Source: Sipunculus nudus
Lineage: Eukaryota > Annelida > Sipuncula > Golfingiida > Sipunculidae
Assembly (NCBI GenBank): GCA_026874595.1
Contig: CM049316.1
Coordinates: forward strand, 63,407,176 to 63,471,175
Reading direction: 5' to 3'
Length of the DNA: 64,000 nt
Part shown: in pieces, positions 1 through 64,000 of the stretch
Layout: each line of letters begins with the position of its first letter
Numbering within the stretch: the first letter of the stretch is position 1
Notes under the pieces: generated by a model
Databases searched by the model: none
What the model was told of the DNA's origin: nothing
The model's input: only the letters and a program-made list of their open reading frames with translations
Position numbers and translations under genes: made by a program

Positions 1-677
1 AAGATTTATTGTCAATTACAAAGAACGAAATATACCATGTTTGTAAGTCTGATAAAATTGTTTTAAAATGTTTGAATTATTTGTGTTGATGGCATTACTC
101 GAACAGATTCAGATATTTTTCGAAAACGTGTGAATCGAAAATACAAATTTCAAAGATTGCGCTTTACTGAGTACCCTCTAGTTATATTTGACCGATTGAA
201 TGAATGTACCGAAATATGATATATATTTAGCAAACGCTTATTTGAGCCCAGTGTAGGCGGTTGCATTATAGTTATCGGTTTTACCAAACGTCATGCCGCC
301 TGTCCGTCCGTCACGGTCGTTCGCGCGCATTGTAAAGTCAAAGACCGTTCCGGCCACTGCCGCGAATTTTGACTGAAGATATATACTTTTACCAGGACGA
401 GCGCGATTGATCTCAAACCGATCAGAAATCCGTAACGTCGACAGGCAGGCATCATAGAATTTTCTGATCACGAGCAATAACGAAGAACCTTTAATGTCTC
501 AGTCATTTCTGGTCATTATTCTGTGATATGTACTCTTAAAAAATAATTCACCACCTTGAAAATTAATGGAAAGCTGTTATAGACCGTATAAATATCACAG
601 TTCCCCGTATATTCTTTGTCCGGATTATTAATAATATTCTTTGGTGAGTGTTACGTAAGAGAGTAAATGAACGCATC

Positions 678-699
678 CAGGTGGAGATAACATGAGTCA
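678..699. promoter_or_regulatory. E-box / GATA / AP-1-like cluster in spacer (unit 1)
   Basis: CAGGTG, AGATAA and TGAGTCA occur within 22 bp and recur in essentially every unit. Unit 23 has lost the AP-1-like part. It sits about 1.1 kb upstream of the TATA box of the neighbouring left-hand unit's gene, and about 430 bp past the hairpin of its own. A candidate enhancer or insulator; function not shown. Confidence 0.3.
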
Positions 700-1030
700 C
701 GGTAAGGTTGCATCACAGGTGTGCTTTGTACGCCAGGAGTAAGGTGGTCCCTGATCCAAGTGAATGACAATGGTCTGGAAATCGGATGAGTTCAAGAAAT
801 TACGCTATCTCGAAATCGGAAAGAATGCCGTAAATAGGAAATGTACTTTATCTGTTGCAGATTAAATAAATATTTATTTCGAGGTTGTAGACCTAACCTG
901 CAACAAAGTTTCATGAAGATCGCATCCTTACCTTTTAAAATTAGTTGCTGACAGACAGAGAGATCAACCGCGAAAGCGAGAGCATGAAATCAACAAACAC
1001 CGATAAAAACATAATGCCTCCTCACGAAGA

Positions 1031-1093
1031 TGTAATAAAAATAATAAATATTTACAAGAATAATAATTATAATAAAAATTGTAATAATTATGA
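1031..1093. other. AT-rich tract (recurs in every unit)
   Basis: A run of A/T with rare C or G and many taata/ataat steps. Two length classes exist. Units 1, 2, 4, 5 and others have aataaaaataataaatatttacaag; units 3, 6, 8, 10, 13, 15, 18, 22, 26 and 28 have a shorter aaaaaataaatattta form. It codes for nothing I believe. Confidence 0.7.
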
Positions 1094-1128
1094 TCGTGAA
1101 GGTGAAGGTCAGATCTGTATGAGATACT
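1078..1128 (-). promoter_or_regulatory. Strongly conserved block just beyond the hairpin
   Basis: About 50 bp on the far side of the hairpin (containing gtgaaggtgaaggtcagatc on the plus strand) is nearly invariant in all units, including diverged edge copies. It is then followed by a variable AT-rich tract. This is where a histone downstream element for U7 snRNA would sit, although the sequence is not the known purine-rich type. Confidence 0.4.
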
Positions 1129-1144
1129 GGCTCTGAAAAGAGCC
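1129..1144 (-). terminator. Histone-type mRNA 3' stem-loop (unit 1; one per unit)
   Basis: Read on the minus strand: GGCTCTTTTCAGAGCC, a 6-bp stem with a 4-nt loop, identical to the metazoan histone pre-mRNA consensus bound by SLBP. It lies 37 nt after the stop. Starts in the other units: 3051, 4985, 6916, 8847, 10772, 12703, 14637, 16559, 18493, 20424, 22355, 24289, 26220, 28154, 30085, 32007, 33941, 35872, 37803, 39733, 41665, 43602, 45547, 47490, 49432, 51370, 53300, 55231, 57166, 59142. The stem is intact in all 31. Loop TTTA occurs in units 3, 8, 10, 15 and 18. Not canonical: the 3' flank is AGTATC rather than ACC(C)A, and no CAAGAAAGA-like U7 target follows. Confidence 0.85.
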
Positions 1145-1181
1145 TTGTATTTAACTCAGTTTGAGTTTAACGGGTGTTTTC

Positions 1182-1475
1182 TCAGTTGGTGTTCTCCTGG
1201 TAGATTTGTCTGAGCTCCTGCTGAAGCACAGCCATCTGTTCCCGAAGTTTCTCTTTGTAGCGCCAGTAGGAAGCTCTGGTCTCAGGCAGAACCGCCAACT
1301 CAATGCGATTGTTGTAGCGACAGCCCCAAGCACCAGACTTCTCAGACCGCTGGTAACGCATTGCTGTTAGCTGCATTCTGTCTGCCAGTAAGGTCAGCTG
1401 CTGCTCTGCCCTCTTCAGCTTCATCTGTGTGAAGACAAGCTGCTTGTAGATAATGTTAGCTTCCGTTAATGCCAT
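1182..1475 (-). CDS. Unit 1: 97-aa basic helical non-histone protein, histone-format gene
   Basis: Function unknown; I do not recognise the family. The ATG at 1475 is chosen because it lies 53 nt downstream of a TATA box and has a strong context (CAAGATGG). The frame could be extended 15 codons only by using a TTG that overlaps the TATA region. The product is 97 aa, Lys/Arg-rich with a net positive charge. It has two predicted amphipathic helices (about residues 3-43 and 55-93) joined by a Gly/Ser/Trp turn (SEKSGAWGCRYNN), so a helical hairpin or short coiled coil is likely. There is no signal peptide, no membrane segment, and no match to the core histone or H1 sequences I know. The stop is followed by 37 nt and then a histone-type hairpin at 1129-1144, so the mRNA may be SLBP (stem-loop-binding protein)-processed and non-polyadenylated, as in S phase or oocytes (inference). 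Versus the commonest copy it has H64P. The unit lacks the CRE-like site. Confidence 0.6.
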   Translation of the reverse strand: MALTEANIIYKQLVFTQMKLKRAEQQLTLLADRMQLTAMRYQRSEKSGAWGCRYNNRIELAVLPETRASYWRYKEKLREQMAVLQQELRQIYQENTN

Positions 1476-1521
1476 CTTGAGTACCAGAATGGATCTGCTG
1501 AACTGGGATGTGCAGTTCAAT

Positions 1522-1528
1522 TTTTATA
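1522..1528 (-). promoter_or_regulatory. TATA box of unit 1 gene
   Basis: TATAAAA on the minus strand, 53 nt upstream of the ATG and present in the same place in all units. 24-29 nt downstream are CCCAGTT and TTCAGCA, either of which could be the initiator. The short leader fits a histone-style compact gene. Confidence 0.7.
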
Positions 1529-1585
1529 CTCGAAGCTGAGTAGTTCAGTGACATGTTGGTGTAGTATCAGAGCATATAGACAGCC

Positions 1586-1591
1586 CACGTG
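1586..1591. promoter_or_regulatory. E-box CACGTG upstream of TATA (unit 1)
   Basis: Palindromic CACGTG within gcccacgtgacac, about 58 bp upstream of the TATA box. Conserved in every unit except 22. The site type is bound by bHLH-zip factors of the USF/Myc/MITF class; actual use is inferred. Confidence 0.45.
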
Positions 1592-1678
1592 ACACAAGTC
1601 TTTGTACTCCGTAGCGCGTGTGGTCTACTAGTGCTTGATGAGCGTCTCCGCCGCCAGCTACAGTTTTTTATGCGAAGT

Positions 1679-1741
1679 GTCTGAGGAGTTTGCCTAATTA
1701 CCTGAGAAGTTTGTTTGATTACCTGAGTAGTATGTTCAACT
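1679..1741. repeat. Three tandem 21-bp motifs upstream of the promoter (unit 1)
   Basis: Three degenerate copies with core acctgagtagtttgt, 151-213 bp upstream of the TATA box. The same trio is present in units 1-29. The plus-strand copies differ by a few bases each, so the motif multiplied before the array did. Such spacing suits a factor-binding cluster. Confidence 0.75.
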
Positions 1742-3050
1742 AGAGTAGACACACGTCGGGTCCCCGATGATTGTGATATTTATATATTGGATATATATGT
1801 TTTTCATATAAAATTGCACAGTCAATTACAATGTACAAATTCATGATAGTCGTCGTGCGTCTGATCATTACAATTTTTCCCCAAACAGCGGACTTTTTAT
1901 TCAAATTTTCGGCTGTATCTGGAAGATTTATTGTCAATTAAAAAGAACGAAATATACCATGTTTGTAAGTCTGATAAAATTGTTTTAAAATGTTTGAATT
2001 ATTTGTGTTGATGGCATTACTCGAACAGATTCAGATATTTTTCGAAAACGTGTGAATCGAAAATACAAATTTCAAAGATTGCGCTTTACTGAGTACCCTC
2101 TAGTTATATTTGACCGATTGAATGAATGTACCGAAATATGATATATATTTAGCAAACGCTTATTTGAGCCCAGTGTAGGCGGTTGCATTATAGTTATCGG
2201 TTTTACCAAACGTCATGCCGCCTGTCCGTCCGTCACCGTCGTTCGCGCGCATTATTAACTCAAAGACCGTTCCGGCCACTGCCGCGAATTTTGATTGAAG
2301 ATATATACTTTTACCAGGACGAGCGCGATTGATCTCAAACCGATCAGAAATCCGTAACGCCGACAGGCAGGCATCATAGAATTTTCTGATCACGAGCAAT
2401 AACGAAGAACATTTAATGTCTCAGTCATTTCTGGTCATAATTCTGTGATATGTACTCTTAAAAAATAATTCACCACCTTGATAATTAATGGAAAGCTGTC
2501 ATAGACCGTATAAATATCATAGTTCCCCGTATATTCTGTGTCCGGATTATTAATAATATTCTTTGGTGAGTGTTACGTAAGAGAGTAAATGAACGCATCC
2601 AGGTGGAGATAACATGAGTCACGGTAAGGTTGCATCACAGGTGTGCTTTGGACGCCAGGAGTAAGGTGGTCCCTGATCCAAGTGAATGACAATGGTCTGG
2701 AAATCGGATGAGTTCAAGAAATTACGCTATCTCGAAATCGGAAAGAATGCCGTAAATAGGAAATGTACTTTATCTGTTGCAGATTAAATAAATATTTATT
2801 TCGAGGTTGTAGACCTAACCTGCAACAAAGTTTCATGAAAATCGCATCCTTACCTTTTAAAATTAGTTGCTGACAGACAGAGAGATCAACCGCGAAAGCG
2901 AGAGCATGAAATCAACAAACACCGATAAAAACATAATGCCTCCTCACGAAGATGTAATAAAAATAATAAATATTTACAAGAATAATAATTATAATAAAAA
3001 TTGTAATAATTATGATCGTGAAGGTGAAGGTCAGATCTGTATGAGATACT
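1742..3050. other. Intergenic spacer between unit 1 promoter and unit 2 hairpin (recurs)
   Basis: About 1.3 kb without a gene I can support. It holds AT-rich stretches, a CG-rich island (gccgcctgtccgtccgtcac, cgcgcgcatt, ttccggccactgccgcg), the E-box/GATA/AP-1-like cluster and the AT-rich tract. Short open frames here begin at TTG, CTG or GTG, or are broken in some units. I looked for 5S rRNA, U1/U2/U6 snRNA, spliced-leader and tRNA B-box signatures and saw none. The same description applies to the spacer of every unit. Confidence 0.6.
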
Positions 3051-3103
3051 GGCTCTGAAAAGAGCCTTGTATTTAACTCAGTTTGAGTTTAACGGGTGTT
3101 TTC

Positions 3104-3397
3104 TCAGTTGGTGTTCTCCTGGTAGATTTGTCTGAGCTCCTGCTGAAGCACAGCCATCTGTTCCCGAAGTTTCTCTTTGTAGCGCCAGTAGGAAGCTCTG
3201 GTCTCATGCAGAACCGCCAACTCAATGCGATTGTTGTAGCGACAGCCCCAAGCACCAGACTTCTCAGACCGCTGGTAACGCGTTGCTGTTAGCTGCATTC
3301 TGTCTGCCAGTAAGGTCAGCTGCTGCTCTGCCCTCTTCAGCTTCATCTGTGTGAAGACAAGCTGCTTGTAGATAATGTTAGCTTCCGTTAATGCCAT
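3104..3397 (-). CDS. Unit 2 copy of the 97-aa gene
   Basis: Intact, with M39T relative to the commonest protein. Hairpin at 3051-3066, loop TTTC. First unit of higher-order copy A, matching units 9 and 17. Confidence 0.6.
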   Translation of the reverse strand: MALTEANIIYKQLVFTQMKLKRAEQQLTLLADRMQLTATRYQRSEKSGAWGCRYNNRIELAVLHETRASYWRYKEKLREQMAVLQQELRQIYQENTN

Positions 3398-3687
3398 CTT
3401 GAGTACCAGAATGGATCTGCTGAACTGGGATGAGCAGTTCAATTTTTATACTCGAAGCTGAGTAGTTCAGTGACATGTTGGTGTAGTATCAGAGCATATA
3501 GACAGCCCACGTGACACAAGTCTTTGTACTCCGTAGCGCGTGTGGTCTACTAGTGCTTGATGAGCGTCTCCGCCGCCAGCTAAAGTTTTTTATGCGAAGT
3601 GTCTGAGGAGTTTGCCTAATTACCTGAGAAGTTTGTTTGATTACCTGAGTAGTATGTTCAACTAGAGTAGACACACGTCGGGTCCCC

Positions 3688-3693
3688 ACGTCA
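3688..3693 (-). promoter_or_regulatory. CRE-like TGACGT (unit 2), absent in units 1, 5, 8, 16
   Basis: The minus strand reads GGGTGACGTGGGG, about 238 bp upstream of the TATA box. In units 1, 5, 8 and 16 an 11-bp stretch holding it is replaced by 2 bp (tccccgatgattg), a net loss of 9 bp. ATF/CREB-type binding is an inference from the motif only. Confidence 0.35.
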
Positions 3694-5037
3694 CCCGCTG
3701 ATTGTGATATTTATATATTGGATATATATGTTTTTCATATAAAATTGCACAGTCAATTACAATGTACAAATTCATGATAGTCGTCGTGCGTCTGATCATT
3801 ACAATTTTTCCCCAAACAGCGGACTTTTTATTCAAATTTTCGGCTGTATCTGGAAGATTTATTGTCATTTAAAAAGAACGAAATATACCATGTTTGTAAG
3901 TCTGATAAAATTGTTTTAAAATGTTTGAATTATTTGTGTTGATGGCATTACTCGAATAGATTCAGATATTTTTCGAAAACGTGTGAATCGAAAATACAAA
4001 TTTCAAAGATTGCGCTTTACTGAGTACCCTCTAGTTATATTTGACCGATTGAATGAATGTACCGAAATATGATATATATTTAGCAAACGCTTATTTGAGC
4101 CCAGTGTAGGCGGTTGCATTATAGTTATCGGTTTTACCAAACGTCATGCCGCCTGTCCGTCCGTCACCGTCGTTCGCGCGCATTATTAACTCAAAGACCG
4201 TTCCGGCCACTGCCGCGAATTTTGACTGAAGATATATACTTTTACCAGGACGAGCGCGATTGATCTCAAACCGATCAGAAATCCGTAACGTCGACAGGTA
4301 GGCATCATAGAATTTTCTGATCACGAGCAATAACGAAGAACATTTAATGTCTCAGTCATTTCAGGTCATAATTCTGTGATATGTACTCTTAAAAAATAAT
4401 TCATCACCTTGATAATTAATGGAAAGCTGTCATAGACCGTATAAATATCATAGTTCCCCGTATATTCTGTGTCCGGATTATTAATAATATTCTTTGGTGA
4501 GTGTTACGTAAGAGAGTAAATGAACGCATCCAGGTGGAGATAACATGAGTCACGGTAAGGAAATTGCGTGGTTTAATCACAGGTGTGCTTTGGACGCCAG
4601 GAGTAAGGTGGTCCCTGATTCCAGTGAATGACAATGGTCTGGAACTCGGATGAGTTCAAGAAAATACGCTATCTCGCAATCGGAAAGAATGCCGTAAATA
4701 GGAAATGTACTCTTTCGTGTTGCAGATTAAATAAATATTTATTCCGAGGTTGCAGACTTAAAACTGCAAAAAAGTTTCATCAAAATCCCATCCTTACCTT
4801 TTAAAATCAGTTGCTGATAGATCAACCCCCAAAGCGAGAGCATGAAATCAACAAACACTGATCAGAACATGATACCTCCTCACGAAGATAAAATAAAAAA
4901 TAAATATTTATAATAATGATAATTATAATAAAAATTGTAATAATTATGATCGTGAAGGTGAAGGTCAGATCTGTATGAGGTACTGGCTCTTAAAAGAGCC
5001 TTGTATTTAACTCAGTTTGAGTTTTAGGGGTGTTTTC

Positions 5038-5331
5038 TCAGTTGGTGTTCTCCTGGCAGATTTGTCTAAGCTCCTGCTTGAGCAAAGCCATCTGTTCCCG
5101 AAGTTTCTCTCTGTAGCGCCAGTAGGAAGCTCTGGTCTCATGCAGTACCGCCAACTCAATGCGATTGTTGTAGCGACAGCCCCAAGCACCAGACTTCTCA
5201 GACCGCTGGTAACGCATTGCTGTTAGCTGCATTCTGTCTGCCAGTAACGTCAGCTGCTGCTCTGCCCTCTTCAGCTTTATCTGTGTGAAGACAAACTGCT
5301 CGTAGATAATGTTAGCTTCCGTAAATGCCAT
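5038..5331 (-). CDS. Unit 3 copy, divergent subtype
   Basis: Intact, with eight replacements: L3F, K11E, L13F, M18I, K74R, V83L, Q85K, Y92C. Hairpin at 4985-5000 has loop TTTA instead of TTTC. A hand comparison with unit 4 gives 9 amino-acid-changing and 4 silent differences in 294 bp. That is compatible with weak constraint or none. Confidence 0.6.
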   Translation of the reverse strand: MAFTEANIIYEQFVFTQIKLKRAEQQLTLLADRMQLTAMRYQRSEKSGAWGCRYNNRIELAVLHETRASYWRYREKLREQMALLKQELRQICQENTN

Positions 5332-6968
5332 CTGGAGTACCAGAATGGATCTGCTGAGCTGGGATGAGCAGCTCAATTTTTATACTCGAAGCTGAGTAGT
5401 TCAGTGACATGTTGGTGTAGTATCAGAGCATGTAGACAGCCCACGTGACACAAGTCTTTGTACTCCGTAGCGCGTGTGGTCTACTAGTGCTTGATGAGCG
5501 TCTCCGCCGCCAGCTAAAGTTTTTTATGCGAAGTGTCTGAGGAGTTTGCCTAATTACTTGAGTAGTTTGTTTGATTACCTGAGTAGTTTGTTTAACTAGA
5601 GTGGACACACGTCGGGTCCCCACGTCACCCGCTGATTGTGATATTTGAATATTGCATATATGTATATTTCATATAAAATTGCGCAGTCAATTACAATGTA
5701 TAAATTCATGATAGTCGTCATGCGTCTGATCATTACAATTTTTCCCCAAACAGCGGACTTTATATTAAAATTTTCGGCTGTATCTGGAAGATTTATTGTC
5801 AATTACAAAGAACGAAATATACCATGTTTGTAAGTCTGATAAAATTGTTTTAAAATGTTTGAATTATTTGTGTTGATGGCATTACTCGAACAGATTCAGA
5901 TATTTTTCGAAAACGTGTGAATCGAAAATACAAATTTCAAAGATTGCGCTTTACTGAGTACCCTCTAGTTATATTTGACCGATTGAATGAATGTACCGAA
6001 ATATGATATATATTTAGCAAACGCTTATTTGAGCCCAGTGTAGGCGGTTGCATTATAGTTATCGGTTTTACCAAACGTCATGCCGCCTGTCCGTCCGTCA
6101 CGGTCGTTCGCGCGCATTATAAACTCAAAGACCGTTCCGGCCACTGCCGCGAATTTTGACTGAAGATATATACTTTTACCAGGACGAGCGCGATTGATCT
6201 CAAACCGATCAGAAATCCGTAACGTTGACAGGCAGGCATCATAGAATTTTCTGATCACGAGCAATAACGAAGAACCTTTAATGTCTCAGTCATTTCTGGT
6301 CATTATTCTGTGATATGTACTCTTAAAAAATAATTCACCACCTTGAAAATTAATGGAAAGCTGTTATAGACCGTATAAATATCACAGTTCCCCGTATATT
6401 CTTTGTCCGGATTATTAATAATATTCTTTGGTGAGTGTTACGTAAGAGAGTAAATGAACGCATCCAGGTGGAGATAACATGAGTCACGGTAAGGTTGCAT
6501 CACAGGTGTGCTTTGGACGCCAGGAGTAAGGTGGTCCCTGATCCAAGTGAATGACAATGGTCTGGAAATCGGATGAGTTCAAGAAATTACGCTATCTCGA
6601 AATCGGAAAGAATGCCGTAAATAGGAAATGTACTTTATCTGTTGCAGATTAAATAAATATTTATTTCGAGGTTGTAGACCTAACCTGCAACAAAGTTTCA
6701 TGAAGATCGCATCCTTACCTTTTAAAATTAGTTGCTGACAGACAGAGAGATCAACCGCGAAAGCGAGAGCATGAAATCAACAAACACCGATAAAAACATA
6801 ATGCCTCCTCACGAAGATGTAATAAAAATAATAAATATTTACAAGAATAATAATTATAATAAAAATTGTAATAATTATGATCGTGAAGGTGAAGGTCAGA
6901 TCTGTATGAGATACTGGCTCTGAAAAGAGCCTTGTATTTAACTCAGTTTGAGTTTAACGGGTGTTTTC

Positions 6969-7262
6969 TCAGTTGGTGTTCTCCTGGTAGATTTGTCTGA
7001 GCTCCTGCTGAAGCACAGCCATCTGTTCCCGAAGTTTCTCTTTGTAGCGCCAGTAGGAAGCTCTGGTCTCAGGCAGAACCGCCAACTCAATGCGATTGTT
7101 GTAGCGACAGCCCCAAGCACCAGACTTCTCAGACCGCTGGTAACGCATTGCTGTTAGCTGCATTCTGTCTGCCAGTAAGGTCAGCTGCTGCTCTGCCCTC
7201 TTCAGCTTCATCTGTGTGAAGACAAGCTGCTTGTAGATAATGTTAGCTTCCGTTAATGCCAT
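6969..7262 (-). CDS. Unit 4 copy of the 97-aa gene
   Basis: Intact, H64P. Hairpin 6916-6931. TATA at 7309-7315. Likely transcription starts are the A at about 7291 or 7286, giving a leader of roughly 24-29 nt. Confidence 0.6.
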   Translation of the reverse strand: MALTEANIIYKQLVFTQMKLKRAEQQLTLLADRMQLTAMRYQRSEKSGAWGCRYNNRIELAVLPETRASYWRYKEKLREQMAVLQQELRQIYQENTN

Positions 7263-8899
7263 CTTGAGTACCAGAATGGATCTGCTGAACTGGGATGAGC
7301 AGTTCAATTTTTATACTCGAAGCTGAGTAGTTCAGTGACATGTTGGTGTAGTATCAGAGCATATAGACAGCCCACGTGACACAAGTCTTTGTACTCCGTA
7401 GCGCGTGTGGTCTACTAGTGCTTGATGAGCGTCTCCGCCGCCAGCTAAAGTTTTTTATGCGAAGTGTCTGAGGAGTTTGCCTAATTACCTGAGAAGTTTG
7501 TTTGATTACCTGAGTAGTATGTTCAACTAGAGTAGACACACGTCGGGTCCCCACGTCACCCGCTGATTGTGATATTTATATATTGGATATATATGTTTTT
7601 CATATAAAATTGCACAGTCAATTACAATGTACAAATTCATGATAGTCGTCGTGCGTCTGATCATTACAATTTTTCCCCAAACAGCGGACTTTTTATTCAA
7701 ATTTTCGGCTGTATCTGGAAGATTTATTGTCAATTAAAAAGAACGAAATATACCATGTTTGTAAGTCTGATAAAATTGTTTTAAAATGTTTGAATTATTT
7801 GTGTTGATGGCATTACTCGAACAGATTCAGATATTTTTCGAAAACGTGTGAATCGAAAATACAAATTTCAAAGATTGCGCTTTACTGAGTACCCTCTAGT
7901 TATATTTGACCGATTAAATGAATGTACCGAAATATGATATATATTTAGCAAACGCTTATTTGAGCCCAGTGTAGGCGGTTGCATTATAGTTATCGGTTTT
8001 ACCAAACGTCATGCCGCCTGTCCGTCCGTCACCGTCGTTCGCGCGCATTATTAACTCAAAGACCGTTCCGGCCACTGCCGCGAATTTTGATTGAAGATAT
8101 ATACTTTTACCAGGACGAGCGCGATTGATCTCAAACCGATCAGAAATCCGTAACGCCGACAGGCAGGCATCATAGAATTTTCTGATCACGAGCAATAACG
8201 AAGAACATTTAATGTCTCAGTCATTTCTGGTCATAATTCTGTGATATGTACTCTTAAAAAATAATTCACCACCTTGATAATTAATGGAAAGCTGTCATAG
8301 ACCGTATAAATATCATAGTTCCCCGTATATTCTGTGTCCGGATTATTAATAATATTCTTTGGTGAGTGTTACGTAAGAGAGTAAATGAACGCATCCAGGT
8401 GGAGATAACATGAGTCACGGTAAGGTTGCATCACAGGTGTGCTTTGGACGCCAGGAGTAAGGTGGTCCCTGATCCAAAAGAATGACAATGGTCTGGAAAT
8501 CGGATGAGTTCAAGAAATTACGCTATCTCGAAATCGGAAAGAATGCCGTAAATAGGAAATATACTTTATCTGTTGCAGATTAAATAAATATTTATTTCGA
8601 GGTTGTAGACCTAACCTGCAACAAAGTTTCATGAAAATCGCATCCTTACCTTTTAAAATTAGTTGCTGACAGACAGAGAGATCAACCGCGAAAGCGAGAG
8701 CATGAAATCAACAAACACCGATAAAAACATAATGCCTCCTCACGAAGATGTAATAAAAATAATAAATATTTACAAGAATAATAATTATAATAAAAATTGT
8801 AATAATTATGATCGTGAAGGTGAAGGTCAGATCTGTATGAGATACTGGCTCTGAAAAGAGCCTTGTATTTAACTCAGTTTGAGTTTAACGGGTGTTTTC

Positions 8900-9193
8900 T
8901 CAGTTGGTGTTCTCCTGGTAGATTTGTCTGAGCTCCTGCTGAAGCACAGCCATCTGTTCCCGAAGTTTCTCTTTGTAGCGCCAGTAGGAAGCTCTGGTCT
9001 CATGCAGAACCGCCAACTCAATGCGATTGTTGTAGCGACAGCCCCAAGCACCAGACTTCTCAGACCGCTGGTAACGCATTGCTGTTAGCTGCATTCTGTC
9101 TGCCAGTAAGGTCAGCTGCTGCTCTGCCCTCTTCAGCTTCATCTGTGTGAAGACAAGCTGCTTGTAGATAATGTTAGCTTCCGTTAATGCCAT
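8900..9193 (-). CDS. Unit 5 copy, commonest protein
   Basis: Intact and identical in protein to units 6, 12, 13, 16, 20 and 21, the reference for residue numbering here. Hairpin 8847-8862. Its upstream region has the 9-bp-shorter allele lacking the CRE-like site, unlike its partner unit 12. Confidence 0.6.
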   Translation of the reverse strand: MALTEANIIYKQLVFTQMKLKRAEQQLTLLADRMQLTAMRYQRSEKSGAWGCRYNNRIELAVLHETRASYWRYKEKLREQMAVLQQELRQIYQENTN

Positions 9194-10824
9194 CTTGAGT
9201 ACCATAATGGATCTGCTGAGCTGGGATGAGCAGTTCAATTTTTATACTCGAAGCTGAGTAGTTCAGTGACATGTTGGTGTAGTATCAGAGCATATAGACA
9301 GCCCACGTGACACAAGTCTTTGTACTCCGTAGCGCGTGTGGTCTACTAGTGCTTGATGAGCGTCTCCGCCGCCAGCTAAAGTTTTTTATGCGAAGTGTCT
9401 GAGGAGTTTGCCTAATTACCTGAGAAGTTTGTTTGATTACCTGAGTAGTATGTTCAACTAGAGTAGACACACGTCGGGTCCCCGATGATTGTGATATTTA
9501 TATATTGGATATATATGTTTTTCATATAAAATTGCACAGTCAATTACAATGTACAAATTCATGATAGTCGTCGTGCGTCTGATCATTACAATTTTTCCCC
9601 AAACAGCGGACTTTTTATTCAAATTTTCGGCTGTATCTGGAAGATTTATTGTCATTTAAAAAGAACGAAATATACCATGTTTGTAAGTCTGATAAAATTG
9701 TTTTAAAATGTTTGAATTATTTGTGTTGATGGCATTACTCGAATAGATTCAGATATTTTTCGAAAACGTGTGAATCGAAAATACAAATTTCAAAGATTGC
9801 GCTTTACTGAGTACCCTCTAGTTATATTTGACCGATTGAATGAATGTACCGAAATATGATATATATTTAGCAAACGCTTATTTGAGCCCAGTGTAGGCGG
9901 TTGCATTATAGTTATCGGTTTTACCAAACGTCATGCCGCCTGTCCGTCCGTCACCGTCGTTCGCGCGCATTATTAACTCAAAGACCGTTCCGGCCACTGC
10001 CGCGAATTTTGACTGAAGATATATACTTTTACCAGGACGAGCGCGATTGATCTCAAACCGATCAGAAATCCGTAACGTCGACAGGCAGGCATCATAGAAT
10101 TTTCTGATCACGAGCAATAACGAAGAACATTTAATGTCTCAGTCATTTCAGGTCATAATTCTGTGATATGTACTCTTAAAAAATAATTCATCACCTTGAT
10201 AATTAATGGAAAGCTGTCATAGACCGTATAAATATCATAGTTCCCCGTATATTCTGTGTCCGGATTATTAATAATATTCTTTGGTGAGTGTTACGTAAGA
10301 GAGTAAATGAACGCATCCAGGTGGAGATAACATGAGTCACGGTAAGGAAATTGCGTGGTTTAATCACAGGTGTGCTTTGGACGCCAGGAGTAAGGTGGTC
10401 CCTGATTCCAGTGAATGACAATGGTCTGGAACTCGGATGAGTTCAAGAAAATACGCTATCTCGCAATCGGAAAGAATGCCGTAAATAGGAAATGTACTCT
10501 TTCGTGTTGCAGATTAAATAAATATTTATTCCGAGGTTGCAGACCTAAAACTGCAAAAAAGTTTCATCAAAATCCCATCCTTACCTTTTAAAATCAGTTG
10601 CTGACAGATCAACCCCCAAAGCGAGAGCATGAAATCAACAAACACTGATCAGAACATGATACCTCCTCACGAAGATATAATAAAAAATAAATATTTATAA
10701 TAATGATAATTATAATAAAAATTGTAATAATTATGATCGTGAAGGTGAAGGTCAGATCTGTATGAGGTACTGGCTCTGAAAAGAGCCTTGTATTTAACTC
10801 AGTTTGAGTTTAACGGGTGTTTTC

Positions 10825-11118
10825 TCAGTTGGTGTTCTCCTGGTAGATTTGTCTGAGCTCCTGCTGAAGCACAGCCATCTGTTCCCGAAGTTTCTCTTTG
10901 TAGCGCCAGTAGGAAGCTCTGGTCTCATGCAGAACCGCCAACTCAATGCGATTGTTGTAGCGACAGCCCCAAGCACCAGACTTCTCAGACCGCTGGTAAC
11001 GCATTGCTGTTAGCTGCATTCTGTCTGCCAGTAAGGTCAGCTGCTGCTCTGCCCTCTTCAGCTTCATCTGTGTGAAGACAAGCTGCTTGTAGATAATGTT
11101 AGCTTCCGTTAATGCCAT
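10825..11118 (-). CDS. Unit 6 copy, commonest protein
   Basis: Intact reference protein. Hairpin 10772-10787. The 21-bp motif nearest the gene-distal end reads gtgtcactagagtgg, a variant shared with units 13 and 15. Confidence 0.6.
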   Translation of the reverse strand: MALTEANIIYKQLVFTQMKLKRAEQQLTLLADRMQLTAMRYQRSEKSGAWGCRYNNRIELAVLHETRASYWRYKEKLREQMAVLQQELRQIYQENTN

Positions 11119-12755
11119 CTTGAGTACCATAATGGATCTGCTGAGCTGGGATGAGCAGTTCAATTTTTATACTCGAAGCTGAGTAGTTCAGTGACATGTT
11201 GGTGTAGTATCAGAGCATATAGACAGCCCACGTGACACAAGTCTTTGTACTCCGTAGCGCGTGTGGTCTACTAGTGCTTGATGAGCGTCTCCGCCGCCAG
11301 CTAAAGTTTTTTATGCGAAGTGTCTGAGGAGTTTGCCTAATTACTTGAGTAGTTTGTTTGATTACCTGAGTAGTTTGTGTCACTAGAGTGGACACACGTC
11401 GGGTCCCCACGTCACCCGCTGATTGTGATATTTAAATATTGCATATATGTATATTTCATATAAAATTGCACAGTCAATTACAATGTACAAATTCATGATA
11501 GTCGTCGTGCGTCTGATCATTACAATTTTTCCCCAAACAGCGGACTTTTTATTCAAATTTTCGGCTGTATCTGGAAGATTTATTGTCAATTAAAAAGAAC
11601 GAAATATACCATGTTTGTAAGTCTGATAAAATTGTTTTAAAATGTTTGAATTATTTGTGTTGATGGCATTACTCGAACAGATTCAGATATTTTTCGAAAA
11701 CGTGTGAATCGAAAATACAAATTTCAAAGATTGCGCTTTACTGAGTACCCTCTAGTTATATTTGACCGATTGAATGAATGTACCGAAATATGATATATAT
11801 TTAGCAAACGCTTATTTGAGCCCAGTGTAGGCGGTTGCATTATAGTTATCGGTTTTACCAAACGTCATGCCGCCTGTCCGTCCGTCACCGTCGTTCGCGC
11901 GCATTATTAACTCAAAGACCGTTCCGGCCACTGCCGCGAATTTTGATTGAAGATATATACTTTTACCAGGACGAGCGCGATTGATCTCAAACCGATCAGA
12001 AATCCGTAACGCCGACAGGCAGGCATCATAGAATTTTCTGATCACGAGCAATAACGAAGAACATTTAATGTCTCAGTCATTTCTGGTCATAATTCTGTGA
12101 TATGTACTCTTAAAAAATAATTCACCACCTTGATAATTAATGGAAAGCTGTCATAGACCGTATAAATATCATAGTTCCCCGTATATTCTGTGTCCGGATT
12201 ATTAATAATATTCTTTGGTGAGTGTTACGTAAGAGAGTAAATGAACGCATCCAGGTGGAGATAACATGAGTCACGGTAAGGTTGCATCACAGGTGTGCTT
12301 TGGACGCCAGGAGTAAGGTGGTCCCTGATCCAAGTGAATGACAATGGTCTGGAAATCGGATGAGTTCAAGAAATTACGCTATCTCGAAATCGGAAAGAAT
12401 GCCGTAAATAGGAAATGTACTTTATCTGTTGCAGATTAAATAAATATTTATTTCGAGGTTGTAGACCTAACCTGCAACAAAGTTTCATGAAAATCGCATC
12501 CTTACCTTTTAAAATTAGTTGCTGACAGACAGAGAGATCAACCGCGAAAGCGAGAGCATGAAATCAACAAACACCGATAAAAACATAATGCCTCCTCACG
12601 AAGATGTAATAAAAATAATAAATATTTACAAGAATAATAATTATAATAAAAATTGTAATAATTATGATCGTGAAGGTGAAGGTCAGATCTGTATGAGATA
12701 CTGGCTCTGAAAAGAGCCTTGTATTTAAATCAGTTTGAGTTTAACGGATGTTTTC

Positions 12756-13049
12756 TCAGTTGGTGTTCTCCTGGTAGATTTGTCTGAGCTCCTGCTGAAG
12801 CACAGCCATCTGTTCCCGAAGTTTCTCTTTGTAGCGCCAGTAGGAAGCTCTGGTCTCAGGCAGAACCGCCAACTCAATGCGATTGTTGTAGCGACAGCCC
12901 CAAGCACCAGACTTCTCAGACCGCTGGTAACGCGTTGCTGTTAGCTGCATTCTGTCTGCCAGTAAGGTCAGCTGCTGCTCTGCCCTCTTCAGCTTCATCT
13001 GTGTGAAGACAAGCTGCTTGTAGATAATGTTAGCTTCCGTTAATGCCAT
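12756..13049 (-). CDS. Unit 7 copy of the 97-aa gene
   Basis: Intact, M39T and H64P. Hairpin 12703-12718. Its 3' UTR carries private changes shared with unit 14 (tttaaatcag, acggatgtt). Confidence 0.6.
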   Translation of the reverse strand: MALTEANIIYKQLVFTQMKLKRAEQQLTLLADRMQLTATRYQRSEKSGAWGCRYNNRIELAVLPETRASYWRYKEKLREQMAVLQQELRQIYQENTN

Positions 13050-14689
13050 CTTGAGTACCAGAATGGATCTGCTGAACTGGGATGAGCAGTTCAATTTTTA
13101 TACTCGAAGCTGAGTAGTTCAGTGACATGTTGGTGTAGTATCAGAGCATATAGACAGCCCACGTGACACAAGTCTTTGTACTCCGTAGCGCGTGTGGTCT
13201 ACTAGTGCTTGATGAGCGTCTCCGCCGCCAGCTAAAGTTTTTTATGCGAAGTGTCTGAGGAGTTTGCCTAATTACCTGAGAAGTTTGTTTGATTACCTGA
13301 GTAGTATGTTCAACTAGAGTAGACACACGTCGGGTCCCCACGTCACCCGCTGATTGTGATATTTATATATTGGATATATATGTTTTTCATATAAAATTGC
13401 ACAGTCAATTACAATGTACAAATTCATGATAGTCGTCGTGCGTCTGATCATTACAATTTTTCCCCAAACAGCGGACTTTTTATTCAAATTTTCGGCTGTA
13501 TCTGGAAGATTTATTGTCATTTAAAAAGAACGAAATATACCATGTTTGTAAGTCTGATAAAATTGTTTTAAAATGTTTGAATTATTTGTGTTGATGGCAT
13601 TACTCGAATAGATTCAGATATTTTTCGAAAACGTGTGAATCGAAAATACAAATTTCAAAGATTGCGCTTTACTGAGTACCCTCTAGTTATATTTGACCGA
13701 TTGAATGAATGTACCGAAATATGATATATATTTAGCAAACGCTTATTTGAGCCCAGTGTAGGCGGTTGCATTATAGTTATCGGTTTTACCAAACGTCATG
13801 CCGCCTGTCCGTCCGTCACCGTCGTTCGCGCGCATTATTAACTCAAAGACCGTTCCGGCCACTGCTGCGAATTTTGACTGAAGATATATACTTTTACCAG
13901 GACGAGCGCGATTGATCTCAAACCGATCAGAAATCCGTAACGTCGACAGGCAGGCATCATAGAATTTTCTGATCACGAGCAATAACGAAGAACATTTAAT
14001 GTCTCAGTCATTTCAGGTCATAATTCTGTGATATGTACTCTTAAAAAATAATTCATCACCTTGATAATTAATGGAAAGCTGTCATAGACCGTATAAATAT
14101 CATAGTTCCCCGTATATTCTGTGTCCGGATTATTAATAATATTCTTTGGTGAGTGTTACGTAAGAGAGTAAATGAACGCATCCAGGTGGAGATAACATGA
14201 GTCACGGTAAGGAAATTGCGTGGTTTAATCACAGGTGTGCTTTGGACGCCAGGAGTAAGGTGGTCCCTGATTCCAGTGAATGACAATGGTCTGGAACTCG
14301 GATGAGTTCAAGAAAATACGCTATCTCGCAATCGGAAAGAATGCCGTAAATAGGAAATGTACTCTTTCGTGTTGCAGATTAAATAAATATTTATTCCGAG
14401 GTTGCAGACCTAAAACTGCAAAAAAGTTTCATCAAAATCCCATCCTTACCTTTTAAAATCAGTTGCTGACAGATCAACCCCCAAAGCGAGAGCATGAAAT
14501 CAACAAACACTGATCAGAACATGATACCTCCTCACGAAGATAAAATAAAAAATAAATATTTATAATAATGATAATTATAATAAAAATTGTAATAATTATG
14601 ATCGTGAAGGTGAAGGTCAGATCTGTATGAGGTACTGGCTCTTAAAAGAGCCTTGTATTTAACTCAGTTTGAGTTTTAGGGGTGTTTTC

Positions 14690-14983
14690 TCAGTTGGTGT
14701 TCTCCTGGCAGATTTGTCTGAGCTCCTGCTGAAGCACAGCCATCTGTTCCTGAAGTTTCTCTCTGTAGCGCTAGTAGGAAGCTCTGGTCTCATGCAGTAC
14801 CGCCAACTCAATGCGATTGTTGTAGCGACAGCCCCAAGCACCAGACTTCTCAGACCGCTGGTAACGCATTGCTGTTAGCTGCATTCTGTCTGCCAGTAAG
14901 GTCAGCTGCTGCTCTGCCCTCTTCAGCTTCATCTGTGTGAAGACAAGCTGCTTGTAGATAATGTTAGCTTCCGTTAATGCCAT
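14690..14983 (-). pseudogene. Unit 8 copy, truncated by W71 stop; recombinant unit
   Basis: A TGG to TAG change at 14771-14773 stops the frame after 70 residues and removes the second helix. Hairpin 14637-14652 (loop TTTA) is intact. The part left of 14798 matches unit 15, including the stop; the part right of 14900 matches unit 16. The copy is therefore a crossover product. Confidence 0.85.
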
Positions 14984-16611
14984 CTTGAGTACCATAATGG
15001 ATCTGCTGAGCTGGGATGAGCAGTTCAATTTTTATACTCGAAGCTGAGTAGTTCAGTGACATGTTGGTGTAGTATCAGAGCATATAGACAGCCCACGTGA
15101 CACAAGTCTTTGTACTCCGTAGCGCGTGTGGTCTACTAGTGCTTGATGAGCGTCTCCGCCGCCAGCTAAAGTTTTTTATGCGAAGTGTCTGAGGAGTTTG
15201 CCTAATTACCTGAGAAGTTTGTTTGATTACCTGAGTAGTATGTTCAACTAGAGTAGACACACGTCGGGTCCCCGATGATTGTGATATTTATATATTGGAT
15301 ATATATGTTTTTCATATAAAATTGCACAGTCAATTACAATGTACAAATTCATGATAGTCGTCGTGCGTCTGATCATTACAATTTTTCCCCAAACAGCGGA
15401 CTTTTTATTCAAATTTTCGGCTGTATCTGGAAGATTTATTGTCAATTAAAAAGAACGAAATATACCATGTTTGTAAGTCTGATAAAATTGTTTTAAAATG
15501 TTTGAATTATTTGTGTTGATGGCATTACTCGAACAGATTCAGATATTTTTCGAAAACGTGTGAATCGAAAATACAAATTTCAAAGATTGCGCTTTACTGA
15601 GTACCCTCTAGTTATATTTGACCGATTGAATGAATGTACCGAAATATGATATATATTTAGCAAACGCTTATTTGAGCCCAGTGTAGGCGGTTGCATTATA
15701 GTTATCGGTTTTACCAAACGTCATGCCGCCTGTCCGTCCGTCACCGTCGTTCGCGCGCATTATTAACTCAAAGACCGTTCCGGCCACTGCCGCGAATTTT
15801 GATTGAAGATATATACTTTTACCAGGACGAGCGCGATTGATCTCAAACCGATCAGAAATCCGTAACGCCGACAGGCAGGCATCATAGAATTTTCTGATCA
15901 CGAGCAATAACGAAGAACATTTAATGTCTCAGTCATTTCTGGTCATAATTCTGTGATATGTACTCTTAAAAAATAATTCACCACCTTGATAATTAATGGA
16001 AAGCTGTCATAGACCGTATAAATATCATAGTTCCCCGTATATTCTGTGTCCGGATTATTAATAATATTCTTTGGTGAGTGTTACGTAAGAGAGTAAATGA
16101 ACGCATCCAGGTGGAGATAACATGAGTCACGGTAAGGTTGCATCACAGGTGTGCTTTGGACGCCAGGAGTAAGGTGGTCCCTGATCCAAGTGAATGACAA
16201 TGGTCTGGAAATCGGATGAGTTCAAGAAATTACGCTATCTCGAAATCGGAAAGAATGCCGTAAATAGGAAATGTACTTTATCTGTTGCAGATTAAATAAA
16301 TATTTATTTCGAGGTTGTAGACCTAACCTGGAACAAAGTTTCATGAAAATCGCATCCTTACCTTTTAAAATTAGTTGCTGACAGACAGAGAGATCAACCG
16401 CGAAAGCGAGAGCATGAAATCAACAAACACCGATAAAAACATAATGCCTCCTCACGAAGATGTAATAAAAATAATAAATATTTACAAGAATAATAATTAT
16501 AATAAAAATTGTAATAATTATGATCGTGAAGGTGAAGGTCAGATCTGTATGAGATACTGGCTCTGAAAAGAGCCTTGTATTTAACTCAGTTTGAGTTTAA
16601 CGGGTGTTTTC

Positions 16612-16905
16612 TCAGTTGGTGTTCTCCTGGTAGATTTGTCTGAGCTCCTGCTGAAGCACAGCCATCTGTTCCCGAAGTTTCTCTTTGTAGCGCCAGTAGG
16701 AAGCTCTGGTCTCATGCAGAACCGCCAACTCAATGCGATTGTTGTAGCGACAGCCCCAAGCACCAGACTTCTCAGACCGCTGGTAACGCGTTGCTGTTAG
16801 CTGCATTCTGTCTGCCAGTAAGGTCAGCTGCTGCTCTGCCCTCTTCAGCTTCATCTGTGTGAAGACAAGCTGCTTGTAGATAATGATAGCTTCCGTTAAT
16901 GCCAT
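16612..16905 (-). CDS. Unit 9 copy of the 97-aa gene
   Basis: Intact, M39T plus private N7I. Hairpin 16559-16574. First unit of higher-order copy B. Confidence 0.6.
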   Translation of the reverse strand: MALTEAIIIYKQLVFTQMKLKRAEQQLTLLADRMQLTATRYQRSEKSGAWGCRYNNRIELAVLHETRASYWRYKEKLREQMAVLQQELRQIYQENTN

Positions 16906-18545
16906 CTTGAGTACCAGAATGGATCTGCTGAACTGGGATGAGCAGTTCAATTTTTATACTCGAAGCTGAGTAGTTCAGTGACATGTTGGTGTAGTATCAG
17001 AGCATATAGACAGCCCACGTGACACAAGTCTTTGTACTCCGTAGCGCGTGTGGTCTACTAGTGCTTGATGAGCGTCTCCGCCGCCAGCTAAAGTTTTTTA
17101 TGCGAAGTGTCTGAGGAGTTTGCCTAATTACCTGAGAAGTTTGTTTGATTACCTGAGTAGTATGTTCAACTAGAGTAGACACACGTCGGGTCCCCACGTC
17201 ACCCGCTGATTGTGATATTTATATATTGGATATATATGTTTTTCATATAAAATTGCACAGTCAATTACAATGTACAAATTCATGATAGTCGTCGTGCGTC
17301 TGATCATTACAATTTTTCCCCAAACAGCGGACTTTTTATTCAAATTTTCGGCTGTATCTGGAAGATTTATTGTCATTTAAAAAGAACGAAATATACCATG
17401 TTTGTAAGTCTGATAAAATTGTTTTAAAATGTTTGAATTATTTGTGTTGATGGCATTACTCGAATAGATTCAGATATTTTTCGAAAACGTGTGAATCGAA
17501 AATACAAATTTCAAAGATTGCGCTTTACTGAGTACCCTCTAGTTATATTTGACCGATTGAATGAATGTACCGAAATATGATATATATTTAGCAAACGCTT
17601 ATTTGAGCCCAGTGTAGGCGGTTGCATTATAGTTATCGGTTTTACCAAACGTCATGCCGCCTGTCCGTCCGTCACCGTCGTTCGCGCGCATTATTAACTC
17701 AAAGACCGTTCCGGCCACTGCCGCGAATTTTGACTGAAGATATATACTTTTACCAGGACGAGCGCGATTGATCTCAAACCGATCAGAAATCCGTAACGTC
17801 GACAGGTAGGCATCATAGAATTTTCTGATCACGAGCAATAACGAAGAACATTTAATGTCTCAGTCATTTCAGGTCATAATTCTGTGATATGTACTCTTAA
17901 AAAATAATTCATCACCTTGATAATTAATGGAAAGCTGTCATAGACCGTATAAATATCATAGTTCCCCGTATATTCTGTGTCCGGATTATTAATAATATTC
18001 TTTGGTGAGTGTTACGTAAGAGAGTAAATGAACGCATCCAGGTGGAGATAACATGAGTCACGGTAAGGAAATTGCGTGGTTTAATCACAGGTGTGCTTTG
18101 GACGCCAGGAGTAAGGTGGTCCCTGATTCCAGTGAATGACAATGGTCTGGAACTCGGATGAGTTCAAGAAAATACGCTATCTCGCAATCGGAAAGAATGC
18201 CGTAAATAGGAAATGTACTCTTTCGTGTTGCAGATTAAATAAATATTTATTCCGAGGTTGCAGACTTAAAACTGCAAAAAAGTTTCATCAAAATCCCATC
18301 CTTACCTTTTAAAATCAGTTGCTGATAGATCAACCCCCAAAGCGAGAGCATGAAATCAACAAACACTGATCAGAACATGATACCTCCTCACGAAGATAAA
18401 ATAAAAAATAAATATTTATAATAATGATAATTATAATAAAAATTGTAATAATTATGATCGTGAAGGTGAAGGTCAGATCTGTATGAGGTACTGGCTCTTA
18501 AAAGAGCCTTGTATTTAACTCAGTTTGAGTTTTAGGGGTGTTTTC

Positions 18546-18839
18546 TCAGTTGGTGTTCTCCTGGCAGATTTGTCTAAGCTCCTGCTTGAGCAAAGCCATC
18601 TGTTCCCGAAGTTTCTCTCTGTAGCGCCAGTAGGAAGCTCTGGTCTCATGCAGTACCGCCAACTCAATGCGATTGTTGTAGCGACAGCCCCAAGCACCAG
18701 ACTTCTCAGACCGCTGGTAACGCATTGCTGTTAGCTGCATTCTGTCTGCCAGTAACGTCAGCTGCTGCTCTGCCCTCTTCAGCTTTATCTGTGTGAAGAC
18801 AAACTGCTCGTAGATAATGTTAGCTTCCGTAAATGCCAT
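18546..18839 (-). CDS. Unit 10 copy, divergent subtype
   Basis: Protein identical to unit 3. Hairpin 18493-18508, loop TTTA. Confidence 0.6.
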   Translation of the reverse strand: MAFTEANIIYEQFVFTQIKLKRAEQQLTLLADRMQLTAMRYQRSEKSGAWGCRYNNRIELAVLHETRASYWRYREKLREQMALLKQELRQICQENTN

Positions 18840-20476
18840 CTGGAGTACCAGAATGGATCTGCTGAGCTGGGATGAGCAGCTCAATTTTTATACTCGAAGC
18901 TGAGTAGTTCAGTGACATGTTGGTGTAGTATCAGAGCATGTAGACAGCCCACGTGACACAAGTCTTTGTACTCCGTAGCGCGTGTGGTCTACTAGTGCTT
19001 GATGAGCGTCTCCGCCGCCAGCTAAAGTTTTTTATGCGAAGTGTCTGAGGAGTTTGCCTAATTACTTGAGTAGTTTGTTTGATTACCTGAGTAGTTTGTT
19101 TAACTAGAGTGGACACACGTCGGGTCCCCACGTCACCCGCTGATTGTGATATTTGAATATTGCATATATGTATATTTCATATAAAATTGCGCAGTCAATT
19201 ACAATGTATAAATTCATGATAGTCGTCATGCGTCTGATCATTACAATTTTTCCCCAAACAGCGGACTTTATATTAAAATTTTCGGCTGTATCTGGAAGAT
19301 TTATTGTCAATTACAAAGAACGAAATATACCATGTTTGTAAGTCTGATAAAATTGTTTTAAAATGTTTGAATTATTTGTGTTGATGGCATTACTCGAACA
19401 GATTCAGATATTTTTCGAAAACGTGTGAATCGAAAATACAAATTTCAAAGATTGCGCTTTACTGAGTACCCTCTAGTTATATTTGACCGATTGAATGAAT
19501 GTACCGAAATATGATATATATTTAGCAAACGCTTATTTGAGCCCAGTGTAGGCGGTTGCATTATAGTTATCGGTTTTACCAAACGTCATGCCGCCTGTCC
19601 GTCCGTCACGGTCGTTCGCGCGCATTATAAACTCAAAGACCGTTCCGGCCACTGCCGCGAATTTTGACTGAAGATATATACTTTTACCAGGACGAGCGCG
19701 ATTGATCTCAAACCGATCAGAAATCCGTAACGTTGACAGGCAGGCATCATAGAATTTTCTGATCACGAGCAATAACGAAGAACCTTTAATGTCTCAGTCA
19801 TTTCTGGTCATTATTCTGTGATATGTACTCTTAAAAAATAATTCACCACCTTGAAAATTAATGGAAAGCTGTTATAGACCGTATAAATATCACAGTTCCC
19901 CGTATATTCTTTGTCCGGATTATTAATAATATTCTTTGGTGAGTGTTACGTAAGAGAGTAAATGAACGCATCCAGGTGGAGATAACATGAGTCACGGTAA
20001 GGTTGCATCACAGGTGTGCTTTGGACGCCAGGAGTAAGGTGGTCCCTGATCCAAGTGAATGACAATGGTCTGGAAATCGGATGAGTTCAAGAAATTACGC
20101 TATCTCGAAATCGGAAAGAATGCCGTAAATAGGAAATGTACTTTATCTGTTGCAGATTAAATAAATATTTATTTCGAGGTTGTAGACCTAACCTGCAACA
20201 AAGTTTCATGAAGATCGCATCCTTACCTTTTAAAATTAGTTGCTGACAGACAGAGAGATCAACCGCGAAAGCGAGAGCATGAAATCAACAAACACCGATA
20301 AAAACATAATGCCTCCTCACGAAGATGTAATAAAAATAATAAATATTTACAAGAATAATAATTATAATAAAAATTGTAATAATTATGATCGTGAAGGTGA
20401 AGGTCAGATCTGTATGAGATACTGGCTCTGAAAAGAGCCTTGTATTTAACTCAGTTTGAGTTTAACGGGTGTTTTC

Positions 20477-20770
20477 TCAGTTGGTGTTCTCCTGGTAGAT
20501 TTGTCTGAGCTCCTGCTGAAGCACAGCCATCTGTTCCCGAAGTTTCTCTTTGTAGCGCCAGTAGGAAGCTCTGGTCTCAGGCAGAACCGCCAACTCAATG
20601 CGATTGTTGTAGCGACAGCCCCAAGCACCAGACTTCTCAGACCGCTGGTAACGCATTGCTGTTAGCTGCATTCTGTCTGCCAGTAAGGTCAGCTGCTGCT
20701 CTGCCCTCTTCAGCTTCATCTGTGTGAAGACAAGCTGCTTGTAGATAATGTTAGCTTCCGTTAATGCCAT
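20477..20770 (-). CDS. Unit 11 copy of the 97-aa gene
   Basis: Intact, H64P, same as unit 4. Hairpin 20424-20439. Confidence 0.6.
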   Translation of the reverse strand: MALTEANIIYKQLVFTQMKLKRAEQQLTLLADRMQLTAMRYQRSEKSGAWGCRYNNRIELAVLPETRASYWRYKEKLREQMAVLQQELRQIYQENTN

Positions 20771-22407
20771 CTTGAGTACCAGAATGGATCTGCTGAACTG
20801 GGATGAGCAGTTCAATTTTTATACTCGAAGCTGAGTAGTTCAGTGACATGTTGGTGTAGTATCAGAGCATATAGACAGCCCACGTGACACAAGTCTTTGT
20901 ACTCCGTAGCGCGTGTGGTCTACTAGTGCTTGATGAGCGTCTCCGCCGCCAGCTAAAGTTTTTTATGCGAAGTGTCTGAGGAGTTTGCCTAATTACCTGA
21001 GAAGTTTGTTTGATTACCTGAGTAGTATGTTCAACTAGAGTAGACACACGTCGGGTCCCCACGTCACCCGCTGATTGTGATATTTATATATTGGATATAT
21101 ATGTTTTTCATATAAAATTGCACAGTCAATTACAATGTACAAATTCATGATAGTCGTCGTGCGTCTGATCATTACAATTTTTCCCCAAACAGCGGACTTT
21201 TTATTCAAATTTTCGGCTGTATCTGGAAGATTTATTGTCAATTAAAAAGAACGAAATATACCATGTTTGTAAGTCTGATAAAATTGTTTTAAAATGTTTG
21301 AATTATTTGTGTTGATGGCATTACTCGAACAGATTCAGATATTTTTCGAAAACGTGTGAATCGAAAATACAAATTTCAAAGATTGCGCTTTACTGAGTAC
21401 CCTCTAGTTATATTTGACCGATTAAATGAATGTACCGAAATATGATATATATTTAGCAAACGCTTATTTGAGCCCAGTGTAGGCGGTTGCATTATAGTTA
21501 TCGGTTTTACCAAACGTCATGCCGCCTGTCCGTCCGTCACCGTCGTTCGCGCGCATTATTAACTCAAAGACCGTTCCGGCCACTGCCGCGAATTTTGATT
21601 GAAGATATATACTTTTACCAGGACGAGCGCGATTGATCTCAAACCGATCAGAAATCCGTAACGCCGACAGGCAGGCATCATAGAATTTTCTGATCACGAG
21701 CAATAACGAAGAACATTTAATGTCTCAGTCATTTCTGGTCATAATTCTGTGATATGTACTCTTAAAAAATAATTCACCACCTTGATAATTAATGGAAAGC
21801 TGTCATAGACCGTATAAATATCATAGTTCCCCGTATATTCTGTGTCCGGATTATTAATAATATTCTTTGGTGAGTGTTACGTAAGAGAGTAAATGAACGC
21901 ATCCAGGTGGAGATAACATGAGTCACGGTAAGGTTGCATCACAGGTGTGCTTTGGACGCCAGGAGTAAGGTGGTCCCTGATCCAAAAGAATGACAATGGT
22001 CTGGAAATCGGATGAGTTCAAGAAATTACGCTATCTCGAAATCGGAAAGAATGCCGTAAATAGGAAATATACTTTATCTGTTGCAGATTAAATAAATATT
22101 TATTTCGAGGTTGTAGACCTAACCTGCAACAAAGTTTCATGAAAATCGCATCCTTACCTTTTAAAATTAGTTGCTGACAGACAGAGAGATCAACCGCGAA
22201 AGCGAGAGCATGAAATCAACAAACACCGATAAAAACATAATGCCTCCTCACGAAGATGTAATAAAAATAATAAATATTTACAAGAATAATAATTATAATA
22301 AAAATTGTAATAATTATGATCGTGAAGGTGAAGGTCAGATCTGTATGAGATACTGGCTCTGAAAAGAGCCTTGTATTTAACTCAGTTTGAGTTTAACGGG
22401 TGTTTTC

Positions 22408-22701
22408 TCAGTTGGTGTTCTCCTGGTAGATTTGTCTGAGCTCCTGCTGAAGCACAGCCATCTGTTCCCGAAGTTTCTCTTTGTAGCGCCAGTAGGAAGC
22501 TCTGGTCTCATGCAGAACCGCCAACTCAATGCGATTGTTGTAGCGACAGCCCCAAGCACCAGACTTCTCAGACCGCTGGTAACGCATTGCTGTTAGCTGC
22601 ATTCTGTCTGCCAGTAAGGTCAGCTGCTGCTCTGCCCTCTTCAGCTTCATCTGTGTGAAGACAAGCTGCTTGTAGATAATGTTAGCTTCCGTTAATGCCA
22701 T
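22408..22701 (-). CDS. Unit 12 copy, commonest protein
   Basis: Intact reference protein. Hairpin 22355-22370. Partner of unit 5 but retains the CRE-like site upstream, a sign of local gene conversion in one of the two. Confidence 0.6.
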   Translation of the reverse strand: MALTEANIIYKQLVFTQMKLKRAEQQLTLLADRMQLTAMRYQRSEKSGAWGCRYNNRIELAVLHETRASYWRYKEKLREQMAVLQQELRQIYQENTN

Positions 22702-24341
22702 CTTGAGTACCATAATGGATCTGCTGAGCTGGGATGAGCAGTTCAATTTTTATACTCGAAGCTGAGTAGTTCAGTGACATGTTGGTGTAGTATCAGAGCA
22801 TATAGACAGCCCACGTGACACAAGTCTTTGTACTCCGTAGCGCGTGTGGTCTACTAGTGCTTGATGAGCGTCTCCGCCGCCAGCTAAAGTTTTTTATGCG
22901 AAGTGTCTGAGGAGTTTGCCTAATTACCTGAGAAGTTTGTTTGATTACCTGAGTAGTATGTTCAACTAGAGTAGACACACGTCGGGTCCCCACGTCACCC
23001 GCTGATTGTGATATTTATATATTGGATATATATGTTTTTCATATAAAATTGCACAGTCAATTACAATGTACAAATTCATGATAGTCGTCGTGCGTCTGAT
23101 CATTACAATTTTTCCCCAAACAGCGGACTTTTTATTCAAATTTTCGGCTGTATCTGGAAGATTTATTGTCATTTAAAAAGAACGAAATATACCATGTTTG
23201 TAAGTCTGATAAAATTGTTTTAAAATGTTTGAATTATTTGTGTTGATGGCATTACTCGAATAGATTCAGATATTTTTCGAAAACGTGTGAATCGAAAATA
23301 CAAATTTCAAAGATTGCGCTTTACTGAGTACCCTCTAGTTATATTTGACCGATTGAATGAATGTACCGAAATATGATATATATTTAGCAAACGCTTATTT
23401 GAGCCCAGTGTAGGCGGTTGCATTATAGTTATCGGTTTTACCAAACGTCATGCCGCCTGTCCGTCCGTCACCGTCGTTCGCGCGCATTATTAACTCAAAG
23501 ACCGTTCCGGCCACTGCCGCGAATTTTGACTGAAGATATATACTTTTACCAGGACGAGCGCGATTGATCTCAAACCGATCAGAAATCCGTAACGTCGACA
23601 GGCAGGCATCATAGAATTTTCTGATCACGAGCAATAACGAAGAACATTTAATGTCTCAGTCATTTCAGGTCATAATTCTGTGATATGTACTCTTAAAAAA
23701 TAATTCATCACCTTGATAATTAATGGAAAGCTGTCATAGACCGTATAAATATCATAGTTCCCCGTATATTCTGTGTCCGGATTATTAATAATATTCTTTG
23801 GTGAGTGTTACGTAAGAGAGTAAATGAACGCATCCAGGTGGAGATAACATGAGTCACGGTAAGGAAATTGCGTGGTTTAATCACAGGTGTGCTTTGGACG
23901 CCAGGAGTAAGGTGGTCCCTGATTCCAGTGAATGACAATGGTCTGGAACTCGGATGAGTTCAAGAAAATACGCTATCTCGCAATCGGAAAGAATGCCGTA
24001 AATAGGAAATGTACTCTTTCGTGTTGCAGATTAAATAAATATTTATTCCGAGGTTGCAGACCTAAAACTGCAAAAAAGTTTCATCAAAATCCCATCCTTA
24101 CCTTTTAAAATCAGTTGCTGACAGATCAACCCCCAAAGCGAGAGCATGAAATCAACAAACACTGATCAGAACATGATACCTCCTCACGAAGATATAATAA
24201 AAAATAAATATTTATAATAATGATAATTATAATAAAAATTGTAATAATTATGATCGTGAAGGTGAAGGTCAGATCTGTATGAGGTACTGGCTCTGAAAAG
24301 AGCCTTGTATTTAACTCAGTTTGAGTTTAACGGGTGTTTTC

Positions 24342-24635
24342 TCAGTTGGTGTTCTCCTGGTAGATTTGTCTGAGCTCCTGCTGAAGCACAGCCATCTGTT
24401 CCCGAAGTTTCTCTTTGTAGCGCCAGTAGGAAGCTCTGGTCTCATGCAGAACCGCCAACTCAATGCGATTGTTGTAGCGACAGCCCCAAGCACCAGACTT
24501 CTCAGACCGCTGGTAACGCATTGCTGTTAGCTGCATTCTGTCTGCCAGTAAGGTCAGCTGCTGCTCTGCCCTCTTCAGCTTCATCTGTGTGAAGACAAGC
24601 TGCTTGTAGATAATGTTAGCTTCCGTTAATGCCAT
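24342..24635 (-). CDS. Unit 13 copy, commonest protein
   Basis: Intact reference protein. Hairpin 24289-24304. Partner of unit 6. Confidence 0.6.
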   Translation of the reverse strand: MALTEANIIYKQLVFTQMKLKRAEQQLTLLADRMQLTAMRYQRSEKSGAWGCRYNNRIELAVLHETRASYWRYKEKLREQMAVLQQELRQIYQENTN

Positions 24636-26272
24636 CTTGAGTACCATAATGGATCTGCTGAGCTGGGATGAGCAGTTCAATTTTTATACTCGAAGCTGAG
24701 TAGTTCAGTGACATGTTGGTGTAGTATCAGAGCATATAGACAGCCCACGTGACACAAGTCTTTGTACTCCGTAGCGCGTGTGGTCTACTAGTGCTTGATG
24801 AGCGTCTCCGCCGCCAGCTAAAGTTTTTTATGCGAAGTGTCTGAGGAGTTTGCCTAATTACTTGAGTAGTTTGTTTGATTACCTGAGTAGTTTGTGTCAC
24901 TAGAGTGGACACACGTCGGGTCCCCACGTCACCCGCTGATTGTGATATTTAAATATTGCATATATGTATATTTCATATAAAATTGCACAGTCAATTACAA
25001 TGTACAAATTCATGATAGTCGTCGTGCGTCTGATCATTACAATTTTTCCCCAAACAGCGGACTTTTTATTCAAATTTTCGGCTGTATCTGGAAGATTTAT
25101 TGTCAATTAAAAAGAACGAAATATACCATGTTTGTAAGTCTGATAAAATTGTTTTAAAATGTTTGAATTATTTGTGTTGATGGCATTACTCGAACAGATT
25201 CAGATATTTTTCGAAAACGTGTGAATCGAAAATACAAATTTCAAAGATTGCGCTTTACTGAGTACCCTCTAGTTATATTTGACCGATTGAATGAATGTAC
25301 CGAAATATGATATATATTTAGCAAACGCTTATTTGAGCCCAGTGTAGGCGGTTGCATTATAGTTATCGGTTTTACCAAACGTCATGCCGCCTGTCCGTCC
25401 GTCACCGTCGTTCGCGCGCATTATTAACTCAAAGACCGTTCCGGCCACTGCCGCGAATTTTGATTGAAGATATATACTTTTACCAGGACGAGCGCGATTG
25501 ATCTCAAACCGATCAGAAATCCGTAACGCCGACAGGCAGGCATCATAGAATTTTCTGATCACGAGCAATAACGAAGAACATTTAATGTCTCAGTCATTTC
25601 TGGTCATAATTCTGTGATATGTACTCTTAAAAAATAATTCACCACCTTGATAATTAATGGAAAGCTGTCATAGACCGTATAAATATCATAGTTCCCCGTA
25701 TATTCTGTGTCCGGATTATTAATAATATTCTTTGGTGAGTGTTACGTAAGAGAGTAAATGAACGCATCCAGGTGGAGATAACATGAGTCACGGTAAGGTT
25801 GCATCACAGGTGTGCTTTGGACGCCAGGAGTAAGGTGGTCCCTGATCCAAGTGAATGACAATGGTCTGGAAATCGGATGAGTTCAAGAAATTACGCTATC
25901 TCGAAATCGGAAAGAATGCCGTAAATAGGAAATGTACTTTATCTGTTGCAGATTAAATAAATATTTATTTCGAGGTTGTAGACCTAACCTGCAACAAAGT
26001 TTCATGAAAATCGCATCCTTACCTTTTAAAATTAGTTGCTGACAGACAGAGAGATCAACCGCGAAAGCGAGAGCATGAAATCAACAAACACCGATAAAAA
26101 CATAATGCCTCCTCACGAAGATGTAATAAAAATAATAAATATTTACAAGAATAATAATTATAATAAAAATTGTAATAATTATGATCGTGAAGGTGAAGGT
26201 CAGATCTGTATGAGATACTGGCTCTGAAAAGAGCCTTGTATTTAAATCAGTTTGAGTTTAACGGATGTTTTC

Positions 26273-26566
26273 TCAGTTGGTGTTCTCCTGGTAGATTTGT
26301 CTGAGCTCCTGCTGAAGCACAGCCATCTGTTCCCGAAGTTTCTCTTTGTAGCGCCAGTAGGAAGCTCTGGTCTCAGGCAGAACCGCCAACTCAATGCGAT
26401 TGTTGTAGCGACAGCCCCAAGCACCAGACTTCTCAGACCGCTGGTAACGCGTTGCTGTTAGCTGCATTCTGTCTGCCAGTAAGGTCAGCTGCTGCTCTGC
26501 CCTCTTCAGCTTCATCTGTGTGAAGACAAGCTGCTTGTAGATAATGTTAGCTTCCGTTAATGCCAT
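26273..26566 (-). CDS. Unit 14 copy of the 97-aa gene
   Basis: Intact, M39T and H64P, same as unit 7. Hairpin 26220-26235. Confidence 0.6.
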   Translation of the reverse strand: MALTEANIIYKQLVFTQMKLKRAEQQLTLLADRMQLTATRYQRSEKSGAWGCRYNNRIELAVLPETRASYWRYKEKLREQMAVLQQELRQIYQENTN

Positions 26567-28206
26567 CTTGAGTACCAGAATGGATCTGCTGAACTGGGAT
26601 GAGCAGTTCAATTTTTATACTCGAAGCTGAGTAGTTCAGTGACATGTTGGTGTAGTATCAGAGCATATAGACAGCCCACGTGACACAAGTCTTTGTACTC
26701 CGTAGCGCGTGTGGTCTACTAGTGCTTGATGAGCGTCTCCGCCGCCAGCTAAAGTTTTTTATGCGAAGTGTCTGAGGAGTTTGCCTAATTACCTGAGAAG
26801 TTTGTTTGATTACCTGAGTAGTATGTTCAACTAGAGTAGACACACGTCGGGTCCCCACGTCACCCGCTGATTGTGATATTTATATATTGGATATATATGT
26901 TTTTCATATAAAATTGCACAGTCAATTACAATGTACAAATTCATGATAGTCGTCGTGCGTCTGATCATTACAATTTTTCCCCAAACAGCGGACTTTTTAT
27001 TCAAATTTTCGGCTGTATCTGGAAGATTTATTGTCATTTAAAAAGAACGAAATATACCATGTTTGTAAGTCTGATAAAATTGTTTTAAAATGTTTGAATT
27101 ATTTGTGTTGATGGCATTACTCGAATAGATTCAGATATTTTTCGAAAACGTGTGAATCGAAAATACAAATTTCAAAGATTGCGCTTTACTGAGTACCCTC
27201 TAGTTATATTTGACCGATTGAATGAATGTACCGAAATATGATATATATTTAGCAAACGCTTATTTGAGCCCAGTGTAGGCGGTTGCATTATAGTTATCGG
27301 TTTTACCAAACGTCATGCCGCCTGTCCGTCCGTCACCGTCGTTCGCGCGCATTATTAACTCAAAGACCGTTCCGGCCACTGCTGCGAATTTTGACTGAAG
27401 ATATATACTTTTACCAGGACGAGCGCGATTGATCTCAAACCGATCAGAAATCCGTAACGTCGACAGGCAGGCATCATAGAATTTTCTGATCACGAGCAAT
27501 AACGAAGAACATTTAATGTCTCAGTCATTTCAGGTCATAATTCTGTGATATGTACTCTTAAAAAATAATTCATCACCTTGATAATTAATGGAAAGCTGTC
27601 ATAGACCGTATAAATATCATAGTTCCCCGTATATTCTGTGTCCGGATTATTAATAATATTCTTTGGTGAGTGTTACGTAAGAGAGTAAATGAACGCATCC
27701 AGGTGGAGATAACATGAGTCACGGTAAGGAAATTGCGTGGTTTAATCACAGGTGTGCTTTGGACGCCAGGAGTAAGGTGGTCCCTGATTCCAGTGAATGA
27801 CAATGGTCTGGAACTCGGATGAGTTCAAGAAAATACGCTATCTCGCAATCGGAAAGAATGCCGTAAATAGGAAATGTACTCTTTCGTGTTGCAGATTAAA
27901 TAAATATTTATTCCGAGGTTGCAGACCTAAAACTGCAAAAAAGTTTCATCAAAATCCCATCCTTACCTTTTAAAATCAGTTGCTGACAGATCAACCCCCA
28001 AAGCGAGAGCATGAAATCAACAAACACTGATCAGAACATGATACCTCCTCACGAAGATAAAATAAAAAATAAATATTTATAATAATGATAATTATAATAA
28101 AAATTGTAATAATTATGATCGTGAAGGTGAAGGTCAGATCTGTATGAGGTACTGGCTCTTAAAAGAGCCTTGTATTTAACTCAGTTTGAGTTTTAGGGGT
28201 GTTTTC

Positions 28207-28500
28207 TCAGTTGGTGTTCTCCTGGCAGATTTGTCTGAGCTCCTGCTGAAGCACAGCCATCTGTTCCTGAAGTTTCTCTCTGTAGCGCTAGTAGGAAGCT
28301 CTGGTCTCATGCAGTACCGCCAACTCAATGCGATTGTTGTAGCGACAGCCCCAAGCACCAGACTTCTCAGACCGCTGGTAACGCATTGCTGTTAGCTGCA
28401 TTCTGTCTGCCAGTAACGTCAGCTGCTGCTCTGCCCTCTTCAGCTTTATCTGTGTGAAGACAAACTGCTCGTAGATAATGTTAGCTTCCGTAAATGCCAT
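28207..28500 (-). pseudogene. Unit 15 copy, truncated by W71 stop
   Basis: Same TAG as unit 8, here at 28288-28290, on a background with L3F, K11E, L13F and M18I. The TATA itself is intact, but one base just upstream differs from the other units (ctctaagctg). Hairpin 28154-28169, loop TTTA. The whole unit is of one subtype, so it is the likely non-recombinant source of the left part of unit 8. Confidence 0.85.
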
Positions 28501-30137
28501 CTTGAGTACCAGAATGGATCTGCTGAGCTGGGATGAGCAGCTCAATTTTTATACTCTAAGCTGAGTAGTTCAGTGACATGTTGGTGGAGTATCAGAGCAT
28601 GTAGACAGCCCACGTGACACAAGTCTTTGTACTCCGTAGCGCGTGTGGTCTACTAGTGCTTGATGAGCGTCTCCGCCGCCAGCTAAAGTTTTTTATGCGA
28701 AGTGTCTGAGGAGTTTGCCTAATTACTTGAGTAGTTTGTTTGATTACCTGAGTAGTTTGTGTCACTAGAGTGGACACACGTCGGGTCCCCACGTCACCCG
28801 CTGATTGTGATATTTAAATATTGCATATATGTATATTTCATATAAAATTGCGCAGTCAATTACAATGTATAAATTCATGATAGTCGCCATGCGTCTGATC
28901 ATTACAATTTTTCCCCAAACAGCGGACTTTATATTAAAATTTTCGGCTGTATCTGGAAGATTTATTGTCAATTACAAAGAATGAAATATACCATGTTTGT
29001 AAGTCTGATAAAATTGTTTTAAAATGTTTGAATTATTTGTGTTGATGGCATTACTCGAACAGATTCAGATATTTTTCGAAAACGTGTGAATCGAAAATAC
29101 AAATTTCAAAGATTGTGCTTTACTGAGTACCCTCTAGTTATATTTGACCGATTGAATGAATGTACCGAAATATGATATATATTTAGCAAACGCTTATTTG
29201 AGCCCAGTGTAGGCGGTTGCATTATAGTTATCGGTTTTACCAAACGTCATGCCGCCTGTCCGTCCGTCACGGTCGTTCGCGCGCATTATTAACTCAAAGA
29301 CCGTTCCGGCCACTGCCGCGAATTTTGACTGAAGATATATACTTTTACCAGGACGAGCGCGATTGATCTCAAACCGATCAGAAATCCGTAACGTCGACAG
29401 GCAGGCATCATAGAATTTTCTGATCACGAGCAATAACGAAGAACCTTTAATGTCTCATTCATTTCTGGTCATTATTCTGTGATATGTACTCTTAAAAAAT
29501 AATGCACCACCTTGAAAATTAATGGAAAGCTGTCATAGACCGTATAAATATCATAGTTCCCCGTATATTCTTTGTCCGGATTATTAATAATATTCTTTGG
29601 TGAGTGTTACGTAAGAGAGTAAATGAACGCATCCAGGTGGAGATAACATGAGTCACGGTAAGGTTGCATCACAGGTGTGCTTTGGACGCCAGGAGTAAGG
29701 TGGTCCCTGATCCAAGTGAATGACAATGGTCTGGAAATCGGATGAGTTCAAGAAATTACGCTATCTCGAAATCAGAAAGAATTCCGTAAATAGGAAATGT
29801 ACTTTATCTGTTGCAGATTAAATAAATATTTATTTCGAGGTTGTAGACCTAACCTGCAACAAAGTTTCATGAAAATCGCATCCTTACCTTTTAAAATTAG
29901 TTGCTGACAGACAGAGAGATCAACCGCGAAAGCGAGAGCATGAAATCAACAAACACCGATAAAAACATAATGCCTCCTCACGAAGATGTAATAAAAATAA
30001 TAAATATTTACAAGAATAATAATTATAATAAAAATTGTAATAATTATGATCGTGAAGGTGAAGGTCAGATCTGTATGAGATACTGGCTCTGAAAAGAGCC
30101 TTGTATTTAACTCAGTTTGAGTTTAACGGGTGTTTTC

Positions 30138-30431
30138 TCAGTTGGTGTTCTCCTGGTAGATTTGTCTGAGCTCCTGCTGAAGCACAGCCATCTGTTCCCG
30201 AAGTTTCTCTTTGTAGCGCCAGTAGGAAGCTCTGGTCTCATGCAGAACCGCCAACTCAATGCGATTGTTGTAGCGACAGCCCCAAGCACCAGACTTCTCA
30301 GACCGCTGGTAACGCATTGCTGTTAGCTGCATTCTGTCTGCCAGTAAGGTCAGCTGCTGCTCTGCCCTCTTCAGCTTCATCTGTGTGAAGACAAGCTGCT
30401 TGTAGATAATGTTAGCTTCCGTTAATGCCAT
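30138..30431 (-). CDS. Unit 16 copy, commonest protein
   Basis: Intact reference protein. Hairpin 30085-30100. Carries the 9-bp-shorter upstream allele, as in unit 8. Confidence 0.6.
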   Translation of the reverse strand: MALTEANIIYKQLVFTQMKLKRAEQQLTLLADRMQLTAMRYQRSEKSGAWGCRYNNRIELAVLHETRASYWRYKEKLREQMAVLQQELRQIYQENTN

Positions 30432-32059
30432 CTTGAGTACCATAATGGATCTGCTGAGCTGGGATGAGCAGTTCAATTTTTATACTCGAAGCTGAGTAGT
30501 TCAGTGACATGTTGGTGTAGTATCAGAGCATATAGACAGCCCACGTGACACAAGTCTTTGTACTCCGTAGCGCGTGTGGTCTACTAGTGCTTGATGAGCG
30601 TCTCCGCCGCCAGCTAAAGTTTTTTATGCGAAGTGTCTGAGGAGTTTGCCTAATTACCTGAGAAGTTTGTTTGATTACCTGAGTAGTATGTTCAACTAGA
30701 GTAGACACACGTCGGGTCCCCGATGATTGTGATATTTATATATTGGATATATATGTTTTTCATATAAAATTGCACAGTCAATTACAATGTACAAATTCAT
30801 GATAGTCGTCGTGCGTCTGATCATTACAATTTTTCCCCAAACAGCGGACTTTTTATTCAAATTTTCGGCTGTATCTGGAAGATTTATTGTCAATTAAAAA
30901 GAACGAAATATACCATGTTTGTAAGTCTGATAAAATTGTTTTAAAATGTTTGAATTATTTGTGTTGATGGCATTACTCGAACAGATTCAGATATTTTTCG
31001 AAAACGTGTGAATCGAAAATACAAATTTCAAAGATTGCGCTTTACTGAGTACCCTCTAGTTATATTTGACCGATTGAATGAATGTACCGAAATATGATAT
31101 ATATTTAGCAAACGCTTATTTGAGCCCAGTGTAGGCGGTTGCATTATAGTTATCGGTTTTACCAAACGTCATGCCGCCTGTCCGTCCGTCACCGTCGTTC
31201 GCGCGCATTATTAACTCAAAGACCGTTCCGGCCACTGCCGCGAATTTTGATTGAAGATATATACTTTTACCAGGACGAGCGCGATTGATCTCAAACCGAT
31301 CAGAAATCCGTAACGCCGACAGGCAGGCATCATAGAATTTTCTGATCACGAGCAATAACGAAGAACATTTAATGTCTCAGTCATTTCTGGTCATAATTCT
31401 GTGATATGTACTCTTAAAAAATAATTCACCACCTTGATAATTAATGGAAAGCTGTCATAGACCGTATAAATATCATAGTTCCCCGTATATTCTGTGTCCG
31501 GATTATTAATAATATTCTTTGGTGAGTGTTACGTAAGAGAGTAAATGAACGCATCCAGGTGGAGATAACATGAGTCACGGTAAGGTTGCATCACAGGTGT
31601 GCTTTGGACGCCAGGAGTAAGGTGGTCCCTGATCCAAGTGAATGACAATGGTCTGGAAATCGGATGAGTTCAAGAAATTACGCTATCTCGAAATCGGAAA
31701 GAATGCCGTAAATAGGAAATGTACTTTATCTGTTGCAGATTAAATAAATATTTATTTCGAGGTTGTAGACCTAACCTGCAACAAAGTTTCATGAAAATCG
31801 CATCCTTACCTTTTAAAATTAGTTGCTGACAGACAGAGAGATCAACCGCGAAAGCGAGAGCATGAAATCAACAAACACCGATAAAAACATAATGCCTCCT
31901 CACGAAGATGTAATAAAAATAATAAATATTTACAAGAATAATAATTATAATAAAAATTGTAATAATTATGATCGTGAAGGTGAAGGTCAGATCTGTATGA
32001 GATACTGGCTCTGAAAAGAGCCTTGTATTTAACTCAGTTTGAGTTTAACGGGTGTTTTC

Positions 32060-32353
32060 TCAGTTGGTGTTCTCCTGGTAGATTTGTCTGAGCTCCTGCT
32101 GAAGCACAGCCATCTGTTCCCGAAGTTTCTCTTTGTAGCGCCAGTAGGAAGCTCTGGTCTCATGCAGAACCGCCAACTCAATGCGATTGTTGTAGCGACA
32201 GCCCCAAGCACCAGACTTCTCAGACCGCTGGTAACGCGTTGCTGTTAGCTGCATTCTGTCTGCCAGTAAGGTCAGCTGCTGCTCTGCCCTCTTCAGCTTC
32301 ATCTGTGTGAAGACAAGCTGCTTGTAGATAATGTTAGCTTCCGTTAATGCCAT
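32060..32353 (-). CDS. Unit 17 copy of the 97-aa gene
   Basis: Intact, M39T. Hairpin 32007-32022. First unit of the partial higher-order copy C. Confidence 0.6.
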   Translation of the reverse strand: MALTEANIIYKQLVFTQMKLKRAEQQLTLLADRMQLTATRYQRSEKSGAWGCRYNNRIELAVLHETRASYWRYKEKLREQMAVLQQELRQIYQENTN

Positions 32354-33993
32354 CTTGAGTACCAGAATGGATCTGCTGAACTGGGATGAGCAGTTCAATT
32401 TTTATACTCGAAGCTGAGTAGTTCAGTGACATGTTGGTGTAGTATCAGAGCATATAGACAGCCCACGTGACACAAGTCTTTGTACTCCGTAGCGCGTGTG
32501 GTCTACTAGTGCTTGATGAGCGTCTCCGCCGCCAGCTAAAGTTTTTTATGCGAAGTGTCTGAGGAGTTTGCCTAATTACCTGAGAAGTTTGTTTGATTAC
32601 CTGAGTAGTATGTTCAACTAGAGTAGACACACGTCGGGTCCCCACGTCACCCGCTGATTGTGATATTTATATATTGGATATATATGTTTTTCATATAAAA
32701 TTGCACAGTCAATTACAATGTACAAATTCATGATAGTCGTCGTGCGTCTGATCATTACAATTTTTCCCCAAACAGCGGACTTTTTATTCAAATTTTCGGC
32801 TGTATCTGGAAGATTTATTGTCATTTAAAAAGAACGAAATATACCATGTTTGTAAGTCTGATAAAATTGTTTTAAAATGTTTGAATTATTTGTGTTGATG
32901 GCATTACTCGAATAGATTCAGATATTTTTCGAAAACGTGTGAATCGAAAATACAAATTTCAAAGATTGCGCTTTACTGAGTACCCTCTAGTTATATTTGA
33001 CCGATTGAATGAATGTACCGAAATATGATATATATTTAGCAAACGCTTATTTGAGCCCAGTGTAGGCGGTTGCATTATAGTTATCGGTTTTACCAAACGT
33101 CATGCCGCCTGTCCGTCCGTCACCGTCGTTCGCGCGCATTATTAACTCAAAGACCGTTCCGGCCACTGCCGCGAATTTTGACTGAAGATATATACTTTTA
33201 CCAGGACGAGCGCGATTGATCTCAAACCGATCAGAAATCCGTAACGTCGACAGGTAGGCATCATAGAATTTTCTGATCACGAGCAATAACGAAGAACATT
33301 TAATGTCTCAGTCATTTCAGGTCATAATTCTGTGATATGTACTCTTAAAAAATAATTCATCACCTTGATAATTAATGGAAAGCTGTCATAGACCGTATAA
33401 ATATCATAGTTCCCCGTATATTCTGTGTCCGGATTATTAATAATATTCTTTGGTGAGTGTTACGTAAGAGAGTAAATGAACGCATCCAGGTGGAGATAAC
33501 ATGAGTCACGGTAAGGAAATTGCGTGGTTTAATCACAGGTGTGCTTTGGACGCCAGGAGTAAGGTGGTCCCTGATTCCAGTGAATGACAATGGTCTGGAA
33601 ATCGGATGAGTTCAAGAAAATACGCTATCTCGCAATCGGAAAGAATGCCGTAAATAGGAAATGTACTCTTTCGTGTTGCAGATTAAATAAATATTTATTC
33701 CGAGGTTGCAGACTTAAAACTGCAAAAAAGTTTCATCAAAATCCCATCCTTACCTTTTAAAATCAGTTGCTGACAGATCAACCCCCAAAGCGAGAGCATG
33801 AAATCAACAAACACTGATCAGAACATGATACCTCCTCACGAAGATAAAATAAAAAATAAATATTTATAATAATGATAATTATAATAAAAATTGTAATAAT
33901 TATGATCGTGAAGGTGAAGGTCAGATCTGTATGAGGTACTGGCTCTTAAAAGAGCCTTGTATTTAACTCAGTTTGAGTTTTAGGGGTGTTTTC

Positions 33994-34287
33994 TCAGTTG
34001 GTGTTCTCCTGGCAGATTTGTCTAAGCTCCTGCTTGAGCAAAGCCATCTGTTCCCGAAGTTTCTCTCTGTAGCGCCAGTAGGAAGCTCTGGTCTCATGCA
34101 GTACCGCCAACTCAATGCGATTGTTGTAGCGACAGCCCCAAGCACCAGACTTCTCAGACCGCTGGTAACGCATTGCTGTTAGCTGCATTCTGTCTGCCAG
34201 TAACGTCAGCTGCTGCTCTGCCCTCTTCAGCTTTATCTGTGTGAAGACAAACTGCTCGTAGATAATGTTAGCTTCCGTAAATGCCAT
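33994..34287 (-). CDS. Unit 18 copy, divergent subtype
   Basis: Protein identical to units 3 and 10. Hairpin 33941-33956, loop TTTA. Its far upstream region differs from units 3 and 10 (gatatttaaatattgc; acaatttataaattc). Confidence 0.6.
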   Translation of the reverse strand: MAFTEANIIYEQFVFTQIKLKRAEQQLTLLADRMQLTAMRYQRSEKSGAWGCRYNNRIELAVLHETRASYWRYREKLREQMALLKQELRQICQENTN

Positions 34288-35924
34288 CTGGAGTACCAGA
34301 ATGGATCTGCTGAGCTGGGATGAGCAGCTCAATTTTTATACTCGAAGCTGAGTAGTTCAGTGACATGTTGGTGTAGTATCAGAGCATGTAGACAGCCCAC
34401 GTGACACAAGTCTTTGTACTCCGTAGCGCGTGTGGTCTACTAGTGCTTGATGAGCGTCTCCGCCGCCAGCTAAAGTTTTTTATGCGAAGTGTCTGAGGAG
34501 TTTGCCTAATTACTTGAGTAGTTTGTTTGATTACCTGAGTAGTTTGTTTAACTAGAGTGGACACACGTCGGGTCCCCACGTCACCCGCTGATTGTGATAT
34601 TTAAATATTGCATATATGTATATTTCATATAAAATTGCGCAGTCAATTACAATTTATAAATTCATGATAGTCGTCATGCGTCTGATCATTACAATTTTTC
34701 CCCAAACAGCGGACTTTATATTAAAATTTTCGGCTGTATCTGGAAGATTTATTGTCAATTACAAAGAACGAAATATACCATGTTTGTAAGTCTGATAAAA
34801 TTGTTTTAAAATGTTTGAATTATTTGTGTTGATGGCATTACTCGAACAGATTCAGATATTTTTCGAAAACGTGTGAATCGAAAATACAAATTTCAAAGAT
34901 TGCGCTTTACTGAGTACCCTCTAGTTATATTTGACCGATTGAATGAATGTACCGAAATATGATATATATTTAGCAAACGCTTATTTGAGCCCAGTGTAGG
35001 CGGTTGCATTATAGTTATCGGTTTTACCAAACGTCATGCCGCCTGTCCGTCCGTCACGGTCGTTCGCGCGCATTATAAACTCAAAGACCGTTCCGGCCAC
35101 TGCCGCGAATTTTGACTGAAGATATATACTTTTACCAGGACGAGCGCGATTGATCTCAAACCGATCAGAAATCCGTAACGTCGACAGGCAGGCATCATAG
35201 AATTTTCTGATCACGAGCAATAACGAAGAACCTTTAATGTCTCAGTCATTTCTGGTCATTATTCTGTGATATGTACTCTTAAAAAATAATTCACCACCTT
35301 GAAAATTAATGGAAAGCTGTTATAGACCGTATAAATATCACAGTTCCCCGTATATTCTTTGTCCGGATTATTAATAATATTCTTTGGTGAGTGTTACGTA
35401 AGAGAGTAAATGAACGCATCCAGGTGGAGATAACATGAGTCACGGTAAGGTTGCATCACAGGTGTGCTTTGGACGCCAGGAGTAAGGTGGTCCCTGATCC
35501 AAGTGAATGACAATGGTCTGGAAATCGGATGAGTTCAAGAAATTACGCTATCTCGAAATCGGAAAGAATGCCGTAAATAGGAAATGTACTTTATCTGTTG
35601 CAGATTAAATAAATATTTATTTCGAGGTTGTAGACCTAACCTGCAACAAAGTTTCATGAAGATCGCATCCTTACCTTTTAAAATTAGTTGCTGACAGACA
35701 GAGAGATCAACCGCGAAAGCGAGAGCATGAAATCAACAAACACCGATAAAAACATAATGCCTCCTCACGAAGATGTAATAAAAATAATAAATATTTACAA
35801 GAATAATAATTATAATAAAAATTGTAATAATTATGATCGTGAAGGTGAAGGTCAGATCTGTATGAGATACTGGCTCTGAAAAGAGCCTTGTATTTAACTC
35901 AGTTTGAGTTTAACGGGTGTTTTC

Positions 35925-36218
35925 TCAGTTGGTGTTCTCCTGGTAGATTTGTCTGAGCTCCTGCTGAAGCACAGCCATCTGTTCCCGAAGTTTCTCTTTG
36001 TAGCGCCAGTAGGAAGCTCTGGTCTCAGGCAGAACCGCCAACTCAATGCGATTGTTGTAGCGACAGCCCCAAGCACCAGACTTCTCAGACCGCTGGTAAC
36101 GCATTGCTGTTAGCTGCATTCTGTCTGCCAGTAAGGTCAGCTGCTGCTCTGCCCTCTTCAGCTTCATCTGTGTGAAGACAAGCTGCTTGTAGATAATGTT
36201 AGCTTCCGTTAATGCAAT
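35925..36218 (-). pseudogene. Unit 19 copy with lost start codon
   Basis: The frame is otherwise complete with H64P, but position 36216 changes the start ATG to ATT (gcaatcttg instead of gccatcttg). The next in-frame ATG is codon 18. Hairpin 35872-35887 and TATA are intact. A near-cognate ATT start is possible but inefficient. Confidence 0.75.
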
Positions 36219-37855
36219 CTTGAGTACCAGAATGGATCTGCTGAACTGGGATGAGCAGTTCAATTTTTATACTCGAAGCTGAGTAGTTCAGTGACATGTT
36301 GGTGTAGTATCAGAGCATATAGACAGCCCACGTGACACAAGTCTTTGTACTCCGTAGCGCGTGTGGTCTACTAGTGCTTGATGAGCGTCTCCGCCGCCAG
36401 CTAAAGTTTTTTATGCGAAGTGTCTGAGGAGTTTGCCTAATTACCTGAGAAGTTTGTTTGATTACCTGAGTAGTATGTTCAACTAGAGTAGACACACGTC
36501 GGGTCCCCACGTCACCCGCTGATTGTGATATTTATATATTGGATATATATGTTTTTCATATAAAATTGCACAGTCAATTACAATGTACAAATTCATGATA
36601 GTCGTCGTGCGTCTGATCATTACAATTTTTCCCCAAACAGCGGACTTTTTATTCAAATTTTCGGCTGTATCTGGAAGATTTATTGTCAATTAAAAAGAAC
36701 GAAATATACCATGTTTGTAAGTCTGATAAAAATGTTTTAAAATGTTTGAATTATTTGTGTTGATGGCATTACTCGAACAGATTCAGATATTTTTCGAAAA
36801 CGTGTGAATCGAAAATACAAATTTCAAAGATTGCGCTTTACTGAGTACCCTCTAGTTATATTTGACCGATTGAATGAATGTACCGAAATATGATATATAT
36901 TTAGCAAACGCTTATTTGAGCCCAGTGTAGGCGGTTGCATTATAGTTATCGGTTTTACCAAACGTCATGCCGCCTGTCCGTCCGTCACCGTCGTTCGCGC
37001 GCATTATTAACTCAAAGACCGTTCCGGCCACTGCCGCGAATTTTGATTGAAGATATATACTTTTACCAGGACGAGCGCGATTGATCTCAAACCGATCAGA
37101 AATCCGTAACGCCGACAGGCAGGCATCATAGAATTTTCTGATCACGAGCAATAACGAAGAACATTTAATGTCTCAGTCATTTCTGGTCATAATTCTGTGA
37201 TATGTACTCTTAAAAAATAATTCACCACCTTGATAATTAATGGAAAGCTGTCATAGACCGTATAAATATCATAGTTCCCCGTATATTCTGTGTCCGGATT
37301 ATTAATAATATTCTTTGGTGAGTGTTACGTAAGAGAGTAAATGAACGCATCCAGGTGGAGATAACATGAGTCACGGTAAGGTTGCATCACAGGTGTGCTT
37401 TGGACGCCAGGAGTAAGGTGGTCCCTGATCCAAAAGAATGACAATGGTCTGGAAATCGGATGAGTTCAAGAAACTACGCTATCTCGAAATCGGAAAGAAT
37501 GCCGTAAATAGGAAATATACTTTATCTGTTGCAGATTAAATAAATATTTATTTCGAGGTTGTAGACCTAACCTGCAACAAAGTTTCATGAAGATCACATC
37601 CTTACCTTTTAAAATTAGTTGCTGACAGACAGAGAGATCAACCGCGAAAGCGAGAGCATTAAATCAACAAACACCGATAAAAACATAATGCCTCCTCACG
37701 AAGATGTAATAAAAATAATAAATATTTACAAGAATAATAATTATAATAAAAATTGTAATAATTATGATCGTGAAGGTGAAGGTCAGATCTGTATGAGATA
37801 CTGGCTCTGAAAAGAGCCTTGTATTTAACTCAGTTTGAGTTTAACGGGTGTTTTC

Positions 37856-38149
37856 TCAGTTGGTGTTCTCCTGGTAGATTTGTCTGAGCTCCTGCTGAAG
37901 CACAGCCATCTGTTCCCGAAGTTTCTCTTTGTAGCGCCAGTAGGAAGCTCTGGTCTCATGCAGAACTGCCAACTCAATGCGATTGTTGTAGCGACAGCCC
38001 CAAGCACCAGACTTCTCAGACCGCTGGTAACGCATTGCTGTTAGCTGCATTCTGTCTGCCAGTAAGGTCAGCTGCTGCTCTGCCCTCTTCAGCTTCATCT
38101 GTGTGAAGACAAGCTGCTTGTAGATAATGTTAGCTTCCGTTAATGCCAT
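37856..38149 (-). CDS. Unit 20 copy, commonest protein
   Basis: Intact reference protein with one private silent change (gaactgcc). Hairpin 37803-37818. Confidence 0.6.
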   Translation of the reverse strand: MALTEANIIYKQLVFTQMKLKRAEQQLTLLADRMQLTAMRYQRSEKSGAWGCRYNNRIELAVLHETRASYWRYKEKLREQMAVLQQELRQIYQENTN

Positions 38150-39785
38150 CTTGAGTACCATAATGGATCTGCTGAGCTGGGATGAGCAGTTCAATTTTTA
38201 TACTCGAAGCTGAGTAGTTCAGTGACATGTTGGTGTAGTATCAGAGCATATAGACAGCCCACGTGACACAAGTCTTTGTACTCCGTAGCGCGTGTGGTCT
38301 ACTAGTGCTTGATGAGCGTCTCCGCCGCCAGCTAAAGTTTTTTATGCGAAGTGTCTGAGGAGTTTGCCTAATTACCTGAGAAGTTTGTTTGATTACCTGA
38401 GTAGTATGTTCAACTAGAGTAGACACACGTCGGGTCCCCACGTCACCCGCTGATTGTGATATTGAAATATTGCATATATGTATATTTCATATAAAATTGC
38501 ACAGTCAATTACAATGTACAAATTCATGATAGTCGTCGTGCGTCTGATCATTACAATTTTTCCCCAAACAGCGGACTTTTTATTCAAATTTTCGGCTGTA
38601 TCTGGAAGATTTATTGTCAATTAAAAAGAACGAAATATACCATGTTTGTAAGTCTGATAAAATTGTTTTAAAATGTTTGAATTATTTGTGTTGATGGCAT
38701 TACTCGAACAGATTCAGATATTTTTCGAAAACGTGTGAATCGAAAATACAAATTTCAAAGATTGCGCTTTACTGAGTACCCTCTAGTTATATTTGACCGA
38801 TTGAATGAATGTACCGAAATATGATATATATTTAGCAAACGCTTATTTGAGCCCAGTGTAGGCGGTTGCATTATAGTTATCGGTTTTACCAAACGTCATG
38901 CCGCCTGTCCGTCCGTCACCGTCGTTCGCGCGCATTATTAACTCAAAGACCGTTCCGGCCACTGCCGCGAATTTTGACTGAAGATATATACTTTTACCAG
39001 GACGAGCGCGATTGATCTCAAACCGATCAGAAATCCGTAACGCCGACAGGCAGGCATCATAGAATTTTCTGATCACGAGCAATAACGAAGAACATTTAAT
39101 GTCTCAGTCATTTCTGGTCATAATTCTGTGATATGTACTCTTAAAAATAATTCACCACCTTGATAATTAATGGAAAGCTGTCATAGACCGTATAAATATC
39201 ATAGTTCCCCGTATATTCTGTGTCCGGATTATTAATAATATTCTTTGGTGAGTGTTACGTAAGAGAGTAAATGAACGCATCCAGGTGGAGATAACATGAG
39301 TCACGGTAAGGTTGCATCACAGGTGTGCTTTGGACGCCAGGAGTAAGGTGGTCCCTGATCCCAGTGAATGACAATGGTCTGGAAATCGGATGAGTTCAAG
39401 AAATTACGCTATCTCGAAATCGGAAAGAATGCCGTAAATAGGAAATATACTTTATCTGTTGCAGATTAAATAAATATTTTTTTCGAGGTTGTAGACCTAA
39501 CCTGCAACAAAGTTTCATGAAAATCGCATCCTTACCTTTTAAAATTAGTTGCTGACAGACAGAGAGATCAACCGCGAAAGCGAGAGCATTAAATCAACAA
39601 ACACCGATAAAAACATAATGCCTCCTCACGAAGATGTAATAAAAATAATAAATATTTACAAGAATAATAATTATAATAAAAATTGTAATAATTATGATCG
39701 TGAAGGTGAAGGTCAGATCTGTATGAGATACTGGCTCTGAAAAGAGCCATGTATTTAACTCAGTTTGAGTTTAACGGGTGTTTTC

Positions 39786-40079
39786 TCAGTTGGTGTTCTC
39801 CTGGTAGATTTGTCTGAGCTCCTGCTGAAGCACAGCCATCTGTTCCCGAAGTTTCTCTTTGTAGCGCCAGTAGGAAGCTCTGGTCTCATGCAGAACCGCC
39901 AACTCAATGCGATTGTTGTAGCGACAGCCCCAAGCACCAGACTTCTCAGACCGCTGGTAACGCATTGCTGTTAGCTGCATTCTGTCTGCCAGTAAGGTCA
40001 GCTGCTGCTCTGCCCTCTTCAGCTTCATCTGTGTGAAGACAAGCTGCTTGTAGATAATGTTAGCTTCCGTTAATGCCAT
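39786..40079 (-). CDS. Unit 21 copy, commonest protein
   Basis: Intact reference protein. Hairpin 39733-39748. Last unit of central type before the diverged edge. Confidence 0.6.
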   Translation of the reverse strand: MALTEANIIYKQLVFTQMKLKRAEQQLTLLADRMQLTAMRYQRSEKSGAWGCRYNNRIELAVLHETRASYWRYKEKLREQMAVLQQELRQIYQENTN

Positions 40080-41717
40080 CTTGAGTACCAGAATGGATCT
40101 GCTGAACTGGGATGAGCAGTTCAATTTTTATACTCGAAGCTGAGTAGTTCAGTGACATGTTGGTGTAGTATCAGAGCATATAGACAGCCCACGTGACACA
40201 AGTCTTTGTACTCCGTAGCGCGTGTGGTCTACTAGTGCTTGATGAGCGTCTCCGCCGCCAGCTACAGTTTTTTATGCGAAGTGTCTGAGGAGTCTGCCTA
40301 ATTACCTGAGTAGTTTGTTTGATTACCTGAGTAGTATGTTCAACTAGAGTAGACACACGTCGGGTCCCCACGTCACCCGCTGATTGTGATATTTATATAT
40401 TGGATATATATGTTTTTCATATAAAATTGCACAGTCAATTACAATGTACAAATTCATGATAGTCGTCGTGCGTCTGATCATTACAATTTTTCCCCAAGCA
40501 GCGGACTTTTTATTCAAATTTTCGGCTGTATCTGGAAGATTTATTGTCAATTAAAAAGAACGAAATATACCATGTTTGTAAGTCTGATAAAATTGTTTTA
40601 AAATGTTTGAATTATTTGTGTTGATGGCATTACTCGAACAGATTCAGATATTTTTCGAAAACGTGTGAATCGAAAATACAAATTTCAAAGATTGCGCTTT
40701 ACTGAGTACCCTCTAGTTATATTTGACCGATTGAATGAATGTACCGAAATATGATATATATTTAGCAAACGCTTATTTGAGCCCAGTGTAGGCGGTTGCA
40801 TTATAGTTATCGGTTTCACCAAACGTCATGCCGCCTGTCCGTCCGTCACGGTCGTTCGCGCGCATTTTTAACTCAAAGACCGTTCCGGCCACTGCCGCGA
40901 ATTTTGACTGAAGATATATACTTTTACCAGGAAGAGCGCGATTGATCTCAAACCGATCAGAAATCCGTAACGTCGACAGGCAGGCATCATAGAATTTTCT
41001 GATCACGAGCAATAACGAAGAACCTTTAATGTCTCAGTCATTTCTGGTCATTATTCTGTGATATGTACTCTTAAAAAATAATGCACCACCTTGAAAATTA
41101 ATGGAAAGCTGTTATAGACCGTATAAATATCATAGTTCCCGTATATTCTTTGTCCGGATTATTAATAATATTCTTTGGTGAGTGTTACGTAAGAGAGTAA
41201 ATGAACGCATCAAGGTGGAGATAACATGAGTCACGGTAAGGAAATTGCGTGGTTGCATCACAGGTGTGCTTTGGACGCCAGGAGTAAGGTGGTCCCTGAT
41301 TCCAGTAAATGACAATGGTCTGGAACTCGGATGAGTTCAAGATATTACGCTATCTCGAAATCGGAAAGAATGCCGTAAATAGGAAATGTACTCTATCATG
41401 TTGCAGATTAAATAAATATTTATTCCGAGGTTGCAGACCTAACCTGCAACAAAGTTTCATTAAAATCCGATCCTTACCTTTTAAAATCAGTTGCTGACAG
41501 ATCAACCCCGAAAGCGAGAGCATGAAATCAACAAACACTGATAAGAACATAATACCTCCTCACGAAGATATAATAAAAAATAAATATTTATAATAATGAT
41601 GATTATAATAAAAAATGTAATAATTATGATCGTGAAGGTGAAGGTCAGATCTGTATGAGATACTGGCTCTGAAAAGAGCCTTGTATTTAACTCGGTTTGA
41701 GTTTAACGGGTGTTTTC

Positions 41718-42011
41718 TCAGTTGGTGTTCTCCTGGTAGATTTGTCTGAGCTCCTGCTGAAGCACAGCCATCTGTTCCTGAAGTTTCTCTCTGTAGCGCC
41801 AGTAGGAAGCTCTGGTCTCATGCAACACCGCCAACTCAATGCGATTGTTGTAGCGACAGCCCCATGCACCAGACTTCTCAGACCGCTGGTAACGCATTGC
41901 TGTTAGCTGCATTCTGTCTGTCAGTAACGTCAGCTGCTGCTCTGCCCTCTTCAGCTTTATCTGTGTGAAGACAAACTGCTCGTAGATAATGTTAGCTTCC
42001 GTAAATGCCAT
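41718..42011 (-). CDS. Unit 22 copy of the 97-aa gene
   Basis: Intact, with L3F, K11E, L13F, M18I, A31T, K74R, R78Q. Hairpin 41665-41680. The upstream E-box is mutated (cccacatgac), the only unit where I saw this. Confidence 0.6.
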   Translation of the reverse strand: MAFTEANIIYEQFVFTQIKLKRAEQQLTLLTDRMQLTAMRYQRSEKSGAWGCRYNNRIELAVLHETRASYWRYREKLQEQMAVLQQELRQIYQENTN

Positions 42012-43654
42012 CTTGAGTACCAGAATGGATCTGCTGAGCTGGGATGAGAAGCTCAATTTTTATACTCGAAGCTGAGTAGTTCAGTGACATGTTGGTGTAG
42101 TATCAGAGCATGTAGACAGCCCACATGACACAAGTCTTTGTACTCCGTAGCGCGTGTGGTCTACTAGTGCTTGATGAGCGTCTCCGCCGCCAGCTAAAGT
42201 TTTTTATGCGAAGTGTCTGAGGAGTTTGCCTAATTACTTGAGTAGTTTGTTTGATTACCTGAGTAGTTTGTTCAACTAGAGTGGACACACGTCGGGTCCC
42301 CACGTCACCCGCTGATTGTGATATTTATATATTGCATATATGTATATTTCATATAAAATTGCGCAGTCAATTACAATGTTTAAATTCATGATAGTCGTCA
42401 TGCGTCTGATCATTACAATTTTTCCCCAAACAGCGGACTTTTTATTCAAATTTTCGGCTGTATCTGGAAGATTTATTGTCAATTACAAAGAACGAAATAT
42501 ACCATGTTTGTAAGTCTGATAAAATTGTTTTAAAATGTTTGAATTATTTGTGTTGATGGCATTACTCGAACAGATTCAGATATCTTTCGAAAACGTGTGA
42601 ATCGAAAATACAAATTTCAAAGACTGCGCTTTACTGAGTACCCTCCAGTTATATTTGACCGATTGAATGAATGTACCGAAATATGATATATATTTTGTAA
42701 ACGCTTATTTGAGCCCAATGTTGGCGGTTGCATTATAGTCATCGGTTTTACCAAACGTCATGCCGCCTGTCCGTCCTTCACGTTCGTTCACGCGAATTTT
42801 TAACTCAAAGACCGTTCCGGCCACTGCCGCGAATTTTGACTGAAAATATATACTTTTACCAGGACGAGCGCGATTCATCTCAAACCGATCAGAAATCCTT
42901 AACGCCGACAGGCAGCCATCATAGAATTTTCTGATCACGAGCAATAACGAAGAACATTTAATGTCTCAGTCATTTCTGGTCATAATTCTTTGATATGTAC
43001 TCTTACAAAATAATTCACCACCTTGATAATTAATGGAAAGCTGTCATAGACCGTATAAATATCATAGTTCCCCGTATATTCTATGTCCGGATTATTAATA
43101 ATATTCTTTTGTGAGTGTTACGTAAGAGAGTAAATAAACGCATCCAGGTGGAGATAACATGAGTCTCGGTAAGGAAATTGCGTGGTTGCATCACAGGTGT
43201 GCTTTGGACGCCAGGAGTAAGGCGGTCCCTGATTCCAGTGAATGACAATGGTCTGGAACTCGGATGAGTTCAAGAAATTACGCTATCTCGAAATCGGAAA
43301 GAAGGCCGTAAATAGGAAATGTACTCTATGGTGTTGCAGATTAAAAAAAAATATTTATTCCGATGTTGTAGACCTAACCTGCAAAAAGTTTCATCAAAAT
43401 CCCATCCTTGCCTTTTAAAATCAGTTGCTGACAGATCAACCCCCGAAAGGGAGAGCATGAAATCAACAAACAATGATAAAAACATAAAACCTCCTCACGA
43501 AGATGTTATAAAAATAATAAATATTTATAATAATGATAATTATAATAAAAATTGTAATAATTATGATCGTGAAGGTGAAGGTCAGATCTGTATGAGATAC
43601 TGGCTCTGAAAAGAGCCTTGTATTTAACTCAGTTTGAGTTTAACGGGTGTTTTC

Positions 43655-43948
43655 TCAGTTGGTGTTCTCCTGGTAGATTTGTCTGAGCTCCTGCTGAAGC
43701 ACAGCCATCTGTTCCCGAAGTTTCTTTTTGTAGCGCCAGTAGGAAGCTCTGGTCTCATGCAGAACCGCCAACTCAATGCGATTGTTGTAGCGACAGCCCC
43801 AAGCACCAGACTTCTCAGACCGCTGGTAACGCATTGCTGTTAGCTGCATTCTGTCTGCCAGTAAGGTCAGCTGCTGCACTGCCCTATTCAGCTTCATCTG
43901 TGTGAAGACAAACTGCTTGTAGATAATGTTAGCTTCCGTAAATGCCAT
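43655..43948 (-). CDS. Unit 23 copy of the 97-aa gene
   Basis: Intact, with L3F, L13F, K21N, E24V, E75K. The last three change charged helix positions. Hairpin 43602-43617. The spacer AP-1-like site is lost in this unit (gagtctcgg near 43161). Confidence 0.6.
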   Translation of the reverse strand: MAFTEANIIYKQFVFTQMKLNRAVQQLTLLADRMQLTAMRYQRSEKSGAWGCRYNNRIELAVLHETRASYWRYKKKLREQMAVLQQELRQIYQENTN

Positions 43949-45599
43949 CTTGAGTACCAGAATGGATCTGCTGAGCTGGGATGAGCAGTTCAATTTTTAT
44001 ACTCGAAGCTGAGTAGTTCAGTGACATGTTGGTGTAGTATAAGAGCATATAGACAGCCCACGTGACACAAGTCTTTGTACTCCGTAGCGCGTGTGGTCTA
44101 CTAGTGCTTGATGAGCGTCTCCGCCGCCAGCTAAAGTTTTTTATGCGAAGTGTCTGAGGAGTCTGCCTAATTACCTGAGTAGTTTGTTTGATTACCTGAG
44201 TAGTATGTTCAACTAGAGTAGACACACGTCGGGTCCCCACGTCACCCGCTGATTGTGATATTTATATATTGGATATATGTGTTTTTCATATAAAATTGCA
44301 CAGTCAATTACAATGTACAAATTCATGATAGTCGTCGTGCGTCTGATCATTACGATTTTGCCCCAAACAGCGGACTTTTTATTCAAATTTTCGGCTGTAT
44401 CTGGAAGATTTATTGTCAATTAAAAAGAACGAAATATACCATGTTTGTAAGTCTGATGAATTTGTTTTAAAATGTTTGAATTATTTGTGTTGATGGCATT
44501 ACTCGAACAGATTCAGATATTTTTCGAAAACGTGTGAATCGAAAATACAAATTTCAAAGTTTGCGCTTTACTGAGTGCCCTCTAGTTATATTTGACCGAT
44601 TGAATGAATGTACCGAAATATGATATATATTAAGCAAACGCTTATTTGAGCCCAATGTAGGCGGTTGCATCATAGTTATCGGTTTTACCAAACGTCATGC
44701 CGCCTGTCCGTCCGTCACGGTCGTTTGCGCGCATTGTTAACTCAAAGACCGTTCCGGCCACTGCCGCGAATTTTGACTGAAAATATATACTTTTACCAGG
44801 ACGAGCGCGATTCATCTAAAACCGATCAGAAATCCGTAACGCCGACAGGCAGGCATCATAGAAATTTCTGATCACGAGCAATAACAAAGAACCTTTAATG
44901 TCTCAGTCATTTCTGGTCATAATTCTGTGAAATGTACTCTTAAAAAATAATTCACCACCTTGATAATTAATGGAAAGCTGTCTTAGACCGTATAAATATC
45001 ATAGTTCCCCGTATATTCTGTGTCCGGATTATTAATAATATTCTTTGGTGAGTGTTACGTAAGAGAGTAAATGAACGCATCCAGGTGGAGATAACATGAG
45101 TCACGGTAAGGAAATTGCGTGGTTGTATCACAGGTGGGCTTTGGACGCCAGGAGTAAGGTGGTCCCTGATCCCAGTGAATGACAATGGTCTGGAACTCGG
45201 ATGAGTTCAAGAAATTACGCTAACTCGAAATCGGAAAGAATGCCGTAAATAGGAAATGTACTCTATCGTGTTGCAGATTAAAAAAAAATATTTATTCAGA
45301 GGTTGTAGACCTAACCTGCAACAAAGTTTCATGAAAATCCCATCCTTACCTTTTAAAATCAGTTGCTGACAGACAGAGAGATCAACCCCGAAAGGGAGAG
45401 CATGAAATCAACAAAAACTGATAAAAACATAATACCTCCTCACGAAGATGTAATAAAAATAATAAATATTTATAATAATGATAATTATAATAAAAATTGT
45501 AATAATTATGATCGTGAAGGTGAAGGTCAGATCTGTATGAGATACTGGCTCTGAAAAGAGCCTTGTATTTAACTCAGTTTGAGTTTTAGGGGTGTTTTC

Positions 45600-45893
45600 T
45601 CAGTTGGTGTTCTCCTGGTAGATTTGTCTGAGCTCCTGCTGAAGCACAGCCATCTGTTCCTGAAGTTTCTCTCTGTAGCGCCAATAGGAAGGTCTGGTCT
45701 CATGCAACACCGCCAACTCAATGCGATTGTTGTAGCGACAGCCCCAAGCACCAGACTTCTCAGACCGATGGTAACGCATTGCTGTTAGCTGCATTCTGTC
45801 CGCCAGTAACGTCAGCTGCTGCTCTGCCCTTTTCAGCTTCATCTGTGTGAAGACAAACTGCTTGTAGATAATGTTAGCTTCCGTAAATGCCAT
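45600..45893 (-). CDS. Unit 24 copy of the 97-aa gene
   Basis: Intact, with L3F, L13F, Q42H, A68P, K74R, R78Q. Hairpin 45547-45562. Duplicate of unit 25. Confidence 0.6.
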   Translation of the reverse strand: MAFTEANIIYKQFVFTQMKLKRAEQQLTLLADRMQLTAMRYHRSEKSGAWGCRYNNRIELAVLHETRPSYWRYREKLQEQMAVLQQELRQIYQENTN

Positions 45894-47542
45894 CTTGAGT
45901 ACCAGAATGGATCTGCTGAGCTGGGATGAGCAGCTCAATTTTTATACTCGAAGCTGAGTAGTTCAGTGACATGTTGGTGTAGTATCAGAGCATGTAGACA
46001 GCCCACGTGACACAAGTCTTTGTACTCCGTAGCGCGTGTGGTCTACTAGTGCTTGATGAGCGTCTCCGCCGCCAGCTAAAGTTTCTTATGCGAAGTGTCT
46101 GAGGAGTTTGCTTAATTACTTGAGTAGTTTGTTTGATTACCTGAGTAGTTTGTTCAACTAGAGTGGACACACGTCGGGTCTCCACGTCACCCGCTGATTG
46201 TGATATTTATATATTGGATATATGTATATTTCATATAAAATTGCGCAGTCAATTACAATATATAAATTCATGATAGTCGTCGTGCGTCTGATCATTACAA
46301 TTTTTCCCCAAACAGCGGACTTTTTATTCAAATTTTCGGCTGCATCTGGAAGATTTATTGTCAATCACAAAGAAGGAAATATACCATGTTTGTAAGTCTG
46401 ATAAAATTGTTTTAAAATGTTTGAATTATTTGTGTTGAAGGCATTACTCGAACAGATTAAGATATTTTTCGAAAACGTGTGAATCGAAAACACAAATTTC
46501 AAAGATTGCGCTTTACTGAGTACCCTCTAGTTATATTTGACCGATTGAATGAATGTACCGAAATATGATATATATTTAGCAAACGCTTATTTGAGCCCAG
46601 TGTAGGCGGTTGCATTATAGTGATCGGTTTTACCAAACGTCATGCCGCTTTGTCCGTCCGTCACGGTCGTTCGCGCGCATTATTAACTCAAAGACCGTTC
46701 CGGCCACTGCCGCGAATTTTGACTGAAGATATATACTTTTACCAGGACGAGCGCGATTGATCTCAAACCGATCAGAAATCCGTAACGTCGACAGGCAGGC
46801 ATCATAGAATTTTCTGATCACGAGCAATAACGAAGAACCTTTAATGGCTCAGTCATTTCTGGTCATTATTCTGTGATATGTAATTTAAAAAATAATGCAC
46901 CACCTTGATAATTAATGGAAAGCTGTTATAGACCGTATAAATATCATAGTTCCCCGTATATTCTGTGTCCGGATTATTAATAATATTCTTTGGTGAGTGT
47001 TACGTAAGAGAGTAAATGAACGCATCCAGGTGGAGATAACATGAGTCACGGTAAGGAAATTGCGTGGTTGCATCACAGGTGTGCTTTGGACGCCAGGAGT
47101 AAGGTGGTCCCTGATCCCAGTGAATGACAATGGTTTGGAACTCGGATGAGTTCAAGAAATTACGCTATCTCGAAATCGGAAAGAATGCCGTAAATAGGAA
47201 ATGTACTCTATCATGTTGCATATTAAAAAAATATTTATTCAGAGGTTGTAGACCTAACCTGCAACAAAGTTTCATGTAAATCCCATCCTTACCTTTTAAA
47301 ATCAGTTGCTGACAGACAGAGAGATCAACCCCGAAAGGGAGAGCATGAAATCAACAAACACTGATAAAAACATAATACCTCCTCACGAAGATGTAATAAA
47401 AATAATAAATATTTATAATAATGATAATTATAATAAAAATTGTAATAATTATGATCGTGAAGGTGAAGGTCAGATCTGTATGAGATACTGGCTCTGAAAA
47501 GAGCCTTGTATTTAACTCAGTTTGAGTTTTAGGGGTGTTTTC

Positions 47543-47836
47543 TCAGTTGGTGTTCTCCTGGTAGATTTGTCTGAGCTCCTGCTGAAGCACAGCCATCTGT
47601 TCCTGAAGTTTCTCTCTGTAGCGCCAATAGGAAGGTCTGGTCTCATGCAACACCGCCAACTCAATGCGATTGTTGTAGCGACAGCCCCAAGCACCAGACT
47701 TCTCAGACCGATGGTAACGCATTGCTGTTAGCTGCATTCTGTCCGCCAGTAACGTCAGCTGCTGCTCTGCCCTTTTCAGCTTCATCTGTGTGAAGACAAA
47801 CTGCTTGTAGATAATGTTAGCTTCCGTAAATGCCAT
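47543..47836 (-). CDS. Unit 25 copy of the 97-aa gene
   Basis: Protein identical to unit 24. Hairpin 47490-47505. Confidence 0.6.
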   Translation of the reverse strand: MAFTEANIIYKQFVFTQMKLKRAEQQLTLLADRMQLTAMRYHRSEKSGAWGCRYNNRIELAVLHETRPSYWRYREKLQEQMAVLQQELRQIYQENTN

Positions 47837-49453
47837 CTTGAGTACCAGAATGGATCTGCTGAGCTGGGATGAGCAGCTCAATTTTTATACTCGAAGCTGA
47901 GTAGTTCAGTGACATGTTGGTGTAGTATCAGAGCATGTAGACAGCCCACGTGACACAAGTCTTTGTACTCCGTAGCGCGTGTGGTCTACTAGTGCTTGAT
48001 GAGCGTCTCCGCCGCCAGCTAAAGTTTCTTATGCGAATTGTCTGAGGAGTTTGCTTAATTACTTGAGTAGTTTGTTTGATTACCTGAGTAGTTTGTTCAA
48101 CTAGAGTGGACACACGTCGGGTCTCCACGTCACCCGCTGATTGTGATATTTATATATTGGATATATGTATATTTCATATAAAATTGCGCAGTCAATTACA
48201 ATGTATAAATTCATGATAGTCGACGTGCGTCTGATCATTACAATTTTTTCCCAAACAGCGGACTTTTTATTCAAATTTTCGGCTGCATCTGGAAGATTTA
48301 TTGTCAATCACAAAGAAGGAAATATACCATGTTTGTAAGTCTGATAAAATTGTTTTAAAATGTTTGAATTATTTGTGTTGAAGGCATTACTCGAACAGAT
48401 TAAGATATTTTTCGAAAACGTGTGAATCGAAAACACAAATTTCAAAGATTGCGCTTTACTGAGTACCCTCTAGTTATATTTGACCGATTGAATGAATGTA
48501 CCGAAATATGATATATATTTAGCAAACGCTTATTTGAGCCCAGTGTAGGCGGTTGCATTATAGTGATCGGTTTTACCAAACGTCATGCCGCTTTGTCCGT
48601 CCGTCACGGTCGTTCGCGCGCATTATTAACTCAAAGACCGTTCCGGCCACTGCCGCGAATTTTGACTGAAGATATATACTTTTACCAGGACGAGCGCGAT
48701 TGATCTCAAACCGATCAGAAATCCGTAACGTCGACAGGCAGGCATCATAGAATTTTCTGATCACGAGCAATAACGAAGAACCTTTAATGGCTCAGTCATT
48801 TCTGGTCATTATTCTGTGATATGTAATTTAAAAAATAATGCACCACCTTGATAATTAATGGAAAGCTGTTATAGACCGTATAAATATCATAGTTCCCCGT
48901 ATATTCTGTGTCCGGATTATTAATAATATTCTTTGGTGAGTGTTACGTAAGAGAGTAAATGAACGCATCCAGGTGGAGATAACATGAGTCACGGTAAGGA
49001 AATTGCGTGGTTGCATCACAGGTGTGCTTTGGACGCCAGGAGTAAGGTGGTCCCTGATCCCAGTGAATGACAATGGTTTGGAACTCGGATGAGTTCAAGA
49101 AATTACGCTATCTCGAAATCGGAAAGAATGCCGTAAATAGGAAATGTACTCTATCATGTTGCATATTAAATAAATATATATTCCGAGGTTGCAGACCTAA
49201 CCTGCAACAAAGTTTCATCAAAATCCCATCCTTACCTTTTAAAATTAGTTGCTGACAGACAGATAGATCAACCGCGAAAGCGAGAGCATGAAATCTACAA
49301 ACACTGATAAAAACATAATACCTCCTCACGAAGATATAATAAAAAAATAAATATTTATAATAATGATAATTATAATAAAAATTGTAACAATTATGATCGT
49401 GAAGGTGAAGGTCAGATCTGTATGAGATACTGGCTCTGAAAAGAGCCTTGTTT

Positions 49454-49780
49454 TTAACTCAGTTTGAGTTTAACGGGTGTTTTCTCAGTTGGTGTTCTCC
49501 TGGTAGATTTGTCTGAGCTCCTGCTGAAGCACAGCCATCTGTTCCTGAAGTTTCTCTCTGTAGCGCCAGTAGGAAGCTCTGGTCTCATGCAGTACCGCTT
49601 ACACTCAATGCGATTGTTGTAGCGACAGCCCCATGCACCAGACTTCTCAGACCGCTTGTTACGCATTGCTGTTAGCTGCATTCTGTCTGCCAGTAACGTC
49701 AGCTGCTGCTCTGCCCTCTTCAGCTTCATCTGTGTGAAGACAAGCTGCTTGTAGATAATGTTAGCTTCCGTAAATGCCAT
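49454..49780 (-). pseudogene. Unit 26 copy, frameshifted
   Basis: Normal up to residue 59, with L3F, Y41N and Q42K. A net 2-bp insertion near 49599 (accgcttacactc instead of accgccaactc) then moves translation to another frame that stays open to 49454. The second helix is lost and replaced by a Cys/Arg-rich tail. Hairpin 49432-49447 is intact and only 6 nt beyond the new stop. Confidence 0.8.
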
Positions 49781-51396
49781 CTTGAGTACCAGAACGGATC
49801 TGCTGAGCTGGGATGAGCAGCTCAATTTTTATACTCGAAGCTGAGTAGTTCATTGACATGTTGGTGTAGTATCAGAGCATGTAGACAGCCCACGTGACAC
49901 AAGTCTTTGTACTCCGTAGCCCGTGTGGTCTACTAGTGCTTGATGAGCGTCTCCGCCGCCAGCTAAAGTTTTTTATGCGAAGTGTCTGAGGAGTTTGCCT
50001 AATTACTTGAGTAGTTTGTTTGATTACCTGAGTAGTTTGTTCAACTAGAGTGGACACACGTCGGGTCCCCACGTCACCCTCTGATTGTGATATTTATATA
50101 TTGCATATATATGTATTTCATATAAAATTGCAAAGTCAATTACAATGTACAAATTCATGATAGTCGTCGTGCGTCTGATCATTACGATTTTTCCCCAAAC
50201 AGCGGACTTTTTATTCAAATTTTCGGCTGTATCTGGAAGATTTATTCTCAATTAAAAAGAACGAAATATACCATGTTTGTAAGTCTGATGAATTTGTTTT
50301 AAAATGTTTGAATTATTTGTGCTGATGGCATTACTCGAACAGATTAAGATATTTTTCTAAAACGTGTGAATCGAAAATACAAATTTCAAAGATTGCGCTT
50401 TACTGAGTACCCTCTAGTTATATTTGACCAATTGAATGAATGTACCGAAATATTATATATATTTAGCAAACGCTTATTTGAGCCCAGTGTAGGCGGTTAC
50501 ATCATAGTTATCGGTTTTACCAAACGTCATGCCGCCTGTCCGTCCGTCACGGTCGTTCGCGCGCATTGTTAACTCAAAGACCGTTCAGGCCACTGCCGCG
50601 AATTTTGACTGAAGATATATACTTTTACCAGGACGAGCGCGATTCATCTCAAACCGATCAGAAATCCTTAACGCCGACAGGCAGGCATCATAGAATTTTC
50701 TGATCACGAGCAATAACAAAGAACCTTTAATGTCTCAGTCATTTCTGGTCATAATTCTGTGATATGTACTCTTACAAAATAATTCACCACCTTGATAATT
50801 AATGGAAAGCTGTCATAGACCGTATAAATATCATAGTTCCCCGTATATTCTTTGTCTGGATTATTAATAATATTCTTTTGTGAGTGTTACGTAAGAGAGT
50901 AAATGAACGCATCTAGGTGGAGATAACATGAGTCACGGTAAGGAAATTGCGTGGTTGCATCACAGGTGTGCTTTGGACGCCAGGAGTAAGGCGGTCCCTT
51001 ATTCCAGTGAATTACAATGGTCTGGAACTCGGATGAGTTCAAGAAATTACGCTATCTCGAAATCGGAAAGAATGCCGTAAATAGGAAATGTACTCTATCG
51101 TGTTGCAGATTAAAAAAAAATATTTATTCCGATGTTGTAGACCTAACCTGCAAAAAGTTTCACCAAAATCCCATCCTTGCCTTTTAAAATCAGTTGCTGA
51201 CAGATCAACCCCCAAAGCGAGAGCATGAAATCAACAAACACTGATAAAAATATAAAACCTCCTCACGAAGATGTAATAAAAATAATAAATATTTATAATA
51301 ATGATAATTATAATAAAAATTGTAATAATTATGATCGTGAAGGTGAAGGTCAGATCTGTATGAGATACTGGCTCTGAAAAGAGCCTTGTATTTAAT

Positions 51397-51711
51397 TCAG
51401 TTTGAGTTTAACGGGTGTTTTCTCAGTTGGTGTTCTCCTGGTAGATTTGTCTGAGCTCCTGCTGTAGCCATCTGTTCCTGAAGTTTCTCTCTGTAGCGCC
51501 AGTAGGAAGCTCTGGTCTCATGCAGTACCGCCAACTCAATGCGATTGTTGTAGCGACAGCCCCAAGCACCAGACTTCTCAGACCGCTGGTAACGCATTGC
51601 TGTTAGCTGCATTCTGTCTGCCAGTAAGGTCAGCTGCTGCTCTGCCCTCTTCAGCTTCATCTGTGTGAAGACAAACTGCTTGTAGATAATGTTAGCTTCC
51701 GTTAATGCCAT
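51397..51711 (-). pseudogene. Unit 27 copy, C-terminal frameshift
   Basis: A net 5-bp loss near 51463 (ctgctgtagcc instead of ctgctgaagcacagcc) shifts the frame after residue 82 and gives a different tail of about 22 residues. The first helix and most of the second remain, so a product could still fold in part. Hairpin 51370-51385. Confidence 0.75.
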
Positions 51712-53326
51712 CTTGAGGACCAGAATGGATCTGCTGAGCTGGGATGAGCAGTTCAATTTTTATACTCGAAGCTGAGTAGTTCAGTGACATGTTGGTGTAG
51801 TATCAGAGCATATAGACAGCCCACGTGACACAAGTCTTTGTACTCCGTAGCGCGTGTGGTCTACTAATGCTTGATGAGCGTCTCCGCCGCCAGCTAAAGT
51901 TTTTTATGCGAAGTGTCTGAGGAGTTTGCCTAATTACCTGAGTAGTTTGTTTGATTACCTGAGTAGTATGTTCAACTAGAGTAGACACACGTCGGGTCCC
52001 CACGTCACCCGCTGATTGTGATATTTATATATTGGATATATGTGTTTTTCATATAAAATTGCACAGTCAATTACAATGTACAAATTCATGATAGTCGTCG
52101 TGCGTCTGATCATTACGATTTTTCCCCAAACAGCGGACTTTTTATTCAAATTTTCGGCTGTATCTGGAAGATTTATTGTCAATTAAAAAGAACGAAATAT
52201 ACCATGTTTGTAAGTCTGATGAATTTGTTTTAAAATGTTTGAATTATTTGTGTTGATGGCATTACTCGAACAGATTCAGATATTTTTCGAAAACGTGTGA
52301 ATCGAAAATACAAATTTCAAAGATTGCGCTTTACTGAGTGCCCTCTAGTTATATTTGACCGATAGAATGAATGTACCGAAATATGATATATATTTAGCAA
52401 ACGCTTATTTGAGCCCAGTGTAGGCGGTTGCATCATAGTTATCGGTTTTACCAAACGTCATGCCGCCTGTCCGTCCGTCACGGTCGTTCGCGCGCATTGT
52501 TAACTCAAAGACCGTTCAGGTCACTGCCGCGAATTTTGACTGAAAATATATACTTTTACCAGGACGAGCGCGATTCATCTCAAACCGATCAGAAATCCTT
52601 AACGTCGACAGGCAGGCATCATAGAATTTTCTGATCACGAGCAATAACAAAGAACCTTTAATGTCTCAGTCATTTCTGGTCATAATTCTGTGATATGTAC
52701 TCTTAAAAAATAATTCACCACCTTGATAATTAATGGAAAGCTGTCTTAGACCGTATAAATATCATAGTTCCCCGTATATTCTGTGTCCGGATTATTAATA
52801 ATATTCTTTGGTGAGTGTTACGTAAGAGAGTAAATGAACGCATCCAGGTGGAGATAACATGAGTCACGGTAAGGAAATTGCGTGGTTGCATCACAGGTGT
52901 GCTTTGGACGCCAGGAGTAAGGTGGTCCCTGATTCCAGTGAATGACAATGGTCTGGAACTCGGATGAGTTCAAGAAATTACGCTATCTCGCAATCGGAAA
53001 GAATGCCGTAAATAGGAAATGTACTCTTTCGTGTTGCAGATTAAATAAATATTTATTCCGAGGTTGCAGACCTAAAACTGGAACCAAGTTTCATCAAAAT
53101 CCCATCCTTACCTTTTAAAATCAGTTGCTGACAGATCAACCCCCAAAGCGAGAGCATGAAATCAACAAACACTGATAAGAACATAATACCTCCTCACGAA
53201 GATATAATAAAAAAATAGATATTTATAATAATGATAATTATAATAAAAATTGTAATAATTATGATCGTGAAGGTGAAGGTCAGATCTGTATGAGATACTG
53301 GCTCTGAAAAGAGCCTTGTATTTAAC

Positions 53327-53641
53327 TCAGTTTGAGTTTAACGGGTGTTTTCTCAGTTGGTGTTCTCCTGGTAGATTTGTCTGAGCTCCTGCTGTAGCCA
53401 TCTGTTCCTGAAGTTTCTCTCTGTAGCGCCAGTAGGAAGCTCTGGTCTCATGCAGTACCGCCAACTCAATGCGATTGTTGTAGCGACAGTCCCAAGCACC
53501 AGACTTCTCAGACCGCTGGTAACGCATTGCTGTTAGCTGCATTCTGTCTGCCAGTAACGTCAGCTGCTGCTCTGCCCTCTTCAGCTTTATCTGTGTGAAG
53601 ACAAACTGCTCCTAGATAATGTTAGCTTCCGTAAATGCCAT
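53327..53641 (-). pseudogene. Unit 28 copy, stop at codon 10 and frameshift
   Basis: TAC to TAG at 53612-53614 stops the frame at residue 10. The same 5-bp loss as unit 27 is also present near 53393. Hairpin 53300-53315 and TATA are intact. The two lesions make this copy dead. Confidence 0.85.
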
Positions 53642-55283
53642 CTTGAGTACCAGAATGGATCTGCTGAGCTGGGATGAGCAGCTCAATTTTTATACTCGAA
53701 GCTGAGTAGTTCAGTGACATGTTGGTGTAGTATCAGAGCATGTAGACAGCCCACGTGACACAAGTCTTTGTACTCCGTAGCGCGTGTGGTGTACTAGTGC
53801 TTGATGAGCGTCTCCGCCGCCAGCTAAAGTTTTTTATGCGAAGTGTCTGAGGGGTTTGCCTAATTACTTGAGTAGTTTGTTTGATTACCTGAGTAGTTTG
53901 TTCAACTTGAGTGGACACACGTCGGGTCCCCACGTCACCCGCTGATTGTGATATTTATATATTGCATATATATATATTTCATATAAAATTGCGCAGTCAA
54001 TTACAATGTATAAATTCATGATAGTCGTCATGCGTCTGATCATTACGATTTTGCCCCAAACAGCGGACTTTTTATTCAAATTTTCGGCTGTATCTGGAAG
54101 ATTTATTGTCAATTACAAAGAACGAAACATACCATGTTTGTAAGTCTGATAAAATTGTTTTAAAATGTTTGAATTATTTGTGTTGATGGCATTACTCGAA
54201 CAGATTCAGATTTTTTTCTAAAACGTGTGAATCGAAAATACAAATTTCAAAGATTGCGCTTTACTGAGTACCCTCCAGTTATATTTGACCGATTGAATGA
54301 ATGTACCGAAATATTATATATATTTTGTAAACGCTTATTTGAGCCCAATGTTGGCGGTTGCATTATAGTCATCGGTTTTACCAAACGTCATGCCGCCTGT
54401 CCGTCCGTCACGTTCGTTCGCGCGAATTTTTAACTCAAAGACCGTTCCGGCCACTGCCGCGAATTTTTACTGAAGATATATACTTTTACTAGGACGAGCG
54501 CGATTCATCTCAAACCGATCAGAAATCCTTAACGCCGACAGGCAGCCATCATAGAATTTTCTGATCACGAGCAATAACGAAGAACATTTAATGTCTCAGT
54601 CATTTCTGGTCATAATTCTTTGATATGTACTCTTACAAAATAATTCACCACCTTGATAATTAATGGAAAGCTGTCATAGACCGTATAAATATCATAGTTC
54701 CCCGTATATTCTTTGTCCGGATTATTAATAATATTCTTTTGTGAGTGTTACGTAAGAGAGTAAATGAACGCATCCAGGTGGAGATAACATGAGTCACGGT
54801 AAGGAAATTGCGTGGTTGCATCACAGGTGTGCTTTGGACGCCAGGAGTAAGGCGGTCCCTTATTCCAGTGAATGACAATGGTCTGGAACTCGGATGAGTT
54901 CAAGAAATTACGCTATCTCGAAATCGGAAAGAAGGCCGTAAATAGGAAATGTACTCTATCGTGTTGCAGATTAAAAAAAAATATTTATTCCGATGTTGTA
55001 GACCTAACCTGCAAAAAATTTCATCAAAATCCCATCCTTGCCTTTTAAAATCAGTTGCTGTCAGATCAACCCCCAAAGCGAGAGCATGAAATCAATTAAC
55101 ACTGATAAAAACATAATACCTCCTCACGAAGATGTAATAAAAATAATAAATATTTATAATAATGATAATTATAATAAAAATTGTAATAATTATGATCGTG
55201 AAGGTGAAGGTCAGATCTGTATGAGATACTGGCTCTGAAAAGAGCCTTGTATTTAATTCAGTTTGAGTTTAACGGGTGTTTTC

Positions 55284-55577
55284 TCAGTTGGTGTTCTCCT
55301 GGTAGATTTGTCTGAGCTCCTGCTGAAGCACAGCCATCTGTTCCCGAAGTTTCTCTTTGTAGCGCCAGTAGGAAGCTCTGGTCTCATGCAGAACCGCCAA
55401 CTCAATGCGATTGTTGTAGCGACAGCCCCAAGCACCAGACTTCTCAGACCGCTGGTAACGCATTTCTGTTAGCTGCATTCTGTCTGCCAGTAAGGTCAGC
55501 TGCTGCTCTGCCCTCTTCAGCTTCATCTGTGTGAAGACAAACTGCTTGTAGATAATGTTAGCTTCCGTAAATGCCAT
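55284..55577 (-). CDS. Unit 29 copy of the 97-aa gene
   Basis: Intact, with L3F, L13F, A38E. Hairpin 55231-55246. Confidence 0.6.
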   Translation of the reverse strand: MAFTEANIIYKQFVFTQMKLKRAEQQLTLLADRMQLTEMRYQRSEKSGAWGCRYNNRIELAVLHETRASYWRYKEKLREQMAVLQQELRQIYQENTN

Positions 55578-57218
55578 CTTGAGTACCAGAATGGATCTGC
55601 TGAGCTGGGATGAGCAGTTCAATTTTTATACTCGAAGCTGAGTAGTTCAGTGACATGTTGGTGTAGTATCAGAGCATATAGACAGCCCACGTGACACAAG
55701 TCTTTGTACTCCGTAGCGCGTGTGGTCTACTAGTGCTTGATGAGCGTCTCCGCCGCCAGCTAAAGTTTTTTATGCGAAGTGTCTGAGGAGTTTGCCTAAT
55801 TACCTGAGTAGTTTGTTTGATTACCTGAGTAGTATGTTCAACTAGAGTAGAAACACGTCGGGTCCCCACGTCACCCGCTGTTTGTGATATTTATATATTG
55901 GATAGATGTGTTTTTCATATAAAATTGCACAGTCAATTACAATGTACAAATTCATGATAGTCGTCGTGCGTCTGATCATTACGATTTTGCCCCAAACAGC
56001 GGACTTTTTATTCAAATTTTCGGCTGTATCTGGAAGATTTATTGTCAATTAAAAAGAACGAAATATACCATGTTTGTAAGTCTGATGAATTTGTTTTAAA
56101 ATGTTTGAATTATTTGTGTTGATGGCATTACTCGGACAGATTCAGATATTTTTCGAAAACGTGTGAATCGAAAATACAAATTTCAAAGTTTGCGCTTTAC
56201 TGAGTGCCCTCTAGTTATATTTGACCGATTGAATGAATGTACCGAAATATGATATATATTAAGCAAACGCTTATTTGAGCCCAATGTAGGCGGTTGCATC
56301 ATAGTTATCGGTTTTACCAAACGTCATGCCGCCTGTCCGTCCGTCACGGTCGTTCGCGCGCATTGTTAACTCAAAGACCGTTCCGGCCACTGCCGCGAAT
56401 TTTGACTGAAAATATATACTTTTACCAGGACGAGCGCGATTCATCTCAAACCGATCAGAAATCCGTAACGCCGACAGGCAGGCAACATAGAATTTTCTGA
56501 TCAAGAGCAATAACAAAGAACATTTAATGTTTCAGTCATTTCTGGTCATAATTTGTGATATGTACCCTTAAAAAATAATTCACCACCTTGATAATTAATG
56601 GAAAGCTGTTTTAGACCGTATAAATATCATAGTTCCCCGTATATTCTGTGTCCGGATTATTAATAATATTCTTTGGTGAGTGTTACGTAAGAGAGTAAAT
56701 GAACGCATCCAGGTGGAGATAACATGAGTCACGGTAAGGAAATTGCGTGGTTGCATCACAGGTGTGCTTTGGACGCCAGGAGTAAGGTGGTCCCTGATTC
56801 CAGTGAATGACAATGGTCTGGAACTCGGATGAGTTCAAGAAATTAAGTTATCTCGCAATCGGAAATAATGCCGTAAATAGGAAATGTACTCTATCGTGTT
56901 GCAGATTAAATAAATATTTATTCCGAGGTTATAGACCTAACCTGCAACAAATTTTCATCAAAATCCCATCCTTACCTTTTTTAAATCAGTTGCTGACAGA
57001 TCAACCCCCAAAGCGAGAGTATGAAATCAACAAACACTGATAAAAACATAATGCCTCCTCACAAAGATATAATAAAAATAATAAATATTTATAATAATAA
57101 TAATTATAATAAAAATTGTAATTATTATGATCGTGAAGGTGAAGGTCAGATCTGTATGAGATACTGGCTCTGAAAAGAGCCTTGTATTTAACTCAGTTTG
57201 AGTTTTAGGGGTGTTTTC

Positions 57219-57512
57219 TCAGTTGGTGTTCTCCTGGTAGATTTGTTTGAGCTCCTGCTGAAGCACAGCCATCTGTTCCTGAAGTTTCTCTCTGTAGCGC
57301 CAGTAGGAAGCTCTGGTCTCATGCAGCACCGCCAACTCAATGCGATTGTTGTAGCGACAGCCCCAAGCACCAGACTTCTGAGACCGCTGGTAACGCATTC
57401 CTGTTAGCTGCATTCTGTCTGCCAATAACGTCAGCTGCTGCTCTGCCCTTTTCAGCTTCATCTGTGTGAAGACAAACTGCTTGTAGATAATGTTAGCTTC
57501 CTTAAATGCCAT
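57219..57512 (-). CDS. Unit 30 copy of the 97-aa gene
   Basis: Intact, with L3F, T4K, L13F, A38G, E45Q, K74R, R78Q, R89K. Hairpin 57166-57181. Its promoter region has four 21-bp motifs and an (AT)14 run upstream. Confidence 0.6.
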   Translation of the reverse strand: MAFKEANIIYKQFVFTQMKLKRAEQQLTLLADRMQLTGMRYQRSQKSGAWGCRYNNRIELAVLHETRASYWRYREKLQEQMAVLQQELKQIYQENTN

Positions 57513-57714
57513 CTTGAGTACCAGAATGGATCTGCTGAGCTGGGATGAGCAGCTCAATTTTTATACTCGAAGCTGAGTAGTTCAGTGACATGTTGGTGTA
57601 GTATCAGAGCATGTAGACAGCCCACGTGACAGAAGTCTTTGTACTCCGTAGCGCTTGACGTCTTGTAGTGCTTGATGAGCGTCTCCGCCGCCAGCTAAAG
57701 TTTTTATCCGAAGT

Positions 57715-57798
57715 GTCTGAGGAGTTTGCCTGATTACCTGAGTAGTTTGTTTCATTACCTGAGTAGTTTGTTTGATTACCTGAGGAGTTTGTTCAACT
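57715..57798. repeat. Four tandem 21-bp motifs (unit 30)
   Basis: One more copy of the 21-bp motif than in central units; the middle copies read acctgagtagtttgtttcatt-like and are nearly identical, showing recent duplication. Confidence 0.8.
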
Positions 57799-57853
57799 AG
57801 AGTGGACACACGTCGGGTCCCCACGTCACCCGCTGATTGTGATATTTATATAT

Positions 57854-57856
<3 letters not shown>

Positions 57857-57884
<28 letters not shown>
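57857..57884. repeat. (AT)14 microsatellite in unit 30
   Basis: Expanded at a position where other units have only gcatatatgtat or ggatatatatg. Unit 31 has an intermediate (AT) run near 59833. Confidence 0.9.
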
Positions 57885-57887
<3 letters not shown>

Positions 57888-59194
57888 TCATATAAAATTG
57901 CGCAGTCAATTACAATGTATAAATTTATGATAGTCGTCATGCGTCTGGTCATTACAATTTTTCCCCAAACAGCGGACTTTTTATTCAAATTTTCGGCTGT
58001 ATCTTGAAGATTTATTGTCAATTAAAAAGAACGAAATATACCATGTTTTTAAGTCTGATATAATTGTTTTAAAATGTTTGAATTATTTGTGTTGATGGCA
58101 TTGCTCGAAAAGATTCAGATATTTTTCTAAAACGTATGAATCGAAAATACAAATTTCAAAGATTGCGCTTTACTGAGTACCCTCCAGTTATATTTGACCG
58201 ATTGAATGAATGTACCGAAATATTATATATATTTTGCAAACGCTTATTTGAGCCCAATGTTGGCGGTTGCATTATAGTCATCGGTTTTACCAAACGTCAT
58301 GCCGCCTGTCCGTCCGTCACGGTCGTTCGCGCGCATTGTTCACTCAAGGACCGTTCCGGCCACTGCCGCGAATTTTGACTGAAGATATATACTTTTACCA
58401 GGACGAGCGCGATTCACCTCAAACCGATCAGAAATCCTGAACGCCGACAGGCAGCCATTGTAGAATTTTCTGATCACCAGCAATAACGAAGAACCTTTAA
58501 TGTCTCAGTCATTTCTGGTCATAATTCTTTGATATGTACTCTTACAAAATAATTCACCACCTTGATAATTATTTGAAAGCTGTCATAGACCGTATAAATA
58601 TCATAGTTCCCCGTATATTCTGTGTCCGGATTATTAATAATATTCTTTGGTGAAATGTTACGTAAGAGAGTAAATGAACGCATCCAGGTGGAGATAACAT
58701 GAGTCACGGTAAGGAAATTGCGTGGTTGCATCACAGGTGTGCTTTGGACGCCAGGAGTAAGGCGGTCCCTGATCCCAGTGAATGACAATGGTCTGGAGCT
58801 CGGATGAGTTCAAGAAATTACGCTATCTCGAAATCGGAAAGAATGCCGTAAATAGGAAATGTACTCTATCGTGTTGCAGATTACAAAAAATATTTATTCC
58901 GATGTTGTAGACCTAACCTACAACAAAGTTTCATCAAAATCCAATCCTTACCTTTTTCAAATCAGTTGCTCACAGATCAACCCCCAAAGGGAGAGCATGA
59001 AATCAACGAACACTGATAAAAACATAATGCCTCCTCACAAAGATATAATAAAAATAATAAATATTTATAATAATAATAATTATAATAAAAATAGTTATTA
59101 TTATGATCGTGAAGGTGAAGGTCAGATCTGTATGAGATACTGGCTCTGAAAAGAGCCTTGTATTTAACTCAGTTTGAGTTTTAGGGGTGTTTTC

Positions 59195-59488
59195 TCAGTT
59201 GGTGTTCTCCTGGTAGATTTGTCTGAGCTCCTGCTGAAGCACAGCCATCTGTTCCTGAAGTTTCTCTCTGTAGCGCCAATAGGAAGCTCTGGTCTCATGC
59301 AGCACCGCCAACTCAATGCGATTGTTGTAGCGACAGCCCCAAGCACCAGACTTCTCAGACCGCTGGTAACGCATTGCTGTTAGCTGCATTCTGTCTGCCA
59401 GTAACGTCAGCTGCTGCTCTACCCTTTTCAGCTTCATCTGTGTGAAGACAAACTGCTTGTAGATAATGTTAGCTTCCTTAAATGCCAT
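59195..59488 (-). CDS. Unit 31 copy, last before the retrotransposon
   Basis: Intact, with L3F, T4K, L13F, A23V, K74R, R78Q. Against unit 4 I count 7 amino-acid-changing and 4 silent differences. Hairpin 59142-59157. The retrotransposon begins about 526 bp upstream of its TATA. Confidence 0.6.
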   Translation of the reverse strand: MAFKEANIIYKQFVFTQMKLKRVEQQLTLLADRMQLTAMRYQRSEKSGAWGCRYNNRIELAVLHETRASYWRYREKLQEQMAVLQQELRQIYQENTN

Positions 59489-59691
59489 CTTGAGTACCAG
59501 AATGGATCTGCTGAGCTGGGATGAGCAGCTCAATTTTTATACTCGAAGCTGAGTAGTTCAGTGACATGTTGGTGTAGTATCAGAGCATGTAGACAGCCCA
59601 CGTGACAGAAGTCTTTGTACTCCGTAGCGCTTGACGTCTTCTAGTGCTTGATGAGCGTCTCCGCCGCCAGCTAAAGTTTTTTATGCGAAGT

Positions 59692-59775
59692 GTCTGAGGA
59701 TTTTGCCTAATTACCTGAGTAGTTTTTTTGATTACCTGAGTAGTTTGTTTGATTACCTGAGTAGTTTGTTCAACT
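59692..59775. repeat. Four tandem 21-bp motifs (unit 31)
   Basis: Four-copy allele as in unit 30. Units 30 and 31 also share cttgacgtctt in place of cgtgtggtcta next to it. Confidence 0.8.
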
Positions 59776-59966
59776 AGAGTGGACACACGTCGGGTCCCCA
59801 CGTCACCCGCTGATTGTGATATTTATATATTGCATATATATATATGTTTCATATAAATTGCGCAGTCAATTACAATGTATTAATTTATGATAGTCGTCAT
59901 GCGTCTGATCAGTACAATTTTTCCCAAAACAGGGGACTTTTTATTCAAATTTTCGGCTGTATCTTG

Positions 59967-60054
59967 AAGATTTATTGTCAATTAAAAAGAACGAAATATA
60001 CCATGTTTTTAAGTCTGATAAAATTGTTTTAAAATGTTTGAATTATTTGTGTTG
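59967..60054. repeat. Partial unit 32, cut by the retrotransposon
   Basis: 88 bp of normal unit sequence ending tttgaattatttgtgttg, where intact units continue with atggcattactcg. The break is sharp. Confidence 0.9.
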
Positions 60055-60470
60055 GGGGTGCGCATGCGCGAAGGTGAGCATTCAATATTTTCCTGGACCA
60101 CAAAATGTATATACTACGTGGAATTATGTGTTCTAATAGTTTTTGGACTTAAGGGAAGCGTTGTGTGAAAGCCTTGTATACCGTGGACGGACCTTATTGG
60201 AGAGTACGCGATCTTATTTTTTGTGTTTCTCGGAAAACGTAAGTTGAAAAATCCTCACCCACAAACTCATTAAATTATCGCTCACCTTCCGCACATATTC
60301 CGCGCCCCAGAGGGTGACAGATGTTATGTCATGTGACTTCATTGGTCTTTGACTAAACGTGACCGCAAGTTCATTCATGCAAGTTCTAATCCAAGGTCAG
60401 TTCTGTTTGTTTACGCTGCATGCTCATAGCCTTGATTTGAATAGACTGCTGTACGTTTCCACATAAGACG
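60055..60470 (+). promoter_or_regulatory. Retrotransposon 5' leader, NRF1-like palindrome at 60059-60070
   Basis: The first bases read ggggtgcgcatgcgcgaagg. TGCGCATGCGCG matches the NRF1 site, which is often found in CpG-type promoters. A full-length LINE needs an internal promoter downstream of its own start, and this motif is at the right place for one. No TATA box stands upstream except array sequence. The rest of the leader has no ORF of note. Confidence 0.5.
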
Positions 60471-61961
60471 ATGGATAATTTGTCGGACAATTTAGGCAGT
60501 TCTGCAGACATTATCGCTCGCTCATTGGACCTTGTCAATAATGACGATAATCTGGGTTTTGAAGATTTTACTTTAAATCAAGCCTGTAACCAACAAGATA
60601 GTGCTGAAATTCTCCTTCAGGATATACGTGGTCTTCCAAAGGAGTTGTTTTTGGCAAAACTTGTCAATTATTCAATTAATAACATGGAATGGCTGGAATC
60701 GCTGAGAAACAGGTTGTTTAGCAGCGCAAGTGAAATTGAAGGTTTTCCGTCAGGAACCTTGATCAAAAGACATCAACCACGTACCCCCTTGGGTGATCCT
60801 CTTATTTTAAAGTTAGCCAAAGACTGTTATATCTTGGACAATTTCATCGAAAATGGAGAAACTGAAGATTTAAAGGAGATTTTCAGTCAGAAACCAGGTT
60901 ACAGGCAGTGTTCGGTTTCCTGCACACCGCAACCTCGTTCGACGGTTAACACTGATTCTACTTCTCAACCTTTAGTTCCGACTGGGTGTACTGACTGTGC
61001 TCATGATAGTGAGTTCGCTTGCATAGGAAACAAAAACCAAACGCTGTTGTTTACAAACACGCTATCTGAACTCCGAATTTTAATAGAAGAATTGAGAGGT
61101 TCAGTCGTCAGCAGTGAGGCGAGGTTAGAAAGTAGTGTTGCATTTTTTAAACAGGAATTAGAATTAAAGTCTACAGAGTTGTCAAATTTACATAACAGAA
61201 GCAGATCAGAGTTAGAGTCTATCCGGACGGAATTAGCTGGTGTGGAAGAGCACTCAAAAGAGAAAGTTGATAGATTAGAGAATGAGCTGGCTATTGTTCA
61301 TGAGAAGGTCAAAGATCTAGAATTTAAATTGTTATCAGCTGATGCGGAATGTGAACGGTTAAGGAGGAAAGTGAAAGACCTAGAAGATGAAACTAGCCAT
61401 CTTAAAGCCGATCGGAGAAGGTACAAGAATTCAGAGAAAGATCGGGATAGTGAGATTAAACATGTACAATACAAAGTCGATTGCATTTCTAATTCGCTAA
61501 CATATAACAGAGGGAAATTGACAAATATACCATCAAGTCCCAACAAAACAAATAACCGGTCTTTTGCAAATGTTGTTTTGTCTGATGAACATACATCCCC
61601 GAGAATACATGGTTCCCCGGAGCAACCAGATTCTGCAGCTGCTGATCCGATCATTATATCTTCAACACCTGAGAACCGTGAGATTCACTCACATTCGACA
61701 GTAACTCAGTCTCCTGGACGAGACGTCACATCTGTAGAGCTGAAGCGACCAAGCTCTACAATTCCTGTAAGGATAACGTCGGGTCAAGGTCGGAATGTGA
61801 ATCATGGATTTCATGTGCCCTCCCTTAATAATGGTAATCCAACTGTTGGGACCAATGTTAGTCAATATCGTGATGTGTCCAATGCTGATCCACTGGAAAG
61901 CACTTTCGTTCGTACAGGTAAATTTAACCTGGGTAATATTAGACAAAACATCGTATCGTGA
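60471..61961 (+). CDS. Retrotransposon ORF1 protein (496 aa in frame, probably cut short)
   Basis: Nucleic-acid-binding chaperone-type ORF1, expected to coat element RNA. The ATG at 60471 is the first of the frame. Residues 1-140 are acidic and partly helical. Residues 150-185 hold several Cys (GCTDC, FACIG) without a clear CCHC knuckle. Residues about 195-345 are a long heptad-rich coiled coil (Leu/Glu/Lys/Arg-rich), suited to trimerisation. Residues 346-470 are Ser/Pro/Asn-rich and include SFANVV. The frame ends just after FNLGNIRQN, which looks like the first strand of an RRM-like domain; its continuation is in the +1 frame. The stop at 61961 is therefore probably not the native end. Confidence 0.8.
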   Translation: MDNLSDNLGSSADIIARSLDLVNNDDNLGFEDFTLNQACNQQDSAEILLQDIRGLPKELFLAKLVNYSINNMEWLESLRNRLFSSASEIEGFPSGTLIKRHQPRTPLGDPLILKLAKDCYILDNFIENGETEDLKEIFSQKPGYRQCSVSCTPQPRSTVNTDSTSQPLVPTGCTDCAHDSEFACIGNKNQTLLFTNTLSELRILIEELRGSVVSSEARLESSVAFFKQELELKSTELSNLHNRSRSELESIRTELAGVEEHSKEKVDRLENELAIVHEKVKDLEFKLLSADAECERLRRKVKDLEDETSHLKADRRRYKNSEKDRDSEIKHVQYKVDCISNSLTYNRGKLTNIPSSPNKTNNRSFANVVLSDEHTSPRIHGSPEQPDSAAADPIIISSTPENREIHSHSTVTQSPGRDVTSVELKRPSSTIPVRITSGQGRNVNHGFHVPSLNNGNPTVGTNVSQYRDVSNADPLESTFVRTGKFNLGNIRQNIVS

Positions 61962-62211
61962 CATTGAACGCTATGTGTGCAGTCGAGGCGTACAGTTAAA
62001 ACTACTCCGATTGCTGACCAACACAAATCGTGGAAGAATCGGGCCATTTATTGAGGTGCATTGGTCGTCCATTCCAGTGGTAACAAGAGCGCAGTTCTGG
62101 CCTTGGGATGTGTATATTCGCAGATGGTGGCCCAGGAATGATACAGGGCTACACGGGACTCGAGTGTTTGTTTCAAGGACAAGAACTGGCTCCTATGGTA
62201 CCTTTACTTAA
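61951..62211 (+). pseudogene. Out-of-frame C-terminal part of ORF1 (RNA-binding-like domain)
   Basis: Open in the +1 frame relative to ORF1, running to a stop at 62209-62211. It reads SYRDIERYVCSRG, then basic residues, then FWPWDVYIRRWWP. A helix after 'LGNI', a basic strand and an FWP...RRW ending resemble the C-terminus of many invertebrate LINE ORF1 proteins (family knowledge, not a search). The frame change lies in or near the A-run at about 61943-61949. A 1-nt lesion is the simplest cause; programmed frameshifting is the alternative. Confidence 0.65.
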
Positions 62212-62235
62212 CGAACTGAGCCAATAATTCATATT

Positions 62236-62260
62236 CTTTTTTTTTCTCTCCTGTGTACAG
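62236..62260 (+). promoter_or_regulatory. Polypyrimidine tract and CAG (acceptor-like) before ORF2
   Basis: tttttttttctctcctgtgtacag lies 23 nt upstream of the ORF2 ATG, between the two ORFs, and has the form of a 3' splice site. A matching CAG/GTAAAT donor-like sequence is at 61917/61918. Use is unproven, and joining the two gives only an immediate stop. Confidence 0.25.
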
Positions 62261-62283
62261 CCATTTAAATTAATTCTTTTCAA

Positions 62284-64000
62284 ATGAATATGAAAATTCT
62301 AAACATTTCTTGTTTTAACGTTAGAGGCATAATGCCTTCTGCATTATATGTCAGTAATTTACTTGAAGTTAACAACATCGATATACTTGGTATATCTGAA
62401 CACTGGCTGTTTGAGGATAATATGTATTTTTTAGGGTCTCTGCACCAGGATTATATGTATTACGGTATATCTGATGCTAGTCTTGATCCGTATTGCTCTC
62501 ACCGGAGAGGTAAAGGAGGGGTTGCCCTCCTGTGGCGCAAAAGTTTGAGGGCCGCTGTTAAGCCAATTGTTCGTGATGATCTCGGTGATCGTATTGTAGG
62601 TTTGTCACTAACTTTGAAATGCAATACTACATTATATCTCTTCAATGCCTACTTACCATGCTCTTCAAGTGATGTTTCAAGCTTTTCTGAACACCTCGAT
62701 ATATTGTTTAATCTATTTTATGAATATAGTTCGTCTGGTATGGTCTTAATGATGGGGGACTTTAATGCTGAAGTAAAGGGCAAATATTACAATTCACGCG
62801 AGGATTTCCGGACTGCGTTATTGGGCTCCTATGTTGAAGATTGTTCATTGTGTTCTATTTTTTCAGAACTGCCAATACACGGCCCACGGTGTTCTTATTT
62901 GTCTGGATCAAATAAGTCATTAATTGATCATGTACTATTGCCCATAGAGAAGTTACATTTGGTACAGTGTTGTAAAATCTTAGATGATCACGAACTAAAT
63001 ACGTCCGATCATTTACCACTCATTTTTGAGATTGATTTTTCTCCAATTCATTATGGCAAACCAAATTATACAAGGGTTAATTTCCACTGGGAGAGATTTG
63101 ATAAAGCAAGTTTAAGTCATTTGTACTGTACTCCCTTAGGGGAAAGGCTAAGCAGAATTCAAGTGCCTGACAGTAGATCAGCTACGAGTGCTGCAGTAAG
63201 TGGCTATTATGATAATCTCGTAACAGCAATTCTGAAAACCTCCATGTTAAATATTCCTCAGCGCAGGTTTAATAAACACCTGAAGCCAAATTGGCACTCA
63301 GAACTTAAACCATGGCATGATATCATGCAAACAAAACGCAGACTGTGGATTGCAGATGATCGTCCAAGGGGTGATGCGCACCATTCATATGTAGAATATA
63401 AAATGGCAAAGCGTGCTTTCAGGTGTCAAATGAGACAATATCACGAAAACAATGAACGATTATTCTTTGAACAACTTGACTCTGATTCAGATGTTGATAT
63501 TAACAAATTCTGGCACAAAGTTAAAAGCCGACGTAAACGTCGTAACTGCATTCAGGCAGAGATGCGTTTCTCTGATTCTGCTGTAATTAGAGATCCCCAA
63601 GCAATCGCCGACGGTTGGGCAAGTTATTTTGAAGCTCTGTATGATCCTCTGGAATGTCCACATTTCGATGCTAATCATAAAGCTAACATAGAGGAACGGC
63701 TCAACGAGTATTTTAAAATGTCTCATAAAAACTTTTGCATTATATTGGACAAACCAATCACACTTTTAGAAATTTATAAAGAAATCATGAAGTTAGGCAA
63801 GGGAAAAGCACCCGGAATAGATAACATCAGCAATGAGCATCTAATCTATGGCGGGCCCTTGCTGACACAGCATATTACTAATTTGTTCAATTTAATATTT
63901 TCTGCTGGAATGATTCCTGGTCAGATGAAAATGGGGATGGTAATTACCATACCAAAAAGTGGAAACCGCTCAGGGTCTGATCCAAACAACTATAGAGGGA
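62284..64000 (+). CDS. Retrotransposon ORF2: APE endonuclease and start of reverse transcriptase (partial)
   Basis: The frame is open from ATG 62284 to the window edge, 572 codons, with no stop. Residues 1-250 are an exonuclease-endonuclease-phosphatase-type APE domain that nicks target DNA to prime reverse transcription. Motifs in order: N12 in FNVRG, E39 in SEHW, GGVALLW (78-84), FNAYLP (120-125), MMGDFNAE with D159 and N161, SLIDHVLL (D215), TSDHLPL with D242-H243. The catalytic set looks complete. Residues about 260-480 are the linker. The reverse transcriptase begins about residue 490 with KGKAPGID (506-513) and PKSGNRSG...DPNNYRG at the edge. The catalytic YxDD box is beyond the window. 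An adjacent ATG two codons on (62290) could also start. Confidence 0.93.
   Translation, partial: MNMKILNISCFNVRGIMPSALYVSNLLEVNNIDILGISEHWLFEDNMYFLGSLHQDYMYYGISDASLDPYCSHRRGKGGVALLWRKSLRAAVKPIVRDDLGDRIVGLSLTLKCNTTLYLFNAYLPCSSSDVSSFSEHLDILFNLFYEYSSSGMVLMMGDFNAEVKGKYYNSREDFRTALLGSYVEDCSLCSIFSELPIHGPRCSYLSGSNKSLIDHVLLPIEKLHLVQCCKILDDHELNTSDHLPLIFEIDFSPIHYGKPNYTRVNFHWERFDKASLSHLYCTPLGERLSRIQVPDSRSATSAAVSGYYDNLVTAILKTSMLNIPQRRFNKHLKPNWHSELKPWHDIMQTKRRLWIADDRPRGDAHHSYVEYKMAKRAFRCQMRQYHENNERLFFEQLDSDSDVDINKFWHKVKSRRKRRNCIQAEMRFSDSAVIRDPQAIADGWASYFEALYDPLECPHFDANHKANIEERLNEYFKMSHKNFCIILDKPITLLEIYKEIMKLGKGKAPGIDNISNEHLIYGGPLLTQHITNLFNLIFSAGMIPGQMKMGMVITIPKSGNRSGSDPNNYRG

Follow-up and report, generated by a model that had tools for sequence, protein, structure and literature searches.

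The 64,000-nucleotide stretch of Sipunculus nudus DNA analyzed here (the window) carries part of a tandem array of genes that resemble the replication-dependent histone genes of animals in being short, intronless and clustered, with a GGYYYTTHTNARRRCC-type hairpin shortly after the stop codon, but differ from them in that the product is not a histone. Based on gene anatomy and comparison of paralogues, we consider it probable that the array belongs to an intronless superfamily of non-histone, two-helix proteins, with mRNAs that would be cut by SLBP and U7, would lack poly(A) and would be expressed in cycling cells, the germline or embryos.

The array and its superfamily

The array occupies positions 1-60054 of the window on the minus strand, with 31 copies of a unit of approximately 1.93 kb. 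The start at position 1 given in the initial annotation is merely the edge of the window; by tblastn the array was found to extend past it, covering C11:63385660-63478776 with approximately 46 copies (47 matches, two of which are pieces of one copy). The tandem family in histone format described initially was confirmed, and it reaches beyond the window. A retroelement-like stretch begins at about position 60054.

The annotation had counted 31 frames. There are 31 units, while full frames of 97 aa number 26, 25 with ATG and one with ATT, and five are broken. The 25 copies with an ATG (extent, followed by coding sequence and hairpin, all minus strand) are 1129-1475 (1182-1475, 1129-1144), 3051-3397 (3104-3397, 3051-3066), 4985-5331 (5038-5331, 4985-5000), 6916-7262 (6969-7262, 6916-6931), 8847-9193 (8900-9193, 8847-8862), 10772-11118 (10825-11118, 10772-10787), 12703-13049 (12756-13049, 12703-12718), 16559-16905 (16612-16905, 16559-16574), 18493-18839 (18546-18839, 18493-18508), 20424-20770 (20477-20770, 20424-20439), 22355-22701 (22408-22701, 22355-22370), 24289-24635 (24342-24635, 24289-24304), 26220-26566 (26273-26566, 26220-26235), 30085-30431 (30138-30431, 30085-30100), 32007-32353 (32060-32353, 32007-32022), 33941-34287 (33994-34287, 33941-33956), 37803-38149 (37856-38149, 37803-37818), 39733-40079 (39786-40079, 39733-39748), 41665-42011 (41718-42011, 41665-41680), 43602-43948 (43655-43948, 43602-43617), 45547-45893 (45600-45893, 45547-45562), 47490-47836 (47543-47836, 47490-47505), 55231-55577 (55284-55577, 55231-55246), 57166-57512 (57219-57512, 57166-57181) and 59142-59488 (59195-59488, 59142-59157).

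Six of the 31 copies are damaged (minus strand; frame and hairpin in brackets). One has ATT for ATG (35872-36218; 35925-36218, 35872-35887) and two are stopped after 70 aa (14637-14983; 14771-14983, 14637-14652, and 28154-28500; 28288-28500, 28154-28169). The other three are frameshifted (49432-49780; 49454-49780, 49432-49447, and 51370-51711; 51397-51711, 51370-51385) or cut early by a stop after 9 aa (53300-53641; 53612-53641, 53300-53315).

Each unit carries the perfect histone-type hairpin first described. GGYYYTTYTNARARCC has 31 exact matches in the window, always on the minus strand, whereas 100 dinucleotide shuffles averaged 0.02 matches. Its distance of 37 nt from the stop codon holds for the 26 copies with the 97-aa frame. 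All 31 copies (12 plus 19 checked) have a TATA box (TATAAA) 53 nt ahead of the start codon, as had been stated; for the copy with coding sequence 1182-1475 it lies at 1523-1528 (minus strand). The downstream element CAGATCTG (1110-1117, minus strand, for the same copy) resembles that of the histone genes of this genome, and in every one of the 31 copies it starts 11 nt 3' of the hairpin. One block of a 21-bp tandem repeat (1681-1736) is located upstream of the gene in every unit, and some of its repeat units contain CTACTCA.

The window protein is a member of a divergent superfamily with approximately 200 matches in further arrays, one cluster and dispersed loci, the window array being one of several and the dispersed paralogues lying on several chromosomes. 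All matches read as single frames, and the genes are compact, multicopy and, as judged from open frames, without introns. Identity to the window protein is 37-66% for paralogues (tblastn) and 15-26% for remoter groups (alignment). Profiles built with one group left out recovered the window group at E-values of 5e-12 to 2.5e-15, compared to 0.19 for the best of 2000 shuffles, and nine of the ten other groups were clearly recovered. For the tenth group L078 scored 1.2e-5, and L048 was inseparable from shuffles. Stop codons were seen inside some superfamily copies elsewhere in the genome.

The 3' end and the promoter

Protein search found 40 loci with a complete frame, and in 33 of these the stop codon is followed by a six-pair hairpin. 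This retention of frame and hairpin by paralogues supports, at the level of sequence, the initial suggestion that a non-histone protein may be using the histone expression mode. Seven of the 40 loci count against processing by SLBP and U7: L067, L068, L069 and L078 have kept the downstream element but their stem is broken or altered, and L010, L017 and L080 have no hairpin. With the downstream element as the sole anchor, 32 of 48 loci showed a stem with complete pairing 9-13 nt upstream of it, compared to 2.1% of control positions; L066 and L074, without a complete member frame, and L049, from the same array as L048, were left out. Of the 16 loci in which no paired stem showed at the anchor, nine do have a hairpin, which this anchoring had missed.

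The stem covaries. A first count was biased because its rows had been selected for pairing, and the count was redone on element-anchored rows, 28 in number (19 distinct) after 12 loci with more than one element mismatch and 8 near-duplicates had been dropped. In these rows 90% of stem cells are paired, and 18 two-sided stem changes were found compared to 4.8 in shuffles that ignore the relatedness of rows, with 0 of 2000 shuffles as high. For the histone 3' element, six superfamily loci score above the cut-off set by Rfam, which the H4 gene in the core histone unit narrowly misses. A gathering search of the window with Rfam gave no match and the window array is absent from Rfam's 74 listed genome matches for the element, which speaks against the SLBP/U7 reading, although the miss may be due to the Histone3 model comprising 46 positions, more than the hairpin. 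The folding energy of the stem region also counts against it, being mildly unusual at most in three members (z of -2.2, -2.2, and -0.2).

Not every hairpin in the genome belongs to the superfamily. The singletons L052, L053, and L055 were attributed to chance, since they have no member frame and equal the reversed-pattern control in number (3). At L085, the one place read for GGCCCTTTTTAGGGCC, neither frame nor downstream element was found. Histone-type hairpins also occur in another multicopy element of this genome, separate from the superfamily.

Across the superfamily a CAGATCTA-like element is found approximately 12 nt past the hairpin. Of 32 members chosen because their hairpin is paired, 26 have AGATCTA, or a sequence one mismatch away from it, at 11-13 nt 3' of that hairpin, an arrangement resembling the histone downstream element of the U7 pathway. 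In vertebrates this element is usually purine-rich, from which CAGATCTA differs. In this genome the H1, H2A, H2B, H3, and H4 genes, together with an H2A.X-like gene, have both the hairpin and the same element or a close variant, with 0 to 2 bases changed relative to AGATCTA. The caveat of the initial annotation, that the 3' flank and U7-type element are not canonical, is answered by this, as the flank is canonical for the histone genes of this genome. The hairpins of core H2A and H2B close with A-T and not G-C, which counts against the SLBP/U7 reading.

An SLBP gene is present, with two adjoining exon matches on C1 above the Pfam cut-off. With the Rfam model of U7 snRNA six matches were obtained, none over the cut-off. 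A pattern of a complementary 5' end and an Sm site was found at 28 places compared to 12 in the control, and none of the six places read had a convincing 3' hairpin; with a less strict pattern, the 6337 matches were dominated by a dispersed repeat. That no convincing U7 emerged from these searches is a point against the SLBP/U7 reading.

A TATA motif was found in 15 of 21 superfamily members (2.6 expected) and TACTCA occurred 33 times in 13 of 21 (2.5 expected). Superfamily promoters thereby differ from those of the core histone genes, which by eye lack this layout, and this difference is a point against the SLBP/U7 model.

In that model, TATA promoters, many with repeated TACTCA motifs, would drive the genes, and tandem amplification would provide dose. 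SLBP would bind the hairpin of the transcripts and the U7 snRNP would pair with the CAGATCTA-type element approximately 12 nt beyond it. A cut between the two would leave an mRNA ending just past the hairpin without poly(A). Expression would be confined to cells with plentiful SLBP and histone-processing factors, in S phase, in oocytes or in cleavage-stage embryos. There the proteins, required in large amounts, would probably serve as scaffolds of oligomeric helical hairpins or as binding partners.

Alternatively, the hairpin might serve the storage, localization or translation of maternal mRNA by binding SLBP or a protein like it, with the 3' end cleaved and polyadenylated in the ordinary way further downstream. 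Some animal histone genes bear a hairpin and a poly(A) signal together, and AATAAA or ATTAAA lies within 200 nt of the stop codon in 4 of 21 members. This is, however, rarer than the shuffled mean of 7.5, and the downstream element stands at the spacing of this genome's histone genes, where it would be superfluous for storage alone and points to U7-dependent cleavage. We regard this alternative as unlikely.

Selection and the nature of the protein

Purifying selection acts between paralogues. For the 16 paralogue pairs whose dS exceeded 0.1, dN/dS was 0.10-0.43. Closer comparisons, like the six damaged window copies, are less favorable to the SLBP/U7 model: pN/pS was 0.54 within the window array, close paralogue pairs gave 0.27-0.71, and L026 and L040 differ by six nonsynonymous and no synonymous changes.

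These values bear on the possibility that the genes are selfish or decaying duplicates with a captured histone 3' end, forming satellite-like arrays whose protein has no host function. High copy number, homogenized arrays, the six damaged window copies, the internal stops elsewhere and the separate hairpin-bearing element would all fit. Against it, divergent paralogues dispersed over several chromosomes have mostly kept frame, hairpin and element, dN/dS is low where dS exceeds 0.1, and the stem has undergone compensatory change. No transposase was present among the 25 of 43 Pfam families listed for 28 members, and no transposase or reverse transcriptase family was found for the window protein itself. 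An NCBIfam IS110 transposase model matched one member (E 0.033), and viral structural names came up no more strongly than expected by chance, with Herpes_V23 matching one member (E 0.01) and Vesivirus VP2 matching two (best 0.016). A selfish origin thus appears even less likely than mRNA storage.

AlphaFold predicted two long helices for the window protein, at residues 2-47 and 50-96 (pLDDT 94.7). The predicted fold is therefore one of two helices and not the three-helix histone fold. The term basic in the initial description applies to the window group (pI 9.7) and not to the family, in which pI spans 5.0-10.8 and is below 7 in 8 of 21 members.

No convincing Pfam or NCBIfam relative of the superfamily was found. 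Single members stayed below the curated Pfam cut-offs shown; over 28 members the best E-value among the 25 of 43 Pfam families listed was 0.0019, and the best in NCBIfam was 0.0035. Eighteen PDB profile matches (best BAP31, E 2.4e-4; dynein heavy chain, 0.0018) were ascribed to coiled-coil resemblance. None of the 556 Foldseek matches obtained with E up to 10 reached 0.001 or better, and the top ones (LSD1, Vipp1, SMC-like arms) are generic helical hairpins. The stretch RYSLRLxLSV bears what we take to be a faint resemblance to IER2/IER5, which are likewise small intronless genes, but IER is absent among the 25 of 43 Pfam families listed for 28 members. The name IoLR5 of Ilyanassa, considered as a lead, was absent among the open PMC matches listed.

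A divergent histone, histone variant or sperm basic protein family is very improbable despite the histone format and the pI of the window member, as neither those listed Pfam families nor the PDB sequence matches (2 in one search, 18 in another) include a histone, the AlphaFold model does not have the histone fold, Foldseek gave no match at E of 0.001 or better, and 8 of 21 members have a pI below 7.

A proposed second class of histone-style messages

The superfamily shares its downstream element, or a close variant of it, with the histone genes of this genome, while its arrays are separate from the H4-H3-H2A-H2B unit and the sampled H1 loci and its promoters often combine TATA with TACTCA. 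Among the open PMC papers listed, as far as titles and abstract openings tell, no non-histone gene family with this 3' end was found. The findings suggest that histone-style messages are not for histones alone.

With somewhat less assurance than for the SLBP/U7 model, we think it likely that this lineage has a second, non-histone class of replication-type mRNA. It would comprise at least approximately 200 genes in several arrays with about ten protein subgroups, mostly processed by SLBP and U7, and would provide S-phase cells, the germline or cleaving embryos with large amounts of a novel family of helical-hairpin proteins, hidden from poly(A)-selected RNA-seq. If so, so large a non-histone clientele would break the rule expressed in a 2018 paper (PMC6303110), and the SLBP/U7 pathway could be an expression mode and not a peculiarity of histones. 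Loss-of-function phenotypes of SLBP and U7 in such animals would be partly non-histone, and poly(A)-selected transcriptomes may overlook whole gene families. The superfamily genes also offer a natural collection of variants of the hairpin and the downstream element.

Organization of the array and its dispersed relatives

The window corresponds to C11:63407176-63471175. Its array (1 to ~60054, minus strand) consists of 31 tandem units of ~1.93 kb each. In every unit a TATA box lies 53 nt upstream of the start codon, and a 16-nt hairpin matches the histone type perfectly (31 hairpins observed in the window versus 0.02 expected). The full 97-codon frame was found in 26 units, all with 37 nt between stop codon and hairpin; 14 distinct DNA sequences are present among these frames, one of which has ATT in place of ATG. 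In two units a stop codon truncates the frame at 70 aa, and three are frameshifted or cut early. Beyond the window the array spans C11:63385660-63478776, where 47 matches represent 46 copies. A retroelement-like stretch extends from the array edge at ~60054 to the window end (64000). It contains a 496-aa frame; a second one, incomplete at the window edge, resembles an endonuclease and reverse transcriptase.

In the 1.43 Gb genome the 97-aa protein also had matches at five dispersed loci; identity was 62-66% at three of these and 37-38% at the other two. With one of them (L007) as query, eight weak protein matches were found to sit just 5' of matches to the Rfam Histone3 model that had been found independently (C14:14400049, 14409662, and 14412965; C5:44016094; C2:41939360; C2:73428260, 73435169, and 73440218). 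A further member, L011, gave at least 150 genome matches: 26 in an array at C3:79.206-79.257 Mb, 60 in an array at C2:72.58-72.69 Mb, 27 in a cluster at C3:18.78-18.97 Mb with matches in both orientations, and 37 elsewhere, a few being fragments. Together with the 46 copies of the window array and the five dispersed loci, the superfamily comprises at least ~200 members. Single-copy members exist too, among them C13:66431993 (L007) and C5:44016052.

Relatedness was assessed with leave-one-group-out profiles of 45 members sorted by eye into 11 groups, with E-values for 30,000 sequences and 2000 shuffled proteins for comparison. The profile built without the window group recovered it at E 5e-12 to 2.5e-15 (best shuffle 0.19). 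Nine of the remaining 10 groups were recovered at E ≤ 1.2e-5, and in one left-out run a shuffled protein scored 0.0034. In the tenth group L078 scored 1.2e-5, while L048 (0.042) was inseparable from shuffles (0.058). The latter belongs to a further array with a 1374-bp unit (C2:30697965-30772124, 49 matches, L048 and L049), which encodes a 108-aa product. The hairpin there is GGCTCTTCTCAGAGCC, with AAATCTA as the element, and kinship of this array with the superfamily is doubtful. The common core of the superfamily covers ~75 residues and aligns almost without gaps.

Protein properties and coding constraint

AlphaFold (11 window copies) predicted long helices at residues 2-47 and 50-96 with a mean pLDDT of 94.7 and a pTM of 0.76, the pLDDT being 94-95 in two of the five models and 73-75 in the other three. 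Foldseek returned generic helical hairpins only and no match at E ≤ 0.001. No convincing Pfam or NCBIfam family was found (best E 0.0019 and 0.0035, respectively). The family profile matched the coiled coil of BAP31 among PDB sequences (E 2.4e-4); we took this as coiled-coil likeness. The initial annotation described the protein as basic, which does not extend to the family: the pI ranges from 5.0 to 10.8 across 21 members and is below 7 in eight of them. A simple DNA-packaging role for the family as a whole is therefore unlikely.

Coding constraint had been left as a caveat. Nei-Gojobori analysis of 25 paralogue pairs, which are not mutually independent, gave a dN/dS ratio for 21, every one below 1. 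The ratio was 0.10-0.43 in 16 pairs with dS > 0.1, some with dS near saturation, and 0.27-0.71 in five closer pairs. Three pairs were saturated, and L026/L040 differed by six nonsynonymous and no synonymous changes. Inside the window array pN/pS was 0.54, the value to be expected of copies that are young or homogenised. The caveat is thus answered for the superfamily, and less so for the array alone.

Of the 21 non-redundant members, 15 have a TATA motif within 200 nt upstream of the frame, where 2.6 would be expected. TACTCA occurred 33 times across 13 of the 21 (2.5 expected) and was also found in part of the 21-bp repeats that precede window copies. By eye, this layout was not seen in core histone promoters.

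Hairpin and downstream element

A histone-like hairpin follows the stop codon in all five dispersed loci. The hairpin of L003 is identical to a window variant; L004 and L005 show loop changes, and L006 and L007 carry paired stem changes (GGTCC...GGACC). Of the 20 weak-match loci, which include some near-duplicates, 18 have a single 98-140-aa frame and then a six-pair stem that departs from consensus at no more than two positions. Overall, the six-pair hairpin was found in 33 of 40 protein-found loci with a complete member frame (5/5 dispersed, 18/20 weak-match, L040, and 9/14 later loci, with L066 and L074 set aside from the last). Loci found through their hairpin are outside this count (L009, L030, L031, L036, L048, L050, L051, and L054). 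The hairpin was absent at L010, L017, and L080, and at L067, L068, L069, and L078 the downstream element is kept with a broken or altered stem. Among the hairpins of this genome are GGCTCTTTTCAGAGCC, GGTCCTTTTCAGGACC, and TGCTCTTTTCAGAGCA. Exact matches to GGCTCTTHTNAGAGCC number 117 genome-wide versus three for the reversed control; among the matches listed that lie neither in the arrays nor in the H1 cluster, all but three places were superfamily members. Two to three consecutive hairpins or near-hairpins follow the stop at L006 (C1:96375547), L007 (C13:66431993), and L051 (C4:46075848), and the subgroup L012, L015, L029, and L073 has a T-A closing pair instead of G-C (TGCTCT...AGAGCA).

The initial annotation regarded the 3' flank as non-canonical. 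This does not hold when the histone genes of the same genome are considered. In the core histone unit (H4, H3, H2B, and H2A, 5.35 kb apart) and at the separate H1 and H2A.X-like (ending SQEY) loci, the hairpin is likewise present, and the element downstream of it is either that of the superfamily or differs from it by one or two bases. The histone sequences look molluscan. The separate loci lie at C14:32.8 Mb, C14:56.3 Mb, C2:10.1 Mb, and C2:8.2 Mb (L081-L084), C2:27.1 Mb (L038), and C17:8.9 Mb (L086). The element reads CATCAAGATCTGAGCG in H2B, CATTCAGTTCTAAGCG in H2A, CATTCATATCTAGTCG in H4, CATTCAGTTCTCAGCG in H3, CATCCAGATCTGAGCA and CATTCAGATCTAAGCA in H1, and CATACAGATCTGACC in 31 of 31 window copies. 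The closing pair of the H2A and H2B stems is A-T, not G-C. Among 32 members preselected for a paired hairpin, AGATCTA was exact in 17 and had one mismatch in nine (0.3 and 5.3%, respectively, in shuffled flanks), starting 11-13 nt past the hairpin in all 26. At the level of sequence, the window genes and the histone genes of this genome share one type of 3' end.

With the element as sole anchor and no selection for pairing, 32 of 48 loci had a fully paired stem 9-13 nt upstream of it, compared to 2.1% of control positions. Among the stem cells of 28 element-anchored rows (19 distinct), 90% were paired and 18 showed two-sided changes versus 4.8 in shuffles that ignore row relatedness (0/2000 as high). 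An earlier count, with two-sided changes in four of six pairs, was biased by selection of rows for pairing. Folding stability of the stem region was only mildly higher than that of shuffles (z -2.2, -2.2, and -0.2 for three members). Of the 74 genome matches listed for Histone3, none lies inside the window array, and the cut-off of 34 bits was reached nowhere in the window; the core-unit H4 gene falls just short of it at 33.3. The 15 matches above cut-off are six superfamily loci and nine copies of a multicopy dispersed element.

This element (C2:12634790-12638110, with eight similar places, one each on C3, C5, C9, and C17 and two each on C4 and C16) has outward-facing histone-type hairpins GGCCCTTTTCAGGGCC and GGTCCTTTTCAGGACC. 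In L032 and L041, the two copies read in part, a hairpin lies 21-29 nt past the end of frames of 94 and 111 aa, and its flank reads CGGTCTGG; no Pfam match was found. A mobile element seems to use histone-type 3' ends as well. At L037 (C6:42943501) a 350-aa frame with no Pfam family above chance ends 34 nt before GGCCCTTTTCAGGGCC, and AGATCTA is next. L034 (C1:68237874) and L035 (C13:53479572) carry GGCCCTTTTCAGGGCC with the flank ATGTCTAAGC and no frame immediately upstream, and L033 and L039 have a hairpin with no frame directly upstream.

Proposed processing and gene class

The hairpin, downstream element, and U7 are described for histone mRNA, and a different element, AATCC, has been proposed in C. 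elegans (PMC1924863). Clam histone mRNAs have the hairpin, with purine-rich elements in some (PMC6210712). An SLBP gene was found in the genome. The genome search found no U7 snRNA. The superfamily transcripts are probably processed by the histone-type route. SLBP would bind the hairpin, the 5' end of U7 would pair with the downstream element CAGATCTA, and a cut between the two would leave an mRNA without poly(A), stable and translated while SLBP is present. High output would come from the tandem arrays together with the TATA promoters. The main rival explanation is ordinary polyadenylation, with the hairpin serving just storage or localisation. Under histone-type processing, expression may be timed to S phase, the germline, or cleavage embryos, and the protein may act as a bulk scaffold or partner.

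The superfamily genes would share their mode of working with replication-dependent histone genes but lack the defining histone product, and are therefore not such genes. No comparable family with a non-histone product appeared among the titles and abstract openings listed from open papers. We therefore rate the gene class as categorically new at the level of sequence, with a proposed mechanism.
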